Of a stretch of DNA of 64,000 bases, positions 1 through 64,000 are shown in pieces. The notes beneath the pieces are model-generated. The model had not been told where the DNA came from, made no database searches, and saw only the letters and a list, made by a program, of their open reading frames with translations. Position 1 is the first letter of the stretch. Each line of letters opens with the position of its first letter. The stretch covers positions 1,364,001 to 1,428,000 of the forward strand of contig NZ_JADPZX010000001.1 of NCBI RefSeq assembly GCF_015712165.1, written 5' to 3'. The DNA comes from Streptomyces spinoverrucosus (GTDB taxonomy: Bacteria; Actinomycetota; Actinomycetes; Streptomycetales; Streptomycetaceae). Both the position numbers and the translations under genes were made by a program.

Positions 1-441
1 GTGAACGACACCGAACACCACCTCCGACTCGACAGCCGCGTCACTCTGCTCGACGCGCTACGCGACCACCTCGGACTGACCGGCTCGAAGAAGGGCTGCG
101 ACCAGGGAGCCTGCGGAGCCTGCACGGTGCTGGTCGACGGAAAGCGCGTGGTGGCGTGCCTGGCGCCGGCCGCCCAGTACGAAGGGCGAAAGATCACCAC
201 CGTCGAAGCTCTGTCGACGAACGGTGAACTGCACCGCATGCAGGCGGCGTTCGCACGGCATGACGCGTTCCAGTGCGGTTACTGCACCCCGGGGCAGATC
301 ATGTCGGCGGTCTCCCTCATCGCCGAGGGGCGCGCGGGCTCCGACGAGGACATACGCGAGTTCATGAGCGGCAACATCTGCCGCTGCGGCGCCTACCCCA
401 ACATCCGCGCCGCGATTCGCGACGTGGTGGCGGAGGCGTGA
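1..441 (+). CDS. [2Fe-2S] small subunit of a molybdenum hydroxylase (5' end outside window)
   Basis: Iron-sulfur subunit of an aldehyde oxidase/xanthine dehydrogenase-type enzyme, carrying electrons between the molybdopterin and FAD subunits. Eight cysteines sit in the two family patterns: C33, C38, C41 and C53 (plant-ferredoxin-type cluster) and C92, C95, C127 and C129 (second cluster, with QCGYC and CRC). Counting starts at the first in-window codon. The GTG at base 1 is probably an internal valine, because family members have a short beta strand before the NDTEH-like segment, so the true start should lie upstream. It is the first gene of a three-gene unit; the stop codon is two bases before the next ATG. 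Confidence 0.93.
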   Translation: MNDTEHHLRLDSRVTLLDALRDHLGLTGSKKGCDQGACGACTVLVDGKRVVACLAPAAQYEGRKITTVEALSTNGELHRMQAAFARHDAFQCGYCTPGQIMSAVSLIAEGRAGSDEDIREFMSGNICRCGAYPNIRAAIRDVVAEA

Positions 442-443
442 CG

Positions 444-1433
444 ATGGATCCCTTCGAATATCTGCGGGCCACCGATTCCGACCGGGCCGTGGCCCTGGTC
501 AGCGAGGATCCCGGCACGTCCTATCTCGCGGGCGGCACCACTCAGTTGGACCTGATGAAGGACGGCGTGCTGCATCCGCGTCGGCTCGTCGACATCACCC
601 GGCTTCCGCTCGGCGGCATCACGCACACCGAATCGGCGGTGCGCGTCGGGGCACTGACGACGATGGAGGAACTCGCCGCCGACCCCGTGGTGACGGAGCG
701 GCTGCCGTTCGTACGGGAAGCGCTTCTCCTGGGAGCCTCGACGCAGCTGCGCAACATGGCCACCATCGGCGGCAATCTGCTGCAACGCGCCCGGTGCCGC
801 TACTTCCGGGACCCGACCGTGGCAGCCTGCAACAAGCGCCGCCCCGGATCCGGATGCGCCGCGATCACCGGCGTCCACCGGATGCACGCCGTCCTCGGCA
901 CCAGCGACCACTGCATCGCGCTGCACGCCTCGGACGTCGCCGTGCCGCTGGCCGCCCTCGACGCCGTCGTCCACATCCAGGGCGTGGACGGTCCTCGTGC
1001 CGTACCGCTGACGCGGTTCTATCTGCCGCCCGGCGACACCCCGCACATCGAGAACGTACTCCAGCACGGCGAGTTGATCACCGCGGTCGAGATCCCGCTG
1101 CTGCCACGCGAGGCGCGTTCGCACTACATCAAGGTCCGCGACCGGGCGTCGTACGAGTTCGCGCTGGTCTCGGCCGGTGTGGCGCTGACGCAGGAGGACG
1201 GTGTCATCCGGGAGGCGCGGGTGGGGCTCGGCGGAGTGGGCACTGTTCCCTGGCGGGCCTGGGACGCCGAGGACGTACTGCGTGACGCGCCCGCGAACGC
1301 GGAGACTTTTCTGGCCGCCGCCCGGGCCGCCCTCGCGGGAGCCCGTCCGCTGCCCGGCACCGCCTTCAAGATCGAACTGGCCCAGCGCACGCTGATCCGC
1401 ACCCTCGAAACCGTGTCAGGAGCCGAGCCATGA
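444..1433 (+). CDS. FAD-binding subunit of a molybdenum hydroxylase, with extra [4Fe-4S] cysteines
   Basis: FAD-binding medium subunit (329 aa). It shows the flavin loops LAGGTTQLDLMK (28-39) and TIGGNLL (107-113). After the second loop come four cysteines, C118, C129, C138 and C157, in the spacing of the additional [4Fe-4S] cluster known in E. coli PaoB (YagS). This places the enzyme with the periplasmic-type aldehyde oxidoreductases rather than classical xanthine dehydrogenase. The ATG was chosen because it follows the upstream stop by two bases and begins the conserved MDPFEY-like segment. The 3' end overlaps the next gene by four bases (ATGA), so the two are translationally coupled. Confidence 0.93.
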   Translation: MDPFEYLRATDSDRAVALVSEDPGTSYLAGGTTQLDLMKDGVLHPRRLVDITRLPLGGITHTESAVRVGALTTMEELAADPVVTERLPFVREALLLGASTQLRNMATIGGNLLQRARCRYFRDPTVAACNKRRPGSGCAAITGVHRMHAVLGTSDHCIALHASDVAVPLAALDAVVHIQGVDGPRAVPLTRFYLPPGDTPHIENVLQHGELITAVEIPLLPREARSHYIKVRDRASYEFALVSAGVALTQEDGVIREARVGLGGVGTVPWRAWDAEDVLRDAPANAETFLAAARAALAGARPLPGTAFKIELAQRTLIRTLETVSGAEP

Positions 1434-3640
1434 CCACGCTCGAAGCCGCCAGGGCCGTCGGTCGCGGCCTGGAGCGCGTGGACGCGCCCATGAAGACCAC
1501 CGGCAGGGCTCCCTACCCCAACGACTTCAGCCTCCCCGGCATGGTGCACGCCTGCCTGGTGCACAGCACCATCGCCGCAGGGCGCGTCCGGGGCATCGAC
1601 ACCACCGCGGCGGCAACCGCGCCCGGCGTACTGGCCGTCATCACCCACCTGACCGCGCCTCGGCTGGAGCGCGGGCCGATGACGCTGCTGGGTCCGTCCC
1701 CGCCGGCCCCGCTCCAGGGCGACCGGATCCTCCACTACGGGCAGCACCTCGCCGTCGTGGTGGCCACCACCCCGGAGCAGGCACGCCACGCCGCCGCGCT
1801 GGTGCGCGTCGACTACGAGCCCGCCGAGCCGCTGCTGGACCTCCACGACCCGCGGGCGGCGGTGGCCACCGACCCCTGGGGGCTGGACTCCGACCGGGGC
1901 GACATCGACGCCGGGTTCGCCGCGGCGGACGTGGTCGTCGGCGGCACCTACACCACCGCGGACAACACCAACAACCCGCTCGGCCTGATGTCCACGGTCG
2001 CCGCCTGGAACGGCGACTCGCTCACCGTCCACGACTCCACCCAGTGGCCCCACAACGTCCGCACCACGCTCGCCGCGGTCTTCCATGTCCCCGAGAGCAA
2101 CGTCCGGGTCCTCGCCCCCTACGTCGGCGGGGGCTTCGGTGCCGGGCTGCGGGTGTGGCCCCATGTGATCCTCACCGTGCTCGCCGCACGCGAGGTGGGA
2201 AAGCCGGTCAAGCTCGTACTCACCCGGCCCGAGATGTTCACCGATGTCGGTCATCGGCCCTACAGCGTCCAGCAGATCAGGATCGGGGCGACCCGGACCG
2301 GAGAGCTGACCGCCGTCGAGCACGAGGGCGTCTCCCCCGTGGCGATGGAGGACGACGACTACGAGCCCGTGTCGGCCGGCTCGTCCGTCTCCTACGCCTG
2401 CCCGAACGTCAGGACGCGGGACCGGCAGGTGCGGCTGAACATCCCGTGCCCCGGCTCCATGCGGGCGCCGGCCGAGGGACAGGGCAACTTCGCGCTGGAG
2501 TCCGCGATCGACGAACTCGCCCACGAACTCGGCATCGATCCCCTCGAACTGCGCCTGCGCAACTACGCGGAGAAGCATCCGCTGCTCGGCCTGCCCTGGT
2601 CCAGCAAGGCACTGCGGGAATGCTATCTGCGGGGCGCCGAGCGGTTCGGCTGGTCACGCCGCGATCCTCGGCCGGGGTCGATGCGCGACGGGCGCCGGCT
2701 GATCGGTTACGGACTGGCCGGGGTGTCCTATCCGCACTACCAGGTGCCGTGCCAGGCCCGTGCGTCCCTTCACCGCGACGGGTCGGCCGACGTGCGCAGC
2801 GCGGCCACCGACATCGGCACGGGCACCTACACGATCATCACGCAGCTGTCGGCCGAACTGCTGGGCCTGGATATCTCCCGCGTCCACTTCGACCTCGGCG
2901 ACTCGGACATGCCCTACTCCCCGCAGGCGGGAGGTTCCGGTCTCACCGGCGCCCTGGCCAACGCCGTGCACGCCGCTTGCCGCCGCCTCGTGCGGGAGTT
3001 CCTCGACGTGGTGAAGGACGACCCGGACTCACCGCTGCGGGGAGCGACGCTCGACGACGTCTCCGTCGCCGAAGGGCGGATCCACCGCACCGGGGCCCCC
3101 GACCAGGGCGAGTCGTACACCGACATCCTGACCCGCCATGGCCTGGAGGAACTGAGCGCCGACGGCCGCAGCACACCTCCCGCCCCCGACGGGGCGGGGA
3201 TGGCCACCGCCGGCGCCTTCGCGGCCAAGTTCGTCGAGGTCCGCGTCGATCCCGACCTGGGGCTGCTCCGGGTGGCCCGCGTGGTGTCGGCGGTCGACGG
3301 CGGGCGCATCCTCAACGAGAAGACCGCCGCCAGTCAGATCGTCGGCGGCACGGTGGGCGGCATCGGCCAGGCGATGTTCGAGGAGACGGCCACCGACGCC
3401 GGGACCGGACGCATCGCCAACGCCACCTTCGGGGACTACCTCGTGCCGGTCAACGCGGATGTCCCCGACATGGAGGTGATCTTCGTCGGCGGCCCGGACC
3501 GGGCAACCCCCGTCGGTACGAAGGGAGTCGGGGAGATCGGGCTGGTGGGTGTGGCGGCGGCCATCGCGAACGCCGTCCACCACGCCACGGGACGGCGCAT
3601 CCGCTCCCTGCCGATCACCATCGACCAGCTCATGCTGTAG
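1430..3640 (+). CDS. Molybdopterin-binding large subunit of an aldehyde/xanthine dehydrogenase
   Basis: Catalytic subunit (736 aa) that would hold the molybdenum-cytosine-dinucleotide cofactor and hydroxylate an aldehyde or N-heterocycle. It has the N-terminal ald_Xan_dh_C domain (about 20-130), a glycine-rich YVGGGFGAGL loop before residue 250, and the C-terminal GVGEIG motif with the conserved catalytic glutamate at about E702. The length matches PaoC/YagR-type subunits. Its ATG overlaps the previous stop, so all three subunits form one operon. It ends only three bases before the convergent NIS synthetase gene. The substrate cannot be read from sequence; aromatic aldehydes are known for PaoABC. 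No dedicated chaperone (XdhC-like) is visible in the window. Confidence 0.92.
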   Translation: MTTLEAARAVGRGLERVDAPMKTTGRAPYPNDFSLPGMVHACLVHSTIAAGRVRGIDTTAAATAPGVLAVITHLTAPRLERGPMTLLGPSPPAPLQGDRILHYGQHLAVVVATTPEQARHAAALVRVDYEPAEPLLDLHDPRAAVATDPWGLDSDRGDIDAGFAAADVVVGGTYTTADNTNNPLGLMSTVAAWNGDSLTVHDSTQWPHNVRTTLAAVFHVPESNVRVLAPYVGGGFGAGLRVWPHVILTVLAAREVGKPVKLVLTRPEMFTDVGHRPYSVQQIRIGATRTGELTAVEHEGVSPVAMEDDDYEPVSAGSSVSYACPNVRTRDRQVRLNIPCPGSMRAPAEGQGNFALESAIDELAHELGIDPLELRLRNYAEKHPLLGLPWSSKALRECYLRGAERFGWSRRDPRPGSMRDGRRLIGYGLAGVSYPHYQVPCQARASLHRDGSADVRSAATDIGTGTYTIITQLSAELLGLDISRVHFDLGDSDMPYSPQAGGSGLTGALANAVHAACRRLVREFLDVVKDDPDSPLRGATLDDVSVAEGRIHRTGAPDQGESYTDILTRHGLEELSADGRSTPPAPDGAGMATAGAFAAKFVEVRVDPDLGLLRVARVVSAVDGGRILNEKTAASQIVGGTVGGIGQAMFEETATDAGTGRIANATFGDYLVPVNADVPDMEVIFVGGPDRATPVGTKGVGEIGLVGVAAAIANAVHHATGRRIRSLPITIDQLML

Positions 3641-3643
3641 TGC

Positions 3644-5179
3644 TCAAGCTCCGCCGGCCAGCGGATTCGGCAGCGGCCGGTAGCGGGCGGCGGCCCCGTC
3701 CGCGCCCGTCCAGCGCAGCAGCAGGTTCGTCTTGGCGGGGAGCGTGGGCGCGGTGAGGAGGGCGGGGATCTCGGGCAGATCGTGCCGGGCCAGTTCGCGG
3801 CGGACGGCCGGCCAGGGGTCCAGCCCGGGGTGGCGTTCGGCGAGTGCTCCGGCCAGTTCGACGAGGTGGTTGACGACCAGGCAGTACACCAGCCGCTCCC
3901 ACCCGGCGGCCCGCGACACGTCCGGCAGCAGCTTCACGCCCTCGGCGTCCCGGAACAGCGCCTGCATCGGTGCCCCGTCGGCGTCACAGGCGACCAGCGA
4001 GTTCTGCAGATGCGCTTCGAGTACGACGCCGTGGTCGGCGAAGGCCGTCAGGACCGGGGGCACCACCCGGCTCAGATACGTCTCCCACCAGCACGCCGGG
4101 TCCGTCAAACCGTCCAGTGGGCTGCCCTCGAAGCCCTCCACCAGCCCTGCGGCCAGGAACGGGGTCGCGCCGGGCAGGACGTGGCCGCGCACCCCGTCGC
4201 GGACCAGGACGGCGAGTTCCTCGAAGGCGAAGTCGGCGGTGCGGTAGCCCCGGTCGGCCATCCAGGCCGCCGTACCGCCCGCGAAGGCCCTGCTCACGGC
4301 GGCGTCGGTGCGGCGCAGCTTCAGCAGGTCGTGCCGCCACAGCCGGCGTACGTCGTTGGTGATGCGCACGTCGAGGCTGAACTTCAGGAACAGGTCGCGC
4401 TCCGGGGCGTACACCGTGCGGATGGCGGCCGTCGGCCAGACGGGGGCGGTGGTGGTGTCCAGCCGGATCAGGCGGCCGTCGGCGAAGGCCGGGGCGAGGT
4501 CGCGGGCGGTCAGGTCGAGCTGCCAGGGGTGGGCGGGCAGCAGCCGGTAGCCGGGCGGGGGTGTGCCGAGGGTGTCGAGCGCGGCGATGTCGCCCTCCTC
4601 GACGACGGTGTCCTCGCGCAGCCCGAGGAGGACGAGGGGGAAGCGGGCGTGCGCCTCGGGGGCGTAGGGCAGCCAGCCGGCGACCGGGCCGCCGCCGCGC
4701 GCCTTGGGGGCGGGGTGGTGGGGGTGGCCGGTGACCAGGGACTGCTCGGAGCGCAGATAGGGGTCGTCGGGCGGGGTGGCACGCGCGCGTGCGGCGAGGA
4801 GCGCGGCGACGGCGTCCCGGCTGTCGAGCATCTCGGCGGGCAGTTCGTGGTTGGACAGGCCTGTGTGGCGGCGCAGTTCCTCGGTGACGAGCTTGACGAG
4901 GTCGGTGTGGTCGAGGCGGTGCCAGCCGTGCGGTGTGTACACCTCGGGTGCGATGGGCCGCCGGCCGCCGCGCACCCGCAGCAGCCGGTCGCCGCCGGGC
5001 AGCCGGTAGACCCCCTCGCGGCCGGGCAGCGGGCGTGCCACCTCGCGCAGCAGACAGTTGAGCAGCGGCGCGGCCGCGTAGGCGTCGGCCAGATCGGCGA
5101 CGTCGTCGGGTGCTGCGGCGTCGGCGCCGGCGGGTGGGGGGATGAGGTCCACGCGTTCCACTCGTTCCCTACGGTTCAT
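3644..5179 (-). CDS. IucA/IucC-family NIS siderophore synthetase (A)
   Basis: NRPS-independent siderophore synthetase (511 aa) that would adenylate a carboxylate (citrate or similar) and condense it with an amine or alcohol. Family motifs are present in order: GHPHHPAPKAR (151-161), HPWQ (217-220), KFSLDVRITNDVR (266-278) and the ATP-site HLQN (390-393), then a FhuF-like C-terminal half. It is somewhat shorter than typical members, which run to about 580 aa. The ATG was chosen because upstream in-frame residues are low-complexity antisense sequence. It is divergent from a second NIS gene, with 41 bases between the two proposed starts. I saw no clear iron-box (DmdR/IdeR) operator in that gap. 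Confidence 0.9.
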   Translation of the reverse strand: MNRRERVERVDLIPPPAGADAAAPDDVADLADAYAAAPLLNCLLREVARPLPGREGVYRLPGGDRLLRVRGGRRPIAPEVYTPHGWHRLDHTDLVKLVTEELRRHTGLSNHELPAEMLDSRDAVAALLAARARATPPDDPYLRSEQSLVTGHPHHPAPKARGGGPVAGWLPYAPEAHARFPLVLLGLREDTVVEEGDIAALDTLGTPPPGYRLLPAHPWQLDLTARDLAPAFADGRLIRLDTTTAPVWPTAAIRTVYAPERDLFLKFSLDVRITNDVRRLWRHDLLKLRRTDAAVSRAFAGGTAAWMADRGYRTADFAFEELAVLVRDGVRGHVLPGATPFLAAGLVEGFEGSPLDGLTDPACWWETYLSRVVPPVLTAFADHGVVLEAHLQNSLVACDADGAPMQALFRDAEGVKLLPDVSRAAGWERLVYCLVVNHLVELAGALAERHPGLDPWPAVRRELARHDLPEIPALLTAPTLPAKTNLLLRWTGADGAAARYRPLPNPLAGGA

Positions 5180-5220
5180 ATCTGCGGAGACGATCAGTAT
5201 CGCGGTCGTCACCCGCCCCC

Positions 5221-6766
5221 GTGACCGCCCAGGTCGCGCCGTTCCGCCCCGACTCGCCCTGAGGAGCCCGACCGTGCACCGTCCCCCACCGCCGAGGCCG
5301 AGGTCGCCGACGAACTGTCCGTCGTCCGCCCGGGCCTCGCCGCGCGGTACGCGGCCGAACTGCCCGCCGCCCGGGCGGCCGTACTGACGCGCCTGTGGCG
5401 TGCGCTCACTCATGAGCCGCTCCCCTGGGTGGAGAGCCGCGTCCCCAGCGGGGACGGCGTCACCGTGCGCCTGCGTGACGGTCGTCGGCTGCACGGGCCC
5501 GCGCCGGACCCGTACGCGACCGCCGCCTACGTCACCGCCGTACAGCTGGAGGGCGTGCCGTACGACCGTCCGGCACGGCTGATGGCGGACCTCGCCGTAC
5601 CGCACGGCGCGGACCTCGCCGCCGAACTCGACCACAGTGTCGCCTCACTGGCCCTGTCAAGGGCCGGACAGCCACCTCGCCAGGAAGAGTGGCCCGCGAG
5701 CGACTGGGAGTGGGAGCAGCGGGTGGTGGACGGGCATCCGTACCACCCCAACTGCCGGTCGCGGCCCGGTTTCTCGGTCGCCGAGCAGCTCGCCCAGGCG
5801 CCCGAGCACCGCCCGCTGGTGGGGCTCGGGCTGGTGCCGGTCCCGGCGGAGACGTGCCTGGTGACGGGTGCGTGGCCGGATCGGATGCGGGACGGGCGGC
5901 GGGTGCTGATCCCGGTGCATCCGTGGCAGGCGGCGCATGTGCTGAAGCGGCCGTGCGAGGAACGGCTCACCGGGCACCCGCTGATGTCCCTGCGCACCCT
6001 CGCCCTCGAAGACTCAGTACACGTCAAGACCGCGCTCAGCGCGCGCTTGACCTCGTCCGTGCGGGACATGTCGGTGCCGTCGGTCGCCGCGTCCATGGTC
6101 CTGTCGGCGTTCGCGCAGGAGCCGGCGGCACGCACGGACGGCCTGTTGCACGTCACGCGCACGCTGGGCGCGGTCACGGACGGATCGCCGGACCTGGCGG
6201 CCGTACTGCGTCAGTCGCCGCAGGAGTACGCGGGCCCGGGTGAGCGGGTGCTGCCGGTGGCCGCGCTGGCGACCACGGAACTCCCCGACTCGCCACTGTG
6301 GTTGGGCGAGTTCGCCCGGCTCGCGCTCGGTGTCGGGCTGCGGCTGCTGGAGCTGGGGGTGGCGCTGGAGGCGCACGGCCAGAACCTCCTCGTAGTGCTG
6401 TCCCCGACGGGCGCCCCGGTGCGGCTGGTCTACCGCGACCTGGCCGACATCCGGGTCAGCCCGGCCCGGCTGGCCCGGCACGGCATCCCGGTGCCGGAGC
6501 TGCCCGCCCGGATCGTCACCGACGATGTGACGACGCTGCGGCGCAAGCTGTTCGGGTCGCTGGTGGCGGGCGCGCTGGCCGGGACGGCCGGGTCGCGGCC
6601 GGCCCTGCGGGCGGCGCTGGAGACGGCCGTACGAGAGCTGCCGCGCACGCCCGACCTCGCCGCGCTGTGCGACGAACCCCTGCCCACGAAGGCGCTGACG
6701 CTGATGCGGCTGTCGCCGGGCAGGGTCGGGGATCTGTGGGCGGAGCTGCCCAATCCGCTTCGGTGA
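5221..6766 (+). CDS. IucA/IucC-family NIS siderophore synthetase (B), with apparent frameshift near the start
   Basis: Second NIS synthetase. It has HPYHPNCRSR, HPWQ, KTALSARLTSSVRD and the ATP-site EAHGQN in the expected order, and ends in the family's NPL(R) tail. The main reading frame is open from about 5225, but its first GTG is at 5429, some 70 family-like residues (including TAEAEVADEL) downstream of where the protein should begin. A plausible GTG start at 5221 lies in another frame and stops at 5260-5262. The N-terminus therefore seems split by a +1 shift around 5260. This is either a real lesion, a sequencing error, or a sign that translation starts at 5429 with a shortened N-terminus. 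Confidence 0.8.
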
Positions 6767-6833
6767 CCTGCCGTTTCGGGGCAGGCGAACCGGCGTTTTG
6801 GAGCCCGACACGCCTGATCCATAAGATCCACCG

Positions 6834-8105
6834 ATGATCACAAGACAACGGCTGGCGGCAGGGGCATGCGCCCTGTTCGCCGCGCTGGCGGCCGGCATCG
6901 CCGTCCCGTCGACGGCGCTCGCCGACGAGACCACGGCCGCCGCGCCCAAGGTCGACCTCGTACTGGACGTCAGCGGTTCGATGCGGGCGCGGGACATCGA
7001 CGGCCAGTCGCGGATGGCGGCGGCGAAGCAGGCCTTCAACGAGGTGCTGGACGCCACGCCCGAGGACGTACAGCTCGGCATCCGCACCCTCGGCGCCAAC
7101 TACCCCGGCGACGACCAGAAGACGGGCTGCAAGGACACCGCGCAGCTCTACCCGGTCGGCCCGCTGGACCGCACCGAGGCCAAGGCGGCGGTGGCCACCC
7201 TGGCGCCGACCGGCTGGACCCCGATCGGCCCGGCGCTGCTGAAGGCCGCCGACGACCTCGACGGCGGCACCGGCTCCAAGCGGATCGTGCTGATCAGCGA
7301 CGGCGAGGACACCTGCGCCCCGCTCGACCCGTGCGAGGTGGCCCGCGAGATCGCCGCCAAGGGCATCGGTCTCACCATCGACACGCTCGGCCTGGTGCCC
7401 AACACCAGGATGCGGCAGCAGCTCAGCTGTATCGCTGAGGCGACGGGCGGCACATACACGTCGGTGGAGCACACGGACGAACTCACCGACCGCGTGAACC
7501 AGTTGGTGGACCGGGCGGCCGATCCGGTGGTGACGCCGGTGGCCGTCGAGGGCGCGGAGCGGTGTGCTCAGGCACCGACACTGAAGTCGGGCCTCTACAC
7601 GGACCGCGAGGGGTTCGGGCAGCAGCGCTGGTACCGGGTGGACGTGCTGCCCGGCCAGGAACTGCGCGCCTCCGTGAGCGTGGCGGCGGACCGGGACGTG
7701 AACCCGGCGTACGGGGTGCTGCTGCGGGCGGTCACGGTCAAGGACCGCGAGATCGTGCGGGGTGAGGCGGCCGGGAACGGCCGTACGGATGTGATCTCCA
7801 CCGGGCTGCGCTACCCGAAGGCCGAGCGCGACGACGTGGACGCCGACAAGCCGGCGGCCGAGAGCGTGTGTCTGCAGGTCACCCACTCCTTCTCGGCTGC
7901 CTCCGGCGTGCAGACCACGCCCGGGCTGCCGCTGGAGCTGACGATCGACGTCGTCGACGGGCCCTCGCCGGCGAGCGATGTGGCCGCCTTCGGCCTCGGG
8001 CGCGGCTGGTGGCTGCTCGGCGCTCTCGTCCTGACCGGTTTCGTCGCCGGTCTGCTGTGGGGCTGGCTGTCGCGCTGGCGGGTCGCGGTCTGGAGGACCA
8101 ACTGA
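6834..8105 (+). CDS. Secreted/membrane-anchored von Willebrand factor A domain protein
   Basis: A 423-aa protein with a Sec-type signal peptide ending near ALA (28-30). A vWA domain follows directly, with the metal-ion-dependent adhesion motif DVSGS at 45-49, then a beta-rich region and one C-terminal membrane helix from about residue 391 followed by a short Arg/Trp-rich cytoplasmic tail. It is therefore probably displayed outside the membrane and binds a protein or surface ligand through a divalent metal. The stop overlaps the next start by one base (TGATG), so the downstream gene is its likely partner. Molecular role unknown. Confidence 0.85.
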   Translation: MITRQRLAAGACALFAALAAGIAVPSTALADETTAAAPKVDLVLDVSGSMRARDIDGQSRMAAAKQAFNEVLDATPEDVQLGIRTLGANYPGDDQKTGCKDTAQLYPVGPLDRTEAKAAVATLAPTGWTPIGPALLKAADDLDGGTGSKRIVLISDGEDTCAPLDPCEVAREIAAKGIGLTIDTLGLVPNTRMRQQLSCIAEATGGTYTSVEHTDELTDRVNQLVDRAADPVVTPVAVEGAERCAQAPTLKSGLYTDREGFGQQRWYRVDVLPGQELRASVSVAADRDVNPAYGVLLRAVTVKDREIVRGEAAGNGRTDVISTGLRYPKAERDDVDADKPAAESVCLQVTHSFSAASGVQTTPGLPLELTIDVVDGPSPASDVAAFGLGRGWWLLGALVLTGFVAGLLWGWLSRWRVAVWRTN

Positions 8106-8881
8106 TGCGAATCGTGAAGGCTTTGGGCGCGGCTCTGCTGGCGCTGGGATGGGCCGTTTCACCGGCCGTGGCCGACTCCACGCCGTCCCCAGCCGGTGAC
8201 AGCTCGGCGCCGACCGAGGCGGGCACGTCGTTCCGTACGGCGGCCGAGTTCGAGCCGGGGCAGACCGCCACGGCGGACGGCTCCGCCGGTGACTACCTGT
8301 ACTGGTCGTTCCCCGCCGACGCCGGCCAGCGGCCCACCGTCAAGGCGACGGTGAAGCTCCCGGACTCGCACGCCGCCGAGACCTGGCAGCTCGACGTGTA
8401 CGACGGTCTGCGGCGCCGCCAGGCCTGCCAGTACGGTTCCCAGACGCGGACCGCCGTGCAGGACGCGGGCTCACTGGAACTGGCCTGCACGCTGCGCACG
8501 GTCCGTGCCTGGTCGGAGCCGTGGGCGGGTGACCCGCTGCCGGGCACGTACTACGTGCGCCTCACGGCGGTGGGCTTGCCGACGTCCGACCTGGGGCTGC
8601 CGGTGAGCGCCGAGGTGCGGGTGGACGTCAAGGAGATCGGCGGCGCGGCGGCGGTGGACGGGGCACTGGCCGAGCCGCTGGTGCCGGGGGCAGCCGTCAA
8701 GTCGGCCGAGGACGAAGAGGGTTCGGCGGTGCTGTCGAGCATCGAGCCCGAGGACGGCTGGGCCTCCGGCTGGTGGTCCGACCGGTGGGTGTGGACGGCG
8801 GTGGGCGGCGCGCTGGCCGCGCTGGCCGGGGTCGGGGGGTATGCGCTGACCCGGGGGTCGGGGCGCCCGACCGGAGCCTGA
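8105..8881 (+). CDS. Secreted membrane-anchored protein coupled to the vWA protein
   Basis: A 258-aa protein with an N-terminal signal peptide (cleavage near AVADS, about residue 24). It has an extracellular region with a pre-peptidase-like fold pattern (AEFEPGQTATADGSAGDYLYWSF), and a C-terminal membrane helix followed by a short basic end. It starts within the stop of the vWA gene, so the two should be made together and may form a surface complex. No catalytic motif is visible. A strong hairpin terminator follows immediately, closing a two-gene operon. Confidence 0.8.
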   Translation: MRIVKALGAALLALGWAVSPAVADSTPSPAGDSSAPTEAGTSFRTAAEFEPGQTATADGSAGDYLYWSFPADAGQRPTVKATVKLPDSHAAETWQLDVYDGLRRRQACQYGSQTRTAVQDAGSLELACTLRTVRAWSEPWAGDPLPGTYYVRLTAVGLPTSDLGLPVSAEVRVDVKEIGGAAAVDGALAEPLVPGAAVKSAEDEEGSAVLSSIEPEDGWASGWWSDRWVWTAVGGALAALAGVGGYALTRGSGRPTGA

Positions 8882-8890
8882 CCAAGAATC

Positions 8891-8922
8891 AGAAGGCCCG
8901 CCCAGTACGGTGCGGGCCTTCT
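8891..8922 (+). terminator. Rho-independent-type terminator after the vWA operon
   Basis: Perfect 11-bp inverted repeat AGAAGGCCCGC / GCGGGCCTTCT around a 10-base loop, starting ten bases after the stop codon. The T-run is poor, as is common in Streptomyces. It may also serve the convergent HxlR gene. Confidence 0.85.
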
Positions 8923-8951
8923 GCTTTGTCGGTCCTCACGTTTGTTGGTCC

Positions 8952-9578
8952 TCACGCCTCCCGCAGGACCTTGGCCAGTGTGCCGTCACCGGTCACCGTG
9001 ATACGTCCGTCCCGTACCGCGTCGATCACGCTCACCTCGCCCCGGCCGACCGCCGTACATGTGGCGGTGTCGAGGACCAGCAGGGCGTCGGGCTCGCCCG
9101 GCGCGGGCCCGTCGCCGTACACGGGGCCCTCCTCGGCACCGACGTACAGGTGGAAGTCGCCCTCCTCCAGCCGCACTTCGACGAGCCCCTCCCCCTCCAG
9201 AGCCCGCAGCAGGGGCAGCGCGAACCAGTGCGCGCGGACCGCGTCCGTCGGCCGCCGCTCCCCCAGCTCGGCCTGACCCCACACGCCCAGCGCCTGCAGC
9301 ACCGGCAGCAACTCCCGTCCGCGCGGGGTGAGTTCGTAGACGTACGCCGCGCCGGGCGGCGGCAGTCGGCGCCTGGTCGTCAGCCCGTCGCGCTCCATGT
9401 CCTTCAGCCGTGACGCGAGTACGTCCGTGCTGACGCCCGGCAGATCCGCGTGCAGGTCCGTGTAGCGGCGCGCGCCGGCGAGGAGTTCGCGGACGATCAG
9501 CAGGGTCCAGCGGTCGCCGACGACATCGAGCGCGCGGGCGGCGGAGCAGTACTGGTCGTAGCTTCGACGAGGTGACAT
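8952..9578 (-). CDS. HxlR-family transcriptional regulator with a C-terminal extension
   Basis: Winged-helix HxlR-type regulator (208 aa). The family N-terminus YDQYCSAARALDVVGDRWTL carries the conserved, possibly redox-sensing cysteine, and the wing/recognition segment TDLHADLPGVSTDVLASRLKDMERDGL follows. After the DNA-binding part (to about residue 105) is an extra domain of roughly 100 residues resembling a sterol-carrier (SCP2-like) fold, a known arrangement in actinobacteria. The ATG before SPRRSYDQYC is preferred; another in-frame ATG lies 18 bases upstream. It is divergent from the aminotransferase, and the gap holds two palindromes that are its probable operator. Confidence 0.9.
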   Translation of the reverse strand: MSPRRSYDQYCSAARALDVVGDRWTLLIVRELLAGARRYTDLHADLPGVSTDVLASRLKDMERDGLTTRRRLPPPGAAYVYELTPRGRELLPVLQALGVWGQAELGERRPTDAVRAHWFALPLLRALEGEGLVEVRLEEGDFHLYVGAEEGPVYGDGPAPGEPDALLVLDTATCTAVGRGEVSVIDAVRDGRITVTGDGTLAKVLREA

Positions 9579-9600
9579 GCGACGCAGTCTAGACATGTCG

Positions 9601-9635
9601 TTGGACTTTCCAAGCTCGAACTTGGTAAAACCAAG
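9601..9635. promoter_or_regulatory. Tandem palindromes, likely HxlR operator
   Basis: Two copies of TTGG-N5-CCAA lie in the 81-bp gap between divergent genes: TTGGACTTTCCAAG (9601-9614) and CTTGGTAAAACCAAG (9621-9635). The TTGG arms begin at 9601 and 9622, which is 21 bp or two helical turns. That is the arrangement expected for two regulator dimers on the same DNA face. Their place between the HxlR gene and the aminotransferase suggests control of both. Confidence 0.65.
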
Positions 9636-9659
9636 CAACACCAGTTACCGGAGGGGCCC

Positions 9660-10868
9660 ATGGAGTTCCGGCAGTCGAGCAAGCTCAGCGAGGTCTGTTA
9701 CGAGATCCGCGGCCCGGTGATCGAGCACGCCGACGCGCTGGAGGCGGCGGGGCACAGCGTGCTGCGCCTGAACACCGGCAACCCCGCGCTGTTCGGGTTC
9801 GAGGCGCCGGAGGAGATCCTCCAGGACATGATCCGGATGCTGCCCCAGGCGCACGGCTACACCGACTCGCGCGGCATCCTCTCCGCCCGCCGCGCGGTCG
9901 CCCAGCGCTACCAGACCCTCGGCCTGGAGGTCGGCGTCGACGACGTCTTCCTCGGCAACGGCGTCTCCGAGCTGGTCTCCATGGCCGTACAGGCCCTGCT
10001 GGAGGACGGCGACGAGATCCTGATCCCCGCCCCGGACTTCCCGCTCTGGACGGCGGTGACCACGCTCGCCGGCGGCAAGGCGGTCCACTACCTCTGCGAC
10101 GAGCAGGCCGACTGGTACCCGGACCTGGACGACATGGCGTCGAAGATCACGGACCGCACGAAGGCCGTGGTCATCATCAACCCGAACAACCCCACCGGGG
10201 CGGTCTACCCGAAGGAGATCGTCGAGGGCATCCTCGACCTGGCCCGCCGCCACGGCCTGATGGTGTTCGCCGACGAGATCTACGACCAGATCCTGTACGA
10301 CGACGCCGTGCACCACTCGGCCGCCGCACTCGCGCCCGACCTGGTGGTCCTCACCTTCTGCGGCCTGTCGAAGACGTACCGGGTGGCGGGCTTCCGCTCC
10401 GGCTGGCTGGTGGTGACGGGCCCGAGGCAGCACGCGAAGGACTATCTGGAGGGCCTGACCATGCTGGCCTCCATGCGCCTGTGCTCCAACGCGCCCGCGC
10501 AGTACGCCATTCAGGCGGCGCTCGGCGGCCGGCAGTCGATCCGGGAGTTGACCGCCCCCGGCGGCCGCCTCCACGAGCAGCGCGATGTGGCCTGGGAGAA
10601 GCTGAACGAGATTCCCGGCGTGTCGTGCGTGAAGCCGAAGGGCGCGCTGTACGCGTTCCCGCGCATCGATCCCAAGGTGCACAGGATCCACGACGACGAG
10701 AAGTTCGTCCTGGACCTGCTGCTGCGGGAGAAGATCCAGGTGGTGCAGGGGACGGGCTTCAACTGGCCGACACCGGATCACTTCCGCATCCTGACGTTGC
10801 CGCACGCGGATGATCTGGAGGCGGCGATCGGGCGGATCGGGCGGTTTCTCAGCGGGTACCGGCAGTAG
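9660..10868 (+). CDS. PLP-dependent class I/II aminotransferase, AlaA-like
   Basis: Fold-type I aminotransferase (402 aa) acting on alanine or a similar amino acid. It has the substrate-loop NPNNPTG (174-180), cofactor aspartate in DEIYDQ (205-210), Schiff-base lysine K238 in SKTYRVAGFRSGW, and a C-terminal FRILTLP arginine region. Sequence style and length match the E. coli AlaA/YfbQ group (glutamate-pyruvate type). It starts with a GGAGG-like site seven bases upstream and stands alone, divergent from an HxlR regulator. Substrate assignment is by family only. Confidence 0.92.
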   Translation: MEFRQSSKLSEVCYEIRGPVIEHADALEAAGHSVLRLNTGNPALFGFEAPEEILQDMIRMLPQAHGYTDSRGILSARRAVAQRYQTLGLEVGVDDVFLGNGVSELVSMAVQALLEDGDEILIPAPDFPLWTAVTTLAGGKAVHYLCDEQADWYPDLDDMASKITDRTKAVVIINPNNPTGAVYPKEIVEGILDLARRHGLMVFADEIYDQILYDDAVHHSAAALAPDLVVLTFCGLSKTYRVAGFRSGWLVVTGPRQHAKDYLEGLTMLASMRLCSNAPAQYAIQAALGGRQSIRELTAPGGRLHEQRDVAWEKLNEIPGVSCVKPKGALYAFPRIDPKVHRIHDDEKFVLDLLLREKIQVVQGTGFNWPTPDHFRILTLPHADDLEAAIGRIGRFLSGYRQ

Positions 10869-10958
10869 CGGCCAACGACCCCGGCAGCGGCGACCGGCGG
10901 CGGTTCTCGGTCGCCGTCGTATCCGAGGTGGACCTCTTCTCGGCGCCGTTCCGACAGC

Positions 10959-11891
10959 TCAGAGTTCCGGGCGGATCTTGCTGCCGATGTGGGCGAGCCG
11001 GATCGCCCGTTCCTCCGGGACGAGGCGGAAGTGGATGCGGCCCGCCCCCGGAGTGAACCGAGCGTGCAGGTCGAAGGTGCGTGTTTCCCCGTCCAGATCG
11101 GTGAAGCGGCATACGCGCTTGCGGGTCTCGCCCTCCGGGCTGACCTTGGTCGGCCACTCGGGCTCGGCCATGGTCGCCGGATCCCAAGCGGCGACGGCTT
11201 CCTCCAACCGCTCCAGGGTCCGACGTACAGGTAGGACCCAGTGCGGGTTCAGGCCGCTGAGCTGGCCCTTGACGCGTGGCAGGAACGTGAGGTGCGGGTA
11301 GAGATCGGCTCGGCTGTCCCACATCCGCAGGCCGGTAGTGACGCCCTCCCGGCGCGTCTTGCGAATCCAGTCGACGTGGCTCTCGAGGTGGGGCTCGGCG
11401 GACACATGCCGGACGTCGACGGTGTCGTGCCGCACCTGGAGCGTGCTGTCGTCGTATTCGACGAGTTCGCTGCGCTCCACGGTCACGCTGTCGGCCTGCC
11501 ACTGCCGGGCCACCGGAAGGCTGACGGCGATGCCGTCCATGATGTGTGCGGCGCCCAGTCCGAGGACGATATCGCCGTCGTGGCGGTACTCGAGGTGGTC
11601 GGCAGCATCCTCCGCCGGGAAGACGCTCCGCACGGGAGATCTGCCCTGTAAGCCCCTCAGGCGCTGCCAGAGAGCGCGGTTGCGTGGACTGGCGCCGATC
11701 CACTTGTTGACGGGATAACCCTCGGCGATTTCCAGAGCCTTGACGTCCACCTCGCTCACCAGGGCGGTGCCCGATCCGCCGGCGGCGGCAGCGGCACGCA
11801 CGGCGTCCACGAAGTCGGCCATGGCCCGCTCGGCCCGCGCCGGGTCACAGGCCGTCCCCCAGGACTTCTCGTTCAGAAACAGCAGTGGCAC
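10959..11891 (-). CDS. Unrecognised protein, third component of a DUF262/AAA cassette
   Basis: I do not recognise this 310-aa protein. It is soluble, with no signal peptide or membrane helix. It begins PLLFLNEKSWGTACDPARA and contains a conserved-looking central stretch (GLGAAHIMDGIAVSLP), a histidine-rich patch (HVSAEPHLESHVDW) and an Arg/Asp-rich C-terminal half (RFTDLDGETR, HARFTPGAGRIHFR). It lies 30 bases downstream of the AAA ATPase on the same strand, as last gene of a three-gene operon. That position makes it a candidate effector or adaptor of the cassette, which is inference from context. No catalytic motif could be assigned. Confidence 0.8.
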   Translation of the reverse strand: MPLLFLNEKSWGTACDPARAERAMADFVDAVRAAAAAGGSGTALVSEVDVKALEIAEGYPVNKWIGASPRNRALWQRLRGLQGRSPVRSVFPAEDAADHLEYRHDGDIVLGLGAAHIMDGIAVSLPVARQWQADSVTVERSELVEYDDSTLQVRHDTVDVRHVSAEPHLESHVDWIRKTRREGVTTGLRMWDSRADLYPHLTFLPRVKGQLSGLNPHWVLPVRRTLERLEEAVAAWDPATMAEPEWPTKVSPEGETRKRVCRFTDLDGETRTFDLHARFTPGAGRIHFRLVPEERAIRLAHIGSKIRPEL

Positions 11892-11921
11892 GTTTTCCTC
11901 CCCCTGTGTCGGCCCGTGCCG

Positions 11922-13070
11922 TCAGTCCAGCAGCTGGTCGAGCGAGTGCTCCCACTCGTCGAAGAAGCCCTCGGGCCACTGTTCGAGCATGCCGTCCTTG
12001 TCGATGCGGGGGGTGACGACCTCGGTGCCCGCCCCATTGCCGCTGAAGTAGTGCACGACGGTGTCCTCCGGCTGAAGGACGCCCTGTTTCACGGCGATGC
12101 GGACGCCGTTGAGCACGTGGTCGCTGTGCGTCTCGACGATCAACTGGGCGCCGGTGGCAGCGGCCGCGGAGAGCAGTGCGGCCATCCTGCTCTGCCCCTT
12201 CGGGTGCAGGTGGGCCTCGGGGTTCTCCAGCAGGATCAGGCTCTCAGAGGTCGCGGTGAGACAGGCGACGACGACGGGCAGGGCGTAGGTGAGACCGAAA
12301 CCGACGTTGGTGGGGCGGCGGCGGCGTGTGGCATTGATGCCTGCGGTGCCACCGAAGCCGTAGGAGAGACGGACCGAGTCGGTGCCCTCGATGGGGTCCG
12401 TCTCGATGTTGACACCCGGGCACAGCTCCTGCATCCAGGCGATCGTCTGGTCCAGGAGCTGAGGAGACGTGGCGGCGCGATGACGGAGCGGGCCGTCGGG
12501 CACCTCCCTGGGCACTTCCTGCTCCGTGTGGTGGCGCAGGTAGTTGACGGTGTGTTCACCGCGCACCCCGAGAAACCCTCGCGCGATGGCGATCTGGTGG
12601 GAGCGGGGGTAGGTGACCGCCGGGGTGATGCGATCGGCGTGCAGATACTGGAAGGGCTGCTCGGCCAAGTGCGAGCGGACCGACCCCTCCGCCAGAGGCA
12701 TAACGTCCTGGTCAGGATGACGAATGTCGTACGCTGCGGCCCATGTGCGCTGCTCGCCGTCCTCCTCGATGACGAAGCCGACAAGCGGCTCGCTGACGGC
12801 GGCAAGTTCTTCCACGGGCCCGAAGTCCTCGTGCAGGACGTCCTGTGCGGTGCCCAGGGCCACGAGATCGCCGTTGAGCAGCAGCCCGCCCCCGGCCCGC
12901 CTGGTCCGATTGAGCATCTGGGTCTCGTACGACTGCCGTAACAGTCCCAGCGCCTGCAACACGCTGCTTTTGCCAGAGGAGTTGAGGCCGGTGAGGAGTG
13001 TCAGCGGACCGAGGGGAAGTTCCAGACGCCGGAACGCCTTGAAGTTGATCAGTGTGATGCGGTTGATCAC
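11922..13070 (-). CDS. AAA ATPase, RecF/SMC-like with DUF3696-type C-terminus
   Basis: A 382-aa ABC/SMC-type ATPase. Walker A GLNSSGKSS is at 28-36, a signature-like stretch VGFGLTYALPVV at 256-267, Walker B LILLENPEAHLHP at 278-290, and the switch ETHSDHVLNGVR follows from 313. The layout MINRITLINFKAFRRLELPL at the N-terminus and the HSD motif match the OLD-like/RecF-like AAA proteins with a DUF3696 tail that accompany phage-defence genes. It lacks a fused TOPRIM nuclease, so any nuclease would come from a partner. Its start overlaps the upstream DUF262 gene by four bases. Confidence 0.9.
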   Translation of the reverse strand: MINRITLINFKAFRRLELPLGPLTLLTGLNSSGKSSVLQALGLLRQSYETQMLNRTRRAGGGLLLNGDLVALGTAQDVLHEDFGPVEELAAVSEPLVGFVIEEDGEQRTWAAAYDIRHPDQDVMPLAEGSVRSHLAEQPFQYLHADRITPAVTYPRSHQIAIARGFLGVRGEHTVNYLRHHTEQEVPREVPDGPLRHRAATSPQLLDQTIAWMQELCPGVNIETDPIEGTDSVRLSYGFGGTAGINATRRRRPTNVGFGLTYALPVVVACLTATSESLILLENPEAHLHPKGQSRMAALLSAAAATGAQLIVETHSDHVLNGVRIAVKQGVLQPEDTVVHYFSGNGAGTEVVTPRIDKDGMLEQWPEGFFDEWEHSLDQLLD

Positions 13071-14332
13071 TGCTCGGCCCCGCTCCGTTCCTCACTGAGC
13101 GCGTTCCCGAAGAGCTCCTTGACGGCGTCGAACCGCTTGCGCACCTTCCTGGCGTCCCCGGTGCCCACGGAGATGGCACGTTCGAACTCCACGTCCTCCA
13201 TGAGCTCGGCGAAGGCGTCGAGGAGATCCGCCTGCCACAGCGCCTCGCGATCGTCGTCGCCGAGGCTCGCGAGATTGACGGCGACCGCCTCGAAGAGTGC
13301 CTTGTTGATGGGCGACTTGCGCTGCTGGTTGCGACGGTACTTCCGGAAGGCGTGGGGGCCGAAGATCTTCTCGGCCGCAAGCATCGCCGTGATGAACTCT
13401 GCCCGCAGGCGGTCCTCTTCCGAGCTGTCGAGACGGTTCACCTGGTGCATCGCCTCGGCGAGGAACGCGTCGAAGTCACCGGGCCGGTAGGCGTGCGGGG
13501 AGGTCATCCGGAAGGCCAGGAAGCGCAGGACCATCTCCCGGTCGGCCATCCGGTCGCCGACGACGCTGTGGCCGGTGGCCCGCCGGAACTCCTCGGTCTG
13601 CGCGAGCTCCGCGAGGAGCGTGCGGGCCCGTCCCGGGATGAGCGCGTGCCTGATCTCCTGCCGGGTGAGGGGCTCGCCTCCGGTGTTGATGCGCGCGAAG
13701 ACGTTGAACATCACCGGCTCGGGCGTACCACGCCGGATGACGTGGACGACGACCTCCGTCTCGCGCAGCCGGATCTGGAGCTTTCCGGAGAGATCCGAGA
13801 AGCTCGCCCCGTCGAAGTTGCGCAGATACTCCAGGCCCGTCAGCTTCAGCGGGTCCGCGCCGACCGTCTGCGGCTCCACGAAGCGGGCGATGGAGGTCAG
13901 GCGCTGGATGCCGTCGACGACGGCCCAACTGCCGTCCTTGTTCTCGGCCGCGTAGAAGGAAGGAATGGGGATGCGCAGGAGCAGCGACTCGATGAGACGG
14001 CTCTGCTTGCCGTCGGTCCAGATGCCCGCCTTGCGCTGGAAGTCAGGGGCGAGGTCGATCATCTCGTTGCGCAGCCGGGACAGCAGCAGGTCGACGGTCG
14101 TCGTCCGGGTGTCGATGTCGATGTGCTCAGGGTCGAAGGGAGAGGTGATCTGCTCGACCGCCTCGTCCCCGCCCTCCTCGCGCTCGACGTCGGTCGGCCG
14201 GCCGTCGGCGGTGACCTCCACGGAGAGCAGAGGCGAGTCCACTTCACCGGCATCCGCTGCCGCGTCCTGATACCGCTCGAACACCGACCGCCGGTCCCGT
14301 GTACGCCCCTGGCTGTCTTCCAGCGCCGCCAT
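13067..14332 (-). CDS. DUF262 (ParB/Srx-fold, GmrS-like) protein
   Basis: A 421-aa protein with an N-terminal acidic leader (1-70), then the DUF262 domain. Diagnostic motifs are DFQRKAGIW (97-105), SRLIESLLLRIPIPSFY (111-127), VVDGIQR (138-144, the DGQR-type nucleotide-binding loop with Ile in place of the usual spacing) and FARINTGGEPLTRQEIR (212-228). DUF262 is the NTPase/nicking half of GmrSD-type modification-dependent defence enzymes. Here the GmrD-like DUF1524 HNH part is absent, and an AAA ATPase gene overlaps the 3' end instead. It is first gene of the putative defence operon. Confidence 0.9.
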   Translation of the reverse strand: MAALEDSQGRTRDRRSVFERYQDAAADAGEVDSPLLSVEVTADGRPTDVEREEGGDEAVEQITSPFDPEHIDIDTRTTTVDLLLSRLRNEMIDLAPDFQRKAGIWTDGKQSRLIESLLLRIPIPSFYAAENKDGSWAVVDGIQRLTSIARFVEPQTVGADPLKLTGLEYLRNFDGASFSDLSGKLQIRLRETEVVVHVIRRGTPEPVMFNVFARINTGGEPLTRQEIRHALIPGRARTLLAELAQTEEFRRATGHSVVGDRMADREMVLRFLAFRMTSPHAYRPGDFDAFLAEAMHQVNRLDSSEEDRLRAEFITAMLAAEKIFGPHAFRKYRRNQQRKSPINKALFEAVAVNLASLGDDDREALWQADLLDAFAELMEDVEFERAISVGTGDARKVRKRFDAVKELFGNALSEERSGAEQ

Positions 14333-14748
14333 GTCTTCTCGTCGCCCTCGCCCTCATGCTCCTGCGGGATCATCCGACTGGCCCTCACCCTACCGGCCGT
14401 GATCGCGCGGTGACGGCCGAACGGCCGCCGCAGTGGGGGCAGGACGTGGAGGCGGGCGGCGGCGGCCGGGAGACGCGGCTCCCCGTCGGCGGCCTCGGGT
14501 CCCCCGGCGCCGGGCGAACGGTCGGCGAGATAATCGGCGCCGCGGTGCAGGGCGTCCCGGAGCGGCGGGCAGATCAAGGCGACACCGGCCAGCCCCGCGG
14601 CCGCCGGCAAGTCCGGCACACCTGCCCCGCCCGGGAACAGGAACGCCCCGGCGAGGAGGCCCACGGCCACCACCAGTTGTCCAGCCCCCGCCAGCAGGCG
14701 GCTCCTCAGCGGCTCCGTTGCCGTGTCCGTCGCCTCCGGTTCCGGCAC
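14059..14748 (-). CDS. Doubtful ORF: possible small membrane protein with unresolved 3' end
   Basis: The first 120 or so residues look protein-like: an acidic N-terminus, hydrophobic segments LLAGAGQLVVAVGLLAGAFLF and LPAAAGLAGVALICPPL, then RDALHRGADYLADR. The remaining half runs out of frame across the start of the DUF262 gene, an overlap of 274 bases that is unlikely to be real. Either the true gene was truncated when the cassette arrived, or the ORF is spurious. The GTG start has no good ribosome site. This ORF is the only content I can propose for the 508-base stretch between the DUF262 and ATP-binding genes. Confidence 0.25.
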   Translation of the reverse strand: MPEPEATDTATEPLRSRLLAGAGQLVVAVGLLAGAFLFPGGAGVPDLPAAAGLAGVALICPPLRDALHRGADYLADRSPGAGGPEAADGEPRLPAAAARLHVLPPLRRPFGRHRAITAGRVRASRMIPQEHEGEGDEKTWRRWKTARGVHGTGGRCSSGIRTRQRMPVKWTRLCSPWRSPPTAGRPTSSARRAGTRRSSRSPLPSTLSTSTSTPGRRPSTCCCPGCATR

Positions 14749-14840
14749 GTCAGCGAGGAGGAGTTGGCGTCGGCGGCGGCGATCAGCCGTTCCGTGGTCT
14801 TACGCACCCGTGTGCGGGCAGCGTGCGGCCGGTCTGACAG

Positions 14841-15317
14841 TCACTTCAGGGCGACTTCGCACCATACGGTCTTGGTGTACGGGTCCCCGCAGGCCGTTCC
14901 CCAGTGGGTGGACAGGGCTTCGACGAGGAGCAGGCCGCGGCCGGAGTCCTGCTCCGGGCAGGCCGGCGAGAGGGAGCCGGGGGCGGGTGGGCGGCGGTCG
15001 GGGCGGGGGTCCGTGAGTTCGATGCGGAGCGTGGCGTCCGCGGGGTGGAGGGTGAGACGGAGACGGAAGTCGCGGCCCCTGACCCGGCCGTGCACCGCCG
15101 CGTTCGTGGAGAGTTCGGCCACCAGCAGTGCCGCTGTCTGGTTGGCCTCCGTGTCGTACGGCCAGCCCCAGGTGTGGAGTTGCTCGGCGGCGAGGCGGCG
15201 GGCGAGGCGGGCGCCTCTGGGGGTGGCCGAGAGGCGGAGGGTGAAGTGGTGGGTGGGGGTGGTGCGTTGGGCGGGTCCCCGGTGGGCTGCCGTCGAGTGG
15301 TCAATATCGGCGTTCAT
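14841..15317 (-). CDS. HATPase_c (RsbW/anti-sigma-like) ATP-binding regulator
   Basis: A 158-aa GHKL-fold protein. It has the N-box AELSTNAAVHGRVRG (about 68-82), a G1-like LRIELTDPRPDRRPP, and the G2-like EQDSGRGLLLVEAL. This is the standard Streptomyces small anti-sigma/serine kinase type. It is divergent from an XRE regulator and its DUF397 partner, a trio that recurs in Streptomyces genomes and is thought to form regulatory modules. The actual target is unknown. Confidence 0.88.
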   Translation of the reverse strand: MNADIDHSTAAHRGPAQRTTPTHHFTLRLSATPRGARLARRLAAEQLHTWGWPYDTEANQTAALLVAELSTNAAVHGRVRGRDFRLRLTLHPADATLRIELTDPRPDRRPPAPGSLSPACPEQDSGRGLLLVEALSTHWGTACGDPYTKTVWCEVALK

Positions 15318-15474
15318 GTCACTCAGCGTGGTCGGCTGTCTCTACCCTGACCAGTGACGACGATGGTACTCAGCGTCACTGTCCGGTCGCTGTCCGGCCG
15401 TGTCCGGGCGGCGTGGCGTTACGCCGTGCGCCGGTGGGGAGTTGAGGACGGGCGGCACGTGGAGGTGGAGCATC

Positions 15475-16338
15475 ATGGGTGTGACGGGGCAGGGGCCGCA
15501 GAGCGGTGACGGCATGGAGCCGTACGGCACCGATGACGAGGAGTCGGCGGCGGTACTGCGCACGGTCGGCAGGATCGTCAAGATGTGCCGCGAACGGGCG
15601 GGGCTCACACAGGCGGAGTTGGGGACGGCCATCGGGTACAGCGAGGAGCAGGTGTCCTCGGTGGAGCGGGGGCGGCGGGCGCCGAGTCCGGCCTTTCTGG
15701 AGGCGGCCGATCGCGTGTTGGACGCCGGTGGCCTGCTCATCGGGCTGAAGAAGGACGTGGAGCAGGCCCGGTATCCGAAGAAGGTGCGGGATCTGGCGAA
15801 GTTGCAAGCGGAGGCGGTTGAGCTGTGCGCCTACGCCAACTCCGTCGTCCACGGCCTGCTGCAAACACCGGAGTACGCCAGGGCGTTGTACGGGATGCGG
15901 CGCCCGCCGTTCAGCGAGGAGGAGGTGGAGCGGCTCGTCGCGGCGCGCTTGGCGCGGCAGGAGATCTTCGACCGGCAGCCCGCACCCGTCTTCAGTTTCG
16001 TCCAGGAAGAGGTGACGCTGCGCCGCCCGCTCGGGGGCAGAATGGTGATGCGGAAGCAGCTCGAACACCTGTTGGAGATCGGCAACCGACGGAACGTGGA
16101 GATTCAGGTGATGCCCACGGATCGTGAGGACCACGCCGGTCTATCGGGGTCACTTCAGCTGCTCCGGCTCAAGGAAGGGGACACCGTGGGGCACAACGAG
16201 GTTCAGCTCACCAGTCGGCTGATCTCCCACCCCAGGGAGGTCCAGATCCACGAGATCCGCTATGGCATCATCCGGGCCCAGGCCCTCGCACCCCGTGAGT
16301 CGCTGGCCTTCATCGAGAAAGTGCTGGGAGAGACATGA
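15475..16338 (+). CDS. XRE-family regulator with DUF5753
   Basis: A 287-aa regulator. The helix-turn-helix (about 25-80; LTQAELGTAIGYSEEQVSSVERG) is followed by a DUF5753 ligand-binding-like domain (ANSVVHGLLQTPEYARALY through FIEKVL). The ATG follows a strong GGAGGTGGAG site. The stop overlaps the DUF397 gene by four bases (ATGA), the usual translational coupling for these pairs. WhiJ-like XRE/DUF397 pairs influence differentiation in S. coelicolor; this one's role is unknown. Confidence 0.92.
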   Translation: MGVTGQGPQSGDGMEPYGTDDEESAAVLRTVGRIVKMCRERAGLTQAELGTAIGYSEEQVSSVERGRRAPSPAFLEAADRVLDAGGLLIGLKKDVEQARYPKKVRDLAKLQAEAVELCAYANSVVHGLLQTPEYARALYGMRRPPFSEEEVERLVAARLARQEIFDRQPAPVFSFVQEEVTLRRPLGGRMVMRKQLEHLLEIGNRRNVEIQVMPTDREDHAGLSGSLQLLRLKEGDTVGHNEVQLTSRLISHPREVQIHEIRYGIIRAQALAPRESLAFIEKVLGET

Positions 16339-16541
16339 TGACCAACCCCACGACGGGGAACGGTTCCGCGCTGGCATGGTTCAAGAGCAGCTACAGCACG
16401 AACGACGGCCCGGAGTGCGTGGAGGTCGCCTTCGCCCCCGAGACCGTTCGCGTACGGGACTCGAAGCGCGCGCAGGGCCCCCAGCTCGGCTTCGGGCCCC
16501 AGCAGTGGGCCGCCTTCGTCTCGTACGCCGCCGATCACTGA
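16335..16541 (+). CDS. DUF397 small protein (XRE partner)
   Basis: A 68-aa protein with the DUF397 hallmarks WFKSSYSTNDGPECVEVAF, VRVRDSKR and the C-terminal GFGPQQWAAFVSYAAD. Members usually modulate the adjacent XRE repressor. It begins inside the stop codon of that gene. Confidence 0.92.
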   Translation: MMTNPTTGNGSALAWFKSSYSTNDGPECVEVAFAPETVRVRDSKRAQGPQLGFGPQQWAAFVSYAADH

Positions 16542-16599
16542 CGTACGACATGCCGACACCCCGCGTCCGGTTCCGTACCGGGCGCGGGGGCGTCTCATC

Positions 16600-16770
16600 A
16601 CCGTGCGGTCGTCGACGACGACGATCTTCTGGTGCATGACGTTCATGCGGACTCCAGCGTCGCCATCTCCTGGTAGCGGTACGGCGTGGCGGGCCCCACA
16701 CCAGCCACACGCCCGAACCGAGGCACGCCCTGTACACCTCCTGCTGCGCCGGGAGCAGACCCGCCACCGC
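16600..16770 (-). pseudogene. Remnant of an AAA helicase / HKD (phospholipase D-like) nuclease gene
   Basis: In this roughly 300-base gene-free stretch the minus strand keeps two family-like pieces in different frames. The first is LLPAQQEVYRACLGSGVWLV plus WGPP, matching the segment before a Walker A loop in AAA helicases. The second, about 50 codons later, is VRMNVMHQKIVVVDDRTVM, a HxK-(x)4-D motif of HKD nucleases. The middle of such a gene (well over 1 kb) is missing. The best reading is a nearly complete internal deletion followed by decay; chance similarity of the first piece cannot be excluded. Confidence 0.45.
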
Positions 16771-16849
16771 ACACGTCTCCGCCTCATGCGGTCGCCTGGG
16801 TATGTGTCACCGCAGGCGCGGCCACCGCCCGGCACATAGCGTGTGCCGC

Positions 16850-17452
16850 ATGGGTGATCTATTGCTGGTGCGGCACGGGGAGACCGAGTGGTCGCGGTCC
16901 GGGCGGCACACCGGACTGACCGACGTCCCGCTGACCGAGCACGGCCGTCAGGAGGCGCGCGGGCTGGTGCCGCTGATCCGGTCGCACCGGATCGGTGCCT
17001 GTTTCGTCAGCCCCCTGCAACGGGCGCGGGAGACCGCCGAGCTCATCGGACTGCACGGCTCGCTGCGGGTGGACACCGATCTGCGGGAGTGGGACTACGG
17101 GGGCTACGAGGGGATCACCACCGTCGAGATCCAGCGGGAGCGGCCCGGCTGGTTCCTGTTCAGGGACGGGGTGGCGCCCGGGCCGCCGGAGCATCCCGGG
17201 GAGAGCGTGCAGCAGGTGGGGGCGCGGGCCGACCGGATGCTGGGCAAGGTGGACGCCGCGCTCGCCAACACCGAGGGTGTGGTGGTGCTGGTGTCGCACG
17301 GGCACTTCCTGCGGGTGCTGACCGCCCGGCGGCTCGGGCTGCCGCCGGAGGACGGCGCGCTGTTCCAGCTGGCGACGGGGACGGTGTGCCGGCTGGGCAC
17401 CGAGCACGGGCGGCCGGTGATCGCCGCCTGGAATGTCAGACCCGGGTCGTAG
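16850..17452 (+). CDS. Histidine phosphatase (phosphoglycerate mutase family)
   Basis: A 200-aa acid phosphatase/phosphoglycerate mutase-family protein. The catalytic RHGE is at residues 8-11 and the second histidine is in VVVLVSHGHFLRV. Also present are SPLQRARETAELIG and an EWDYGGYEG segment. It lacks the long insert of dPGM, so it is more likely a small-molecule phosphatase than a glycolytic mutase. The ATG directly precedes GDLLLVRHGE. Confidence 0.9.
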   Translation: MGDLLLVRHGETEWSRSGRHTGLTDVPLTEHGRQEARGLVPLIRSHRIGACFVSPLQRARETAELIGLHGSLRVDTDLREWDYGGYEGITTVEIQRERPGWFLFRDGVAPGPPEHPGESVQQVGARADRMLGKVDAALANTEGVVVLVSHGHFLRVLTARRLGLPPEDGALFQLATGTVCRLGTEHGRPVIAAWNVRPGS

Positions 17453-17512
17453 TCTTCGAATGGGTCGCCGCTACGGCGCCCCAGAGGACTGCTGACCGGG
17501 GAGGAGTACGTC

Positions 17513-18130
17513 ATGACACGCCCGCCGACCGCCGCCCAGCGGCGTGTCATCGACGCCGCCGACCCGGTCACCGGGCGGCTGAGGGGCACGGAGGCGCAGC
17601 TCGCGGCGCTGGTGAAGCGCGGGCTGGCCTTCCGGCACCCGCGGCCGCCGCACGACCACTTTCTGACGCCGGCGGGTCATCGAATACGGGAGGCGCAGGC
17701 GCCCGCGCCGGAGCCTGCCGCGAACGCCGGTGTGTTCGCCGCACGCGTCGGGGGCGAGGAGGTCGCGCCGGACGCCGGGCCGTCCCGCGTCCGCGAGGTG
17801 CACAGCGCCTGGCAGGGCCTGCTGGAGCTGCGCCGCATGACCAGTCCCGACGGCGTGACGGACCGGCCGTGCGGCTGGGAGCGGACGCATCTGGTGCAGG
17901 CCGCCGCCCTCGCGCTGGAAGCCGCCGGGCACCGCCCAGCCGGTCGGGACTCCGCGGGCTACCGGGTGCGGGCGACTCCGCAGCCGGAGGCCGTGGCCGT
18001 GTACGAACCGGACGCCGAGGCACTGCGGGCCTGCGCGGCCACGCTGGAGCGGGCCGGCTGGCAGGTCGGCGAGCACACCGAGCCGCGCACGCGCGCGCGT
18101 TATCTGCTGGCCTCTCCACGACGGGCGTGA
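17513..18130 (+). CDS. Conserved hypothetical protein with winged-helix-like N-terminus
   Basis: A 205-aa soluble protein. Residues 1-65 (TAAQRRVIDAADPVTGRL, LVKRGLAFRHPRPPHDHFLTPAGHR) resemble a winged-helix unit of the type AQRRVL...LxxRGL...YFLTPAG seen in many uncharacterised actinobacterial proteins. The C-terminal half (QAAALALEAAGHRPAGRDS, AATLERAGWQVGEHTEPRTRARYLL) has no recognised motif. A GGGGAGGA site precedes the ATG. Role unknown; a DNA-binding function is possible. Confidence 0.75.
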   Translation: MTRPPTAAQRRVIDAADPVTGRLRGTEAQLAALVKRGLAFRHPRPPHDHFLTPAGHRIREAQAPAPEPAANAGVFAARVGGEEVAPDAGPSRVREVHSAWQGLLELRRMTSPDGVTDRPCGWERTHLVQAAALALEAAGHRPAGRDSAGYRVRATPQPEAVAVYEPDAEALRACAATLERAGWQVGEHTEPRTRARYLLASPRRA

Positions 18131-18178
18131 TGAGCATGCCAAGATCGGGGAGTACGTAGACCACGACAAGGGGACACC

Positions 18179-18601
18179 GTGAGCGACGTGTTTTCCGTGC
18201 CCGTGACCGTCCGCGGGTACGAGATCGATGTACAGGGCCACCTCAACCAGGCCGTCTACCTGAACTACGCCGAGCACGCCCGCTGGTCGCTGCTCCAGGC
18301 GGCCGGCATCCGCCAGGCCGACCTGGTGGGCAGGGGCGTCAGCCCGGTGACCCTGGAGACGACGATCCGCTACCGGCGGGAGCTGCTCGCGGGCGACGAG
18401 GTCGAGGTGACGTGCGGCTTCGAGTGGGGGCAGGGCAAGACGTTCCGGATCCTGCAGCGGATACGCAAGGCCGATGGCTCGGTCGCGGCCGAGATCGAAG
18501 CGGTCGGCGGGCTGATGGACCTGAAGGAGCGCAGACTGGTCGCGGACCCCCGGGAGCACTTCAAGCAACTGGCGGCGGATCCGGGCCTGTTCGGCCTCTG
18601 A
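18179..18601 (+). CDS. Hotdog-fold acyl-CoA thioesterase (4HBT family)
   Basis: A 140-aa YbgC/FadM-like thioesterase. It has the strand-helix YEIDVQGHLNQAVYLNYAEHARW with the Asp/His pair of the family active site. A second strand set, SPVTLETTIRYRRELLAGDEVEV, follows. It would hydrolyse an acyl-CoA. GTG start with AAGGGG seven bases upstream. Single gene; substrate not predictable. Confidence 0.9.
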   Translation: MSDVFSVPVTVRGYEIDVQGHLNQAVYLNYAEHARWSLLQAAGIRQADLVGRGVSPVTLETTIRYRRELLAGDEVEVTCGFEWGQGKTFRILQRIRKADGSVAAEIEAVGGLMDLKERRLVADPREHFKQLAADPGLFGL

Positions 18602-18621
18602 GACGGACGTAGCGGCGCTGT

Positions 18622-19023
18622 CTACGCGCCGACCAGTTCCGGATCGTGCTCCGAGTCGTACTCCGCTCGCGCCTGAGCGATGTACACCCGGTTGCGCTCG
18701 GCCCAGTCCGTCAGCCGTTGCAGGGTGTCGTTCAACTCATGAGCGACCGGGGTGAGTTCGTACTCCACCTTCGGCGGCACCGTCGGATGCACGGTCCGCA
18801 CGACGAGCCCGTCGCGCTCCAGATTGCGCAGGGTGAGGGTCAGCATGCGGCGGCTGATCCCCTCGATGCTGCGCTCCAACTCGGTGAAGCGGATCGGCCC
18901 GTGCGCGGCCGCGACCAGGATCTGGACCGCCCACTTGCCGGCCACCCTGTCAAGAACTTCACGGACCGGGCACGCGTGCGCGTTCACGACCTGGACGGTA
19001 ACACCGGTGTTCCCCTGGGACAT
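18622..19023 (-). CDS. HxlR-family repressor of the divergent MFS exporter
   Basis: A 133-aa winged-helix regulator. It has the HxlR cysteine motif HACPVREVLDRVAGKWAVQIL and recognition/wing region FTELERSIEGISRRMLTLTLRNLERDGLV, ending in DWAERNRVYI. It is divergent from a drug-type MFS gene, 92 bases start to start, the classic arrangement for a repressor that controls an efflux pump. No clear palindrome stood out in the gap. Confidence 0.92.
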   Translation of the reverse strand: MSQGNTGVTVQVVNAHACPVREVLDRVAGKWAVQILVAAAHGPIRFTELERSIEGISRRMLTLTLRNLERDGLVVRTVHPTVPPKVEYELTPVAHELNDTLQRLTDWAERNRVYIAQARAEYDSEHDPELVGA

Positions 19024-19115
19024 CGAAGTGCCTCCTTACGCCGACCTCCATGGTCACCCACGATGTTCCCCGTTACAAGTCGTGCACCTATGGAGATTGC
19101 GGAGGAGACGCGGCC

Positions 19116-20561
19116 ATGTCGTCCCTGACCGAGCCCGTGACTGAGACCGTGAAGCGGCCTCTGGAGCGAACGTACTCCCGTTGGGCGGCCCTTGTCGTGC
19201 TGTGTGCGGGGACGCTGATGACGATCCTGGACGGCAACATCGTCACCGTGGCGATGCCCGCCATCCAGAGCGACCTCGGCTTCAGCGGCCCGGGGCTGGC
19301 CTGGGTGGTCAACGCCTATCTCATCCCCTTCGGCGGGCTGCTCCTGCTGGCCGGCCGGCTGGGCGATCTGGTGGGCCGCAAGCGGATGTTCACGGCGGGG
19401 CTCGCGGTGTTCACCGTGGCGTCCGTGCTGTGCGGGGTGGCCACGAGCCAGGGCATGCTGATCGCGGCGCGCGCTCTGCAGGGCGTGGGCGGGGCGATGA
19501 CCTCGGCCGTGGTGCTCGGCATGCTGGTCGCGCTCTTTCCCGAGCCGCGTGAACAGGCCCGCGCCATCGCGGTGTTCAGCGCGGTCGGCGCGGCGGGCGG
19601 GGCGCTCGGCACGTTCCTCGGCGGGGCGCTGACGCAGGCCCTGGGCTGGCACTGGATCTTCCTGATCAACCTGCCCATCGGTGTCGTCGCCTGGCTGGCG
19701 GCCGTGCGCGTCCTCGCTCCGGAGCGGGGCGCCGGGCTCGGCAAGGGCGCGGACTATCCGGGGGCGGCCCTGGTCACCGGCGCCCTGATGCTCCTGGTCT
19801 ACGTGATCATCGGTGCCGGCGACCTCGGTCCGACCGCCACGCTGCTGCTGGCCGGGCTCACCGCCGCCCTGTTCACGGCGTTCCTCGTCCGCCAGGCCCG
19901 CACCGAACGCCCGCTGCTGCGGCTGCGCCTGTTCCGCTCCCGGCTCCTGACCGGCGCGAACGCCGTGCAGGTCCTGATGATCGCGACGATGTACGGCTTC
20001 CAGTTCATCGGCGCGCTCTACCTCCAACGCGTCCTCGGCTACGACGAGTTGACCACCGGCACGGCCTTCCTCCCGGCGCCGATCGCGATCGGAGTGCTGA
20101 TGCTGGGGCTGTCGGCCCGCACGATCGGCAGGTTCGGCGCGTACCGGGTCCTGCTGGCCGGGCTCGTGCTGATCACCGTCGGCATGGCCCTGCTCAGCCG
20201 GGCTCCCGTGGGCGGCTCGTACCTCACCGACGTACTCCCGCCGCTGCTGCTGCTCGCCGCCGGTTTCGCCGCCGCGATGCCCGCGCTGACCGGGCTCGCC
20301 ATGTCGGGGGCGCACGAGGAGGACGGGGGCCTGGCGTCCGGGCTGTTCAACACCACGCAGGTGGTGGGCGGTTCGCTGGGTCTGGCGGTGCTGTCCACCC
20401 TCGCGGCGAGCCACACCGACGGGCTGCTCACCGCAGGGACGGAGCCGGTGGCGGCCACGGCGGAGGGCTACCAGCTGGCGTTCCGGGTGGCGACGGTGAT
20501 CGCGGTGGGGGCGCTGGGGCTGGCGGCGGCCGTACTGAGGACACGCACCGAGCGCCCCTGA
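19116..20561 (+). CDS. MFS drug exporter, DHA2 (14-TM, EmrB/QacA) family
   Basis: A 481-aa multi-spanning permease. Motif C-like and loop motifs of the DHA2 family are visible: LDGNIVTVAMPAI in helix 1, GRLGDLVGRKRM (motif A), ARALQGVGGAM (motif B) and PIGVV (motif C/D2 region). The ATG after GGAGGAG is preferred over an in-frame start 66 bases upstream. Control by the divergent HxlR gene is likely. Substrate unknown. Confidence 0.92.
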   Translation: MSSLTEPVTETVKRPLERTYSRWAALVVLCAGTLMTILDGNIVTVAMPAIQSDLGFSGPGLAWVVNAYLIPFGGLLLLAGRLGDLVGRKRMFTAGLAVFTVASVLCGVATSQGMLIAARALQGVGGAMTSAVVLGMLVALFPEPREQARAIAVFSAVGAAGGALGTFLGGALTQALGWHWIFLINLPIGVVAWLAAVRVLAPERGAGLGKGADYPGAALVTGALMLLVYVIIGAGDLGPTATLLLAGLTAALFTAFLVRQARTERPLLRLRLFRSRLLTGANAVQVLMIATMYGFQFIGALYLQRVLGYDELTTGTAFLPAPIAIGVLMLGLSARTIGRFGAYRVLLAGLVLITVGMALLSRAPVGGSYLTDVLPPLLLLAAGFAAAMPALTGLAMSGAHEEDGGLASGLFNTTQVVGGSLGLAVLSTLAASHTDGLLTAGTEPVAATAEGYQLAFRVATVIAVGALGLAAAVLRTRTERP

Positions 20562-20603
20562 ATTCGGATGGGGCCATGACCCCGGGCTGCGAAGCTCGGC
20601 GTC

Positions 20604-20951
20604 ATGGCCCCACGACGTATCAAACCCAGCCTCTACATCTCCGTGGACATCGAGGCCGACGGCCCGATCCCGGGGCCGTACTCCATGCTCAGCCTCGGTG
20701 CCGCGGTCGCCGGCCGGCAGGACGCCGACGGTCTCACGGCCGCCGATCCGGAGGAGCGGACGTTCTACCGCGAACTCCGGCCGATCAGCGAGGAGTTCGT
20801 CCCGGAGGCGCTGGCCGTGAGTGGGCTGGACCGCGAACGGCTGGAGCGTGAGGGAGCCGAGCCCGCCGCAGCCCCTTCGGGCACTCGGGGTGCCTGGACA
20901 TGAAGACGCTGTACGCCACGAAGGCGGGCCTTCCGCCGCGATCCGCCAACC
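20604..20951 (+). pseudogene. Deleted 3'-5' exonuclease (DnaQ-like) gene
   Basis: The first about 90 codons read as a DEDD exonuclease N-terminus: YISVDIEADGPIPGPYSMLS with the catalytic D-x-E, FYRELRPI and PEALAVSGLDRERLEREG. The frame then ends in PSGTRGAWT-stop. Bases from 20876 in another frame resume the family at FGHSGCLDMKTLYATKAG, a segment that in intact relatives lies some 40-50 residues further on. An internal deletion with frameshift has therefore occurred. The C-terminus, including the last catalytic HxAxxD, is also missing because the permease gene follows at once. Confidence 0.75.
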
Positions 20952-22355
20952 TCATGGCGTGGTCACCGGCTCCATCGGCGCCGTGACCTCGTCGGCCTCA
21001 CGGGCCCGCTTGCCGAGGTGGTTGAAGACCAGGTTCAGCAGCACCGCCGCGACGCAGCCCGTCGAGATGCCGGAGTCGAGGACGATCCTCGCGGTCTCCG
21101 GGAAGGCGTGGTAGAACTCCGGCGCGGTGATCGGGATGATGCCGACGGCGAGGGAGACGGCGACGATCAGGACGTTGTTGTCCTTGTCGAGGCCGGCCCG
21201 GACCAGGGTCTGAATGCCGCTCGCGGCGACCGAGCCGAACAGGACCACGCCCGCGCCGCCGAGCACCGGGCGCGGTACGACCGCGATGAGCGAGGCCGCG
21301 ACCGGGCACAGGCCCATCAGGACCAGGAAGGCGCCGCCGGCCGCGACCACGAAGCGGCTGCGGATCCGCGTCATCGCCACGAGGCCGATGTTCTGGGCGA
21401 AGGCGCTGCACATGAAGCCGTTGAAGAGGGGGCTGATGGCGGAGCCGAGGGTGTCGGCGCGCAGGCCTGCGGCGATGGTCTTCTCGTCGGCGGGGCGTTC
21501 GACGATCTCGCCCAGCGCCAGCATGTCCGCCGTCGACTCGGTCATCGACACCACCATGACCACGCACAGCGAGATGATCGCGGCGAGTTGGAACTGCGGG
21601 GCGCCGAAGTGGAAGGGCGTCGGGAAGCCGACGATGTCCGCGTCCGTGACCGGGCTGAAGTCCGTGACGCCGAGCGGTATCGCCACCAGCGTGCCCGCGA
21701 CCAGGCCGAGGAGTACGGCGATCTGCTTGACGAAGCCCCGGGTGAAGCGGCGCAGGAGGAGGACCAGCAGCAGCGTCACGGCGGCCAGGCCCAGGTTGGT
21801 GCCCGAGCCGTAGTCGTCCGCCGAGGGGCTCGCGCCCTGCGCCCAGCCGAAGGCCACCGGCAGCAGCGAGATGCCGATGAGGGTGATCACCGTGCCGGTG
21901 ACGACCGGCGGGAAGAAGCGGACCGCCTTGCTGAAGAAGGGCGCGGCCAGGAAGCCGAGGAGTCCGGCCACGATGACCGCCCCGAAGATGATCGGCAGCG
22001 CGTCGGACTTGTCGTCGGTGGAGGCGACGATCGCGGTCATGGGGGCGACACCGGCGAAGGTGACACCGTTGACGAACGGCAGCCGGGCGCCGATCTTCCA
22101 GATGCCGAGCGTCTGGAGGAAGGTCGCGAGTCCCGCGGTGAACAGGCAGGCGCCGGTGAGGAAGGTCAGTTCGGTGCCGGTCAGGCCGATGGCCGCGCCG
22201 ACGATCAGGGGTGGGGCGACGACTCCCGCGTACATGGCGGCCACGTGTTGCAGGCCCGTGGTCGCCATCTTGAGGGCGGGGAGTTTCTCGTCGACGGGAT
22301 GTACGGCTCGCTGCTCGGGGACGGTGGGCGGTACGGCATCGGGCTGAGCGGCCAC
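20952..22355 (-). CDS. Nucleobase:cation symporter-2 (xanthine/urate permease)
   Basis: A 467-aa NCS2/NAT permease with about 14 hydrophobic segments. The family signature is MTESTADMLALGEIVERP (QxExxGD-like region), followed by PLFNGFMCSAFAQNIGLVAMTR and VGIIPIT. It would import xanthine or urate by proton symport. GTG is chosen because a strong GGAGGAG lies just upstream; an in-frame GTG 24 bases earlier has no such site. It sits next to a purine deaminase and uricase operon on the same strand, which supports a purine substrate. Confidence 0.93.
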   Translation of the reverse strand: MAAQPDAVPPTVPEQRAVHPVDEKLPALKMATTGLQHVAAMYAGVVAPPLIVGAAIGLTGTELTFLTGACLFTAGLATFLQTLGIWKIGARLPFVNGVTFAGVAPMTAIVASTDDKSDALPIIFGAVIVAGLLGFLAAPFFSKAVRFFPPVVTGTVITLIGISLLPVAFGWAQGASPSADDYGSGTNLGLAAVTLLLVLLLRRFTRGFVKQIAVLLGLVAGTLVAIPLGVTDFSPVTDADIVGFPTPFHFGAPQFQLAAIISLCVVMVVSMTESTADMLALGEIVERPADEKTIAAGLRADTLGSAISPLFNGFMCSAFAQNIGLVAMTRIRSRFVVAAGGAFLVLMGLCPVAASLIAVVPRPVLGGAGVVLFGSVAASGIQTLVRAGLDKDNNVLIVAVSLAVGIIPITAPEFYHAFPETARIVLDSGISTGCVAAVLLNLVFNHLGKRAREADEVTAPMEPVTTP

Positions 22356-22539
22356 GGCGGCTCCTCCGGTCGGGTACACGGCCGCGCGGAAAGGCTGCCG
22401 TGGGTGTCAGGGAGGTGGTGCAGGTGGTCGTGCGGGACCGGGACGGCCGTTCGACGGGGAACGGTGACCGTTCCGGGGCGCACGCGTCCACGCGCGCCCC
22501 GGACACGGCCGCCATGGACCCCGCTCGGGTCCACGGCTG

Positions 22540-22567
22540 CCGGCCGGGAGCCGTCCCTCCCGGCCGG
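22540..22567 (-). terminator. Terminator after the purine deaminase gene
   Basis: Perfect 11-bp inverted repeat CCGGCCGGGAG / CTCCCGGCCGG with a 6-base loop, beginning 15 bases past the stop of the minus-strand deaminase gene. A second GC hairpin lies further along (around 22475-22503). The rest of this 226-base gap holds no gene. Confidence 0.7.
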
Positions 22568-22581
22568 GGTCTTCACCCGGT

Positions 22582-23961
22582 TCAGCCCTGGGCGGCGATC
22601 CGCGCCAGCCGCTGCGCCTCGTCCCGCGTGGAGCGGGCGATCGCGTCCTCGTCGACGTGCAGCAGGCGGCCGTTCTCGACGACCGGCTCACCGTTGACGA
22701 GGGACAGCGTGACCGGGGCGGCGGCGCCGAAGACCAGCGCTGTCACCGGGTCGGCGATGGAGGCGTGGGCGAGGGTGTCCAGCTTCCACAGCACCAGGTC
22801 GGCCAGCTTGCCGGGCTCCAGGGAGCCGATCTGGTCGGCGCGGCCCAGCACCTGGGCGCCACCGTAGGTGCCGAGGCGCAGCGCCTGACGGGCGTTCAGG
22901 GCGGCCTCGCGGTGGGCGCCGAGGCGGTTGATGAGCAGGGCGTTGCGCAGCTCGGTGTGGAGTTCGCCGGACTCGTTCGACGCGGTGCCGTCGACGCCGA
23001 GGCCGACCGGGACGCCGGCGGCGAGCATGTCGGGGACGCGGGCGATACCGGCCGCCAGGCGGGCGTTGGAGGAGGGGCAGTGGGCGACACCGGTCTTCGT
23101 ACGGGCGAAGGCGGCGATGTCGGAGTCGTTCATGTGGACGCAGTGCGCCATCCACACGTCCTCGCCGAGCCAGCCGGTGGACTCGAAGTAGTCGGTCGGG
23201 CCCATGCCGAACAGCTCGTGGCAGAACTTCTCCTCCTCGACCGTCTCCGAGCCGTGCGTGTGCAGCCGCACGCCGAGCCGGCGCGCCAACACGGCGCCCT
23301 CACGCAGCAGTTCGGTGGACACGGAGAACGGGGAGCAGGGGGCGACGGCGACCTGGGTCATCGCGTCGAAGGAGGCGTCGTGATGCTGCTTGACGGTCTC
23401 CTCGGTCGCCGCGAGCGCGCCGTCGAGGGTCTCGACGGCGAAGTCCGGGGGCAGCCCGCCGTCCTTCTCGCTGCGGTCCATGGAGCCGCGGGCGAGGGTG
23501 AAGCGGACGCCCATGTCGCGGGCGGCGCCGATGATCGCGCCGGACAGGTCGCCGGAGCCCTGCGGGTAGACGTAGTGGTGGTCCATGGCGGTGGTGACAC
23601 CGCCGCGGGCCATCATCGCCAGCGAGCCCTGCGCGGCCGAGCGCACCATCTGCTCGTCGATGCGCGCCCAGGTCGGGTAGAGGGCGACGAGCCAGTTGAA
23701 GAGGTTGTGGTCGGTGGCCAGACCCCGGGTGATCCACTGGTAGAAGTGGTGATGGGTGTTGACCAGGCCGGGGGTCACGAGATGTCCGGTGGCGTCGACG
23801 CGGCGTACGACGTTCTCCAGGCCCTCGGGGGCCTTGCCCGCGCCGAGGGACTCGATGCGGTTGTCCACGATGACGATGTGGCCCGTGGCGTACTCGGTGT
23901 CGTTCGCGTCCACTGTCGCGATCGCACAGTTCTCGATGACGATGCGCTGGGCTGCTGCCAT
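22582..23961 (-). CDS. Amidohydrolase: guanine / 8-oxoguanine deaminase
   Basis: A 459-aa amidohydrolase-superfamily deaminase. The N-terminal composite domain is followed by the metal motif NTHHHFYQ (H70-72), then RLHTHGSE, AHCVHMNDSD and the metal aspartate in GLGVDGTASNES. The HHHFYQ form and NES segment match the 8-oxoguanine deaminase/guanine deaminase branch. It would convert guanine-type bases to xanthine or urate for the neighbouring uricase pathway. ATG with AAAGGA upstream; its own terminator follows. Confidence 0.88.
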   Translation of the reverse strand: MAAAQRIVIENCAIATVDANDTEYATGHIVIVDNRIESLGAGKAPEGLENVVRRVDATGHLVTPGLVNTHHHFYQWITRGLATDHNLFNWLVALYPTWARIDEQMVRSAAQGSLAMMARGGVTTAMDHHYVYPQGSGDLSGAIIGAARDMGVRFTLARGSMDRSEKDGGLPPDFAVETLDGALAATEETVKQHHDASFDAMTQVAVAPCSPFSVSTELLREGAVLARRLGVRLHTHGSETVEEEKFCHELFGMGPTDYFESTGWLGEDVWMAHCVHMNDSDIAAFARTKTGVAHCPSSNARLAAGIARVPDMLAAGVPVGLGVDGTASNESGELHTELRNALLINRLGAHREAALNARQALRLGTYGGAQVLGRADQIGSLEPGKLADLVLWKLDTLAHASIADPVTALVFGAAAPVTLSLVNGEPVVENGRLLHVDEDAIARSTRDEAQRLARIAAQG

Positions 23962-24019
23962 GATTCGTCCTTTGCGCTGAAGTGGAGAGGGCACGGCAGG
24001 ACCCTGGGTGATTTGAGTG

Positions 24020-24054
24020 CCGCGGCCGGATCGAAAAGCCCTCACCGGCCGCGG
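24020..24054 (-). terminator. Terminator after the uricase operon
   Basis: Perfect 10-bp inverted repeat CCGCGGCCGG / CCGGCCGCGG with a 15-base loop, 20 bases past the uricase stop on the minus strand. It separates the uricase operon from the downstream deaminase gene. Confidence 0.7.
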
Positions 24055-24073
24055 GTGCCGATATCTGGAGTTA

Positions 24074-24997
24074 CTACAGGTTGGTGAGATCCATGGGGAT
24101 CTTCGCCTCGCAGCCGTCCCGCAGGATGGTGGCCTCGATCAGGCCGTAGGGGCGGTCGGCGGCGAAGTAGACCTCGTTGTCGTTCTTCAGCCCGAACGGC
24201 TCCAGGTCCACCAGGAAGTGGTGCTTGTTCGGGAGCGAGAAGCGGACCTCGTCGATCTCGCTGCGGTTGTTGATGATGCGCGCGCCCATCTGGTACAGCG
24301 TCTGCTGCAGCGACAGCGAGTAGGTCTCGGCGAAGGCCTGGAGCATGTGCTTCTTGGTCTGCTCGTAGGACTTCTCCCAGTTGGGCATCTTCTGCTCGTC
24401 GTCGGTCCAGTTGAAGCGCCAGCGGCCGGAGACCTGGGTGGCCAGGATGCGGTCGTAGGCCTCCTTCAGGGTCGTGTACTTGTCCTTGACGTAACCCCAG
24501 AACTCGGAGTTGGTCGAGTTCATCACGACCAGGTCCTTCAGGCCCGAGATGACCTCCCACGACGAGCCGTCGTAGGTGATCTGGGTGACCCGGGTCTCCT
24601 GGCCCTTGCGGACGAAGGAGTGCTTGACCTCGTCCGCGCCGATGAACTTCGAGTTGGCGTCGGAGGTCGCGATCCGCTCCCAGGCGTACTCCTCGATGCG
24701 GATCCGGGCCGTCTTGATCGGCTCCTGCGAGGTGACGAAGTGACGCGCGAGGTGGATGCCGAACTGCTCGGCGGACTCGATGCCGTGCTCCTTGGCGAAC
24801 GCGTACACCGTGTTCTTGGTGGTGTCGGTCGGCAGCACGTTGGCGTTGGAACCGGAGTAGTGGACCTCGTCCATGTCGCCGCTCAGGGCCACCGACACGT
24901 TCAGGTCCTTGATGTGGTGGGTGGCGCCGTCCCGCGTGATCTTTACGACGCGGTTCTCTGCCTTGCCGTACTGGTTCTGGCCGAGAATCGTGGGCAT
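24074..24997 (-). CDS. Urate oxidase (uricase)
   Basis: A 307-aa cofactor-free uricase that oxidises urate to 5-hydroxyisourate and releases H2O2. It has the start GQNQYGKAENRVVK with the catalytic-type lysine, DTTKNTVYAFAKEHG with the partner threonine, FVRKGQETRV and the signature LVVMNSTNSEFWGYVKD. The Ser-Arg-Leu peroxisomal tail of eukaryotes is absent, as expected. It is third gene of an operon after OHCU decarboxylase and HIU hydrolase, five bases beyond the latter's stop. The peroxide produced fits the shared promoter element with the catalase gene. Confidence 0.97.
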   Translation of the reverse strand: MPTILGQNQYGKAENRVVKITRDGATHHIKDLNVSVALSGDMDEVHYSGSNANVLPTDTTKNTVYAFAKEHGIESAEQFGIHLARHFVTSQEPIKTARIRIEEYAWERIATSDANSKFIGADEVKHSFVRKGQETRVTQITYDGSSWEVISGLKDLVVMNSTNSEFWGYVKDKYTTLKEAYDRILATQVSGRWRFNWTDDEQKMPNWEKSYEQTKKHMLQAFAETYSLSLQQTLYQMGARIINNRSEIDEVRFSLPNKHHFLVDLEPFGLKNDNEVYFAADRPYGLIEATILRDGCEAKIPMDLTNL

Positions 24998-25002
24998 CTT
25001 AG

Positions 25003-25407
25003 CTAGCTCCCTCGGTAAACGGAGTAGCCGAACGGGTTGAGCAGCAGCGGTACGTGGTAGTGCTCGCCCGGCACGACGGCGAACGTGATCGCCACCTCCG
25101 GGAAGAACACACCAGGTCCGCTGTCCCGATTCGCGGGGGCGTCCTGCTGCGCATCGGCTTGCTTCTTCGCGAACTTTTCGAAGTACGGCTCCACCGCGAA
25201 GTCGAGCCGTACGTGGGTGGTGCCCTCCGGCAGCGCCGGGAGGTCCTTGCACCGGCCGTCCGCGTCGGTCGCGGACCCGCCGAGCGCCGTGAAGTCCGCG
25301 TCGCGCCCCGAGCGGGCGGAGAGGTGGACGGCGACGCCCTCGGCGGGGCGGCCGACGCTGGTGTCCAGGATGTGGGTGGACACGGAGGCGGTGGTGCTGG
25401 TGCTCAT
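25003..25407 (-). CDS. uraH: 5-hydroxyisourate hydrolase (transthyretin-like)
   Basis: A 134-aa enzyme that hydrolyses the uricase product to OHCU. It has the family N-terminal THILD (H12, D15), the central RLDFAVEPYF, HYHVPLLLNPFGYSVYRGS with the C-terminal YRGS tetrapeptide, and conserved histidines. The ATG overlaps the upstream OHCU decarboxylase stop by four bases. Confidence 0.96.
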   Translation of the reverse strand: MSTSTTASVSTHILDTSVGRPAEGVAVHLSARSGRDADFTALGGSATDADGRCKDLPALPEGTTHVRLDFAVEPYFEKFAKKQADAQQDAPANRDSGPGVFFPEVAITFAVVPGEHYHVPLLLNPFGYSVYRGS

Positions 25408-25919
25408 GTCTGATCTTCCTGTACGAGGTTGGCCAGGCGGATGCGGTTGATCCTGCCCAGCTCGGTGCGGACGATCTCCCGCTCCTGCTCCGGCGAGTTC
25501 CCGATCCGCTCCTTGACCGCGTCGCGCATCTGCTCGCCGGTGCGGCCGGTGGCGCAGATCAGGAAGACATGCCCGAACTTCTCCTGGTAGGCCAGGTTCA
25601 GTTCCAGCATCTCCGCCTTGAGCTCCTCGGAGGCGCCGGCCATGCCGCGCTGTTCCCGGGCCGAGGTCGGGTCGCCCGGCTTGGGGCGGCCGATCGGCGG
25701 GTGTCCGGCCATCGCCTCTTCGAGGTCCTCGGCGGTCAGCTCGGCCATCGCGGCGTCGCTGGCGGCGTAGAGGTCCTCGGGGGTGGCGTGGGGGCGGGCG
25801 GCGAGCAGCCGGTTCGCCCAGGCCGTGGAAGCGCACGCCTCGTGCAGCGCGGCGAAGGCCGCGTGCTCCCCCAGGGCGTTGAAGCGGGCCAGGCCCGGCG
25901 GCGTGGAAGTGGACGTCAC
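25404..25919 (-). CDS. uraD: 2-oxo-4-hydroxy-4-carboxy-5-ureidoimidazoline (OHCU) decarboxylase
   Basis: A 171-aa enzyme that completes conversion of urate to S-allantoin. It has the catalytic histidine in GHPPIG (H73), the preceding LTAEDLEEAM, and NLAYQEKFGHVFLICATGR with the substrate-binding region, then EIVRTELGRINRIRL. GTG start preceded by CGGAGG. It is first gene of the uricase operon, transcribed from the TTGACG promoter some 60 bases upstream. Confidence 0.96.
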   Translation of the reverse strand: MTSTSTPPGLARFNALGEHAAFAALHEACASTAWANRLLAARPHATPEDLYAASDAAMAELTAEDLEEAMAGHPPIGRPKPGDPTSAREQRGMAGASEELKAEMLELNLAYQEKFGHVFLICATGRTGEQMRDAVKERIGNSPEQEREIVRTELGRINRIRLANLVQEDQT

Positions 25920-25967
25920 GGGAGCCTCCGTGGCCGTAGACCGGCCGTCGTACTGAACGGGCTGCGG

Positions 25968-26010
25968 ATAGCTAACGCCCTCCGAAACACCACGTCAACA
26001 GTTTGTTGAA
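25968..26010 (-). promoter_or_regulatory. Promoter and palindrome of the uricase operon
   Basis: Read on the minus strand: TTCAACAAACTGTTGACGT (26010 to 25992) contains the -35 TTGACG and the palindrome CAACA-AAC-TGTTG. After an 18-base spacer comes TAGCTA, a plausible -10. The same 19 bases occur upstream of the catalase gene in the same orientation and with the same 18-base spacer. The palindrome overlaps the -35, which suggests a repressor site. Confidence 0.7.
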
Positions 26011-26080
26011 AATTCGGGGTAACAAAAACCGCCGCCCCGAACTGACGGGACGGCGGTCGCACACCGGGGGAAAGCCCTGG

Positions 26081-26443
26081 TCAGGCCTCTTTTTCGCGGT
26101 TGAGGTAGTTGTAGACGGTGAACCGGCTGACGCCGAGTGCGCTCGCCACGGTCTCCACGCCGTGCCGCACGGAGAAGGCGCCCCGCGCCTCCAGTATGCG
26201 CACCACCTCCTGCTTGGACTTGCGGTCCAGCTCGGACAGCGGCTTGCCCTGCTTGCGCTCCATGGCCGCGAGGATGTGATCGAGGGAGTCGGCGAGCTGC
26301 GGCAGCCGTACGGCGACCACGTCGGCGCCCTCCCAGGCCAGCACGACGTCGTCGGCGCTCGCCTCGTCCGGCGGGATCATCATGCCGCCCATGGCGTCGA
26401 CCAGCGGTTTCACGGCGGCGATGAAGGACTCGTTGCCGGTCAC
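26081..26443 (-). CDS. Small DauR/YheO-type helix-turn-helix regulator of purine genes
   Basis: A 120-aa protein. The C-terminal third is an HTH_22 domain: QEVVRILEARGAFSVRHGVETVASALGVSRFTVYNYLNRE. The N-terminal part is a short, probably degenerate sensor segment. It lies just upstream of the uricase promoter, in the same orientation as that operon, and is coupled by a four-base overlap to the small gene before it. It is the obvious candidate to bind the CAACA-N3-TGTTG palindrome (inference). Confidence 0.88.
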   Translation of the reverse strand: MTGNESFIAAVKPLVDAMGGMMIPPDEASADDVVLAWEGADVVAVRLPQLADSLDHILAAMERKQGKPLSELDRKSKQEVVRILEARGAFSVRHGVETVASALGVSRFTVYNYLNREKEA

Positions 26444-26691
26444 TTATCGCCCTCCCCGACCACGTTGACCTGGAGCGAGACCCGGGTGGCACCGGCCTGG
26501 AGCGTCCTGCGCAGCAGTGCGTCCACGGCGGTCAGCACCGCGTCGGCCGCACCCTCGGCGGTGTTGCCGAAGGGCCCGACGTCCACGGCGTCCAGATCGG
26601 CGGCCTCGATGACCTCGCGGGCCACCAGCGCGTGCGCGGGTGCCTCGTCGAGATCGAAGGGTTCCGTCGTGAATTCCACTTTCAGTCGCAC
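26440..26691 (-). CDS. Small ferredoxin-fold protein resembling MTH1187/YkoF thiamine-binding family
   Basis: An 83-aa protein. The core REVIEAADLDAVDVGPFGNTAEG and the ending GATRVSLQVNVVGE follow the MTH1187/YkoF (DUF77) pattern (IEA-GL-VGPMGT-IEG...GA-RV). Those proteins bind thiamine-like or other heterocyclic ligands. Being coupled to the HTH gene, it could serve as a purine-intermediate sensor for that regulator; this is inference. GTG start; the ribosome site is weak. Confidence 0.7.
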   Translation of the reverse strand: MRLKVEFTTEPFDLDEAPAHALVAREVIEAADLDAVDVGPFGNTAEGAADAVLTAVDALLRRTLQAGATRVSLQVNVVGEGDK

Positions 26692-26813
26692 TGTGCCCCC
26701 ATGGCGTGTTCGACCTGCATCCTCTCAGCCCTCCGGCCAGAGGGCAGCTGCAGGCTCATTGTGCGTGACGGAAGGTGCGGCAGAGGTTGGCGGTGCCGGA
26801 ATCCCGCACTTCC

Positions 26814-26850
26814 CGCGACGGACCGGCGGCCCCTCCCCGTAGAGCAGTCG
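26814..26850 (+). promoter_or_regulatory. 37-bp element shared with the mce operon, probable ECF promoter
   Basis: CGCGACGGAC, five variable bases, then GCCCCTCCCCGTAGAGCAG and CG. It matches 29114-29150 upstream of the mce operon without gaps and with only about six mismatches. The CGTA inside resembles an ECF -10 core and GGAC could be the -35. It lies about 30 bases before the transglycosylase GTG. Confidence 0.6.
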
Positions 26851-26882
26851 ACCGCAGTGACCGCACAGGGAGGGGCCGCACG

Positions 26883-27938
26883 GTGTCAGGACGGCACAGA
26901 ATCACAGGCGCGAAGGCTACGGCGATCGCGGTGGCGGCGATGGCGGTGCTGACCGCGTCACAGGCGCCGGGTGTCACCCCGTCGGCGCGGGCCGCCGCGC
27001 CCGCCCACCCGGAGCCCGACCCCGGGCACGGGCCGAGCGTGTCCGGGGACACCCCGTACCGCACGGAACTCCCGCCGCTGCGAGCACGGAAGGCCACGAC
27101 GTCGCAGGTGGGCGGCGCGGTGCCGGTGAGCGTGTTCGCCGCCTACCGACGGGCCGAGGCCCGCCTCGCGGACATGGCGCCCGGCTGCGGGCTTCGGTGG
27201 CAACTGCTGGCCGCCATCGGGCAGGTGGAGTCCGGTCAGGCGCGCGGCGGGCGGGTGGCCGCGGACGGTACGACGCCGGCGCCGGTCCTCGGGCCACGCC
27301 TCGACGGCAACGGCTTCGCCCTCATCCGGGACACCGACGGCGGTGCCCTCGACGGGGACGCGGTGTACGACCGCGCGGTCGGGCCGATGCAGTTCATCCC
27401 GTCGACCTGGGCGGTGTGGGGCACGGACGGCAACGGAGACGGGCGGGCAGACCCGCACAACGTCTTCGACGCGGCCCTCGCCGCCGGGCGCTACCTGTGC
27501 GCGGGCGGACGGGACCTGACCGCGTCCGGTGACCTGGACGCGGCGATCCTCGGCTACAACCGCTCGACGGCGTATCTGCGCACGGTCCGGGCCTGGTTCG
27601 CGTACTTCCTGGCAGGTCACCGGGTCGTGCCGGACGCCGGGGCGGCGGGCGGTCGCAGTCCGGAGCGCGAGGCCTCCCGGCCGGTGCGACGCGGACCGTC
27701 GCCCACGCCTGGCGCCCGCCCGGCGGGCGGCGGATCCGGTACGCCGTCCCCCGACCCGGCGCCCTCCCCCACCGCCCCGCGGCCGTCCCCCACGGGCCGT
27801 CCGTCCGCCCAGCCGTCGCCACGGCCCCCGCTGCCCCTGCCCGGCACCGGAATCGAGCTGCCCGGTGACGACGACCTGCTGCCCTCGGGCGACCTGATGG
27901 GCTCCGCCCCCTCCACAAGCGCGGCTACCGGGCGGTAA
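26883..27938 (+). CDS. Secreted lytic transglycosylase-like protein with Pro-rich tail
   Basis: A 351-aa exported protein. The signal peptide (ATAIAVAAMAVLTASQAPGV, cleavage near ARAAAP) is followed by a goose-type/SLT lysozyme-like domain with the catalytic glutamate in IGQVESGQ, AVGPMQFIPSTWAVWGTD and GYNRSTAYLRTVRAWFAYF. The last 110 residues are a Pro/Ser-rich linker without a further domain. It would cleave peptidoglycan outside the membrane. GTG start after GGGAGGGG. The next gene is an ECF sigma factor, and both may belong to an envelope regulon. Confidence 0.9.
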   Translation: MSGRHRITGAKATAIAVAAMAVLTASQAPGVTPSARAAAPAHPEPDPGHGPSVSGDTPYRTELPPLRARKATTSQVGGAVPVSVFAAYRRAEARLADMAPGCGLRWQLLAAIGQVESGQARGGRVAADGTTPAPVLGPRLDGNGFALIRDTDGGALDGDAVYDRAVGPMQFIPSTWAVWGTDGNGDGRADPHNVFDAALAAGRYLCAGGRDLTASGDLDAAILGYNRSTAYLRTVRAWFAYFLAGHRVVPDAGAAGGRSPEREASRPVRRGPSPTPGARPAGGGSGTPSPDPAPSPTAPRPSPTGRPSAQPSPRPPLPLPGTGIELPGDDDLLPSGDLMGSAPSTSAATGR

Positions 27939-27991
27939 TGTCGCCCTCCGCCGGGCGCACCTGGCCGGCGGATGAGCGCGAAGGGGCCCTC

Positions 27992-29074
27992 ATGGCGACG
28001 AACACGCCCGCGGAGACACAGGCGGCCCACGACCGTTGGGAGCGCATGTGGAGCCACCGTGAGCACCTGCTCAAGGTGGCCCGCCGCCGGTCGATGTCCC
28101 CGGAGGACGCCGAGGACGCCGTGCACGAGGCGATGCTGCGCGCGGCGGAACGCCCCGACCTGGACGACGAGCGGCTCGCCGCCTGGCTGACGACGGTGAC
28201 GATCCGGCTGTGCGTCGACCGGTACCGGCAGGTCAACCGCGAGGCCGAGGTGCGCACCAGCCCGACGCTGATCGCTCCCGGCCCGGTGCCGGTCGAGGAG
28301 GCGGTGTGCGACCGGGCCGAGGCCAGGTGGCTGGCCGCGCGCAGCGGGGAGCTGCCCGCCCGGCAGGCCGAGGCGATCTGGCTGAAGTCCGAGGACCTCG
28401 ACGTCGGGCAGGTAGCCGGGAAGATGGGCCTGAGCTACCGGACCGTCGAGTCGCTGCTGGCCCGGGCCCGCCGCACGCTGCGCGACTCGCTGGCCGGCAC
28501 GCTCGGTCTCGCCGTGTTCCTGTGGGGGCGGGGCCGGCCGCGCGGGGCGTCGCAGACGCAGGCCGTGGCGCTGGCCGGTACGGCGGCGACGCTGGCGGTG
28601 GCCGGGTTCGTACTGCCGTACGCCGACGACTGGAACGGGGAGAGCGCGCGGCCCCGGACGTCCGTCTCGCCCGTGCCGGAGGCATGGCAGCGTCCGTCCG
28701 CCGACGTCCGTGAGGGACGGGGCGCGTCCTCGCCCGGGCGACCGGCCGCCTCGGCGTCCGGCGCCCCCGGGGCGAGCCGGACTCCGGCCGACCGGTCGCT
28801 GCTGCCGCTGTCGGTGCCGTCGCTGCCCGGGGTGCCGGCGGGGGCGGAGCTGAGCGTGCCCGGGGTGTCGGCCGTACCCGCGTTGCCGGAGCTGCCGTCG
28901 GTCCCGGCGGACCCGGTCCCCGGCCTCGTACCGGACCGCCCGTCGCTGCCGGAAGCCCCGGACACGCCCGAAGCACCCCGGGCACCCCAGGCGCCCCAAG
29001 CCCCCCGAGTGCCCGCAGTCCCCGAACCCACCGTCGCGGACGCCCCCGACGCGCCGGTCGGCTCCCTGCCGTAG
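27992..29074 (+). CDS. ECF RNA polymerase sigma factor with membrane helix and Pro-rich exported tail
   Basis: A 360-aa protein. Region 2 is MSPEDAEDAVHEAMLRAAER (about 35-54) with the -10-recognition DRYRQVNREAEVR. Region 4 is SGELPARQAEAIWLKSEDLDVGQVAGKMGLSYRTVESLLARARRTLR (about 117-163) with the HTH. Instead of ending there, the protein continues through one membrane helix (AVALAGTAATLAVAGFVLPY) into about 150 residues built of Pro-Val/Leu-rich repeats (LPSVP, APQAPQAP), predicted to be outside the membrane. No anti-sigma gene is adjacent, so the tail may tether or regulate the sigma factor. Confidence 0.85.
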   Translation: MATNTPAETQAAHDRWERMWSHREHLLKVARRRSMSPEDAEDAVHEAMLRAAERPDLDDERLAAWLTTVTIRLCVDRYRQVNREAEVRTSPTLIAPGPVPVEEAVCDRAEARWLAARSGELPARQAEAIWLKSEDLDVGQVAGKMGLSYRTVESLLARARRTLRDSLAGTLGLAVFLWGRGRPRGASQTQAVALAGTAATLAVAGFVLPYADDWNGESARPRTSVSPVPEAWQRPSADVREGRGASSPGRPAASASGAPGASRTPADRSLLPLSVPSLPGVPAGAELSVPGVSAVPALPELPSVPADPVPGLVPDRPSLPEAPDTPEAPRAPQAPQAPRVPAVPEPTVADAPDAPVGSLP

Positions 29075-29113
29075 CCCCCCTCCCGAACCGTCCGCAAAAA
29101 AGTTCGCCCTCGC

Positions 29114-29150
29114 CGCGACGGACGCCCCGCCCCTCCCCGTAGAGCAGACG
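29114..29150 (+). promoter_or_regulatory. 37-bp element upstream of the mce operon
   Basis: Same block as at 26814-26850: CGCGACGGAC, five variable bases, GCCCCTCCCCGTAGAGCAG. It lies 34 bases before the start of the ATPase gene and downstream of the ECF sigma gene, so it is the likely mce promoter. Confidence 0.6.
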
Positions 29151-29183
29151 TACGAGCTGCTCCCCGGCTGAAGGGTGGACCGG

Positions 29184-30098
29184 ATGGGTGTCGAGATCTG
29201 TGTGGAAGGGCTGACCAAGTCCTTCGGTCACCAGGTCATCTGGCAGGACGTCTCGCTGACGCTGCCCGCCGGTGAGGTGTCCGTCATGCTCGGCCCCTCG
29301 GGCACGGGCAAGTCGGTGTTCCTCAAGACGCTCGTCGGGCTGCTCCGGCCGGACCGGGGCTCGATCACGATCCAGGGCCGGGACCTCACCACGCTCCGCG
29401 AGCACGAGCTGTACGAGGTGCGCAAGCTCTTCGGCGTGCTGTTCCAGGACGGCGCGCTGTTCGGCTCCATGAACCTGTACGACAACATCGCCTTCCCGCT
29501 GCGCGAGCACACCCGCAAGCCGGAGGGCGAGATCCGGCGGATCGTCCTGGAGAAGATGGACATGGTCGGGCTGATCGGCGCCGAGCAGAAGCTGCCCGGC
29601 GAGATCTCCGGCGGTATGCGCAAGCGGGCCGGGCTGGCTCGCGCGCTCGTCCTCGACCCCGAGATCATCCTCTTCGACGAGCCCGACTCGGGCCTCGACC
29701 CGGTCCGCGTCGCCTACCTCAACCAGCTGATCGTCGACCTCAACGCCCAGATCGACGCGACGTTCCTGATCGTCACGCACGACATCGCCTCCGCCCGCCA
29801 GGTCCCGGACAACATCGGGCTGCTGTTCCGCCGCGAGCTGGTGATGTTCGGGCCCCGTGACCGGCTCCTGACCAGCGACGAACCCGTCGTACGGCAGTTC
29901 CTGAACGGCCGGATGCAGGGCCCCATCGGCATGGCGGAGGAGAAGGACGCCGCCCAGGTGGAGCAGGAGCTGGCCCAGATCGGCGAGAGCGCCGGCCCCC
30001 AGCACCTCACGCCCCGGCTGCTGCCCAGCCCCGGCATCACCCGGCCGCCCCGCTGGCAGGCCATCGCCGAGCGGGAGCAGGAGGTGGCCCGCGCATGA
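29184..30098 (+). CDS. Mce-associated ABC transporter ATPase (MceG/MlaF type)
   Basis: A 304-aa ATPase powering an Mce lipid importer. Walker A is GPSGTGKS, the Q-loop VLFQDGALFGSMN, the signature ISGGMRKRAGLARAL (the SGGM form of MlaF/MceG), Walker B EIILFDEPDSGLDP, and the H-loop VTHD. A C-terminal extension of about 60 residues follows the core, as in mycobacterial MceG. ATG with GAAGGG eight bases before is preferred over a GTG nine bases upstream. First gene of the mce operon. Confidence 0.94.
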   Translation: MGVEICVEGLTKSFGHQVIWQDVSLTLPAGEVSVMLGPSGTGKSVFLKTLVGLLRPDRGSITIQGRDLTTLREHELYEVRKLFGVLFQDGALFGSMNLYDNIAFPLREHTRKPEGEIRRIVLEKMDMVGLIGAEQKLPGEISGGMRKRAGLARALVLDPEIILFDEPDSGLDPVRVAYLNQLIVDLNAQIDATFLIVTHDIASARQVPDNIGLLFRRELVMFGPRDRLLTSDEPVVRQFLNGRMQGPIGMAEEKDAAQVEQELAQIGESAGPQHLTPRLLPSPGITRPPRWQAIAEREQEVARA

Positions 30099-30865
30099 GC
30101 CTCAACCCCGTCGGCGCGCTGCGCCACTCCGGCAGCCTGTTCGCCATGGCCCTGGACGTCGTACGGACCGTCCCCAAACGGCCCTTCCAGGTACGGGAGT
30201 TCATCCAGCAGGCGTGGTTCATCGCGAGCGTGACCATCCTGCCGACCGCCCTCGTGTCCATCCCCTTCGGCGCGGTCATCGCCCTGCAGATCGGCAGCCT
30301 GACCCGGCAGCTCGGCGCCCAGTCGTTCTCGGGGGCGGCCTCCGTACTCGCGGTGCTGCGCGAGGCCTCGCCGATCGTCACCGCGCTGCTGATCGCGGGG
30401 GCGGGCGGCACGGCGATCTGCGCGGACCTCGGGGCGCGGAAGATCCGCGAGGAGATCGACGCCATGCAGGTGCTGGGCATCGACCCCATCCACCGGCTGG
30501 TCGTCCCCCGCGTGCTGGCCTCGATGGTGGTCGCGGTGCTGCTCAACGGCCTGGTGTCGGTGGTCGGTGTGGCGGGCGGCTACTTCTTCAACGTCGTGCT
30601 GCAGGACGGCACACCGGGCGCGTATCTGGCGTCCTTCACCACGCTCGCCCAGCTGTCCGACCTGTGGGCGGCCGAGATCAAGGCGCTCGTCTTCGGTGCG
30701 ATCGCCGCGATCGTCGCCTCGTACAAGGGACTCACCGCGAAGGGCGGCCCCAAGGGCGTGGGCGACGCGGTGAACCAGTCGGTGGTGATCACCTTCATGT
30801 TGCTGTTCGTGACCAACTTCGTGATGACCGCGGTGTACTTCCAGGTCGTCCCGCAGAGGGGCTAG
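30095..30865 (+). CDS. yrbEA: MlaE/YrbE-family permease A of the mce system
   Basis: A 256-aa permease. It has the MlaE features: amphipathic N-terminus, about five membrane segments, the cytoplasmic REEIDAMQVLGIDPIHRLVVPR coupling segment that contacts the ATPase, and a final helix MLLFVTNFVMTAVYFQ. It overlaps the ATPase stop by four bases. It pairs with the next gene to form the inner-membrane channel. Confidence 0.94.
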   Translation: MSLNPVGALRHSGSLFAMALDVVRTVPKRPFQVREFIQQAWFIASVTILPTALVSIPFGAVIALQIGSLTRQLGAQSFSGAASVLAVLREASPIVTALLIAGAGGTAICADLGARKIREEIDAMQVLGIDPIHRLVVPRVLASMVVAVLLNGLVSVVGVAGGYFFNVVLQDGTPGAYLASFTTLAQLSDLWAAEIKALVFGAIAAIVASYKGLTAKGGPKGVGDAVNQSVVITFMLLFVTNFVMTAVYFQVVPQRG

Positions 30866-30868
30866 CCG

Positions 30869-31684
30869 ATGAGACTGATCGACCGCCCGCTGAAGTCACT
30901 TGAGGACCTGGGCGCCCAACTCACCTTCTACGGCCGCTCGCTGGCCTGGACCGGCCGCACCCTGCGCCGCTACAAGAAGGAGATCCTGCGCCTGCTCGCC
31001 GAGGTCAGCTTCGGCCGGGGCGCCCTCGCCGTCGTCGGCGGCACGGTCGGCGTGATCGCCTTCCTGTCGTTCTTCACCGGAACGGAGGTGGGCCTGCAGG
31101 GGTACGCCGCGCTCAACCAGCTCGGCACGTCCAACTTCGTGGCGTTCCTGTCGGCGTACTTCAACACCCGGGAGATCGCGCCGCTGGTGGCCGGGCTCGC
31201 GCTGTCCGCGACGGTCGGCGCCGGGTTCACCGCGCAGCTCGGCGCGATGCGGATCAGCGAGGAGACCGACGCCCTGGAGGTCATGGGCGTGCCGTCGCTG
31301 CCGTTCCTGGTGACCACCCGGATGATCGCCGGGTTCGTCGCGGTGATCCCGCTGTACGTGGTCGGGCTGCTGTCGTCGTACCTCGCCGCCCGCACCATCA
31401 CCACCGGCTACTACGGCCAGTCGGCGGGCACCTACGACCACTACTTCCAGCAGTACCTGCCCCCGGTCGACGTGCTGTGGTCCTTCGGCAAGGTGCTGGT
31501 CTTCGCCGTGGTGATCATCCTGGTGCACTGCTTCTACGGCTACTACGCGAGCGGCGGCCCGGCGGGCGTCGGCGTCGCGGTGGGCAAGGCGGTGCGGACC
31601 TCGATCGTGGCGATCAACGTCCTCGACTTCTTCCTGTCCCTGGCGATCTGGGGCGCCAACACGACCGTACGGATAGCGGGGTGA
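30869..31684 (+). CDS. yrbEB: MlaE/YrbE-family permease B of the mce system
   Basis: A 271-aa second permease. The coupling segment is SEETDALEVMGVPSLPFLVTTR, and GALAVVGGTVGVIAFLSFFTGTEV precedes the core. It begins three bases after permease A and overlaps the first Mce gene (GTGA). The heterodimer YrbEA/YrbEB is standard for actinobacterial mce operons. Confidence 0.94.
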   Translation: MRLIDRPLKSLEDLGAQLTFYGRSLAWTGRTLRRYKKEILRLLAEVSFGRGALAVVGGTVGVIAFLSFFTGTEVGLQGYAALNQLGTSNFVAFLSAYFNTREIAPLVAGLALSATVGAGFTAQLGAMRISEETDALEVMGVPSLPFLVTTRMIAGFVAVIPLYVVGLLSSYLAARTITTGYYGQSAGTYDHYFQQYLPPVDVLWSFGKVLVFAVVIILVHCFYGYYASGGPAGVGVAVGKAVRTSIVAINVLDFFLSLAIWGANTTVRIAG

Positions 31685-32901
31685 GCCGGGTGAGGGTGCT
31701 GAGGCTTCGGTTGTACGGCGTCGTCTTCATCGCCGTACTCGCGACTTTGCTGTCCCTGTCCGTCGCCGTCTATCAGCAGGCGTTCACGCCGGTCGTGCGG
31801 GTCACGCTGGAGGCCGACAGCCTGGGCAACCAGCTCGACCGGCGGGCCGACGTCAAGCTGCGCGGGCTGCTGGTCGGCGAGGTGCGCGGGGTGCGCGCGG
31901 ACGGTACGAAGGCCACGCTGGACATCGCGCTCAAGCCGGAGCACGTGGCGTACATCCCCGCCGATGTGCACGCGCGGCTGCTGCCCAAGACGCTGTTCGG
32001 CGAGAAGTACGTCGACCTGGTCGTGCCCGCCGGTTCGGCCGCGCGGCCGATCCGCGCCGGCGACGTCATCACCCAGGACCGCACCCGCGTCGGCATCGAG
32101 CTCCAGCAGCTGATGAACGACCTGCTGCCGCTGCTGCGGACCGTCAGGCCCGGCGAACTCAACGCCACGCTCTCCGCGTTCGCCACGGCACTGGAGGGTC
32201 GCGGCGACCGGATCGGCGACAACCTCACGCGCGTGGAGGCGTATCTGCGCAGGCTCAACCCGCATCTGCCGTCCCTGAAGGAGGACATCGCGCGGTTCGC
32301 GGACGTCGCCGAGGTGTACGGCGACGCGGCGCCCGACCTGCTGCGGATCCTCCGCAACACCGTGACGACCAGCCGCACGCTGGTGGAGAAGAAGGACCAG
32401 TTGGCCGCAGCGCTCACCTCGACCACGACCACCGCTCGCACGGCGGACGGCTTCCTCGCCGCGACCGGCGACCGGCTGATCACCCTGGGCCGGGTCTCCC
32501 GCCCCACGCTGGAGCTGTTCGCCCGCTACTCGCCCGAGTACCCGTGCCTCCTCGACGGCCTGGTCCGGCAGGAGGCCGCCTCGGAGGAGGCGTTCCGGGG
32601 CGGGAAGATGCGGATCACCCTGGAAGTCGTACGGCAGCGGCCGGCGTACGAGCCCGGTGAGGAGCCGCGCTACGGCGAGCGGTCGGGCCCGAACTGCCGG
32701 GGGCTGCCGCACCCGGGCGTGCCCGCGCCGCACACCAAGCTGAACGACGGTACGTCGGAGGTGTCCGGGACGCGCGCCGAGCAGCGCGCCGTCGGCTCGC
32801 TCGTGGCGCCCGTCCTCGGCGTGCCCGCGGACGAGGTGCCGCCGGTGGCGACGCTGCTGTTCGGGCCGATGGCGCGGGGGACGGCGGTGAGCGTCGTATG
32901 A
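31681..32901 (+). CDS. mceA: Mce family protein A
   Basis: A 406-aa Mce protein. One N-terminal membrane helix (LYGVVFIAVLATLLSLSVAVY) precedes the MlaD/Mce domain (LRGLLVGEVRGV, ARLLPKTLFGEKYVDLV), then a long helical region (about 150-310) that would form part of the lipid-conducting tube, and a C-terminal tail with cysteines (YPCLL, PNCRGLPHPG). GTG start overlaps the YrbEB stop by four bases. Confidence 0.93.
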   Translation: MSRVRVLRLRLYGVVFIAVLATLLSLSVAVYQQAFTPVVRVTLEADSLGNQLDRRADVKLRGLLVGEVRGVRADGTKATLDIALKPEHVAYIPADVHARLLPKTLFGEKYVDLVVPAGSAARPIRAGDVITQDRTRVGIELQQLMNDLLPLLRTVRPGELNATLSAFATALEGRGDRIGDNLTRVEAYLRRLNPHLPSLKEDIARFADVAEVYGDAAPDLLRILRNTVTTSRTLVEKKDQLAAALTSTTTTARTADGFLAATGDRLITLGRVSRPTLELFARYSPEYPCLLDGLVRQEAASEEAFRGGKMRITLEVVRQRPAYEPGEEPRYGERSGPNCRGLPHPGVPAPHTKLNDGTSEVSGTRAEQRAVGSLVAPVLGVPADEVPPVATLLFGPMARGTAVSVV

Positions 32902-32945
32902 GCAGTCGTGTGAGCAGTCGTGTGAGCAGTCGTGTGAGCAGTCGT
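32898..32945 (+). repeat. Four 12-bp tandem repeats at the start of mceB
   Basis: Unit (A/G)TGAGCAGTCGT, four exact copies apart from the initial A of the start codon. The unit is in frame and encodes (M/V)SSR. Copy-number change would lengthen or shorten the cytoplasmic N-terminus by four residues without a frameshift. Confidence 0.95.
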
Positions 32946-33980
32946 AGGAACACGAGTGCGCGCCGGACCGCCGCGCCGCTGATCAAGTTCAGCCTCTTCG
33001 CGCTGGTGACGATCCTGGCGACGGCCCTGCTCGCCGCCACCATCGTCAACGTCTCCTTCACTCCCGAGCACACCTACCGCGCGGTGTTCAGCGACGTCAC
33101 CGGACTGGAGGAGGGCGACGACATCCGGGTGGCCGGGGTGCGGGTCGGCGAGGTCGAGGGCATCCGGATCAAGGACCGGACACGGGCGGAGGTCACCTTC
33201 ACCGTCAGCGAGGACCGCCCGCTCCTCACCAGCACCGGCGCGGTGATCCGCTACCGCAACCTCGTCGGGCAGCGCTACGTCGCCCTGACCGAGGGCGCGG
33301 GCGACGGCACCCGGCTGCGGCCCGGCGGCACCATCCCGCTGGCGCGGACGCAGCCCGCGCTGGACCTGAACGCGCTGCTCAACGGCTTCAAACCGCTGTT
33401 CGCCGCGCTCAGCCCCCAGGACGTCAACCAGCTCGCCACCGAGATCATCAAGACCCTCCAGGGCGAGGGCGGCACGGTCAACAGCCTGCTCGCGCACACC
33501 GCGTCGCTCACCACCACACTCGCCGGCCGGGACAAGCTGATCGGCTCCGTGATCGACAACCTCAACACCGTGCTGGAGACGCTCGACAAGCGCGGCGCCC
33601 GTTTCTCCGGGCTGCTCAAGCAGCTGCGCCGGGTGATCTCGGGGCTGTCCGCCGACCGGAAGCCGATCGGCGAGTCGCTGGTGAGCATCGGCGACCTGAC
33701 GGAGGCGACGTCGGGTCTGCTCGCGGACGCCCGTCCACCGCTCAAGGACGACATCGCCGAGCTGACCGAGCTCACCGGAACGCTGAACAGGAACGAGAAG
33801 ACCGTGGAGGGCGTGCTGAAGCGGCTGCCGAACAAGCTGAACGAGCTGACCGGGACGGCGTCCTACGGCTCGTGGTTCAACTTCTACCTCTGCGACTTCG
33901 ACGGCCGGATCGTGCTGCCGAAGACACGTGAGGTGATCACGCCGGAGCTGCATGTGGCGAGGGCGAGGTGCGGAGCATGA
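32898..33980 (+). CDS. mceB: Mce family protein B, with repeat-encoded N-terminus
   Basis: A 360-aa Mce protein. The first 16 residues are four SSRV-type repeats encoded by exact 12-bp DNA repeats. After them come a membrane helix (LFALVTILATALLAATIVNV), the Mce domain (GDDIRVAGVRVGEVEGI, YRNLVGQRYVAL) and a helical domain. The C-terminal segment is WFNFYLCDFDGRIVLP. Each repeat begins with GTG, so several in-frame starts exist; the ATG overlaps the mceA stop (ATGA) and is preferred. Confidence 0.93.
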   Translation: MSSRVSSRVSSRVSSRRNTSARRTAAPLIKFSLFALVTILATALLAATIVNVSFTPEHTYRAVFSDVTGLEEGDDIRVAGVRVGEVEGIRIKDRTRAEVTFTVSEDRPLLTSTGAVIRYRNLVGQRYVALTEGAGDGTRLRPGGTIPLARTQPALDLNALLNGFKPLFAALSPQDVNQLATEIIKTLQGEGGTVNSLLAHTASLTTTLAGRDKLIGSVIDNLNTVLETLDKRGARFSGLLKQLRRVISGLSADRKPIGESLVSIGDLTEATSGLLADARPPLKDDIAELTELTGTLNRNEKTVEGVLKRLPNKLNELTGTASYGSWFNFYLCDFDGRIVLPKTREVITPELHVARARCGA

Positions 33981-35059
33981 GGATCCGGCTGCGACGAAAG
34001 CGCAGGGCCCGCCCCGAGCCGCTGGTCAAGGTGCGCGTCGAGTGGCCGAAGCTGCCACGCCTGGGGCGCCGCCGGGGCCTCACCCCCTTCCGCGAGCGCA
34101 ACCCCGTCACGATCGGCGCCGTCGGTCTCACCGCCCTCGCGCTGCTCACCGTCGCCGCGTTCAACGCCGACTCCCTGCCGGTGATCGGCGACGGGGAGAC
34201 GTACAGCGCGGCCTTCGCGGAGGCGGGCGGGCTCAGGCCGGGCGACGAGGTGCGGATCGCCGGGGTCAAGGTCGGCAAGGTCGAGGAGGTCGACCTGGAC
34301 GGCGACCACGTCAGGGTCACCTTCAAGATCAAGGGCGAGCCGGAGTTCGGCACCGCGACCGGCGCCTCGATCCGGGTGAAGACGATCCTCGGCGCCAAGT
34401 ACCTGGCACTGCACCCCAAAGGGCCGGGTCAGCTCAAGCCCGGCAGTGAGATCCCGCTGACACGGACCGTCCCGGCGTACGACGTCGTGCAGGCGTTCAG
34501 CGATCTGACGACCACGACGGAGGAGGTCGACACCGAACGGCTGGCGACGGCCCTGGACACCATCTCCACCACCTTCCAGGACTCCCCCGCCGAGGTACGG
34601 GCGTCCATCAAGGGCCTGTCGAAGATCTCCCGGACGGTCGCCACGCGCGACAAGGCGCTGCGTGAACTCCTCGACCACGCCCACGGGGTCACCGGCGTAC
34701 TGGCCGAGCGCTCCTCCGACTTCACCGCCCTCGTCGAGGACGGCGACAAGCTGTTCAAGGAGATCAGCAGGCGACGCGAGGCCATCCACAAGCTGCTGAC
34801 GACCTCCGCCGCGCTCGGCGTCGAACTCTCCGGCCTGGTCGAGGACAACGACAAGGAGATCGGGCCCGCGCTGAAGGGCCTGAACCAGGTGGTGGAGATG
34901 CTCGAACGCAACCAGTCGAGCCTGGACCGCAGCGTCAAGCTGCTCGCGCCCTACGTCCGGGTCTTCACCAACACCCTCGGCAACGGCCGCTGGTTCGACT
35001 CCTACGTCCAGAACCTGGTCGCCGCCCCAGTGGTGCCGCGCACGGGAGGCTCGCGATGA
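33977..35059 (+). CDS. mceC: Mce family protein C
   Basis: A 360-aa Mce protein. A long Arg/Lys-rich cytoplasmic leader (1-45) precedes a membrane helix (PVTIGAVGLTALALLTVAAF), the Mce domain (GDEVRIAGVKVGKVEEV, KTILGAKYLAL) and a helical domain rich in coiled-coil heptads. It ends GNGRWFDSYV. ATG overlaps the mceB stop by four bases; a GTG nine bases upstream is in frame but poorer. Confidence 0.93.
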   Translation: MRIRLRRKRRARPEPLVKVRVEWPKLPRLGRRRGLTPFRERNPVTIGAVGLTALALLTVAAFNADSLPVIGDGETYSAAFAEAGGLRPGDEVRIAGVKVGKVEEVDLDGDHVRVTFKIKGEPEFGTATGASIRVKTILGAKYLALHPKGPGQLKPGSEIPLTRTVPAYDVVQAFSDLTTTTEEVDTERLATALDTISTTFQDSPAEVRASIKGLSKISRTVATRDKALRELLDHAHGVTGVLAERSSDFTALVEDGDKLFKEISRRREAIHKLLTTSAALGVELSGLVEDNDKEIGPALKGLNQVVEMLERNQSSLDRSVKLLAPYVRVFTNTLGNGRWFDSYVQNLVAAPVVPRTGGSR

Positions 35060-36159
35060 GGAAACGTCTGGCGCTGCTCGTCGTACTGGCCCTGGTGGCC
35101 GGGCTCGCCCTCGTCCTGTGGCCGCGCCCGGGAAAGGTACGGGTCACCGCCTACTTCCCGCGCACCGTCGGCATCTACCCCGGCTCCGACGTCCGGGTCC
35201 TCGGCGTCCGCATCGGCGAGGTGAAGGCCATCACGCCGGAGGGCGGCCGGGTGCGGGTGGAGCTGGAGTACGACGAGGAGCGCAAGGTCCCGGCCGACGC
35301 GCGGGCCGCGATCATCAACTCCTCGGTGGTCAGCGACCGTTATGTGCAGCTGCTGCCGGTCCACCGCGAGGGCCCGGTGCTGCGGGACGGCGCCGTCATC
35401 CCCGAGACGCGCACGGCCGTGCCGGTCGAGCTGGACCGGGTCTTCGACAGCCTGCACACCACGGCCGAGGCGCTCGGTCCCGACGGCGCCAACAAGGACG
35501 GCTCCCTGTCCCGGCTGCTCGGGGTGAGCGCGCGGAACCTCGACGGTCAGGGCGAGAACATCCACCAGACGGTGAAGGACCTGTCGGAGGCGGTGACCAC
35601 GCTGTCCGACGGGCGCGGCGACCTGTTCGGCACCGTGCGCAACCTCCAGGTGTTCACGGCGGCGCTGGCCGCGGACGACAAGAGCGTGCGGTCGTTCAAC
35701 ACCAGCCTCGCCCAGGTGGCCGAGCAGCTCGCCGGGGAGCGCGAGGACCTCGCGGCGGCACTGCGCAACCTCGGCACCGCCCTCGGCGACGTGTCCGCGT
35801 TCGTGAAGAAGAACAAGCAGTCGCTGACCTCGAACGTGAAGGGCCTCAGCAAGGTGACCAAGGTCCTCGTCGCCCAGCGGGCGGCGCTGGAGGAGCTGCT
35901 GGAGGTCGCCCCCACGGGTCTGTCGAACCTCCAGAACGCCTACAACGCCTCCTCGGGCACCCTCGACACCCGCAACAACCCGCAACACCCGCAGGATCCG
36001 GCGGCCCTGCTGTGCTCCGTGCTCAGGACCACCGGCGAGCGGGCCGACTGCGCCGATCTGGAGAAGCTCTTCGGCTCCCTGCCCGAGGTGCCGACGGCAC
36101 CCGCCGTACCGGGCACGGTCGACCGGACGCTCGGCGGCATCCTGGAGGGCGGCGCATGA
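35056..36159 (+). CDS. mceD: Mce family protein D
   Basis: A 367-aa Mce protein. It has a short N-terminus and membrane helix (LALLVVLALVAGLALVLWP), the Mce domain (GSDVRVLGVRIGEVKAI, NSSVVSDRYVQLLP), a helical tube-forming domain and a tail with two cysteines (LLCSVL, ADCADLEKL). Starts within the mceC stop. Confidence 0.93.
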   Translation: MRKRLALLVVLALVAGLALVLWPRPGKVRVTAYFPRTVGIYPGSDVRVLGVRIGEVKAITPEGGRVRVELEYDEERKVPADARAAIINSSVVSDRYVQLLPVHREGPVLRDGAVIPETRTAVPVELDRVFDSLHTTAEALGPDGANKDGSLSRLLGVSARNLDGQGENIHQTVKDLSEAVTTLSDGRGDLFGTVRNLQVFTAALAADDKSVRSFNTSLAQVAEQLAGEREDLAAALRNLGTALGDVSAFVKKNKQSLTSNVKGLSKVTKVLVAQRAALEELLEVAPTGLSNLQNAYNASSGTLDTRNNPQHPQDPAALLCSVLRTTGERADCADLEKLFGSLPEVPTAPAVPGTVDRTLGGILEGGA

Positions 36160-37415
36160 GCGGGCTGCGCAGGAGTGCGTGGGTGGCGGTCGGTTCGCTG
36201 CTGCTGACGGGCTGCGAGTTCAACGGCTGGTACGACGTCGACCTGCCCGGCGGCGCCGCCTCGGACGGCCGCGCGTACCGCGTCACCGTCGAGTTCCGCG
36301 ACGTACTCGACCTGGTCCCGCAGTCGGCGGTGAAGGTCGACAACGTGACCGTGGGCGCGGTCGAGAAGGTCGAGCTGGACGGCTGGCACGCGCGCGTACG
36401 GCTGCGGGTCGCCGACTCGGTGAAGCTGCCCGCCAACGCGGTCGCCGAGCTGCGGCAGACCAGCATGCTCGGCGAGAAGTACGTCGCCCTGGCCGCCCCG
36501 CCCGGCACGGCGCCCGTGGGACGGCTGCGCGACGGCGACCGCATCCCGCTCGGCCGCAGCGGCCGCAACCCGGAGATCGAGGAGGTGCTGTCCGCCCTGT
36601 CCGCGCTGCTCAACGGTGGTGGAGTGGCCCAGCTCAAGACGATCACCGTGGAGCTGAACAAGGCCCTGGAAGGGCGCGAGAACCGGGTCAGGTCCCTGCT
36701 CGGGGAACTGGACACCTTCCTCGGCGGCCTGGACGACCAGCGCCGGGACATCGTCCGCGCGATCGAGGCCGTCGACCGGCTCGCGGGGCGGCTCGGGAAG
36801 GAGAAGCAGACGATCGCCACGGCCGTCGACACACTGCCGCCCGCGCTGAAGGTGCTCGCCGACCAGCGGCGCGACCTGACGAGGATGCTCACCGCCCTGT
36901 CGAAGCTGGGCACCACGGGCACGAAGGTGATCAAGGCGTCCCGGGACGACACGGTCGCCAACCTCAAGCAGCTGCGCCCGATCCTCCAGCAGCTGAACAA
37001 GGCGGGCGACGATCTGCCCAACTCCCTTGAGTTGCTGACCACTTACCCGTTCCCGCGGAACGCGGTGGACGCGATCAAGGGCGACTACGTGAACCTGAGC
37101 GTCACCGCGGACCTGGATCTGGCGAGTCTCTACGGCAACCTGACGCAGCAGCCGGAAGACGGCGGCGGGGGCCGCACGCCCGAGGCACCCGGCCTTCCGG
37201 ATCTGCCCGACGTGCCGGAGGTCCCCGGCCTGCCGAGCGTGCCGCTGCCCAGCCCCGACCTGCCCGAGGCTCCGCCCGCCCCCGCACCCTCACCTCCGTC
37301 CGGAGACCTGCTGTGCCCGCCGGTGTGCACGGCCGCGCACGGCACGGACCGGGATCTGCCCCCGGGCATCGACCTGGCACTCGCGGAACTGCTGCTGAAG
37401 GGGATACAGCCGTGA
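36156..37415 (+). CDS. mceE: Mce family lipoprotein E
   Basis: A 419-aa Mce protein with a lipoprotein signal (lipobox LLLTGC), matching the LprK/MceE position in mycobacterial operons. The Mce domain has SAVKVDNVTVGAVEKV and RQTSMLGEKYVAL; a helical domain follows. The C-terminal 75 residues are Pro-rich with LPDLPDVPEVPGLPSVP-like repeats, resembling the exported tail of the nearby sigma factor. Four-base overlap with mceD. Confidence 0.93.
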   Translation: MSGLRRSAWVAVGSLLLTGCEFNGWYDVDLPGGAASDGRAYRVTVEFRDVLDLVPQSAVKVDNVTVGAVEKVELDGWHARVRLRVADSVKLPANAVAELRQTSMLGEKYVALAAPPGTAPVGRLRDGDRIPLGRSGRNPEIEEVLSALSALLNGGGVAQLKTITVELNKALEGRENRVRSLLGELDTFLGGLDDQRRDIVRAIEAVDRLAGRLGKEKQTIATAVDTLPPALKVLADQRRDLTRMLTALSKLGTTGTKVIKASRDDTVANLKQLRPILQQLNKAGDDLPNSLELLTTYPFPRNAVDAIKGDYVNLSVTADLDLASLYGNLTQQPEDGGGGRTPEAPGLPDLPDVPEVPGLPSVPLPSPDLPEAPPAPAPSPPSGDLLCPPVCTAAHGTDRDLPPGIDLALAELLLKGIQP

Positions 37416-38692
37416 TCACACGTACGGTCAAGGCCCAGCTGGTCGCCTTCGCCGCCGTCACCGCCGTCGGTGTGTCGTATGTCGGCGCCCAGTACACGGG
37501 CCTGGTGGACGGCGTGCTCGGCCGCGGCTACACCGTGCGGGCCGAGTTCGCCGGGTCCGGGGGCATCTTCACCGGCGCCGAGGTCACCTACCGCGGGGTG
37601 CCGGTGGGCCGGGTCGGGGCCCTGCGGCTGACCGGCGGCGGTGGGGTCTCGGTCGCGCTGGACATCGAGGACGGGGCGCCACGCATCCCGGCGGACACGC
37701 TCGCGGTGGTGGCGAACCGTTCGGCGGTGGGCGAGCAGTACGTCGACCTTCAGCCGCGCACCTCCGCCGGGCCGTACCTGTTGGACGGCAGCACGATCCC
37801 GCGCGGCAGCACGCGGGTTCCGCTGCCCACCACGGACCTCGTGCTCGGTCTCGACCGGCTGGTGAACTCGGTCGGCAAGGACGACCTGCGCGTCACCGTC
37901 GACGAGTTGGGCAAGGCCTTCGCGGGCACCGGCCCGCACCTGAGCAGGCTGGTCGATTCGGGCAACGCGCTGGTCGAGTCGGCGTCCGAGTCGCTGCCCG
38001 AGACGATCGCGCTGATCGAGGACTCCCGGACGGTGCTGAAGACGCAGGCCGACCAGGGTTCGTCCATCAAGGCCTTCTCCCGCGATCTGGCGCTGCTCAC
38101 AAAGGAGTTGAAGTCGAGCGACGGGGACCTGCGCAAGCTCGTCGGCAACGCGACACCGGCGGCCGTCGAGCTCAACTCGCTGCTGAAGTCGATCGAACCG
38201 CGCTTGTCGGTGCTGCTCGCCAACCTGATCAGCGGCGGACAGGTCACGCTCGCGCGGCTGCCCGGCGTGGAGCAGGCGCTGGTCACCTTCCCGGTGGTGG
38301 TCGCGGGCAGCCACACCGTCGTCCCCGGCGACGGCACCACGCACTTCGGCCTGGTGGTGAACGCCGACGACCCGCCGCCCTGCACCCAGGGCTACGGAGG
38401 CACCGCCCGGCGCGATCCGGCCGACACCAGCACGCGCGAGGCGAACACCGGCGCGCGCTGCACGGCCCCGCGCGGCAGCGCCACCTCGGTGCGCGGCGCG
38501 CAGAACGCCCCCGGCGCGGCGTCCGGCGCCGGGGGCGCCGACCGGACGGCGTACGTGACGCCGTACGACCCGGAGACCGGCAGTTTCACCGGCCCGGACG
38601 GAACGCCCGTCGAGATCGGCTCGACGGGCGGCCAGCAGACCGTCTTCGGAAAGGAGTCGTGGCAATGGCTGCTCGTCGGACCGATGGCATGA
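37412..38692 (+). CDS. mceF: Mce family protein F
   Basis: A 426-aa Mce protein. N-terminal membrane helix (AQLVAFAAVTAVGVSYVGAQY), Mce domain (GAEVTYRGVPVGRVGAL, NRSAVGEQYVDLQP), helical domain, and a C-terminal disordered region ending VFGKESWQWLLVGPMA. GTG start overlaps the mceE stop. Its 3' end overlaps the next gene by 28 bases, the longest overlap in the operon. Confidence 0.93.
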   Translation: MITRTVKAQLVAFAAVTAVGVSYVGAQYTGLVDGVLGRGYTVRAEFAGSGGIFTGAEVTYRGVPVGRVGALRLTGGGGVSVALDIEDGAPRIPADTLAVVANRSAVGEQYVDLQPRTSAGPYLLDGSTIPRGSTRVPLPTTDLVLGLDRLVNSVGKDDLRVTVDELGKAFAGTGPHLSRLVDSGNALVESASESLPETIALIEDSRTVLKTQADQGSSIKAFSRDLALLTKELKSSDGDLRKLVGNATPAAVELNSLLKSIEPRLSVLLANLISGGQVTLARLPGVEQALVTFPVVVAGSHTVVPGDGTTHFGLVVNADDPPPCTQGYGGTARRDPADTSTREANTGARCTAPRGSATSVRGAQNAPGAASGAGGADRTAYVTPYDPETGSFTGPDGTPVEIGSTGGQQTVFGKESWQWLLVGPMA

Positions 38693-39216
38693 GCGGGATG
38701 GTGTACCAGGCGACCCGTGGCTTGCTCACCGGAGCCGGGCGCTCCAGAGCCGTGTCGGTGGGGCTGATCGTGGCAACCGCCCTCTGCACCGCGTCGGCGC
38801 TCTGGCTGAGCAGCCGGCTCTACGAGCAGCGCGAGGCGGAGCAGCGCCGCCAGGACATCCTGGCGGCGGCCCGTCAGTCGGCGCTGAACTTCACCTCGCT
38901 CGACTACCGGCGTTACGACCGGGACAGCGCCAACGTGCTCAAGGGCGCGACCGGCGACTTCAAGAAGGAGTTCGCCGCGCAGACCGAGGAGCTGACCGAG
39001 CTCGTCGCGCAGAACAAGTCGGTGTCCGAGGGCCAGGTCCTCGACGCGGGCATCGTCCGCTCCGACGAGCGCTCGGCCCGTGTGCTCGTGGTGGCCGACA
39101 GCAAGGTGACCAACACCGCCGTACCCAAGGGCGAGGCGCGCACCTACCGGCTGCAACTCGACCTCGTCCACGAGGACGGCCGCTGGCTGACCTCCGACGT
39201 CGAGTTCGTGGGCTGA
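38665..39216 (+). CDS. Mce-associated membrane protein (Mas) 1
   Basis: A 183-aa protein. Single membrane helix (SVGLIVATALCTASALWLSS), then the NTF2-like fold typical of Mas proteins: QSALNFTSLDYRRYDRDSANVLKGATGDFKKEF and YRLQLDLVHEDGRWLTSDVEFV. It is thought to stabilise Mce complexes. AAGGAG eight bases before the ATG decides the start within the mceF 3' end. Confidence 0.9.
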   Translation: MAARRTDGMSGMVYQATRGLLTGAGRSRAVSVGLIVATALCTASALWLSSRLYEQREAEQRRQDILAAARQSALNFTSLDYRRYDRDSANVLKGATGDFKKEFAAQTEELTELVAQNKSVSEGQVLDAGIVRSDERSARVLVVADSKVTNTAVPKGEARTYRLQLDLVHEDGRWLTSDVEFVG

Positions 39217-39220
39217 CCCG

Positions 39221-39270
39221 ATCCAGCCCGAACCAGTCCGATCCAGTCCGATCCAGTCCGATTCAGTGAG
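39221..39270 (+). repeat. Decamer tandem repeat between the two mas genes
   Basis: Five consecutive 10-bp units related to ATCCAGTCCG: two exact copies (39241-39260), two with one mismatch each before them, and a divergent fifth that runs into the ribosome site of the next gene. The repeats fill the whole intergenic gap. Confidence 0.9.
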
Positions 39271-39280
39271 GAGGAAGACC

Positions 39281-40021
39281 GTGGCGAAAACCACCACCCG
39301 AGGACGCGGCTCCGGTTCCCCGACCCGGCGCACGATGACGGCGGCGGCTCGTGCCGCGGCCAAGCGAGCGGAACGGAGCCCTGCTTCCGCTGCGGTGAAG
39401 GCGCCGGTCGGCGGGCGCACCGTGGTCATCGAGCCGCCCGACGGCTGGGACGACCCGCCGGAGCCGTCACCCGAGGACTTCACGGAGGACGGCCCTCAGC
39501 AGACGGACGTACGGCGCTCCCGGCGGGGACCGCGGGTCGCGATCCTGTCCGTCCTGCTCGTGGCGAGCCTGGTCGCCCTCGCCGTCCTCGCCACCCACTA
39601 CCGGGAGGGCGTGCGGGCCGGCCAGGCGCGGGCGGAGGCGCTCGCGGCCGCGCGGAAGGCGGCGCCCGCCGTGCTGTCGTACGACCACCGGCACCTGGAC
39701 CGGGACTTCGCCGCTGCGGGCGCCCACCTCACCGGGAAGTTCCGCGACGAGTACCGCAAGACCACGCGGACCGTGGTCGGGCCCACGGCGCAGAAGTACG
39801 ACGGCGTGGTGAGGGCGACGGTCGCGGAGCCGGCCGGTGGCGGTGCGCCCGCGGCGTCCGTGGTGTCGGCCTCGGCGGACGAGGCCGTGGTGCTGCTCTT
39901 CGTCAACCAGGTCACCCGGTCCACCCAGGTCACCGGATCCCGCGTGGACCTGAACCGGGTGCGGATGACGATGACCCGCACGTCCGAGGGCTGGAGGGTG
40001 AGCGCCGTCGACGCGCTCTGA
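39281..40021 (+). CDS. Mce-associated membrane protein (Mas) 2
   Basis: A 246-aa protein. A disordered basic then acidic cytoplasmic leader (1-80), one membrane helix (VAILSVLLVASLVALAVLAT) and an NTF2-like domain (PAVLSYDHRHLDRDFAAAGAHLTGKFRDEY, VRMTMTRTSEGWRVSAVDAL). GTG start with GGAGGAAG six bases before; the in-frame GTG 15 bases upstream would place that site inside the gene. Last gene of the mce operon, followed by a terminator. Confidence 0.88.
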   Translation: MAKTTTRGRGSGSPTRRTMTAAARAAAKRAERSPASAAVKAPVGGRTVVIEPPDGWDDPPEPSPEDFTEDGPQQTDVRRSRRGPRVAILSVLLVASLVALAVLATHYREGVRAGQARAEALAAARKAAPAVLSYDHRHLDRDFAAAGAHLTGKFRDEYRKTTRTVVGPTAQKYDGVVRATVAEPAGGGAPAASVVSASADEAVVLLFVNQVTRSTQVTGSRVDLNRVRMTMTRTSEGWRVSAVDAL

Positions 40022-40036
40022 ACCACCGCCTCCCCA

Positions 40037-40071
40037 GCGTCCCCGTGCCACGCGCGCGGGGGCGCTTTTTT
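40037..40071 (+). terminator. Intrinsic terminator of the mce operon
   Basis: Stem GCGTCCCCG / CGGGGGCGC (one G-T pair), followed directly by TTTTTT. One of the few classic T-tailed terminators in this window; it insulates mce from hyi. Confidence 0.93.
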
Positions 40072-40082
40072 GCGGGCCGGTC

Positions 40083-40147
40083 TTGACAGCTCTCACCCAC
40101 CACAGGCACTCTTCCATTAAGCAGAAACCAACTTCCACATTATGGAA
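40083..40147 (+). promoter_or_regulatory. hyi promoter and tandem operators
   Basis: TTGACA (40083-40088), an 18-base spacer, a weak -10 (CACTCT). Downstream is the perfect palindrome TTCCACATTATGGAA (40133-40147), and 21 bp before it a weaker copy, TTCCATTAAGCAGAA (40112-40126). The TTCCR-N5-YGGAA form, and the pairing at 21 bp, recur at gcl; single sites occur at katA. The position just past the start of transcription fits repression. Confidence 0.7.
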
Positions 40148-40182
40148 TACAGCGCAGAGCAGGAAGGGAGCGCCGACCCCCG

Positions 40183-41022
40183 ATGGGATTCGCAGACCAG
40201 CGCTTCAACGTCAACCTGTCGATCCTCTTCACGGAACTCCCGCTTCTGGAGCGCCCGGCCGCGGCCGCCGCGGCAGGCTTCACCGCGGTCGAGCTGTGGT
40301 GGCCCTGGGTCGACTCCCCCACGCCCGAGCAGTCCGAGCTCGACGCCCTGAAGCAGGCGATCGAGGACGCGGGCGTCCAGCTCACCGGCCTGAACTTCTA
40401 CGCCGGACAGCTCCCCGGCCCCGACCGGGGCGCCCTGTCGATCCCCGGCGAGGAGTCGGAGCGGTTCCGCGCCAACATCGACGTGGCCGCCGACTTCGCC
40501 GCCTCCCTCGGCTGCAAGGCGCTCAACGCGCTCTACGGCAACCGGGTCGAGGGCGTGGACCCGGCCGAGCAGGACGCGCTCGCGCTGGACAACCTGGTCC
40601 TCGCGGCCCGCGCCGCCGACCGGATCGGCGCGATCCTGCTGATCGAGGCCCTGAACCAGCCCGAGTCGCCGCTGTACCCGCTGGTGTCGGCGCCGGCCGC
40701 GATCGGCATAGTCGACAAGGTCAACCAGGCGACCGGCCTCGGCAACGCGCGGTTCCTGATGGACCTCTACCACCTGTCGATGAACGGCGAGGACCTGCCG
40801 CAGGTGATCGCCGCGTACGCCGAGAAGACCGGCCACGTGCAGATCGCCGACAACCCGGGCCGTGGCGCGCCGGGCACGGGAACGCTGCCGCTGGAGGAGC
40901 TGCTCGACCAGCTGAGGAAGACCGGATACGAAGGCTGGGTCGGACTGGAGTACAGGCCGGGCGACAGGCCCAGCGCGGAGGCCTTCGGCTGGTTGCCGGC
41001 GGACCAGCGCGCCGCCCGCTGA
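40183..41022 (+). CDS. hyi: Hydroxypyruvate isomerase
   Basis: A 279-aa TIM-barrel isomerase interconverting hydroxypyruvate and tartronate semialdehyde. It has the Hyi N-terminus RFNVNLSILFTELPLLERP, the metal-ligand glutamates in LIEALNQPE and VGLEYRPG, FLMDLYHLSMNGED, and HVQIADNPGRGAPGTG. With the reductase downstream and gcl nearby it handles the glyoxylate released from allantoin catabolism. Regulated by the palindromes in its leader. Confidence 0.95.
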   Translation: MGFADQRFNVNLSILFTELPLLERPAAAAAAGFTAVELWWPWVDSPTPEQSELDALKQAIEDAGVQLTGLNFYAGQLPGPDRGALSIPGEESERFRANIDVAADFAASLGCKALNALYGNRVEGVDPAEQDALALDNLVLAARAADRIGAILLIEALNQPESPLYPLVSAPAAIGIVDKVNQATGLGNARFLMDLYHLSMNGEDLPQVIAAYAEKTGHVQIADNPGRGAPGTGTLPLEELLDQLRKTGYEGWVGLEYRPGDRPSAEAFGWLPADQRAAR

Positions 41023-41035
41023 CGGCGCCGCCCCT

Positions 41036-41105
41036 GGGCGGCTGCCGCCCCCAGACCCCCGCTTCGGCCCCGAAGGGGCCTCGTCCTCACACGCCGGACG
41101 GGCCG
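41036..41105 (+). repeat. Streptomyces intergenic REP-like element
   Basis: GC-rich block with a GGCCCC-GAA-GGGGCC hairpin and the stretch TCGTCCTCACACGCCGGACG. From memory, near-identical CGCTTCGGCC...TCGTCCTCAAACGCCGGACGG segments recur many times between Streptomyces genes. Only one copy is in this window, so its repeat nature cannot be shown here. Confidence 0.5.
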
Positions 41106-41168
41106 ATTGTTGCCGACCGGCGCCAATTCTCAGACGTACCCCAGCAGTTCAGAGAGGTACCCCCTATC

Positions 41169-42059
41169 ATGAGCACCCTTCCCAAGATCGCCTGGATCGG
41201 CCTCGGCATCATGGGCTCCCCCATGTCCGAGAACCTGATCAAGGCGGGTTACCAGGTCACCGGCTTCACTCTGGAGCGGGAGAAGCTGGACCGACTGGCC
41301 GCCGCCGGCGGTACGGCCGCCGGCTCGATCGCCGAGGCCGTGCGGGACGCCGACGTGGTCATCACCATGGTGCCCGCGTCCCCGCAGGTCGAGGCCATCG
41401 CGTACGGCCCGGACGGCATCCTGGAGAACGCGAAGTCCGGCGCGCTGCTGATCGACATGTCCTCGATCACCCCGCAGACCTCGGTCGACCTGGCGAAGGC
41501 GGCCAAGGACAAGGGCATCCGCGTCCTGGACGCCCCCGTCTCCGGCGGTGAGGCCGGTGCCATCGAGGCCGTGCTGTCCATCATGGTCGGCGGTGAGCAG
41601 GCCGACTTCGACCAGGCGAAGCCGATCTTCGAGGCGCTCGGCAAGACCATCGTGCTGTGCGGTCCGCACGGCTCGGGTCAGACCGTGAAGGCGGCCAACC
41701 AGCTGATCGTCGCCGTGAACATCCAGGCGTGCGCCGAGGCCGTGGTCTTCCTGGAGAAGTCCGGCGTGGACCTGAAGGCGGCGCTGGACGTCCTCAACGG
41801 CGGGCTCGCGGGTTCGACCGTGCTGACCCGGAAGAAGGACAACTTCCTGAACCGGGACTTCAAGCCGGGCTTCCGGATCGACCTGCACCACAAGGACATG
41901 GGCATCGTGACCGACGCGGCCCGCAACGTCGGCGCGGCCCTGCCCGTCGGCGCCGTGGTCGCCCAGCTGGTGGCCGCCCTGCGCGCGCAGGGCGACGGGG
42001 GCCTGGACCACTCGGCCCTGCTGCGGGCCGTGGAGCGCCTCTCCGGCGCCCAGGTCTGA
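41169..42059 (+). CDS. glxR: 2-hydroxy-3-oxopropionate (tartronate semialdehyde) reductase
   Basis: A 296-aa beta-hydroxyacid dehydrogenase that reduces tartronate semialdehyde to glycerate. It has the Rossmann motif GLGIMGSPMSENL, substrate loop DAPVSGGEAGA, catalytic lysine in GSGQTVKAANQL and cofactor-specific KDMGIVTDAARN. The ATG follows a weak GAGAGG. Same strand as hyi, 146 bases after it, with the REP-like block between. Confidence 0.95.
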   Translation: MSTLPKIAWIGLGIMGSPMSENLIKAGYQVTGFTLEREKLDRLAAAGGTAAGSIAEAVRDADVVITMVPASPQVEAIAYGPDGILENAKSGALLIDMSSITPQTSVDLAKAAKDKGIRVLDAPVSGGEAGAIEAVLSIMVGGEQADFDQAKPIFEALGKTIVLCGPHGSGQTVKAANQLIVAVNIQACAEAVVFLEKSGVDLKAALDVLNGGLAGSTVLTRKKDNFLNRDFKPGFRIDLHHKDMGIVTDAARNVGAALPVGAVVAQLVAALRAQGDGGLDHSALLRAVERLSGAQV

Positions 42060-42147
42060 GTCCCTCCGAGATCTCCGGGCGGCGCCGCCGCTGACACCTG
42101 TCCTGTCGCGCCCAGGCGGTGGCGTCGCCCGGAACCATCCCCTCGAC

Positions 42148-42231
42148 TTCAACAAACTGTTGACGTCGCGATCGCCCCGAACCTAGGCTCCACAAAGCGG
42201 ATGCTCCACGAAGTGGAATCTGTTTTCCGCT
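42148..42231 (+). promoter_or_regulatory. Catalase promoter with two kinds of operator
   Basis: TTCAACAAACTGTTGACGT (42148-42166) is identical to the uricase-operon element and includes -35 TTGACG; after 18 bases comes -10 TAGGCT (42184-42189). Just downstream is CTCCACGAAGTGGAA (42204-42218), one arm base off the TTCCR-N5-YGGAA palindrome of hyi and gcl. Flanking it, AGCGGA and TCCGCT (42196-42201, 42226-42231) can pair as a stem. Confidence 0.75.
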
Positions 42232-42253
42232 GCCCCTCGTACGGAAGGTCACC

Positions 42254-43711
42254 ATGTCGAAGCGCGTGCTCACCACCGAGTCCGGCGCCCCGGTCGCCGA
42301 CAACCAGAACTCCGCCTCCGCCGGTGTCGGCGGTCCGCTCCTGCTCCAGGACCAGCACCTGCTGGAGAAGCTGGCGCGCTTCAACCGCGAGCGCATCCCG
42401 GAGCGCGTGGTGCACGCCCGCGGCTCCGGCGCGTACGGCTACTTCGAGGTGACCGACGACGTCACCGGCTTCACCCACGCCGACTTCCTGAACACCATCG
42501 GCAAGCGCACCGAGGTGTTCCTGCGCTTCTCGACCGTGGCGGACTCGCTGGGCGGTGCGGACGCGGTGCGCGACCCGCGCGGCTTCGCGGTCAAGTTCTA
42601 CACCGAAGAGGGCAACTACGACCTCGTCGGAAACAACACTCCGGTCTTCTTCATCAAGGACCCGATCAAGTTCCCGGACTTCATCCACTCGCAGAAGCGC
42701 GACCCGTTCACGGGCCGCCAGGAGCCGGACAACGTCTGGGACTTCTGGGCGCACGCCCCCGAGGCCACGCATCAGGTGACCTGGCTGATGGGCGACCGCG
42801 GCATCCCGGCGTCGTACCGCCACATGAACGGCTACGGCTCGCACACCTACCAGTGGACGAACGCCGACGGCGAGGCCTTCTTCGTCAAGTACCACTTCAA
42901 GACCAACCAGGGCATCCGCTGCCTGAGCAGCGAGCAGGCCGCCGAGACCGCGGGCCAGGACCCCAACTCGCACCAGACCGACCTGCTCCAGGCGATCGAG
43001 CGGGGCGTCAACCCGTCGTGGACGCTGTACGTCCAGATCATGCCGGCGGCCGAGGCGGCGGACTACCGCTTCAACCCGTTCGACCTGACCAAGGTCTGGC
43101 CGCACAAGGACTACCCGCTGCAGCGCGTCGGCCGCCTGGTGCTGGACCGCAACCCGGACAACGTCTTCGCCGAGGTCGAGCAGGCCGCGTTCTCCCCGAA
43201 CAACTTCGTGCCGGGCATCGGCCCCTCCCCCGACAAGATGCTCCAGGGCCGTCTGTTCGCCTACGCGGACGCGCACCGCTACCGCCTGGGCGTCAACCAC
43301 ACCCTGCTCGCGGTCAACGCCCCGAAGGCGACCACCGCGCAGAACTACGGCCGGGACGGCTTCATGGCCACCAACGCCCAGGGCCAGCACGCCAAGAACT
43401 ACGAGCCGAACTCCTACGACGGGCCCGTCGAGACCGGCCGCCCGCTGTCGGCCCCGCTGGCCGTGTCCGGCCACACCGGCACCCACGAGGCCCCCCTCCA
43501 CACCAAGGACGACGACTTCTTCCAGGCGGGCGAGCTGTACCGCCTGATGTCCGCCGAGGAGAAGTCGCGTCTGATCGCCAACATCGCCGGCAGCCTCTCG
43601 CAGGTCTCCCGCGACGACGTGATCGACAAGAACCTGGCTCACTTCCACGCCGCCGACCCCGAGTACGGCAAGCGCGTGGAGGAGGCGGTCCGCGCCCTGC
43701 GCGAGGACTGA
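42254..43711 (+). CDS. katA: Monofunctional heme catalase
   Basis: A 485-aa small-subunit catalase. The distal histidine is in [16 protein letters not shown] and the essential Asn in [11 protein letters not shown]; the proximal heme tyrosine is in [14 protein letters not shown]. Typical clade-3 length and C-terminus. It would remove the H2O2 made by uricase; the shared 19-bp promoter block supports joint expression. The reductase gene ends 89 bases before its -35 element. Confidence 0.96.
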
Positions 43712-43722
43712 ACCCAAGGGCC

Positions 43723-43760
43723 GCGTCCGGACTCTGACGGGAGGTCAGGACTCCGGACGC
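43723..43760 (+). terminator. Terminator after katA
   Basis: Perfect 9-bp arms GCGTCCGGA / TCCGGACGC enclosing a 20-base loop, 11 bases after the katA stop. Confidence 0.7.
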
Positions 43761-43763
43761 ACA

Positions 43764-43820
43764 GCCCGCCGCGCCACCGGCGACCCGGATGAGGGGTGGT
43801 CGCCCGGTGGCACGGCGGGC
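43764..43820. repeat. Long imperfect inverted repeat downstream of katA
   Basis: Arms of about 22 bp (GCCCGCCGCGCCACCGGCGACC against the complement of GGTCGCCCGGTGGCACGGCGGGC) pair with one mismatch and one bulge around a short loop. The surrounding 390 bases (43712-44101) contain no convincing gene: the only plus ORF is low-complexity, and the long minus ORF is antisense. Could be a structured RNA or a mobile-element end. Confidence 0.7.
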
Positions 43821-44005
43821 AAGGCGAGGACCGCGGCGGCGTGCGAGCCAGTGCGGTGGTGAAGGTCCCGAGGCTCCTTCTTCGACCTGAGGGAAGGACT
43901 CCGGAGCCGTCGCTGGCCGCCGCGGTCCCAGCCACATCGACTCCGTCCGGCGGCGCGAATGTCCTGACGCGCCCAGCCTCGCACCGCCGGACGGCCACCA
44001 CGACC

Positions 44006-44042
44006 AGGGCGCCGGGAAGAACCCTCATCCTCCCGGCGCCCT
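44006..44042. terminator. Hairpin before the 82-aa gene
   Basis: Perfect 12-bp inverted repeat AGGGCGCCGGGA / TCCCGGCGCCCT with a 13-base loop. Works on either strand; no nearby gene clearly needs it, unless something between 43821 and 44005 has decayed. Confidence 0.6.
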
Positions 44043-44101
44043 TCGTCGTGCCCGGACCCCACTGACATGCGGATCCCGCCCGCCCGCAGCACCCTGAAGA
44101 C

Positions 44102-44350
44102 ATGGCACACCCCACACAGCCCCCGCATGTCGTAGTCCACGCCCCGGCCCTGGACGGCTCCCGCCGGGTCACCGCCGGGGAGGAAACCCTCGGTGTCGCC
44201 ACGCATCTGGACGACGTCGTCGAGATTCTGCGGCTGGCCGATCTGGACACGATCGAGGTCGAGGAGAGCGACCTCATCGAGTGGCAGGGCGGTGGGCCCG
44301 ACGACTGGCCCGGCCTGTCGGAGCACCACGAGCAGCCCGGCACCGGATGA
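44102..44350 (+). CDS. Small acidic hypothetical protein
   Basis: An 82-aa acidic soluble protein. PHVVVHAPALDGSRRVTAGEETLGVATHLDDVVEILRLADLD shows a compact beta-alpha pattern, and the C-terminus is Glu/Asp-rich. No motif is recognised. It has no strong ribosome site and could be leaderless, since a hairpin lies 60 bases upstream. Confidence 0.6.
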   Translation: MAHPTQPPHVVVHAPALDGSRRVTAGEETLGVATHLDDVVEILRLADLDTIEVEESDLIEWQGGGPDDWPGLSEHHEQPGTG

Positions 44351-44460
44351 CCCCGCGTACGCCAGGGGGCGTACGCCGGGTACGGCTTCCTCAAATCAAC
44401 CTCTGAACCCTCCCCCGGCATGCTTCGAGCGCCCCCAAGGGCGGGCACATACCCCACACA

Positions 44461-44495
44461 CCGGGGCCCGCCGGCACGGGGGCGGCGGGCCCCGG
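44461..44495. terminator. Hairpin between the small acidic gene and the TIGR04222 gene
   Basis: Perfect 13-bp inverted repeat CCGGGGCCCGCCG / CGGCGGGCCCCGG with a 9-base loop. It either ends the upstream transcript or structures the leader of the next gene, whose G-rich ribosome site starts about six bases beyond it. Confidence 0.65.
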
Positions 44496-44514
44496 GTGAC
44501 GGGGGTCGGTTGTG

Positions 44515-45180
44515 ATGAGCGAGGAAACGAGGACCGGGCGGCTGGAGCCGCACGAGGTCGGCTTTCTGCAGGGCGGCCCCCGGGCCGCCCTCAGGGTCGC
44601 CGTGCTCGGCCTGCATCTGCGGGGCCTGGTCGAGGCCGGGAAGCCGGGGACCCTGCGGAAGGCAGCCGGGTTCCCCCCACCCGACCACCCGCTGGAGAAG
44701 GCGGTACGCGTCGGTCTCTACCGGCCCGCCGGCATACGGGAGTTGCCCAGCCGCTCGGCCGTACGCCTCGCCCTCGCCCGGATGCGCCGCGACCTCGTCG
44801 CGGCCGGACTGCTGCGCCCCGCGCTGCCCGGCCCCACCCGCGCGGCACGCCGTCACCTCGCCGCCCTCCGCGCCCAGCACCCGCTGCCCACACGCTCGGA
44901 CGGCCTCACCGACGAGGAGATGCTCATCGCGGTCGCACTCCACGGCGGTCGTGCCCTGGCCGTGCTCGTACCGCACTTCGCCCGCTCGTCCGGCCTCGTC
45001 GGCCGCGACGCCCTCGCGGACGAGGGCCGCTTCCCGTTCGGCCGGGGCGCCGACCTCCGCCGGCTCTACGGCGCCGAGGAGGACCCCGGCGAGCAGAACG
45101 ACGGCGGCACGTCCGGCGGGTACCACTACGGGGGCGGCGGGTACGGGTGCGGCGGGGGTGGCGGAGGCGGCGGGGACTAG
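44515..45180 (+). CDS. TIGR04222-like domain protein with Gly-rich tail
   Basis: A 221-aa protein. LEPHEVGFLQGGPRAALRVAVLGLHLRGLVE, HPLEKAVRV and LALARMRRDLVAAGLL follow the TIGR04222 pattern. The C-terminus ends in GGGGYGCGGGGGGGG, the Gly/Cys-rich tail common to that family. Unlike many relatives it has no membrane helix between domain and tail. Function of the family is unknown. Confidence 0.8.
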   Translation: MSEETRTGRLEPHEVGFLQGGPRAALRVAVLGLHLRGLVEAGKPGTLRKAAGFPPPDHPLEKAVRVGLYRPAGIRELPSRSAVRLALARMRRDLVAAGLLRPALPGPTRAARRHLAALRAQHPLPTRSDGLTDEEMLIAVALHGGRALAVLVPHFARSSGLVGRDALADEGRFPFGRGADLRRLYGAEEDPGEQNDGGTSGGYHYGGGGYGCGGGGGGGGD

Positions 45181-45197
45181 GGCCTGTCGAAGCACGA

Positions 45198-45232
45198 CGA
45201 GGGCGGCTCACCCCTCGGGTGAGCCGCCCTCG
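45198..45232. terminator. Bidirectional terminator between convergent genes
   Basis: Perfect 16-bp inverted repeat CGAGGGCGGCTCACCC / GGGTGAGCCGCCCTCG with a 3-base loop, lying between the TIGR04222 gene and gcl, which converge. Confidence 0.92.
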
Positions 45233-45248
45233 ACTGCCGTGATCCGCC

Positions 45249-47033
<1,785 letters not shown>

Positions 47034-47092
47034 TGAGTACTCCTGCTTCGGCTGTCGGATGCGTACTCCCGTCGCGCCCCGCCGGTGAGCAC

Positions 47093-47160
47093 TTCCGTAT
47101 TGCGGAAAGTAACTTCTACGATCTGGAAGTAATGTAAGCGTGGGTGCCAAATGCCGTCAA
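47093..47160 (-). promoter_or_regulatory. gcl promoter and tandem operators
   Basis: On the minus strand: -35 TTGACG (47160-47155), 18-base spacer, -10 TACATT (47136-47131). Just downstream are two palindromes whose starts are 21 bp apart: TTCTACGATCTGGAA (47114-47128) and the perfect TTCCGTATTGCGGAA (47093-47107). The arrangement mirrors that at hyi and would let a repressor dimer pair block initiation. Confidence 0.8.
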
Positions 47161-47262
47161 GGGACGGACAGGCCGGGGGCGTAAGGAGCACGATGGGGAG
47201 GCCGCCGCGACCGCACGCGCGGCCCCCGCCGTCCCGTTCCGCCGCGACGCCCTGGAGTGGCC

Positions 47263-47910
47263 ATGCCCGAGAGCCTGCCGGTGCGCTGCCCGGCCTGTCG
47301 GCGCGAGCACCTCTACACCGCCCCGTCCTACCCCTGCGCCTGCGGCGCCCCCGCCGGCCCGCCGCTGGACCGGCACACCGCGCCGCGGGCGGTCGCACAC
47401 CGCAGCTGGGACGAGGAATGGGTCGCCGTGCCCTGCGCCTCCTGCGGCCGGCGCAACCACTGGCCCCGCCCGGAGCTGGGCTGCCCCTGCGGGACGGTGC
47501 TGCGGATCCCGGTGGCGAGGCCCGGCACCGGCGACCGGCGACCGGTCGGCGTGCGCACCGCCCTCGACGCGGTCACGGCCGCCGCCCTCTACCTCCACCG
47601 CCTCGGCCACCGCGACCTGCGCCGCGCCGACCAGCGGCCGCCGTCCGGGATCGGCCTCGCGGCGCGCGGCCTGGTCGCCCAGGTCGACCCGTCCGCGCGC
47701 CCGGCCACCCTGCGGGACGTGGAGTGCCTGTGGCTGACGGCCATGTCGGAGTCCGCGCGCTGCGTGTACTTCTCGCTCTCCGGGTACGCCACCGAGGCCC
47801 GCGCCCGCGCCGACGCCCTCGGCGTCCCGCTGTTCGTCGTGGACGACCCCACCGGCACCCCGCGCCCGGTGAACCAGCCGGCCGACGCCCTGCACGCCAC
47901 CCTGGTCTGA
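47263..47910 (+). CDS. Zinc-ribbon protein with Mrr-like C-terminal domain
   Basis: A 215-aa protein. The N-terminus carries several CxxC pairs (VRCPACRREHLY, YPCACGAP, PCASCGRRNHW, LGCPCG), probably two zinc ribbons. The C-terminal half (VECLWLTAMSESARCVYFSLSGYATEARARADALGVPLFVVDD) resembles the end of restriction endonuclease-like (Mrr/PD-D/ExK) folds, but I see no intact catalytic triad. ATG with CTGGAG upstream. Function unknown. Confidence 0.75.
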   Translation: MPESLPVRCPACRREHLYTAPSYPCACGAPAGPPLDRHTAPRAVAHRSWDEEWVAVPCASCGRRNHWPRPELGCPCGTVLRIPVARPGTGDRRPVGVRTALDAVTAAALYLHRLGHRDLRRADQRPPSGIGLAARGLVAQVDPSARPATLRDVECLWLTAMSESARCVYFSLSGYATEARARADALGVPLFVVDDPTGTPRPVNQPADALHATLV

Positions 47911-47965
47911 GAGGGGCGTCGGCTACGTGCTGTCCCGGGACGCTGGTGACACGCGTGGTGATCGG

Positions 47966-49636
47966 TCAGCGGAAGTCCTCCTCGCGGTACTCGTCGGCCG
48001 AGCCCGCCGCCGTGGCCTCGCGCAGCTCGATGCGGCGGATCTTGCCGGAGACGGTCTTCGGGAGGGTTCCGAACTCCAGGCGGCGGATCCGCTTGTACGG
48101 GGCGAGGGTCTCGCGTGAGTGCTCGAACAGCACCTTCGCCGTGTCGGGGCCCGGCTCGAAGCCCTCGGCCAGGACCACGTACGCCTTCGGCACCGCGAGG
48201 CGCAGCGCGTCCGGCGCCGGTACGACGGCCGCTTCCGCCACCGCCTCGTGCTCCAGCAGGGCGCTCTCCAGCTCGAACGGGGAGATCTTGTAGTCGGACG
48301 CCTTGAAGACGTCGTCGGCGCGGCCGACGTAGGTGATGTAACCGTCCTCGTCGCGCGATCCGATGTCGCCGGTGCGGTAGTGGCCGCCCGCCATCGCCTG
48401 CGCCGTCCGGTCAGCGTCCCCGTGGTAGCCCGCCATCACACCGACCGGCGACTGTGACAGGTCCACCGCGATCTCGCCCTCGTCCGCGCCCGGCGCGCCG
48501 GTCTGCGGATCCAGCAGCACCACGCGGAAGCCCGGGCTGGGCCGGCCCATGGAGCCGGTCTTGAGCGGCTGGCCGGGGCTGTTGGAGACCTGCACCGCGG
48601 TCTCCGTCTGTCCGAAGCCGTCCCGGATGGTCACGCCCCAGGCCCGCCGCACCTGTTCGATGACCTCGGGGTTGAGCGGTTCCCCGGCGGCCACCGCCTC
48701 CCTCGGCACGGTGCGCAGCTGGGTCAGGTCGGCCTGGATGAGCATCCGCCACACCGTCGGCGGAGCGCAGAACGTGCTCACCCCGGCCCGGTCCATCTGT
48801 TCCATCAGCCGGGCGGCGTCGAAGCGGGTGTAGTTGTGGATGAAGACGGTCGCCTCGGCGTTCCAGGGGGCGAAGAGGTTGGACCAGGCGTGCTTGGCCC
48901 AGCCCGGCGAGGAGATGTTCAGGTGCACATCGCCAGGTTTGAGGCCGATCCAGTACATGGTCGCCAGGTGCCCGACCGGGTACGACGTGTGCGTGTGCTC
49001 GACCAGCTTCGGGCGGGCCGTCGTCCCCGAGGTGAAGTAGAGCATCAGCGGGTCGTCGGCGCGGGTGGGGCCGTCGGGCGTGAAGTCGGCGGGGGCGGCG
49101 TACGCGTCCTCGTACCTGAGCCAGCCCTCCGGTGCCCCGCCGACCGCGATGCGCGTGTAGTCCCCCGGCACCTCGGCGAACTTGCCGCTGTCCTCGGCGC
49201 GCACGAGAACGTGCCGGACGTGCCCGCGCTCCACCCGGTCGCGCAGGTCGGCCGGCCCGAGCAGTGGCGTGGCCGGGATGACGACCGCGCGCAGCTTCAT
49301 CGCGGCCAGGGCCGTCTCCCACAGCTCGGCCTGGTTGCCCAGCATCACCAGGATCCGGTCCCCGGCGGCGACACCGCGTGCGCGCAGCCAGTTGGCGGCC
49401 CGTGCCGACCGCTCGGCCAGGGCGGCGAAGGAGAGCCGGATCTCGCTGCCGTCCTCCTCCACGATGTGCAGGGCCGTGCGGTCGTTGCCGTCGGCGATGA
49501 CGTCGAACCAGTCCAGCGCCCAGTTGAAGTACTCCGGGCGCGGCCAGCGGAAACCCGCGTAGGCGGTGTCGTAGTCCTCGCGGTGTTCCAGCAGGAAGTC
49601 CCGTGCCCCGCGGAACTCCTCCGTCGCCGTCGTCAT
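47966..49636 (-). CDS. AMP-binding acyl-CoA synthetase (medium-chain/benzoate-like)
   Basis: A 556-aa adenylate-forming enzyme. It has the P-loop YFTSGTTARPKLVEHTH, adenine motif DGFGQTET, hinge aspartate in YRTGDIGSRDEDGYITYVGRADDVFKASDYKISPFE, and the catalytic lysine in LPKTVSGKIRR. The combination fits medium-chain acyl-CoA synthetase (AcsM-like). AGGAGG precedes the ATG. It is divergent from the LAL regulator, so local control is possible. Confidence 0.93.
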   Translation of the reverse strand: MTTATEEFRGARDFLLEHREDYDTAYAGFRWPRPEYFNWALDWFDVIADGNDRTALHIVEEDGSEIRLSFAALAERSARAANWLRARGVAAGDRILVMLGNQAELWETALAAMKLRAVVIPATPLLGPADLRDRVERGHVRHVLVRAEDSGKFAEVPGDYTRIAVGGAPEGWLRYEDAYAAPADFTPDGPTRADDPLMLYFTSGTTARPKLVEHTHTSYPVGHLATMYWIGLKPGDVHLNISSPGWAKHAWSNLFAPWNAEATVFIHNYTRFDAARLMEQMDRAGVSTFCAPPTVWRMLIQADLTQLRTVPREAVAAGEPLNPEVIEQVRRAWGVTIRDGFGQTETAVQVSNSPGQPLKTGSMGRPSPGFRVVLLDPQTGAPGADEGEIAVDLSQSPVGVMAGYHGDADRTAQAMAGGHYRTGDIGSRDEDGYITYVGRADDVFKASDYKISPFELESALLEHEAVAEAAVVPAPDALRLAVPKAYVVLAEGFEPGPDTAKVLFEHSRETLAPYKRIRRLEFGTLPKTVSGKIRRIELREATAAGSADEYREEDFR

Positions 49637-49940
49637 CTGTCCTCCTAGGTGCCGGACCGTTCCCGGGCGGCTCGCTCACATCGTGTAATCCGCGACGCAG
49701 GTGTCACTACCCCGAACGGGGGTGTATGCCGCACACCGGAGGGCTGAGGGTCTTGAACGCCACGCAGAGTACTGCCGTACCTACGCATGGACGGCCCTCG
49801 GTACGGGCAGACCATTCACCTGACGGCCGTCTGAATTTGCCCATGCACCCCTGTTGTTATTTCCCTCACCATCTCGGCGCTCCGGATTTCAATGAGTTGT
49901 TGCCTAGAATTTGGCCCGGACACGACACTCGGAGGGAGCG
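49637..49940. other. Divergent promoter region, no gene
   Basis: 304 bases between the acyl-CoA synthetase and the LAL regulator. It is less GC-rich than its surroundings (TTGTTATTTCCCTC, ATGAGTTGTTGCCTAGAATTTGG), as expected of promoters. No ORF with coding character and no clear palindrome beyond CCCCG-AA-CGGGG near 49711. Confidence 0.6.
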
Positions 49941-52757
49941 GTGACCGTGCGACGGGACTTCAAGGAGCCTGCCAGAAGCCGCCCCGACCTGGTCATCGGC
50001 CGGGAGGAACTGTTCACGGCGGCGGGTGAGCAGCTCGGTCGCGGGGGCAGTGTGCTGCTGCACGGGCCCGCCGGAATAGGAAAGTCGACCGTGCTGCGGG
50101 CATTGGCCGCGGATTACGCCGAGGCGGCCCGGACCGTGCTGCGCTGCTCGGCGACGGAGTCCGAATCGCATCTGCCGTTCCTGGCCCTGGCCGACCTGCT
50201 CGGTCTGGTGCTGGACGAGGTGTCCGACAAGCTGCCCGCCGCCCAGCGCACCGCACTGGAGTCGGCGCTCACCGGCCGCGGCGAGTCCACCCTCCAACGC
50301 GACGGCCTGGCGCTGCGCCTCGCCGTGCTGTCCGCGCTGCGCGCGCTCGCCGCCGAGGGGCCGGTCCTCGTCGTCGCCGACGATGTGCAGTGGCTGGACT
50401 CGGCCAGCTCCGAACTGCTCGGCTTCGCCGCCCGCCGTCTCGGCGACACCCCCGTCAAGATGCTGTGCGCGGTACGGACGGACGGCCAGGAGTACGACCG
50501 CCATCTGCGCACCTCTCCCCCGGACACGCTCGCCGTCCGGCTGGGCCCGCTCTCCCGCGCCCAGGTCTCCGCGCTGCTGGAGAACCGCGGCTACACCGGC
50601 TTGCCGCGTTCCACGGTCCGGGACATCCACCGCACCAGTGGCGGCAACCCGCTGTTCGCGCTGGAGCTGGGCCGTGCCCTCGCCGAGAACCCGACCCCGC
50701 CGCGCCCGGGCGAGCCGCTGCCGGTGCCGACGTCGCTGCGGGCGCTCGTCCTCAGCCGGCTGGAGATGCTCTCCGCCGAGGCCCGGCACACCCTCCTCGT
50801 GGCGAGCGCGGGCGCCCGGCCCACGCTGTCGCTGCTGCACGCGGCCGGCCGGGAGAACGCCGAGGCCGAGACCGCCCGGGCGGCCGAGCTCGGGCTGCTG
50901 GCAACGGAGCCGGAGGGGCCCGCCGTACGCTTCGCGCATCCGCTGGTCTCCGCCGCGCTGTACGCGGAGGCGCCCGCGCACCAGCGGCGGGCCGCGCACG
51001 CCGCGCTGTCCACGGCGGCCTCCGATCCGATCGAGCGGGCCCGGCATCTGGCGCTGGCGACGACCGGCACCGATCCGGAGGTGGCGGCGCGGCTCGCCGG
51101 GGCCGCCATGCTGGCCCGCGACCGTGGGGCGCCCTCGGTCGCCGCGTCACTCGGTCTGCTCGCGGCGCGGCACGCGCCGGCCGACAGCGTGCCGGGGCCG
51201 GACGAACGGCGGTTGCAGGCGGCCGAGGACGCGATCACCGCCGGTGAGGTGGACCTCGCCCGGGACATCGCGCGTGAGGTGCTGACCCGGGCCACGGTTC
51301 CCGCGGAGCGGGTGCGGGCCTGGATGGTGGTGATCGAGGCGGCGGGCCAGGCCCTCGGAGAGGTCGACGCCGTCTTCCCGCAGGCGCTGGCCGACGCGGG
51401 CGACGATCCGCGGCTGCTCGCCCTGGTGCACTACCAGCTGGCCTGGCGGGCGCTGGTCGTCGAGGGCGACTTCGCCGAGGGCCGCGAGGAGGCCGCGCAC
51501 GCCGCCGGCCTGGCCGCGCGGGCCGGGGACCGGCGTACCGAACTGCTGGCGCTCGCCTTCCAGGCCCAGGCCGAGACCCTGATGGGCCACCCGGACGCGC
51601 CCGCGACCATCAAACGGGCGCTGAAGGAGCCGCAGGACCCGCAGGTGGCGTGCCACCACAACGGGGCGGGATCCACCCGCTTCCGCTGGCTGCTGATGAG
51701 CGACCAGCTGCCGGAGGCGCGCAACACGGTCACCGCGCTGCTGCGCGAGGTACGGCGGCGCGGAATGGTCGAGAGCGAGGTGCACTTCCTGCGGCTGCTG
51801 GCCGAGACCGAACTGCGCTCCGGGCACTGCGGCCGCGCCCTCGACCTGGCCCGCGAGAGCCTGCGGCTGGCCCGCGACTCGGGCATCGGCGAGGTGGCCT
51901 CCGCGATGCTCACCTCGCTCGCCGAGGCCTCCGGCGGCAGCGTGGAGCAGGCGCTGGCGCTGGCGCGGGAGGCGGTGGAGCACGCCGAGCAGGACGGCGA
52001 CCAGATCTACGTCTCGCGCGCGCTGGCCGCCCTCGGATACGTCCAACTGGTCGCCGGGGACGCCCAGGGAACCGTCCGGTCGCTGCGCCGGGTACGGGAG
52101 CTGGAGAACGGGCTCGGCGTCACCGACCCGGCGCGCGGCCGCTGGCACGGGGACCTCGCGGAGGCGCTGGTGCGGATCGGCGAGCTCGCGGAGGCGCAGG
52201 ACGTCATCGACGTGACGCGCGAGCAGGCGCTGCGGCTGGGGCGGGAGAGCGTGCTCGCCGTGCTGGACCGGGCGGAGGCGCTGGTGCGGGCGGCGGCCGG
52301 TGAACACGACGCGGCCGTGAGCCAGTTGACGTCGGTGCAGGACCGGCTGAGCAAGCTGGGCTACGGGCTCGAAGAGGCGCGCGCCGCCTTCGAGTTGGCC
52401 CGGTTGCGGGCCCTGCCGGGGCCGGGTCCGACGTCGTACGACGAGGCGGCCCGGCTGTTCCGGCGGTGCCGGGCGCTGCCCTGGCTGCGGCAGGTCGACG
52501 CGGCCGTGGCGGCGGGGGCGGCCCCGGACCGGCAGCCGGCCCCGGCTCCCGCGCCGTCCGCGCTGGAGGGGCTGGCCTCGATGGAGCGTCAGGTCGCGGC
52601 GCTGGTCATGGAGGGCGCGACCAACCGGGAGATAGCCGGGCGGCTGTTCATCAGCGTCAAGACGGTCGAGGCGACGCTCACCCGGGTCTACCGCAAGCTG
52701 GGGATCCGATCCCGGGTCGACATCGTCCGACTGGCGGCGGGGCGGCACGTCAAGTAG
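49941..52757 (+). CDS. LAL-type LuxR-family transcriptional regulator
   Basis: A 938-aa large ATP-binding LuxR regulator. N-terminal AAA/STAND ATPase: Walker A HGPAGIGKST, Walker B VLVVADDVQWLD. A long TPR-like middle follows, then a C-terminal LuxR HTH (LASMERQVAALVMEGATNREIAGRLFISVKTVEATLTRVYRKLGI). GTG after GGAGGGAG is chosen; an in-frame start 30 bases earlier lies upstream of that site. It may control the adjacent secreted trypsin or the divergent acyl-CoA ligase; no direct evidence. Confidence 0.93.
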   Translation: MTVRRDFKEPARSRPDLVIGREELFTAAGEQLGRGGSVLLHGPAGIGKSTVLRALAADYAEAARTVLRCSATESESHLPFLALADLLGLVLDEVSDKLPAAQRTALESALTGRGESTLQRDGLALRLAVLSALRALAAEGPVLVVADDVQWLDSASSELLGFAARRLGDTPVKMLCAVRTDGQEYDRHLRTSPPDTLAVRLGPLSRAQVSALLENRGYTGLPRSTVRDIHRTSGGNPLFALELGRALAENPTPPRPGEPLPVPTSLRALVLSRLEMLSAEARHTLLVASAGARPTLSLLHAAGRENAEAETARAAELGLLATEPEGPAVRFAHPLVSAALYAEAPAHQRRAAHAALSTAASDPIERARHLALATTGTDPEVAARLAGAAMLARDRGAPSVAASLGLLAARHAPADSVPGPDERRLQAAEDAITAGEVDLARDIAREVLTRATVPAERVRAWMVVIEAAGQALGEVDAVFPQALADAGDDPRLLALVHYQLAWRALVVEGDFAEGREEAAHAAGLAARAGDRRTELLALAFQAQAETLMGHPDAPATIKRALKEPQDPQVACHHNGAGSTRFRWLLMSDQLPEARNTVTALLREVRRRGMVESEVHFLRLLAETELRSGHCGRALDLARESLRLARDSGIGEVASAMLTSLAEASGGSVEQALALAREAVEHAEQDGDQIYVSRALAALGYVQLVAGDAQGTVRSLRRVRELENGLGVTDPARGRWHGDLAEALVRIGELAEAQDVIDVTREQALRLGRESVLAVLDRAEALVRAAAGEHDAAVSQLTSVQDRLSKLGYGLEEARAAFELARLRALPGPGPTSYDEAARLFRRCRALPWLRQVDAAVAAGAAPDRQPAPAPAPSALEGLASMERQVAALVMEGATNREIAGRLFISVKTVEATLTRVYRKLGIRSRVDIVRLAAGRHVK

Positions 52758-52949
52758 CGGCGTCGGCCGCACTCGACCGAGGGTTTTCCCTGCCCCAACT
52801 CCCTTAGGGGGTTCCCTCATTGGGACGGATGGGCGCCCGGCTCTAGCTTAGTCACGTGCCGCTCGCCGGGCACACGGGGGTCTGTCCCGAGGCCCCCGTG
52901 CTCCACCCCACCCGCGCGACCCCCCACCGGCAACCCCTTGAGGAGACTC

Positions 52950-53741
52950 ATGTTCGGGCTCACCCGTGCCAGAAAGACCGCCGCCGCCGTCGCGGCGACC
53001 GCTGCCGCCGCCGCGACCGCGCTGCTCACCGCCCCCGCCGCCGTCGCCGCCCCGCAGCCCATCGTCGGCGGTACGACGACCACCACGACCGCGTACCCGT
53101 TCATCATGCAGATCACGGACGCCTCGCAGGACCAGTTCTGCGGCGGCACCCTGGTCTCCCCGACGAAGGTCGTGACCGCCGCGCACTGCATGGTCGGCGA
53201 GACCACCAGCAGCGTCCGCGTGGTCGGTGGCCGCACGTACCTCAACGGCACCAACGGCACGGTCAGCCGGGTCAGCAAGATCTGGATCCACCCCGACTAC
53301 TCGGACGTCACCAACGGCGACGACGTGGCCGTACTGACGCTGTCGACGTCGATGCCGTACACCACCGCGAAGTACGTCTCCTCCTCGCAGACCTCGGTGT
53401 ACGCCCCCGGCACCACGGCCCGCGTCCTCGGCTGGGGCACCACCTCCCAGAACGGCAGCTCCTCCAACCAGCTGCGGACCGCCACCGTCCCGACCGTGTC
53501 CGACTCCAGCTGCGGCAACTCCTACGGCTCCGACTTCGTGGCGAGCGACATGGTGTGCGCCGGATACACCTCCGGCGGCGTGGACACCTGCCAGGGCGAC
53601 AGCGGCGGTCCCCTGCTCATCGGGGGCGTCCTGGCAGGGATCACTTCCTGGGGCGAGGGCTGCGCGCAGGCCGGCTACCCGGGCGTCTACACCCGGCTGA
53701 CGACCTTCTCCAGCCTGGTGACCGCGCAGGTCAACTCGTAG
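52950..53741 (+). CDS. sprT: Secreted trypsin-like serine protease
   Basis: A 263-aa S1 preproprotease. Signal peptide (1-33 or so), a very short propeptide (APQP), then mature IVGG at 38-41. Catalytic triad H79 (VTAAHC), D125 (NGDDVAVL), S218 (GDSGGP); D212 at the base of the pocket gives trypsin specificity for Arg/Lys. Six cysteines allow three disulfides as in Streptomyces trypsins. AGGAG precedes the ATG; a bidirectional terminator follows. Stands alone after the LAL regulator. Confidence 0.95.
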   Translation: MFGLTRARKTAAAVAATAAAAATALLTAPAAVAAPQPIVGGTTTTTTAYPFIMQITDASQDQFCGGTLVSPTKVVTAAHCMVGETTSSVRVVGGRTYLNGTNGTVSRVSKIWIHPDYSDVTNGDDVAVLTLSTSMPYTTAKYVSSSQTSVYAPGTTARVLGWGTTSQNGSSSNQLRTATVPTVSDSSCGNSYGSDFVASDMVCAGYTSGGVDTCQGDSGGPLLIGGVLAGITSWGEGCAQAGYPGVYTRLTTFSSLVTAQVNS

Positions 53742-53792
53742 CGGCGGCAGGGACAGCAAGGACTCCTGAGTACCCCTCAGGTAAGTAAGCCA

Positions 53793-53833
53793 GGGGGCGT
53801 TGCGGGCCTCCACGAGCGGCCCGCAACGCCCCC
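53793..53833. terminator. Bidirectional terminator between trypsin and AlkZ-like genes
   Basis: Perfect 16-bp inverted repeat GGGGGCGTTGCGGGCC / GGCCCGCAACGCCCCC with a 9-base loop between convergent genes. Confidence 0.92.
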
Positions 53834-53859
53834 TCTCCATGCGCCCGGTCAGGCGCGGG

Positions 53860-54951
53860 TCACGGGATCACGGTCCCGAAGCGGATGTCGTACGACTCCT
53901 GGTGCAGCACCTGGAGCATGCGGGCGCCCTCCTCTGTCACCTCGTCGCGCTGGGCCCGGGTGAGGCTGTCGAACGGCTCGACGACCAGGGCGCCGTCGAG
54001 CAGCCGCCAGACGCCGGCCAGGAAGCCGTCGACGAGGAGCGGGCAGTAGAAGGTGTTCGCCTGCCAGGTGCGGCCGTGGCGCGCGGGCGGCACCACGCGG
54101 GTGCGGTCGGCGTGCGAGAGCAGCAGATTGTCGAACTCGGGCAGGAAGCGGGGCGGGGCCGGGGTCTCCGGGTCGGGGCGGGGCGCGTCGGGGAGGTCGA
54201 AGAGTTCGACGCCGCTCTCGTCCCGGAAGGCGACCAGCTGCGGGCGGAGCCGCTCGAACACGGGGCGCATCCGGGTCAGACCGGACCAGGTCTGCATGTC
54301 CTTCACCGAGGCGGGGCCGAAGGCGCCGAGGTAGCGCAGTACGGCGCTCTCCGGGGTGGCGGCCGGTTCGGCGGGGCGGCCCAGCCAGTGCTCGGCGGTG
54401 GTGAGGGCGACCTGCGCGCTTCTGCCCCACAGCCCGCGCGGGGTGACCTGGACCAGCGGGAGCGTGCAGCGGGCGGCGACGGCGAGGGCCTGCGGGTCGG
54501 CGTCCGGCCACTCGGCGATCAGGGCCTCGCGCAGCTGCCGCATGGTGCGCGGCTCGGCCTCGACCAGCTCGCGGGCGACCGTGGCGAGCCGCTCCAGGTC
54601 GACGCCGACGAGGCCCTTGCGGAAGATCCTGATCTCCCGGTCGCGGGCGGGCTGGACCAGCGGCCGCAGGGTGAGGGCGTCGTCGCCGGTGTGCAGATGG
54701 ATGGTCGAGCGCAGGGTGACGATCCGGACCGCCGCGCGGTCGGCGAGCAGCCCGGCGAGCTCCTCGGGGCGGAAGCCGTCGAGGCGGGCGGCGAGCGCGT
54801 AGTAGGGCGGCTTGACCTCCTGGGCCTGCAGTCCGACGAGGTGCTCCACGGCCGCCTTCGCGGACAGCGGCGCGCGGCGCAGGAGCAGCTGCCGGTCGAG
54901 GGTGGCGCGGTTGAGGGCGCGGGTGCCGAGCACGGTCGTCGTCTGGGTCAT
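53860..54951 (-). CDS. AlkZ/AlkX-like winged-helix protein (HTH_42, formerly DUF1006)
   Basis: A 363-aa protein. It has repeated winged-helix units and the family QxQ motif in HLVGLQAQEVKPPYYALAARL (Q42, Q44). IVTLRSTIHLHTGDDALTLRPLVQP and the C-terminal HADRTRVV and YDIRFG segments also fit. Characterised relatives are DNA glycosylases that unhook crosslinks or alkylated bases, including self-resistance enzymes of antibiotic producers. No biosynthetic cluster is visible beside it. The ATG is chosen; the upstream in-frame sequence is antisense to the CorA gene. Confidence 0.88.
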   Translation of the reverse strand: MTQTTTVLGTRALNRATLDRQLLLRRAPLSAKAAVEHLVGLQAQEVKPPYYALAARLDGFRPEELAGLLADRAAVRIVTLRSTIHLHTGDDALTLRPLVQPARDREIRIFRKGLVGVDLERLATVARELVEAEPRTMRQLREALIAEWPDADPQALAVAARCTLPLVQVTPRGLWGRSAQVALTTAEHWLGRPAEPAATPESAVLRYLGAFGPASVKDMQTWSGLTRMRPVFERLRPQLVAFRDESGVELFDLPDAPRPDPETPAPPRFLPEFDNLLLSHADRTRVVPPARHGRTWQANTFYCPLLVDGFLAGVWRLLDGALVVEPFDSLTRAQRDEVTEEGARMLQVLHQESYDIRFGTVIP

Positions 54952-55029
54952 GCTCCGCACGCTAGCGCCGCTTGCGGACAGCCTCGGTCCGCAACTCTCG
55001 CCGCATCCTCGCCCGCCTACCCCGTCCCG

Positions 55030-56262
55030 ATGCCGTTTGCCCCGTATACCCTGGCGATTATCCTGACGATTCTGGCGATCCTGGCCAACGATCACACCGC
55101 CGCAGGCCGACCAGGGAGGTGCCCCATCGCCTGGAAGAACTCGTCGAAGAGGTCCGGCTGGCGACGCGCCCTTCCCCCACAGCCGCCGCAGACCGATCCG
55201 CCGCCCGTCCCCGATCCGCCGGCCGCCCAGCCCACCGAGATCGGCAGCGTGGTCGAGGCGGCGCTGTACGAGGACGGCGTGCGGGTCTCCTCCCCCGCGA
55301 CCCTCGCCGACACCTACCGCGAACTGCGCGAGAAGCCGTCCGGCATGGCCTGGATCGGGCTGGCCCGGCCCACGGAGAGCGAACTCCTCTCCCTGGCCGC
55401 GGAGTTCGATCTGCACCCGCTGTCCGTCGAGGACGCGATGGAGGCACACCAGCGGCCGAAGCTGGAACGTTACGGCGACACCCTCTTCGTCGTCCTGCGG
55501 GCGGCGCGCTACCTCGACGCGCCAGAGGAGGTCGAGTTCGGCGAGCTGCACGTCTTCGTCGGCCCCGACTTCGTGATCACGGTCCGCCATGGCGCGGCCC
55601 CCGACCTGTCGGCGGTGCGCCGCCGCATGGAGGAGACGCCGGAGCTGCTGAAGCTCGGCCCGGAGGCGGTGCTGTACGCGATCCTCGACGCGGTGGTCGA
55701 CGGCTACGCGCCGGTCGTCGCGGGCGTCCAGAACGACATCGACGAGATCGAGACCGAGGTCTTCCGCGGCGACCCGGAGGTCTCGCGCCGCATCTACGAG
55801 CTCTCCCGCGAAATGGTCGAGTTCCAGCGCGCCACCCGACCCCTGGTCGGGATGCTGCACGGCCTGATGGCGGGCTTCGCCAAGTACGGCACGGACGAGG
55901 AACTCCAGCGCTACCTACGGGACGTGGCCGATCACGTCACCCACACCAGCGAACGCGTCGACGGCTTCCGCCAGGCGCTGACCGACATCCTGACGGTGAA
56001 CACGACTCTCGTGACCCAGCAGCAGAACGCGGAGATGCGGGCGCTCGCGGAGGCGGGGTTCGAGCAGAACGAGGAGATCAAGAAGATCTCGTCGTGGGCG
56101 GCGATTCTGTTTGCTCCCACGCTGGTTGGAACTATCTACGGCATGAACTTCGAGCACATGCCCGAGTTGGACTGGAGCTTCGGATACCCCTTTGCGATCG
56201 GCCTGATGGGGGTGGTTTGCGTCAGTTTGTACGTGATTTTCAAGCGACGGGACTGGCTCTGA
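55030..56262 (+). CDS. corA: CorA-type magnesium/cobalt transporter, start uncertain
   Basis: Typical CorA: soluble domain SGMAWIGLARPTESELLSLAAEF, HPLSVEDAMEAHQRPKLERYGDTLFVVLRAARY, long stalk helix, two C-terminal helices with the YGMNFEHMPE selectivity loop, ending FKRRDWL. The start is odd. The in-frame ATG used here gives a 410-aa protein whose first 30 residues read like promoter DNA. A good GGGAGG lies six bases before an ATC codon at 55126, where relatives begin (AWKN...). Initiation may be at ATC, or the site has mutated. Confidence 0.88.
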   Translation: MPFAPYTLAIILTILAILANDHTAAGRPGRCPIAWKNSSKRSGWRRALPPQPPQTDPPPVPDPPAAQPTEIGSVVEAALYEDGVRVSSPATLADTYRELREKPSGMAWIGLARPTESELLSLAAEFDLHPLSVEDAMEAHQRPKLERYGDTLFVVLRAARYLDAPEEVEFGELHVFVGPDFVITVRHGAAPDLSAVRRRMEETPELLKLGPEAVLYAILDAVVDGYAPVVAGVQNDIDEIETEVFRGDPEVSRRIYELSREMVEFQRATRPLVGMLHGLMAGFAKYGTDEELQRYLRDVADHVTHTSERVDGFRQALTDILTVNTTLVTQQQNAEMRALAEAGFEQNEEIKKISSWAAILFAPTLVGTIYGMNFEHMPELDWSFGYPFAIGLMGVVCVSLYVIFKRRDWL

Positions 56263-56624
56263 GTCCCTCTTACCGAGCTCAGCTCTTGTGCGGCCTTTGC
56301 TCTCGCACCGGTCACGGATCGGGGCGAAATCAGCCCTGGGGAGCCTCTGGGGAGAAGTGATGCGGGTGATCTCCTCTACCTGCCTCCGTTGCACATCTGA
56401 CCAGCACTTTTACGCACTTTTACCCTCCAGAAGCCGCTGGGGAGAATCCGGGGAGAATCAGCCGACGGCACGGGCCCTGCGCCAGCGACTCCATGGCTGT
56501 CCCGTTCCCCGCCAAGGCTGTCGTCGAGCGCCGTTGCCGCATCCGCAACGGACACAGACAGTGACATTGACTCCTTAGTTGAAGCCACAAGCCCCCGACC
56601 CTTTGCGGCCGCCATAATGGAGGC
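56263..56624. repeat. Repeat-rich junction between CorA and the accessory region
   Basis: No gene in these 362 bases. Four copies of a TGGGGAG/CGGGGAG word occur in two pairs (near 56335, 56347, 56437, 56450), partly as GGGGAGAAT(C), and an ATCAGCC word follows one member of each pair. GCACTTTTAC is directly repeated in tandem (56404-56413, 56414-56423). Such words resemble integrase arm-sites near attachment sites. GC content drops here. Confidence 0.55.
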
Positions 56625-57017
56625 ATGGCCTCCCACCCGCAGCACACCGGACCCGGGCCGAGGAATCTCTCGGGCGCAGACGCCGAGGACCTCGCGCTGT
56701 ACCGGGAAAAGTTCCAGCGCCGTCTACCGGAGTCACTGGACGAGCTGCACGGACCGACCCACGGCGTCGTGGAGCTGCCGCTGCACCTGGCATGGTCCGG
56801 GATGACGTCGTACGACCTGGACAAACCTCGTCAGCGCATGGGCCTGTACCGCACCGTTCTGCACGAGGGCCTGCACGACGACCTGCCCCGCTACCTCAAC
56901 CGGGACCTACTCCTCGAGCTGTGGCCCGTACTGCGCACCCTCGTCGGCCGCACCGTGCGTACCGTGTGGGAGGACGCCTTCCCCCAGCTCGCCTCCCGCA
57001 CCCGGGCTGCCGCGTGA
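56625..57017 (+). CDS. Hypothetical partner of an AbiEii-type nucleotidyltransferase
   Basis: A 130-aa soluble protein with no recognised motif. Central part VELPLHLAWSGMTSYDLDKPRQRMGLYRTVLHEGLHDDLPRYLNRDLLLELWPVLRTLVG. It overlaps the downstream nucleotidyltransferase by four bases (GTGA). In Streptomyces such small genes regularly precede AbiEii-like nucleotidyltransferases and may act as the antitoxin; this is inference from context. Confidence 0.75.
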   Translation: MASHPQHTGPGPRNLSGADAEDLALYREKFQRRLPESLDELHGPTHGVVELPLHLAWSGMTSYDLDKPRQRMGLYRTVLHEGLHDDLPRYLNRDLLLELWPVLRTLVGRTVRTVWEDAFPQLASRTRAAA

Positions 57018-57691
57018 CGGACATGCCGGAGCTGCACACGCGGCTCCTGGCCGATGTGATCGCCCTCGGTTCGCCGTACCCGTTGGTCCTCACCGGCGGA
57101 TACGCCGTGCGGGCGCACCGCCTCGTCAACCGCCCCAGCCAGGACCTCGATGTCGCCACCGAGAACCCGGCACCCATGGCCGACATCGCAGCCGCGCTCT
57201 GCAGCGGCCTGACAGCCCGGGGCTGGAAGGTACAGGCGCTGGAGACTGCCCCACTGTCCGCCCGCTTCACCGTGACGGACCCCACCACCGGGCAGGAGTG
57301 CGAAGTCGACATCCTCAAAGAGATCTTCTGGCGGCCCGTCGCCCAGAGCCCGTACGGGCCTGTCCTCGCCGAGGAGGACGTGATCGGGACCAAGGTCCGT
57401 GCCCTCGCCGACCGCGGGGCGCCCCGCGATCCGATCGACGTGTTCGCCGCGTCCCGCCGCTGGACGAATGCCGAGTTGGAGGAGTTCGGCCGACGTCACG
57501 CCCGCGGTCGTTTCGAGCACGAGGACCTCCAGGCGAACCTCAGCGGAGCCGAGTGGACCGACGACGAAGCCTTCGCCACCTACGGCCTCGACGATGCCAC
57601 CATCACCACTCTGCGCACGTGGGCCTTGGAGTGGGCTGATGACCTCGCGAGCCGCCTCCTCGAAGTGTCCGACGACCCGGACACCGACTGA
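57014..57691 (+). CDS. AbiEii/AbiGii-like nucleotidyltransferase (toxin family)
   Basis: A 225-aa polymerase-beta-fold nucleotidyltransferase. It has LTGGYAVRAHRL (GG 28-29), the metal pair DLDVAT (44-49), and the third acidic residue in CEVDILKE, followed by VIGTKVRALADRGAPRDPIDVFA. AbiEii-family toxins transfer nucleotides to tRNA or other RNA and cause abortive infection. GTG start coupled to the upstream gene. Together they look like a toxin-antitoxin or abortive-infection pair. Confidence 0.85.
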   Translation: MTDMPELHTRLLADVIALGSPYPLVLTGGYAVRAHRLVNRPSQDLDVATENPAPMADIAAALCSGLTARGWKVQALETAPLSARFTVTDPTTGQECEVDILKEIFWRPVAQSPYGPVLAEEDVIGTKVRALADRGAPRDPIDVFAASRRWTNAELEEFGRRHARGRFEHEDLQANLSGAEWTDDEAFATYGLDDATITTLRTWALEWADDLASRLLEVSDDPDTD

Positions 57692-58154
57692 TCGCACCGG
57701 CCAAGACGGCATCTGCAAGCCGGCGCCGACGGACTGCGCCGCCGACGGCACGCTCTACATGATCCGCTCCAGCGGACGCCGCCCCCCTCCTGCCCGGCGC
57801 CGAGAACGGCTTGGTGAGTACCGAGCGCCGGTCCCAGCCCAACTCCTGTACCAGCAGCTGTCGTACGGCCTGAACGAGCTGGCCAACCCGACAGCGGCCG
57901 GGCGCGTGGGGCCCGCGCCTCGGATCAGGGCGCCTTCGGACGTGACAGCCATGGAACTGACGTCGGGCCGAGCGTGAGATCGGGCCCGCTGAAGGGTGTC
58001 GCACAACATGCATCTGACACCCCATCGGAACGGGTGTCAGATGAACTTCACCAGCGTCAAGGTATCGCCCCTAACGCCCACACCACACATGACGCACGCC
58101 AGCAAAACCGCAGGTCAGGAACCCTTTGCGGACGGTTCGAGGATTGCGACTGTC
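57692..58154. other. Gene-free stretch in the accessory region
   Basis: 463 bases without a convincing gene. The first 280 bases keep coding-like GC periodicity and may be a decayed gene, but no family is recognisable. A 12-bp inverted repeat follows at 58011-58043; the remainder is lower in GC. Confidence 0.5.
58011..58043. repeat. Perfect 12-bp inverted repeat
   Basis: CATCTGACACCC / GGGTGTCAGATG with a 9-base loop. Could be a terminator or a site of an integrated element; it stands more than 100 bases from the nearest gene end. Confidence 0.75.
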
Positions 58155-58856
58155 CTACTCGTATGTCTCCCTGTAGCGAGCACGATGCCTACGATCACCT
58201 TGTCCCGCCCCGTTCACCTCGCTGAGCGACAGAAGCGAGGCGCCGTTGTTCCACAAACCGAGATGGTCGCGGTGCACCGCGATGACGCCGTTCTGTACTG
58301 CGGTCCGCTCGGACGGTCCGGTGAAGTACGTAGTTGTAACGAAGATCGCCACGTCGGCCTTGAAGTGAACCCTTGAGCCCAGAAGGTCTCGGACCTCGCG
58401 GCTCGGAATCCTGCTCTTCGGTGAGTAACGCTTGCACTGAATCACCATGCTCCGGCCGTCCGGCAGACGCCCCAGCACGTCCGCGCCATCGTCGTGCGAG
58501 CCGCCGACCCGGCGAACCTCAGTGCATCCGTCGCGTCGGCACAGACCCACGACGAAGTCCTCGAATTCACCACCCGACATCGCGTCCACTTCGATGAGGG
58601 ATCGGCGGCCGGCCTTGAGTGCCTCCTCCTGCCGCCACTGGTCATCGCGCCCTTTTACAGATCGATTGATACGCCACAGCCACCACCCGCCGGAGATACT
58701 CCCGACGAGAACGAACCCACCGATGAGGTACGGCCAGATCACATGCCAGGACACGACCAGTAGAACGAGGCAGGCGACACCACCGATCAAGCTCAACTTG
58801 AGCCGCTGCTCTCGGCGTTTCCGAGCGCCCGACCGACGTCGACTCCGCACCGCCAT
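58155..58856 (-). CDS. Membrane-anchored Mrr-like restriction endonuclease
   Basis: A 233-aa protein. A very basic N-terminus (AVRSRRRSGARKRREQRLK) precedes two adjacent membrane helices (22-40, 43-62). The cytosolic Mrr_cat domain follows: FEDFVVGLCRRDGC, then catalytic D126 in HDDGADVLG and the QCK motif at 140-142. Such membrane-tethered Mrr nucleases are associated with defence. ATG with GGGAGGG upstream preferred over an earlier in-frame start. Confidence 0.85.
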   Translation of the reverse strand: MAVRSRRRSGARKRREQRLKLSLIGGVACLVLLVVSWHVIWPYLIGGFVLVGSISGGWWLWRINRSVKGRDDQWRQEEALKAGRRSLIEVDAMSGGEFEDFVVGLCRRDGCTEVRRVGGSHDDGADVLGRLPDGRSMVIQCKRYSPKSRIPSREVRDLLGSRVHFKADVAIFVTTTYFTGPSERTAVQNGVIAVHRDHLGLWNNGASLLSLSEVNGAGQGDRRHRARYRETYE

Positions 58857-59050
58857 CCAAGCCCTCCCCACGTCCTGAGCAGCAGTCTCGGCAGGCGTGG
58901 AGACTCCCGGTAAGGGCACAGATCAGCCAGTGGCTGATGTCTTTACGGCGGCGACGCCACCGCACGGGAGACAGCGGACTGGTACGCACCCGGACATGCG
59001 TTCGCATCGCTTACCCACGCGCTGATCGGGGCAGCAGGTCGAATCGGCCT

Positions 59051-60841
59051 ATGCGCCACGCATATCGCGCCATTCTCTTGAAGCGCGTTGTCCAGTCTGT
59101 CCGGCAACCCCGCCTGGAGCGCATGACGCAGGAGCAGCGGTCCGCGCTGCAGGCGTATCGCGCCCACATGGCCTCGTACGGCAAGGGCAAGGGCCGCAGC
59201 GCGGGCCGCTACCGTGCCGCAGCGCACGACGCCATGCGGACGGCGCAGGGCGCGGTCCCGGCGTGGGTCATGCCCATCTCGCAGGTTGCCGAGATGGTGG
59301 CGCCCGAGCGGGACGCATTCGACGTGGTCATCGTCGACGAAGCGAGCCAGGCCGGCATGGACGCACTGTTCCTGATGTGGCTCGCCCCTCGCGTGATCGT
59401 CGTGGGGGACGACAAACAGTGCGCGCCCTCGCTCAGCGGCATGGGCCGTCACCAGGCGATCCACGACCGGCTCATCTCCCACCTGCCGGACATGCCTCCG
59501 AGCCTGCGCACTCTCTACGGCCCCGCCACCAACCTCTACCAGCTGCTGTCCACGTTCTTCCCGAAGGTGATCCGGCTGGAGGAGCACTTCCGGTGCATGC
59601 CCGAGATCATCGGCTGGTCCTCCCGGGCCTTCTACAACAACAAACTGCAGCCACTGCGCCAGTACGGCGGTGACCGCCTCGACCCGCTCGTGACGCACTT
59701 CGTCGACGGGGCCGTCACCCAGGGACGCGACAGCCGACTCCGTAACCCGAAGGAAGCCGAGACCATCGTCGACTGCTTGGCCCAGCTGGTGGAGGATCCC
59801 GCCTACCGGGACAAGACCATGGGCGTCATCGCCCTTCAAGGGCCGGTGAGCCAAGTCAAGCTCCTGGAACAGCTGATCAACGAGCGCATTCCGGCGCCTG
59901 TGCGCGAACGGCACCAGATACGTGTGGGCAACCCCGCATCGTTCCAGGGAGACGAACGCCACGTCATCCTGCTGTCGATGGTCGCGACCAACCCGCCACG
60001 CATCGCGGGCGGCGCACGCAGCGAGCGACAGGCGTACAACGTCGCCGCGTCCCGCGCCCAGGACCAGATGCGGCTCTTCTACTCGGTGCCGCCGGACCGC
60101 CTGAAGTCCGGAGACCTCCGCCTCAACCTCCTTGCCTACATGGAGAACCCACCCGCAGCGCTGGCCAACTCCGACGACCTCGGGAAGGTGTCGAGCGAGG
60201 TCCCGCAGAAGCCGTTCGAATCGCTCTTCGAGCAGCACGTCTACCTGCGTCTGAAAGCCCGCGGGTACCACGTCATCCCGCAGTACCCGGCAGGAAGCAA
60301 GCGCATCGACCTCGTCGTTGTGGGGGCGCGGGGGCGCCTGGCCGTGGAGTGCGACGGCGAGCGGTACCACTCGACGCCCGAACAGATCCGGCACGACCAG
60401 CAGCGTGATCGCGAACTCCAGAGGGTCGGCTGGACGTTCTGGCGCATCCCCGAAAGCGAATTCCGGTTCGACCCCGAGGAGGCCCTGACCGGCCTGTGGG
60501 AGGAACTGAACCGGCTGGGCATCCGTCCGGCCACGTCCGACGCCGGCGACTGGTCTCATGCCACGCCCACATCCTCGTGCCCCGGAGTGAAGTGGACCCC
60601 CCTCGACCTCTCTACCGACGAGGAGCTGACCGAGGACCTGTCGGAATCCTCCGATGGCCCGGACGCGGTCGATCCGGTCGCTGCCCTCGACACGCAGGAG
60701 ACGACGAAACCGAAATCCCCAGTACGGAAGGGTCGGCATGACCACGCAGTCCCCACTCGGCGTCCTGGACGTCAACACGTTGCAGGAACTGGCCCGCGTC
60801 ATCTGCGGCGACGACCACCTCTACTACCGCAAGGGCTATGA
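59051..60841 (+). pseudogene. 5'-truncated superfamily I helicase with DUF559-type nuclease domain
   Basis: The ORF starts mid-protein. It has helicase Walker B DVVIVDEASQAGMDAL, VVGDDKQCAPS, EEHFRCMPEIIGWSS, FQGDERHVILLS and VAASRAQDQMRLFYSV, but no Walker A. A C-terminal Vsr/DUF559-like nuclease follows: SKRIDLVVVGARGRLAVECDGERYHSTPEQIRHDQQRDRELQRVGW. Intact relatives are some 1500-1900 aa with an N-terminal DUF4011-like part, so half or more is gone; family-like sequence begins at about this ATG. It overlaps the next gene by 104 bases. Expression of a remnant cannot be excluded. Confidence 0.75.
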
Positions 60842-61574
60842 AATCGCGCAGTTCCTGGAACGTGCCGGCTGGCAGCAGGTTCCGGAGTACGACGGTTACC
60901 GCATGGACTGGACCCTGGCCCGTCTGACCGAACGCCGGGACGACCCCACGGAGTTGGCGAAGGTCTTGCTCCGGCTCGCCGACCCACGCGAGTACCTCGA
61001 CGAACCCGAGCAGCTCCCCGCCGTCGTCTCCGCCGTCAACGCCTTCCTCATCCACGAGGGCGTACGCCTGGAGAATCCCGGCGGCCGTCCCCGCCTCATC
61101 GCCTGCGACCCCTCTCTCGCCCACCCGGGCAACCAGGGCCCGGTCGAACTCAGGGCAGCCATGTCAGACCTCATCAACGACCAGAAGATGGCCGGGCTCC
61201 TCCAGCACCGCTTGGACGAGGCACGCACCTGCTACGCCAACGGCGCTCACGTAGCGTCCATCATCATGCTCGGCAGCCTCCTCGAAGGCGTCCTGGTCCA
61301 CGTGGTCCAGGAACGCGACGCATCCCTGCTCGGCAACAAGTCGCCGGACAATGTCAGCCTGGACACCCTGATCAAGACCTGCCACGAGGCCGGATGGATC
61401 GGCTCCGACGTCGAACGCTTCTGCCACGAACTGCGCAGGTACCGCAACTTCGTCCACCCACGCGCTGAGATTCGCGAGGCTCACGCTCCGGACCGCGACA
61501 CTCTGAACATGTGCTGGCCTGTGGTCAACGCGGTTCTGAACGACCTCGCCGACTCACAGCCCAAGACAACCTGA
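60738..61574 (+). CDS. HEPN-domain protein with AbiJ-like N-terminus
   Basis: A 278-aa protein. Residues 10-110 (LDVNTLQELARVICGDDHLYYRKGYEIAQFLERAGW, DPTELAKVLLRLADPREY) resemble the small helical N-terminal domains of AbiJ and effector-associated proteins. The C-terminal part (VASIIMLGSLLEGVLVHVV ... RYRNFVHP) is HEPN-like, with the RNase motif R-x3-H in RNFVH (236-240). It would be an abortive-infection RNase paired originally with the truncated helicase upstream. The start overlaps that gene's 3' end. A terminator follows. Confidence 0.75.
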   Translation: MTTQSPLGVLDVNTLQELARVICGDDHLYYRKGYEIAQFLERAGWQQVPEYDGYRMDWTLARLTERRDDPTELAKVLLRLADPREYLDEPEQLPAVVSAVNAFLIHEGVRLENPGGRPRLIACDPSLAHPGNQGPVELRAAMSDLINDQKMAGLLQHRLDEARTCYANGAHVASIIMLGSLLEGVLVHVVQERDASLLGNKSPDNVSLDTLIKTCHEAGWIGSDVERFCHELRRYRNFVHPRAEIREAHAPDRDTLNMCWPVVNAVLNDLADSQPKTT

Positions 61575-61593
61575 CCAACGTAAACCAGCTCCG

Positions 61594-61632
61594 CCCCGTG
61601 CCCAGAATCGTCAGACGAGTCTGGGCACGGGG
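61594..61632 (+). terminator. Terminator after the HEPN gene
   Basis: Perfect 13-bp inverted repeat CCCCGTGCCCAGA / TCTGGGCACGGGG with a 13-base loop, 19 bases past the stop. It could also serve the convergent chimeric gene. Confidence 0.85.
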
Positions 61633-61692
61633 CTGTCCGGCATCCGCTGCACAGACGGCCCCCAACCCACATACAACGCGGGGCCCGCTGGG

Positions 61693-62352
61693 TCATTCGC
61701 TGACGTCGACGCCGTAGCCCTGGGCCAGGTCGGCCAGACCATGGTCGTAGCCCTGCCCCACGGCACGCAGCCGCCAGCCGTCGCCACGGCGGTAGATCTC
61801 GGCGAGGATCATGGTGCGCTCGGTGGTTGCGGCGTCGAGGGTGGCCCGTGCGATTGAGGCCGCGCCGACCCCGCTAGTCACAGTGATCTCGACGGCGCCG
61901 ACGTCGGAGAATGTCGCGGCGCCGTCAATCGCGGCGGCAACGACGACCCGGCGGATTTCCGGCGGCAGACGCTCCAAATCGGCGGTGACAGCCTGCTCAG
62001 TCGGGCCGTCCATGGCAAGCCGTACGGTGCCGTCCGGATGCTCGGGTGCGCCGTAGAAGACGAAGTCCCGCTTGAGGATCTCCACGTCCTCGCGCAGGCG
62101 GCGGTTCTCCCGCCGCAGTTGGGCCAGTTCCTCGCGTTCGCTGCCGGTCAGGCCGTCGCGCTCGCCCGCGTCGACCTCGGCCTGCTTGAGCCAGTCGCGC
62201 ACTGCGGTCTCGGTCAGGTCGAAGTCTTTGGCGACCTGGCCGACCGAGCGGTCCCCGCGTCGGCACAGTTCGACGATCTCGGCCTTGAACTCCGGCGTGA
62301 ACGAGCGGCGAGGACGCGGCTTCTTCTTCCCGATGCTCTCCATGATGGACAT
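61693..62352 (-). CDS. In-frame fusion of IS3 OrfA (transposase HTH) to a TerD C-terminal domain
   Basis: A 219-aa chimera (counted from the ATG). The first part is a complete-looking IS3-type OrfA: RRSFTPEFKAEIVELCRRGDRSVGQVAKDF (HTH) and the leucine-zipper REELAQLRRENRRLREDVEILKR. At the point where OrfA normally reads ATAFFAKE, the frame switches to a TerD domain: DFVFYGAPEHPDGTVRL, VVVAAAIDGAATFSDVG, TERTMILAEIYRRGDGWRLRAVGQGYDHGL. The junction is near 62067. The N-terminal TerD strands are missing. No OrfB or terminal repeats were found nearby. Confidence 0.85.
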   Translation of the reverse strand: MSIMESIGKKKPRPRRSFTPEFKAEIVELCRRGDRSVGQVAKDFDLTETAVRDWLKQAEVDAGERDGLTGSEREELAQLRRENRRLREDVEILKRDFVFYGAPEHPDGTVRLAMDGPTEQAVTADLERLPPEIRRVVVAAAIDGAATFSDVGAVEITVTSGVGAASIARATLDAATTERTMILAEIYRRGDGWRLRAVGQGYDHGLADLAQGYGVDVSE

Positions 62353-62384
62353 CACCCTTCCGGGGCCGAAGCCCCGGATCTTCG

Positions 62385-62585
62385 ATGCCCGTCAAAGAGG
62401 ATCAAGCCCAGTACCAGGCGGCGGGTGCGGACGAGCTTTTCCTGACCAGTGGCTCCCTGGTCATGACCTCGATACCGCTCGCCAGCCTGCTGGTACGGCA
62501 GCGGCGTGGGTGGGGACGTCTCGGCTTCGACGGCGTTCTGCTCATCACGGTCTACGCCGTCACTGTCGCGGCCCTGGCCGTCTGA
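62385..62585 (+). pseudogene. C-terminal fragment of an integral membrane protein
   Basis: 66 codons ending LFLTSGSLVMTSIPLASLLVRQRRGWGRLGFDGVLLITVYAVTVAALAV. This is two membrane helices resembling the end of a Ca2+/cation antiporter-type permease. There is no start with a ribosome site, and the upstream sequence belongs to the IS3 OrfA leader, so the 5' part was probably lost with the IS event. Family assignment is tentative. Confidence 0.45.
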
Positions 62586-62919
62586 CGTACCGTCCGCACC
62601 CCACGAGTGCTTCCACCCGAGCGCGGATCCCGGCCAACCGGCCCAGTGAGATCGTCGCCCGCACAGCAGCCGCCTCCTTGGTGCCCGGCGCTCGCCACTG
62701 CCTTCATGCGCCACGCCATGGCCCACCGCGAGCCGCCGACGGGCCGGGCCTCAACACGCCTGTCACGAATCAGGTGCTGCCGGTGGATCACCCGGGCACA
62801 GCCGTCGCACCAGCACTACGTTCGGACCGTCGGCTCAAGCAGCGGACGTTCCGGACGACGCGCCGCCGCCTGCACGGTGCTCGTGTTTGCGCGGCCGCGC
62901 GACGGGCACCCCGTGGCGC
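62586..62919. other. Gene-free stretch upstream of the aspartyl protease
   Basis: 334 bases with no ORF of convincing character on either strand and no strong inverted repeat. Probably an eroded remnant plus the promoter of the next gene. Confidence 0.45.
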
Positions 62920-63471
62920 ATGGGCACGCGGGACGCCCGAGCGTCCGGCACCAGGCATCGGCGGAAGCCCCCACGCGTTGCGGTGCTTCTGGCCGCGCTG
63001 CTGCTCGCCGGGTGCGTGGTGTCCGAGGACCGCGACGACCGGGGTGACGGGCAGATCTCTCGGACGGCGGCGCGCGAGGTACCGCTCAGGGTGCAGGAGC
63101 AGTTCGGCCAGACGCTGGCGTTCGTCCCGGTGCGCATCGAAGGCCAGGGGCCGTTCATGTTCGCCCTGGACACCGGTGCTTCCATGAGCGTCGTCGACGA
63201 CGACATCGCAAACCGGGTCGGCCTTGACCGCACCGGCGAGCGCCGCTCGGTGAGCGGGATCCTCAGTACTGGAGAGGTCCCCGTTGTCGAGGTAACCCAC
63301 TGGGAGGTCGGTGACCTGCGTCTCGCGCCAGGTGAACTCACGGTCATCGATCTCTCGCCGCCCCGGGGTGGCGAGACGATGCAGGGTCTGCTCGGTTCGG
63401 ACGTGCTCAGCGACTTCGGCTCGATCACCATCGACTATGACGAAGGCGTCCTCGAAATCCCCGCGCCGTGA
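62920..63471 (+). CDS. Lipoprotein retropepsin-like aspartyl protease
   Basis: A 183-aa protein. Basic N-terminus and hydrophobic segment ending in lipobox LLAGC (C32), then a single-domain aspartyl protease fold: FALDTGASMSVVDDDIA with catalytic D84, and TMQGLLGSDVLSDFGSITIDYDEGVLEI. One DTG motif only, so it should act as a dimer outside the membrane. ATG preferred over an in-frame TTG 33 bases upstream. Confidence 0.82.
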   Translation: MGTRDARASGTRHRRKPPRVAVLLAALLLAGCVVSEDRDDRGDGQISRTAAREVPLRVQEQFGQTLAFVPVRIEGQGPFMFALDTGASMSVVDDDIANRVGLDRTGERRSVSGILSTGEVPVVEVTHWEVGDLRLAPGELTVIDLSPPRGGETMQGLLGSDVLSDFGSITIDYDEGVLEIPAP

Positions 63472-63664
63472 CGACGCACCACGCTGCCGCCCTGAGCACT
63501 CTGCCGGTGAGAGCCTGGTGCACCTGCCTGTCATCGGTCCGACAACGCGGGCCTCATCGGCGCATGACCGATCCGTACCTCTTCGGGTCGACGCCCGGGC
63601 ACTCGGAGGTAGATCCTGAAATAGACACACTTGGGGCGTTTGTGCGATGTAAAGGGGCATCGAC

Positions 63665-63811
63665 ATGGAATGGTGGACCTGGCTCATCATCGCTCTCGCG
63701 ATCCTCGCGGCCATCGCCGTCTGCATAGTGGCGCTCCAGGCGCGGCGCAGATCCGGTGGGGTGATAGCGCAGAACCGCCGGCCTCCGGGTGAGGGAGGTC
63801 AGACGCTGTGA
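63665..63811 (+). CDS. 48-residue single-pass membrane protein
   Basis: Short gene: EWWTWLIIALAILAAIAVCIVALQARRRSGGVIAQ followed by a basic Pro/Gly tail. One membrane helix with the tail inside. AAAGGGG lies six bases before the ATG. Its stop overlaps the GTG of the PRC-barrel gene by three bases, so they are co-translated; such small proteins regularly accompany PRC-barrel genes in Streptomyces. Confidence 0.8.
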   Translation: MEWWTWLIIALAILAAIAVCIVALQARRRSGGVIAQNRRPPGEGGQTL

Positions 63812-64000
63812 CCGCCGCCTATATGCGAGCAAGCGAGATCACCCAGCACCCCGTGGTCACCTTGACGGGGGAGGACATCGGGCAGGTCAAGGACCTCGTC
63901 TTCGACGCCACCACGGGCAGCATCCGATGCTTCACCCTCGCAGGCCGCGGCCTGCTGGCGGGTCCGCTCCATCGAGCTCTGCTGTGGAAGAACGTCCACG
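63808..64000 (+). CDS. PRC-barrel domain protein (3' end outside window)
   Basis: First 64 codons read TAAYMRASEITQHPVVTLTGEDIGQVKDLVFDATTGSIRCFTLAGRGLLAG, a clear PRC-barrel start (GEDIGQVKDLVFD, then strand pattern). These beta-barrels occur in stress-related or RNA-maturation proteins. GTG with GGGAGG upstream; the gene runs off the window. Confidence 0.85.
   Translation, partial: MTAAYMRASEITQHPVVTLTGEDIGQVKDLVFDATTGSIRCFTLAGRGLLAGPLHRALLWKNVH

Follow-up and report, generated by a model that had tools for sequence, protein, structure and literature searches.

A 19-base block, TTCAACAAACTGTTGACGT, lies ahead of both the uricase operon (26010-25992, minus strand) and the catalase gene katA (42148-42166) in a 64,000 nucleotide Streptomyces window, in identical orientation to the genes, and would set the -35 hexamer inside a palindromic operator, TCAACA-N3-TGTTGA. 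It is probable from the comparisons made here that a repressor formed by an HTH_22 protein and a sensor partner, tuned to a purine-catabolic metabolite, controls the two promoters. Computation established the operator together with how well it is conserved and how specific it is, its link to the pair of regulator genes, and the fusion of that pair elsewhere.

One palindrome at two promoters

The window is the whole stretch of DNA analysed, and the coordinates are its own.

20952..22379, minus strand: xanthine/uracil permease (PF00860)
22582..23970, minus strand: 8-oxoguanine/guanine deaminase-like amidohydrolase (PF01979; NF006055 at 645 bits, cut-off 532)
24074..25006, minus strand: uricase (PF01014; start approximate)
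25003..25407, minus strand: HIU hydrolase (PF00576; start taken from translation)
25404..25919, minus strand: OHCU decarboxylase, gene 1 of the uricase operon (PF09349)
25969..25974, minus strand: presumed -10 TAGCTA of the uricase operon, 18-base spacer from the -35, read from sequence
25992..26010, minus strand: uricase-operon operator block; palindrome TCAACA-AAC-TGTTGA at 26009-25995, overlapping the -35 TTGACG at 25998-25993
42148..42166, plus strand: katA operator block, the identical 19 bases; palindrome at 42149-42163, -35 TTGACG at 42160-42165
42184..42189, plus strand: presumed -10 TAGGCT of katA, 18-base spacer from the -35, read from sequence
42254..43711, plus strand: katA, 485-aa catalase (PF00199, E 4.7e-189)

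An earlier note on this DNA had reported the identical block at the two promoters, and both positions, the shared relative orientation and the 18-base spacer to a TAG-type -10 at each are confirmed here. The palindrome described there as CAACA-N3-TGTTG does overlap the -35, but is better written as the fuller 15-mer TCAACA-N3-TGTTGA, the right half of which is part of the -35. Under an order-1 model of the window the 19-mer has a chance expectation of 1.3e-6 and its exact 13-base core one of 0.012, and in the 8.85 Mb genome the core occurs twice, precisely at these two sites. With up to two mismatches the 13-mer has 57 genome matches against 45 for the reversed control, and so it is the near-exact sites only that are informative; when up to three mismatches are allowed, the window contains 11 matches where 3.2 are expected, and the two sites, each counted on both strands, account for four of these. 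The spread to unrelated promoters that the earlier note had wished to see checked by a genome-wide motif scan was not found, and the other gene classes tested are almost free of the motif. Across 80 named loci the exact palindrome is present upstream of OHCU in 78 of 78 and upstream of katA in 23 of the 25 assessable genes, as against 1/47 for gcl and none for hyi (0/54), glxR (0/55), the deaminase (0/76), the permease (0/53) and the sensor genes (0/80). These counts leave aside truncated gene matches (five katA loci, L065, L072, L073, L075 and L125, with one hyi, five gcl, four permease and two deaminase) and, as do the IclR-box rates below, the motif-centred loci L030-L059, which the motif itself had selected.

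It is very improbable that the block has no specific regulator, being simply a promoter element under strong conservation or one promoter recently copied. The -35 hexamer does make up half of the palindrome, as such an element would have it, but the left half TCAACA, outside the -35, is kept equally strictly at OHCU and katA, the block is absent from other promoters of the region, and the promoter sequence flanking it differs between the two sites and also between species.

At katA there is in addition a second, putative IclR-type operator, which the earlier note had missed.

42188..42202 and 42204..42218, plus strand: two IclR-type boxes over the presumed katA start (42188-42202 one base off, by eye)

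A box of this form lies upstream of 23/25 katA genes. The boxes of hyi and gcl, judged by eye, agree with the IclR group 1 consensus; that of katA does so for the most part, its first base deviating. The boxes suggest a second, glyoxylate/allantoin input, and since they resemble those of hyi and gcl, katA may additionally follow the glyoxylate branch.

The adjoining candidate regulator genes

26081..26443, minus strand: 120-aa HTH_22 protein, proposed operator-binding subunit (PF13309, E 2.9e-21)
26440..26691, minus strand: 83-aa Thiamine_BP/UPF0045-like protein, MTH1187-like, proposed sensor; overlaps the HTH gene start

The HTH gene at 26081-26443 had been put forward as the reader of the block, which comparison makes likely; what had escaped attention is its conserved partner at 26440-26691, elsewhere a fused domain, the gene for which precedes the HTH gene in 113 of 116 loci. 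The 120-aa protein matches HTH_22 (PF13309) at 75.7 bits against a cut-off of 29.6, and a Pfam search at E up to 5 gave no PAS-like (YheO-type) N-terminal domain in it. A helix, RFTVYNYLNR, is common to the Streptomyces proteins and the fused proteins in the alignment, apart from a single V to I exchange. For the 83-aa protein the match to PF01910 is 24.5 bits, just under the cut-off of 24.9, and a fused homologue reaches 41.2 bits. NCBIfam holds no name for either regulator protein, and PDB sequence searches with single window proteins gave nothing convincing. A fused relative gave a profile match to 1lxn (E 1.2e-6), its best PDB matches being 1yqh, 1lxn and MJ1052, and it is for this fused relative only that the predicted MTH1187-like fold of the sensor domain was recovered. 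The 83-aa partner seems more likely to be the sensor than does the HTH protein.

Operator, candidate regulator and a proposed mechanism

Exact sites number two per genome. Of 150 Streptomyces genomes sampled, 145 carry a degenerate 16-mer form of the operator, and exactly these 145 have a match to the HTH_22 gene, although in two (G010 and G018) the gene looks broken; four of the five genomes without HTH are also without uricase. Across the family sample the 16-mer occurs in 234/237 genomes with a strong HTH match versus 1/12 without, an association for which Fisher values ignore the relatedness of the genomes. In another actinobacterial family (f33) the operator lies close to the regulator at 18 of 19 loci, with TTGAC within the right half at all 18, and at 8/19 regulator loci sensor and HTH are fused into one protein. 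Amycolatopsis and Nocardioidaceae likewise have fused homologues. There are exceptions: one genome (G407) has HTH and OHCU and no operator at up to three mismatches, and one locus (L238) has none at up to one mismatch. At the sites in G153 and G234 the window's purine and katA proteins have no match, and in one genus (g116) a second site recurs beside the gene for a malic enzyme and not beside one for purine metabolism.

Part of this joint presence reflects linkage, since HTH gene and operator usually adjoin and three genomes that keep uricase, with an open frame, and have lost the HTH (G294, G394, G409) did so by contiguous deletions covering HTH and operator, as inspection of the sequences revealed. 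A reading of these losses as independent erosion of the two is downgraded accordingly. Sensor-like remnants persist in L266 and L298 (translations read), and in L299 a remnant of the HTH helix adjoins TTGACG. Where the HTH lies 3 to 21 kb distant (L109, G057, G095, G051) the operator remains at OHCU.

Gene neighbourhood by itself is no proof of binding, and an unlinked factor, for example an IclR-family protein, might instead read the block, the HTH_22 pair being a mere neighbour. The IclR group 2 sites, TGRAACA-N1-2-TGTTYCA (PMC8222616), do vaguely resemble it, but its half-sites and spacing are unlike that consensus. Moreover the block tracks the HTH_22/sensor gene, fused or split, in two families and not uricase generally: among 79 uricase genomes outside the family the 16-mer lies by uricase only in G195, which has the fused regulator. 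The unlinked reader thus appears improbable.

In the mechanism proposed for the pair, the operator would be read by the HTH_22 protein, whose gene lies directly upstream of the uricase operon, jointly with its Thiamine_BP-like partner, and most likely the two would act as a repressor covering the -35 of the uricase-operon and katA promoters. Once the sensor part had bound a metabolite of purine catabolism, urate or one of its near products, the pair would leave the DNA. Its release from both promoters would then raise uricase, the source of H2O2, in step with a dedicated catalase. Binding, repression, ligand, sensor role and co-expression are what we infer here from sequence. Of the common repressor envisaged in the earlier note, the shared dedicated operator is well supported by comparison, whereas repression in preference to activation is inferred. 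By geometry, counting from the start that the -10 predicts, the palindrome centre lies at about -40 in both promoters, and there the same sensor/HTH_22 pair, when ligand-bound, could recruit RNA polymerase as a class II activator. Such activation seems unlikely, as each of the two promoters already has a good -35 and a good -10, and the keeping of the uricase operon after HTH loss (G294, G394, G409) suits loss of a repressor slightly better.

Relation to known regulators

Whether the pair amounts to an undescribed split one-component regulator is evenly balanced in our judgement: a UPF0045/Thiamine_BP sensor with an HTH_22 subunit (fused in other actinobacteria) would sense a purine-degradation intermediate, and the Streptomycetaceae regulon would pair uricase with its own catalase, the katA promoter also being under IclR-type control, for feed-forward disposal of uricase-made H2O2. 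If so, a local regulator of uric-acid use would be named for most sampled Streptomyces, UPF0045/Thiamine_BP proteins, many without an assigned role, would gain a place as signal sensors, and a catalase would be governed by the pathway producing its H2O2 and not by peroxide. To our knowledge the UPF0045/Thiamine_BP domain is not known as a transcriptional sensor. Judged from titles and abstracts, none of the papers found by searching an open-licence library deals with this operator or with a Thiamine_BP/HTH_22 regulator, a scope that takes in few subscription papers and from which absence from print does not follow; nor does the operator sequence occur there in any of four spellings.

Known uricase and purine regulators include HucR (MarR), PucR and XdhR (TetR), with which the proposed system would share ligand-responsive control of urate degradation, although no MarR, TetR or PucR family match is found among the window proteins. 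Streptomyces AllR, of the IclR family, reportedly has a regulon of allantoin/glyoxylate genes. The boxes of IclR-like form at hyi and gcl, and probably that at katA, recall it; the block shared by uricase and katA, by contrast, differs in both half-sites and spacing. Regulators of the YheO/DauR/DguR type carry the HTH_22 domain (PF13309), for which the window protein lies well above the Pfam cut-off; it differs from them in having no PAS-type N-terminus, the putative sensor being a separate or fused Thiamine_BP-type protein. That sensor domain resembles MTH1187/YqgV/UPF0045 proteins (Thiamine_BP, PF01910) in sequence profile and predicted fold. What sets it apart is its association with an HTH domain, as a partner or by fusion, and its location among purine-catabolic genes.

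The operator and its conservation in Streptomyces

Before the uricase operon and katA stand two exact copies of a 19-mer, TTCAACAAACTGTTGACGT, each containing a TTGACG with a TAG-type −10 placed 18 bases beyond it. Reading both copies bears out the earlier note on the common block, its positions, strands and spacing.

26691-26440, minus strand: Thiamine_BP-like gene, 83 aa (the putative sensor), overlaps the HTH_22 gene
26443-26081, minus strand: HTH_22 gene, overlapped by the 83-aa gene
26010-25992, minus strand: operator block, exact 19-mer, upstream of the uricase operon
25974-25969, minus strand: presumed −10 TAGCTA of the uricase operon, 18 bases past TTGACG
42148-42166, plus strand: operator block, exact 19-mer, upstream of katA
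42184-42189, plus strand: presumed −10 TAGGCT of katA, 18 bases past TTGACG

The minus-strand order is the 83-aa gene, HTH_22, operator, OHCU decarboxylase, HIU hydrolase, uricase and, distally, an 8-oxoguanine/guanine deaminase-like gene and a xanthine/uracil permease. On the plus strand hyi (hydroxypyruvate isomerase-like, its best NCBIfam model scoring under the cut-off) and glxR (tartronate semialdehyde reductase) precede the second operator and the catalase gene, past which lies gcl (glyoxylate carboligase) on the minus strand. The 16 kb separating the operators contains an ABC/MlaE/Mce cluster, its ABC ATPase, MlaE permease and Mce-type genes lying at about 29175-38692 between the uricase regulator and hyi-glxR-katA.

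The genome-wide scan proposed earlier confines the exact 13-mer CAACAAACTGTTG to the two promoters in 8.85 Mb (chance expectation 0.012, and 1.3e-6 for the 19-mer). One-base variants add three sites, and at two mismatches there are 57 matches against 45 for a reversed control; TCAACAAASTGTTGAC at up to one mismatch again finds the uricase and katA sites and nothing more. The operator of these two promoters is real, conserved and specific.

Among 150 Streptomyces genomes the 19-mer at up to one mismatch occurs in 127 and a degenerate 16-mer in 145, a reversed control giving single matches in three of them. HTH matches at E up to 0.001 are found in 146, and without the weak one in G120 (9.9e-7) the HTH-positive set is exactly the 145 genomes with the 16-mer. 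Five genomes are without HTH and 16-mer, and because four of these also lack uricase and the contig of the fifth (G050) stops within OHCU, this sample cannot part regulator from target. The HTH gene looks broken in G010 (two pieces) and G018 (internal TAG), although each genome still has a near operator.

In 80 named loci, picked by the HTH gene alone, exact TCAACA-N3-TGTTGA was counted within 200 bases upstream of each gene. It precedes OHCU in all 78 assessable cases and katA in 23 of 25 (24 allowing one mismatch; the site of locus L106 has three), gcl in 1 of 47, and none of 54 hyi, 55 glxR, 76 deaminase and 53 permease genes. Nor is it upstream of any of the 80 sensor genes, and the sensor/HTH pair is seemingly not autoregulated via this operator. 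The fetched sequence takes in both exact palindromes at 25 of the 80 loci; there they are 2.6 to 6.8 kb apart and in 18 under 2.9 kb, many named relatives having only about 2.7 kb.

The candidate reader of the operator and its probable mode of action

In a sample of 249 Streptomycetaceae genomes the 16-mer is present in 234 of the 237 with a strong HTH match versus 1 of the 12 with a weak match or none, counts on which a Fisher test ignores relatedness. That one, G503, is a 71%-complete assembly with the site at a contig start. The three converse cases are G396 and G417, whose palindrome has other middle letters, and G407, the clearest exception, where no operator was found within three mismatches (locus L292) despite HTH and OHCU; L238 is a further exception to the pairing. 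Regulator and operator usually adjoin, which limits what their joint occurrence can show. Where 3 to 21 kb separate the HTH gene from OHCU (L109, G057, G095, G051) the operator remains beside OHCU, and in G057 also beside katA. Outside the family, 79 genomes of the class sample bear uricase and G195 alone has the 16-mer beside it; in G166 and G374 it is on another contig or megabases away, and nine directly read uricase loci (L268, L270-L277) lack the palindrome even when two mismatches are allowed. This joint occurrence across genomes argues for the HTH gene, rightly named as candidate in the earlier note, which missed its Thiamine_BP-like partner; the Thiamine_BP/HTH_22 regulator is, from sequence comparison, the best-supported candidate reader.

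Beyond the sensor-paired group, two HTH_22 genes carry the palindrome, near-exact or exact, at their own start or shortly ahead of it (L240, 971; L241, 1009), so recognition of this palindrome may be more widespread among HTH_22 domains; L165 and L243, the two remaining parsed loci of this kind, show none within two mismatches.

A bound dimer would hide the −35, because the palindrome covers it, and repression appears considerably the more probable mode. Since the palindrome centre is about 40 bases ahead of the presumed start, activation through the operator could also operate, if with the smaller likelihood; uricase operons surviving without HTH in G294, G394 and G409 weakly suit a repressor. 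These three keep an open uricase frame, but contiguous deletions have taken out HTH together with, at a minimum, the left half-site, so the joint losses are not independent. In G474 the HTH gene and uricase both look broken.

Fused regulators and the putative sensor

In G195 a single protein carries Thiamine_BP (41.2 bits) and HTH_22 (65.4 bits) domains, its gene followed by an exact operator, uricase and a permease. A second operator there (L213:4789-4804) precedes xanthine dehydrogenase-type genes, and the regulon in the actinobacterial family f33 seems to cover xanthine oxidation. A search of 149 f33 genomes gave 30 with any match to the regulator, 19 of them strong (E below 1e-20); at these 19 loci the match is one continuous stretch in 8 and separate pieces in 11. 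In 18 of the 19 the palindrome is found close to the regulator, as 16 exact copies and two with a single mismatch. It stands ahead of OHCU/uricase or a permease, and its right half contains TTGAC in 18/18. Both domains occur in 114 of the 120 homologues of the fused protein listed (the best 120 of 1025), with sources among those listed including Pedococcus, Phycicoccus, Knoellia, Marmoricola and Amycolatopsis.

Of 116 loci, 113 have the 83-aa gene ahead of HTH; in the remaining three (L170, L178, L180) the fetched sequence breaks off at HTH. A profile from 37 fused proteins matches MTH1187 (E 1.2e-6), 1yqh, TM0486 and MJ1052, and a predicted model (mean pLDDT 85, pTM 0.47) has its top PDB matches in the same MTH1187-type family. 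MTH1187/Thiamine_BP-type proteins bind thiamine-like heterocycles; a purine-like ligand for the putative sensor is our guess.

Of 12 second-site or control loci fetched from genus g116, eight (L279, L281, L282, L283, L284, L287, L288, L289) carry the palindrome ahead of a malic-enzyme-like start, at a distance of roughly 30-110 bases; for L279 and L281 Pfam confirms the malic enzyme. The site is possibly an extra regulon member, or that of another regulator.

A probable second input at katA and links to known systems

In the named loci an IclR-type box, [TC]TCC[AG]-N5-[CT]GGAA, lies upstream of 23 of 25 katA, 49 of 54 hyi and 45 of 47 gcl genes, the last two counted with this strict single-box pattern. 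It precedes 2 of 78 OHCU genes and no glxR, deaminase, permease, uricase or HIU hydrolase gene; its presence at 33 of 80 sensor genes probably reflects an intergenic region common with hyi. In the window twin boxes, 21 bases apart, precede hyi and gcl, and relatives conserve them.

40112-40126 and 40133-40147: twin IclR-type boxes upstream of hyi
47093-47107 and 47114-47128: twin IclR-type boxes upstream of gcl

The input at katA varies, since a looser form is at 27 of 35 katA promoters in a mixed set including motif-chosen loci. The katA, hyi and gcl boxes resemble IclR group 1 sites (PMC8222616); AllR is their likely reader, and the twin boxes probably mark the AllR regulon. The S. coelicolor genes for OHCU, HIU and uricase, SCO6209-6211 (hpxQ, hpxT, hpxO), are reported in PMC4991794 to be down-regulated in the wild type under that study's oxidative conditions and deregulated in a mutant without the HbpS-SenS-SenR system.
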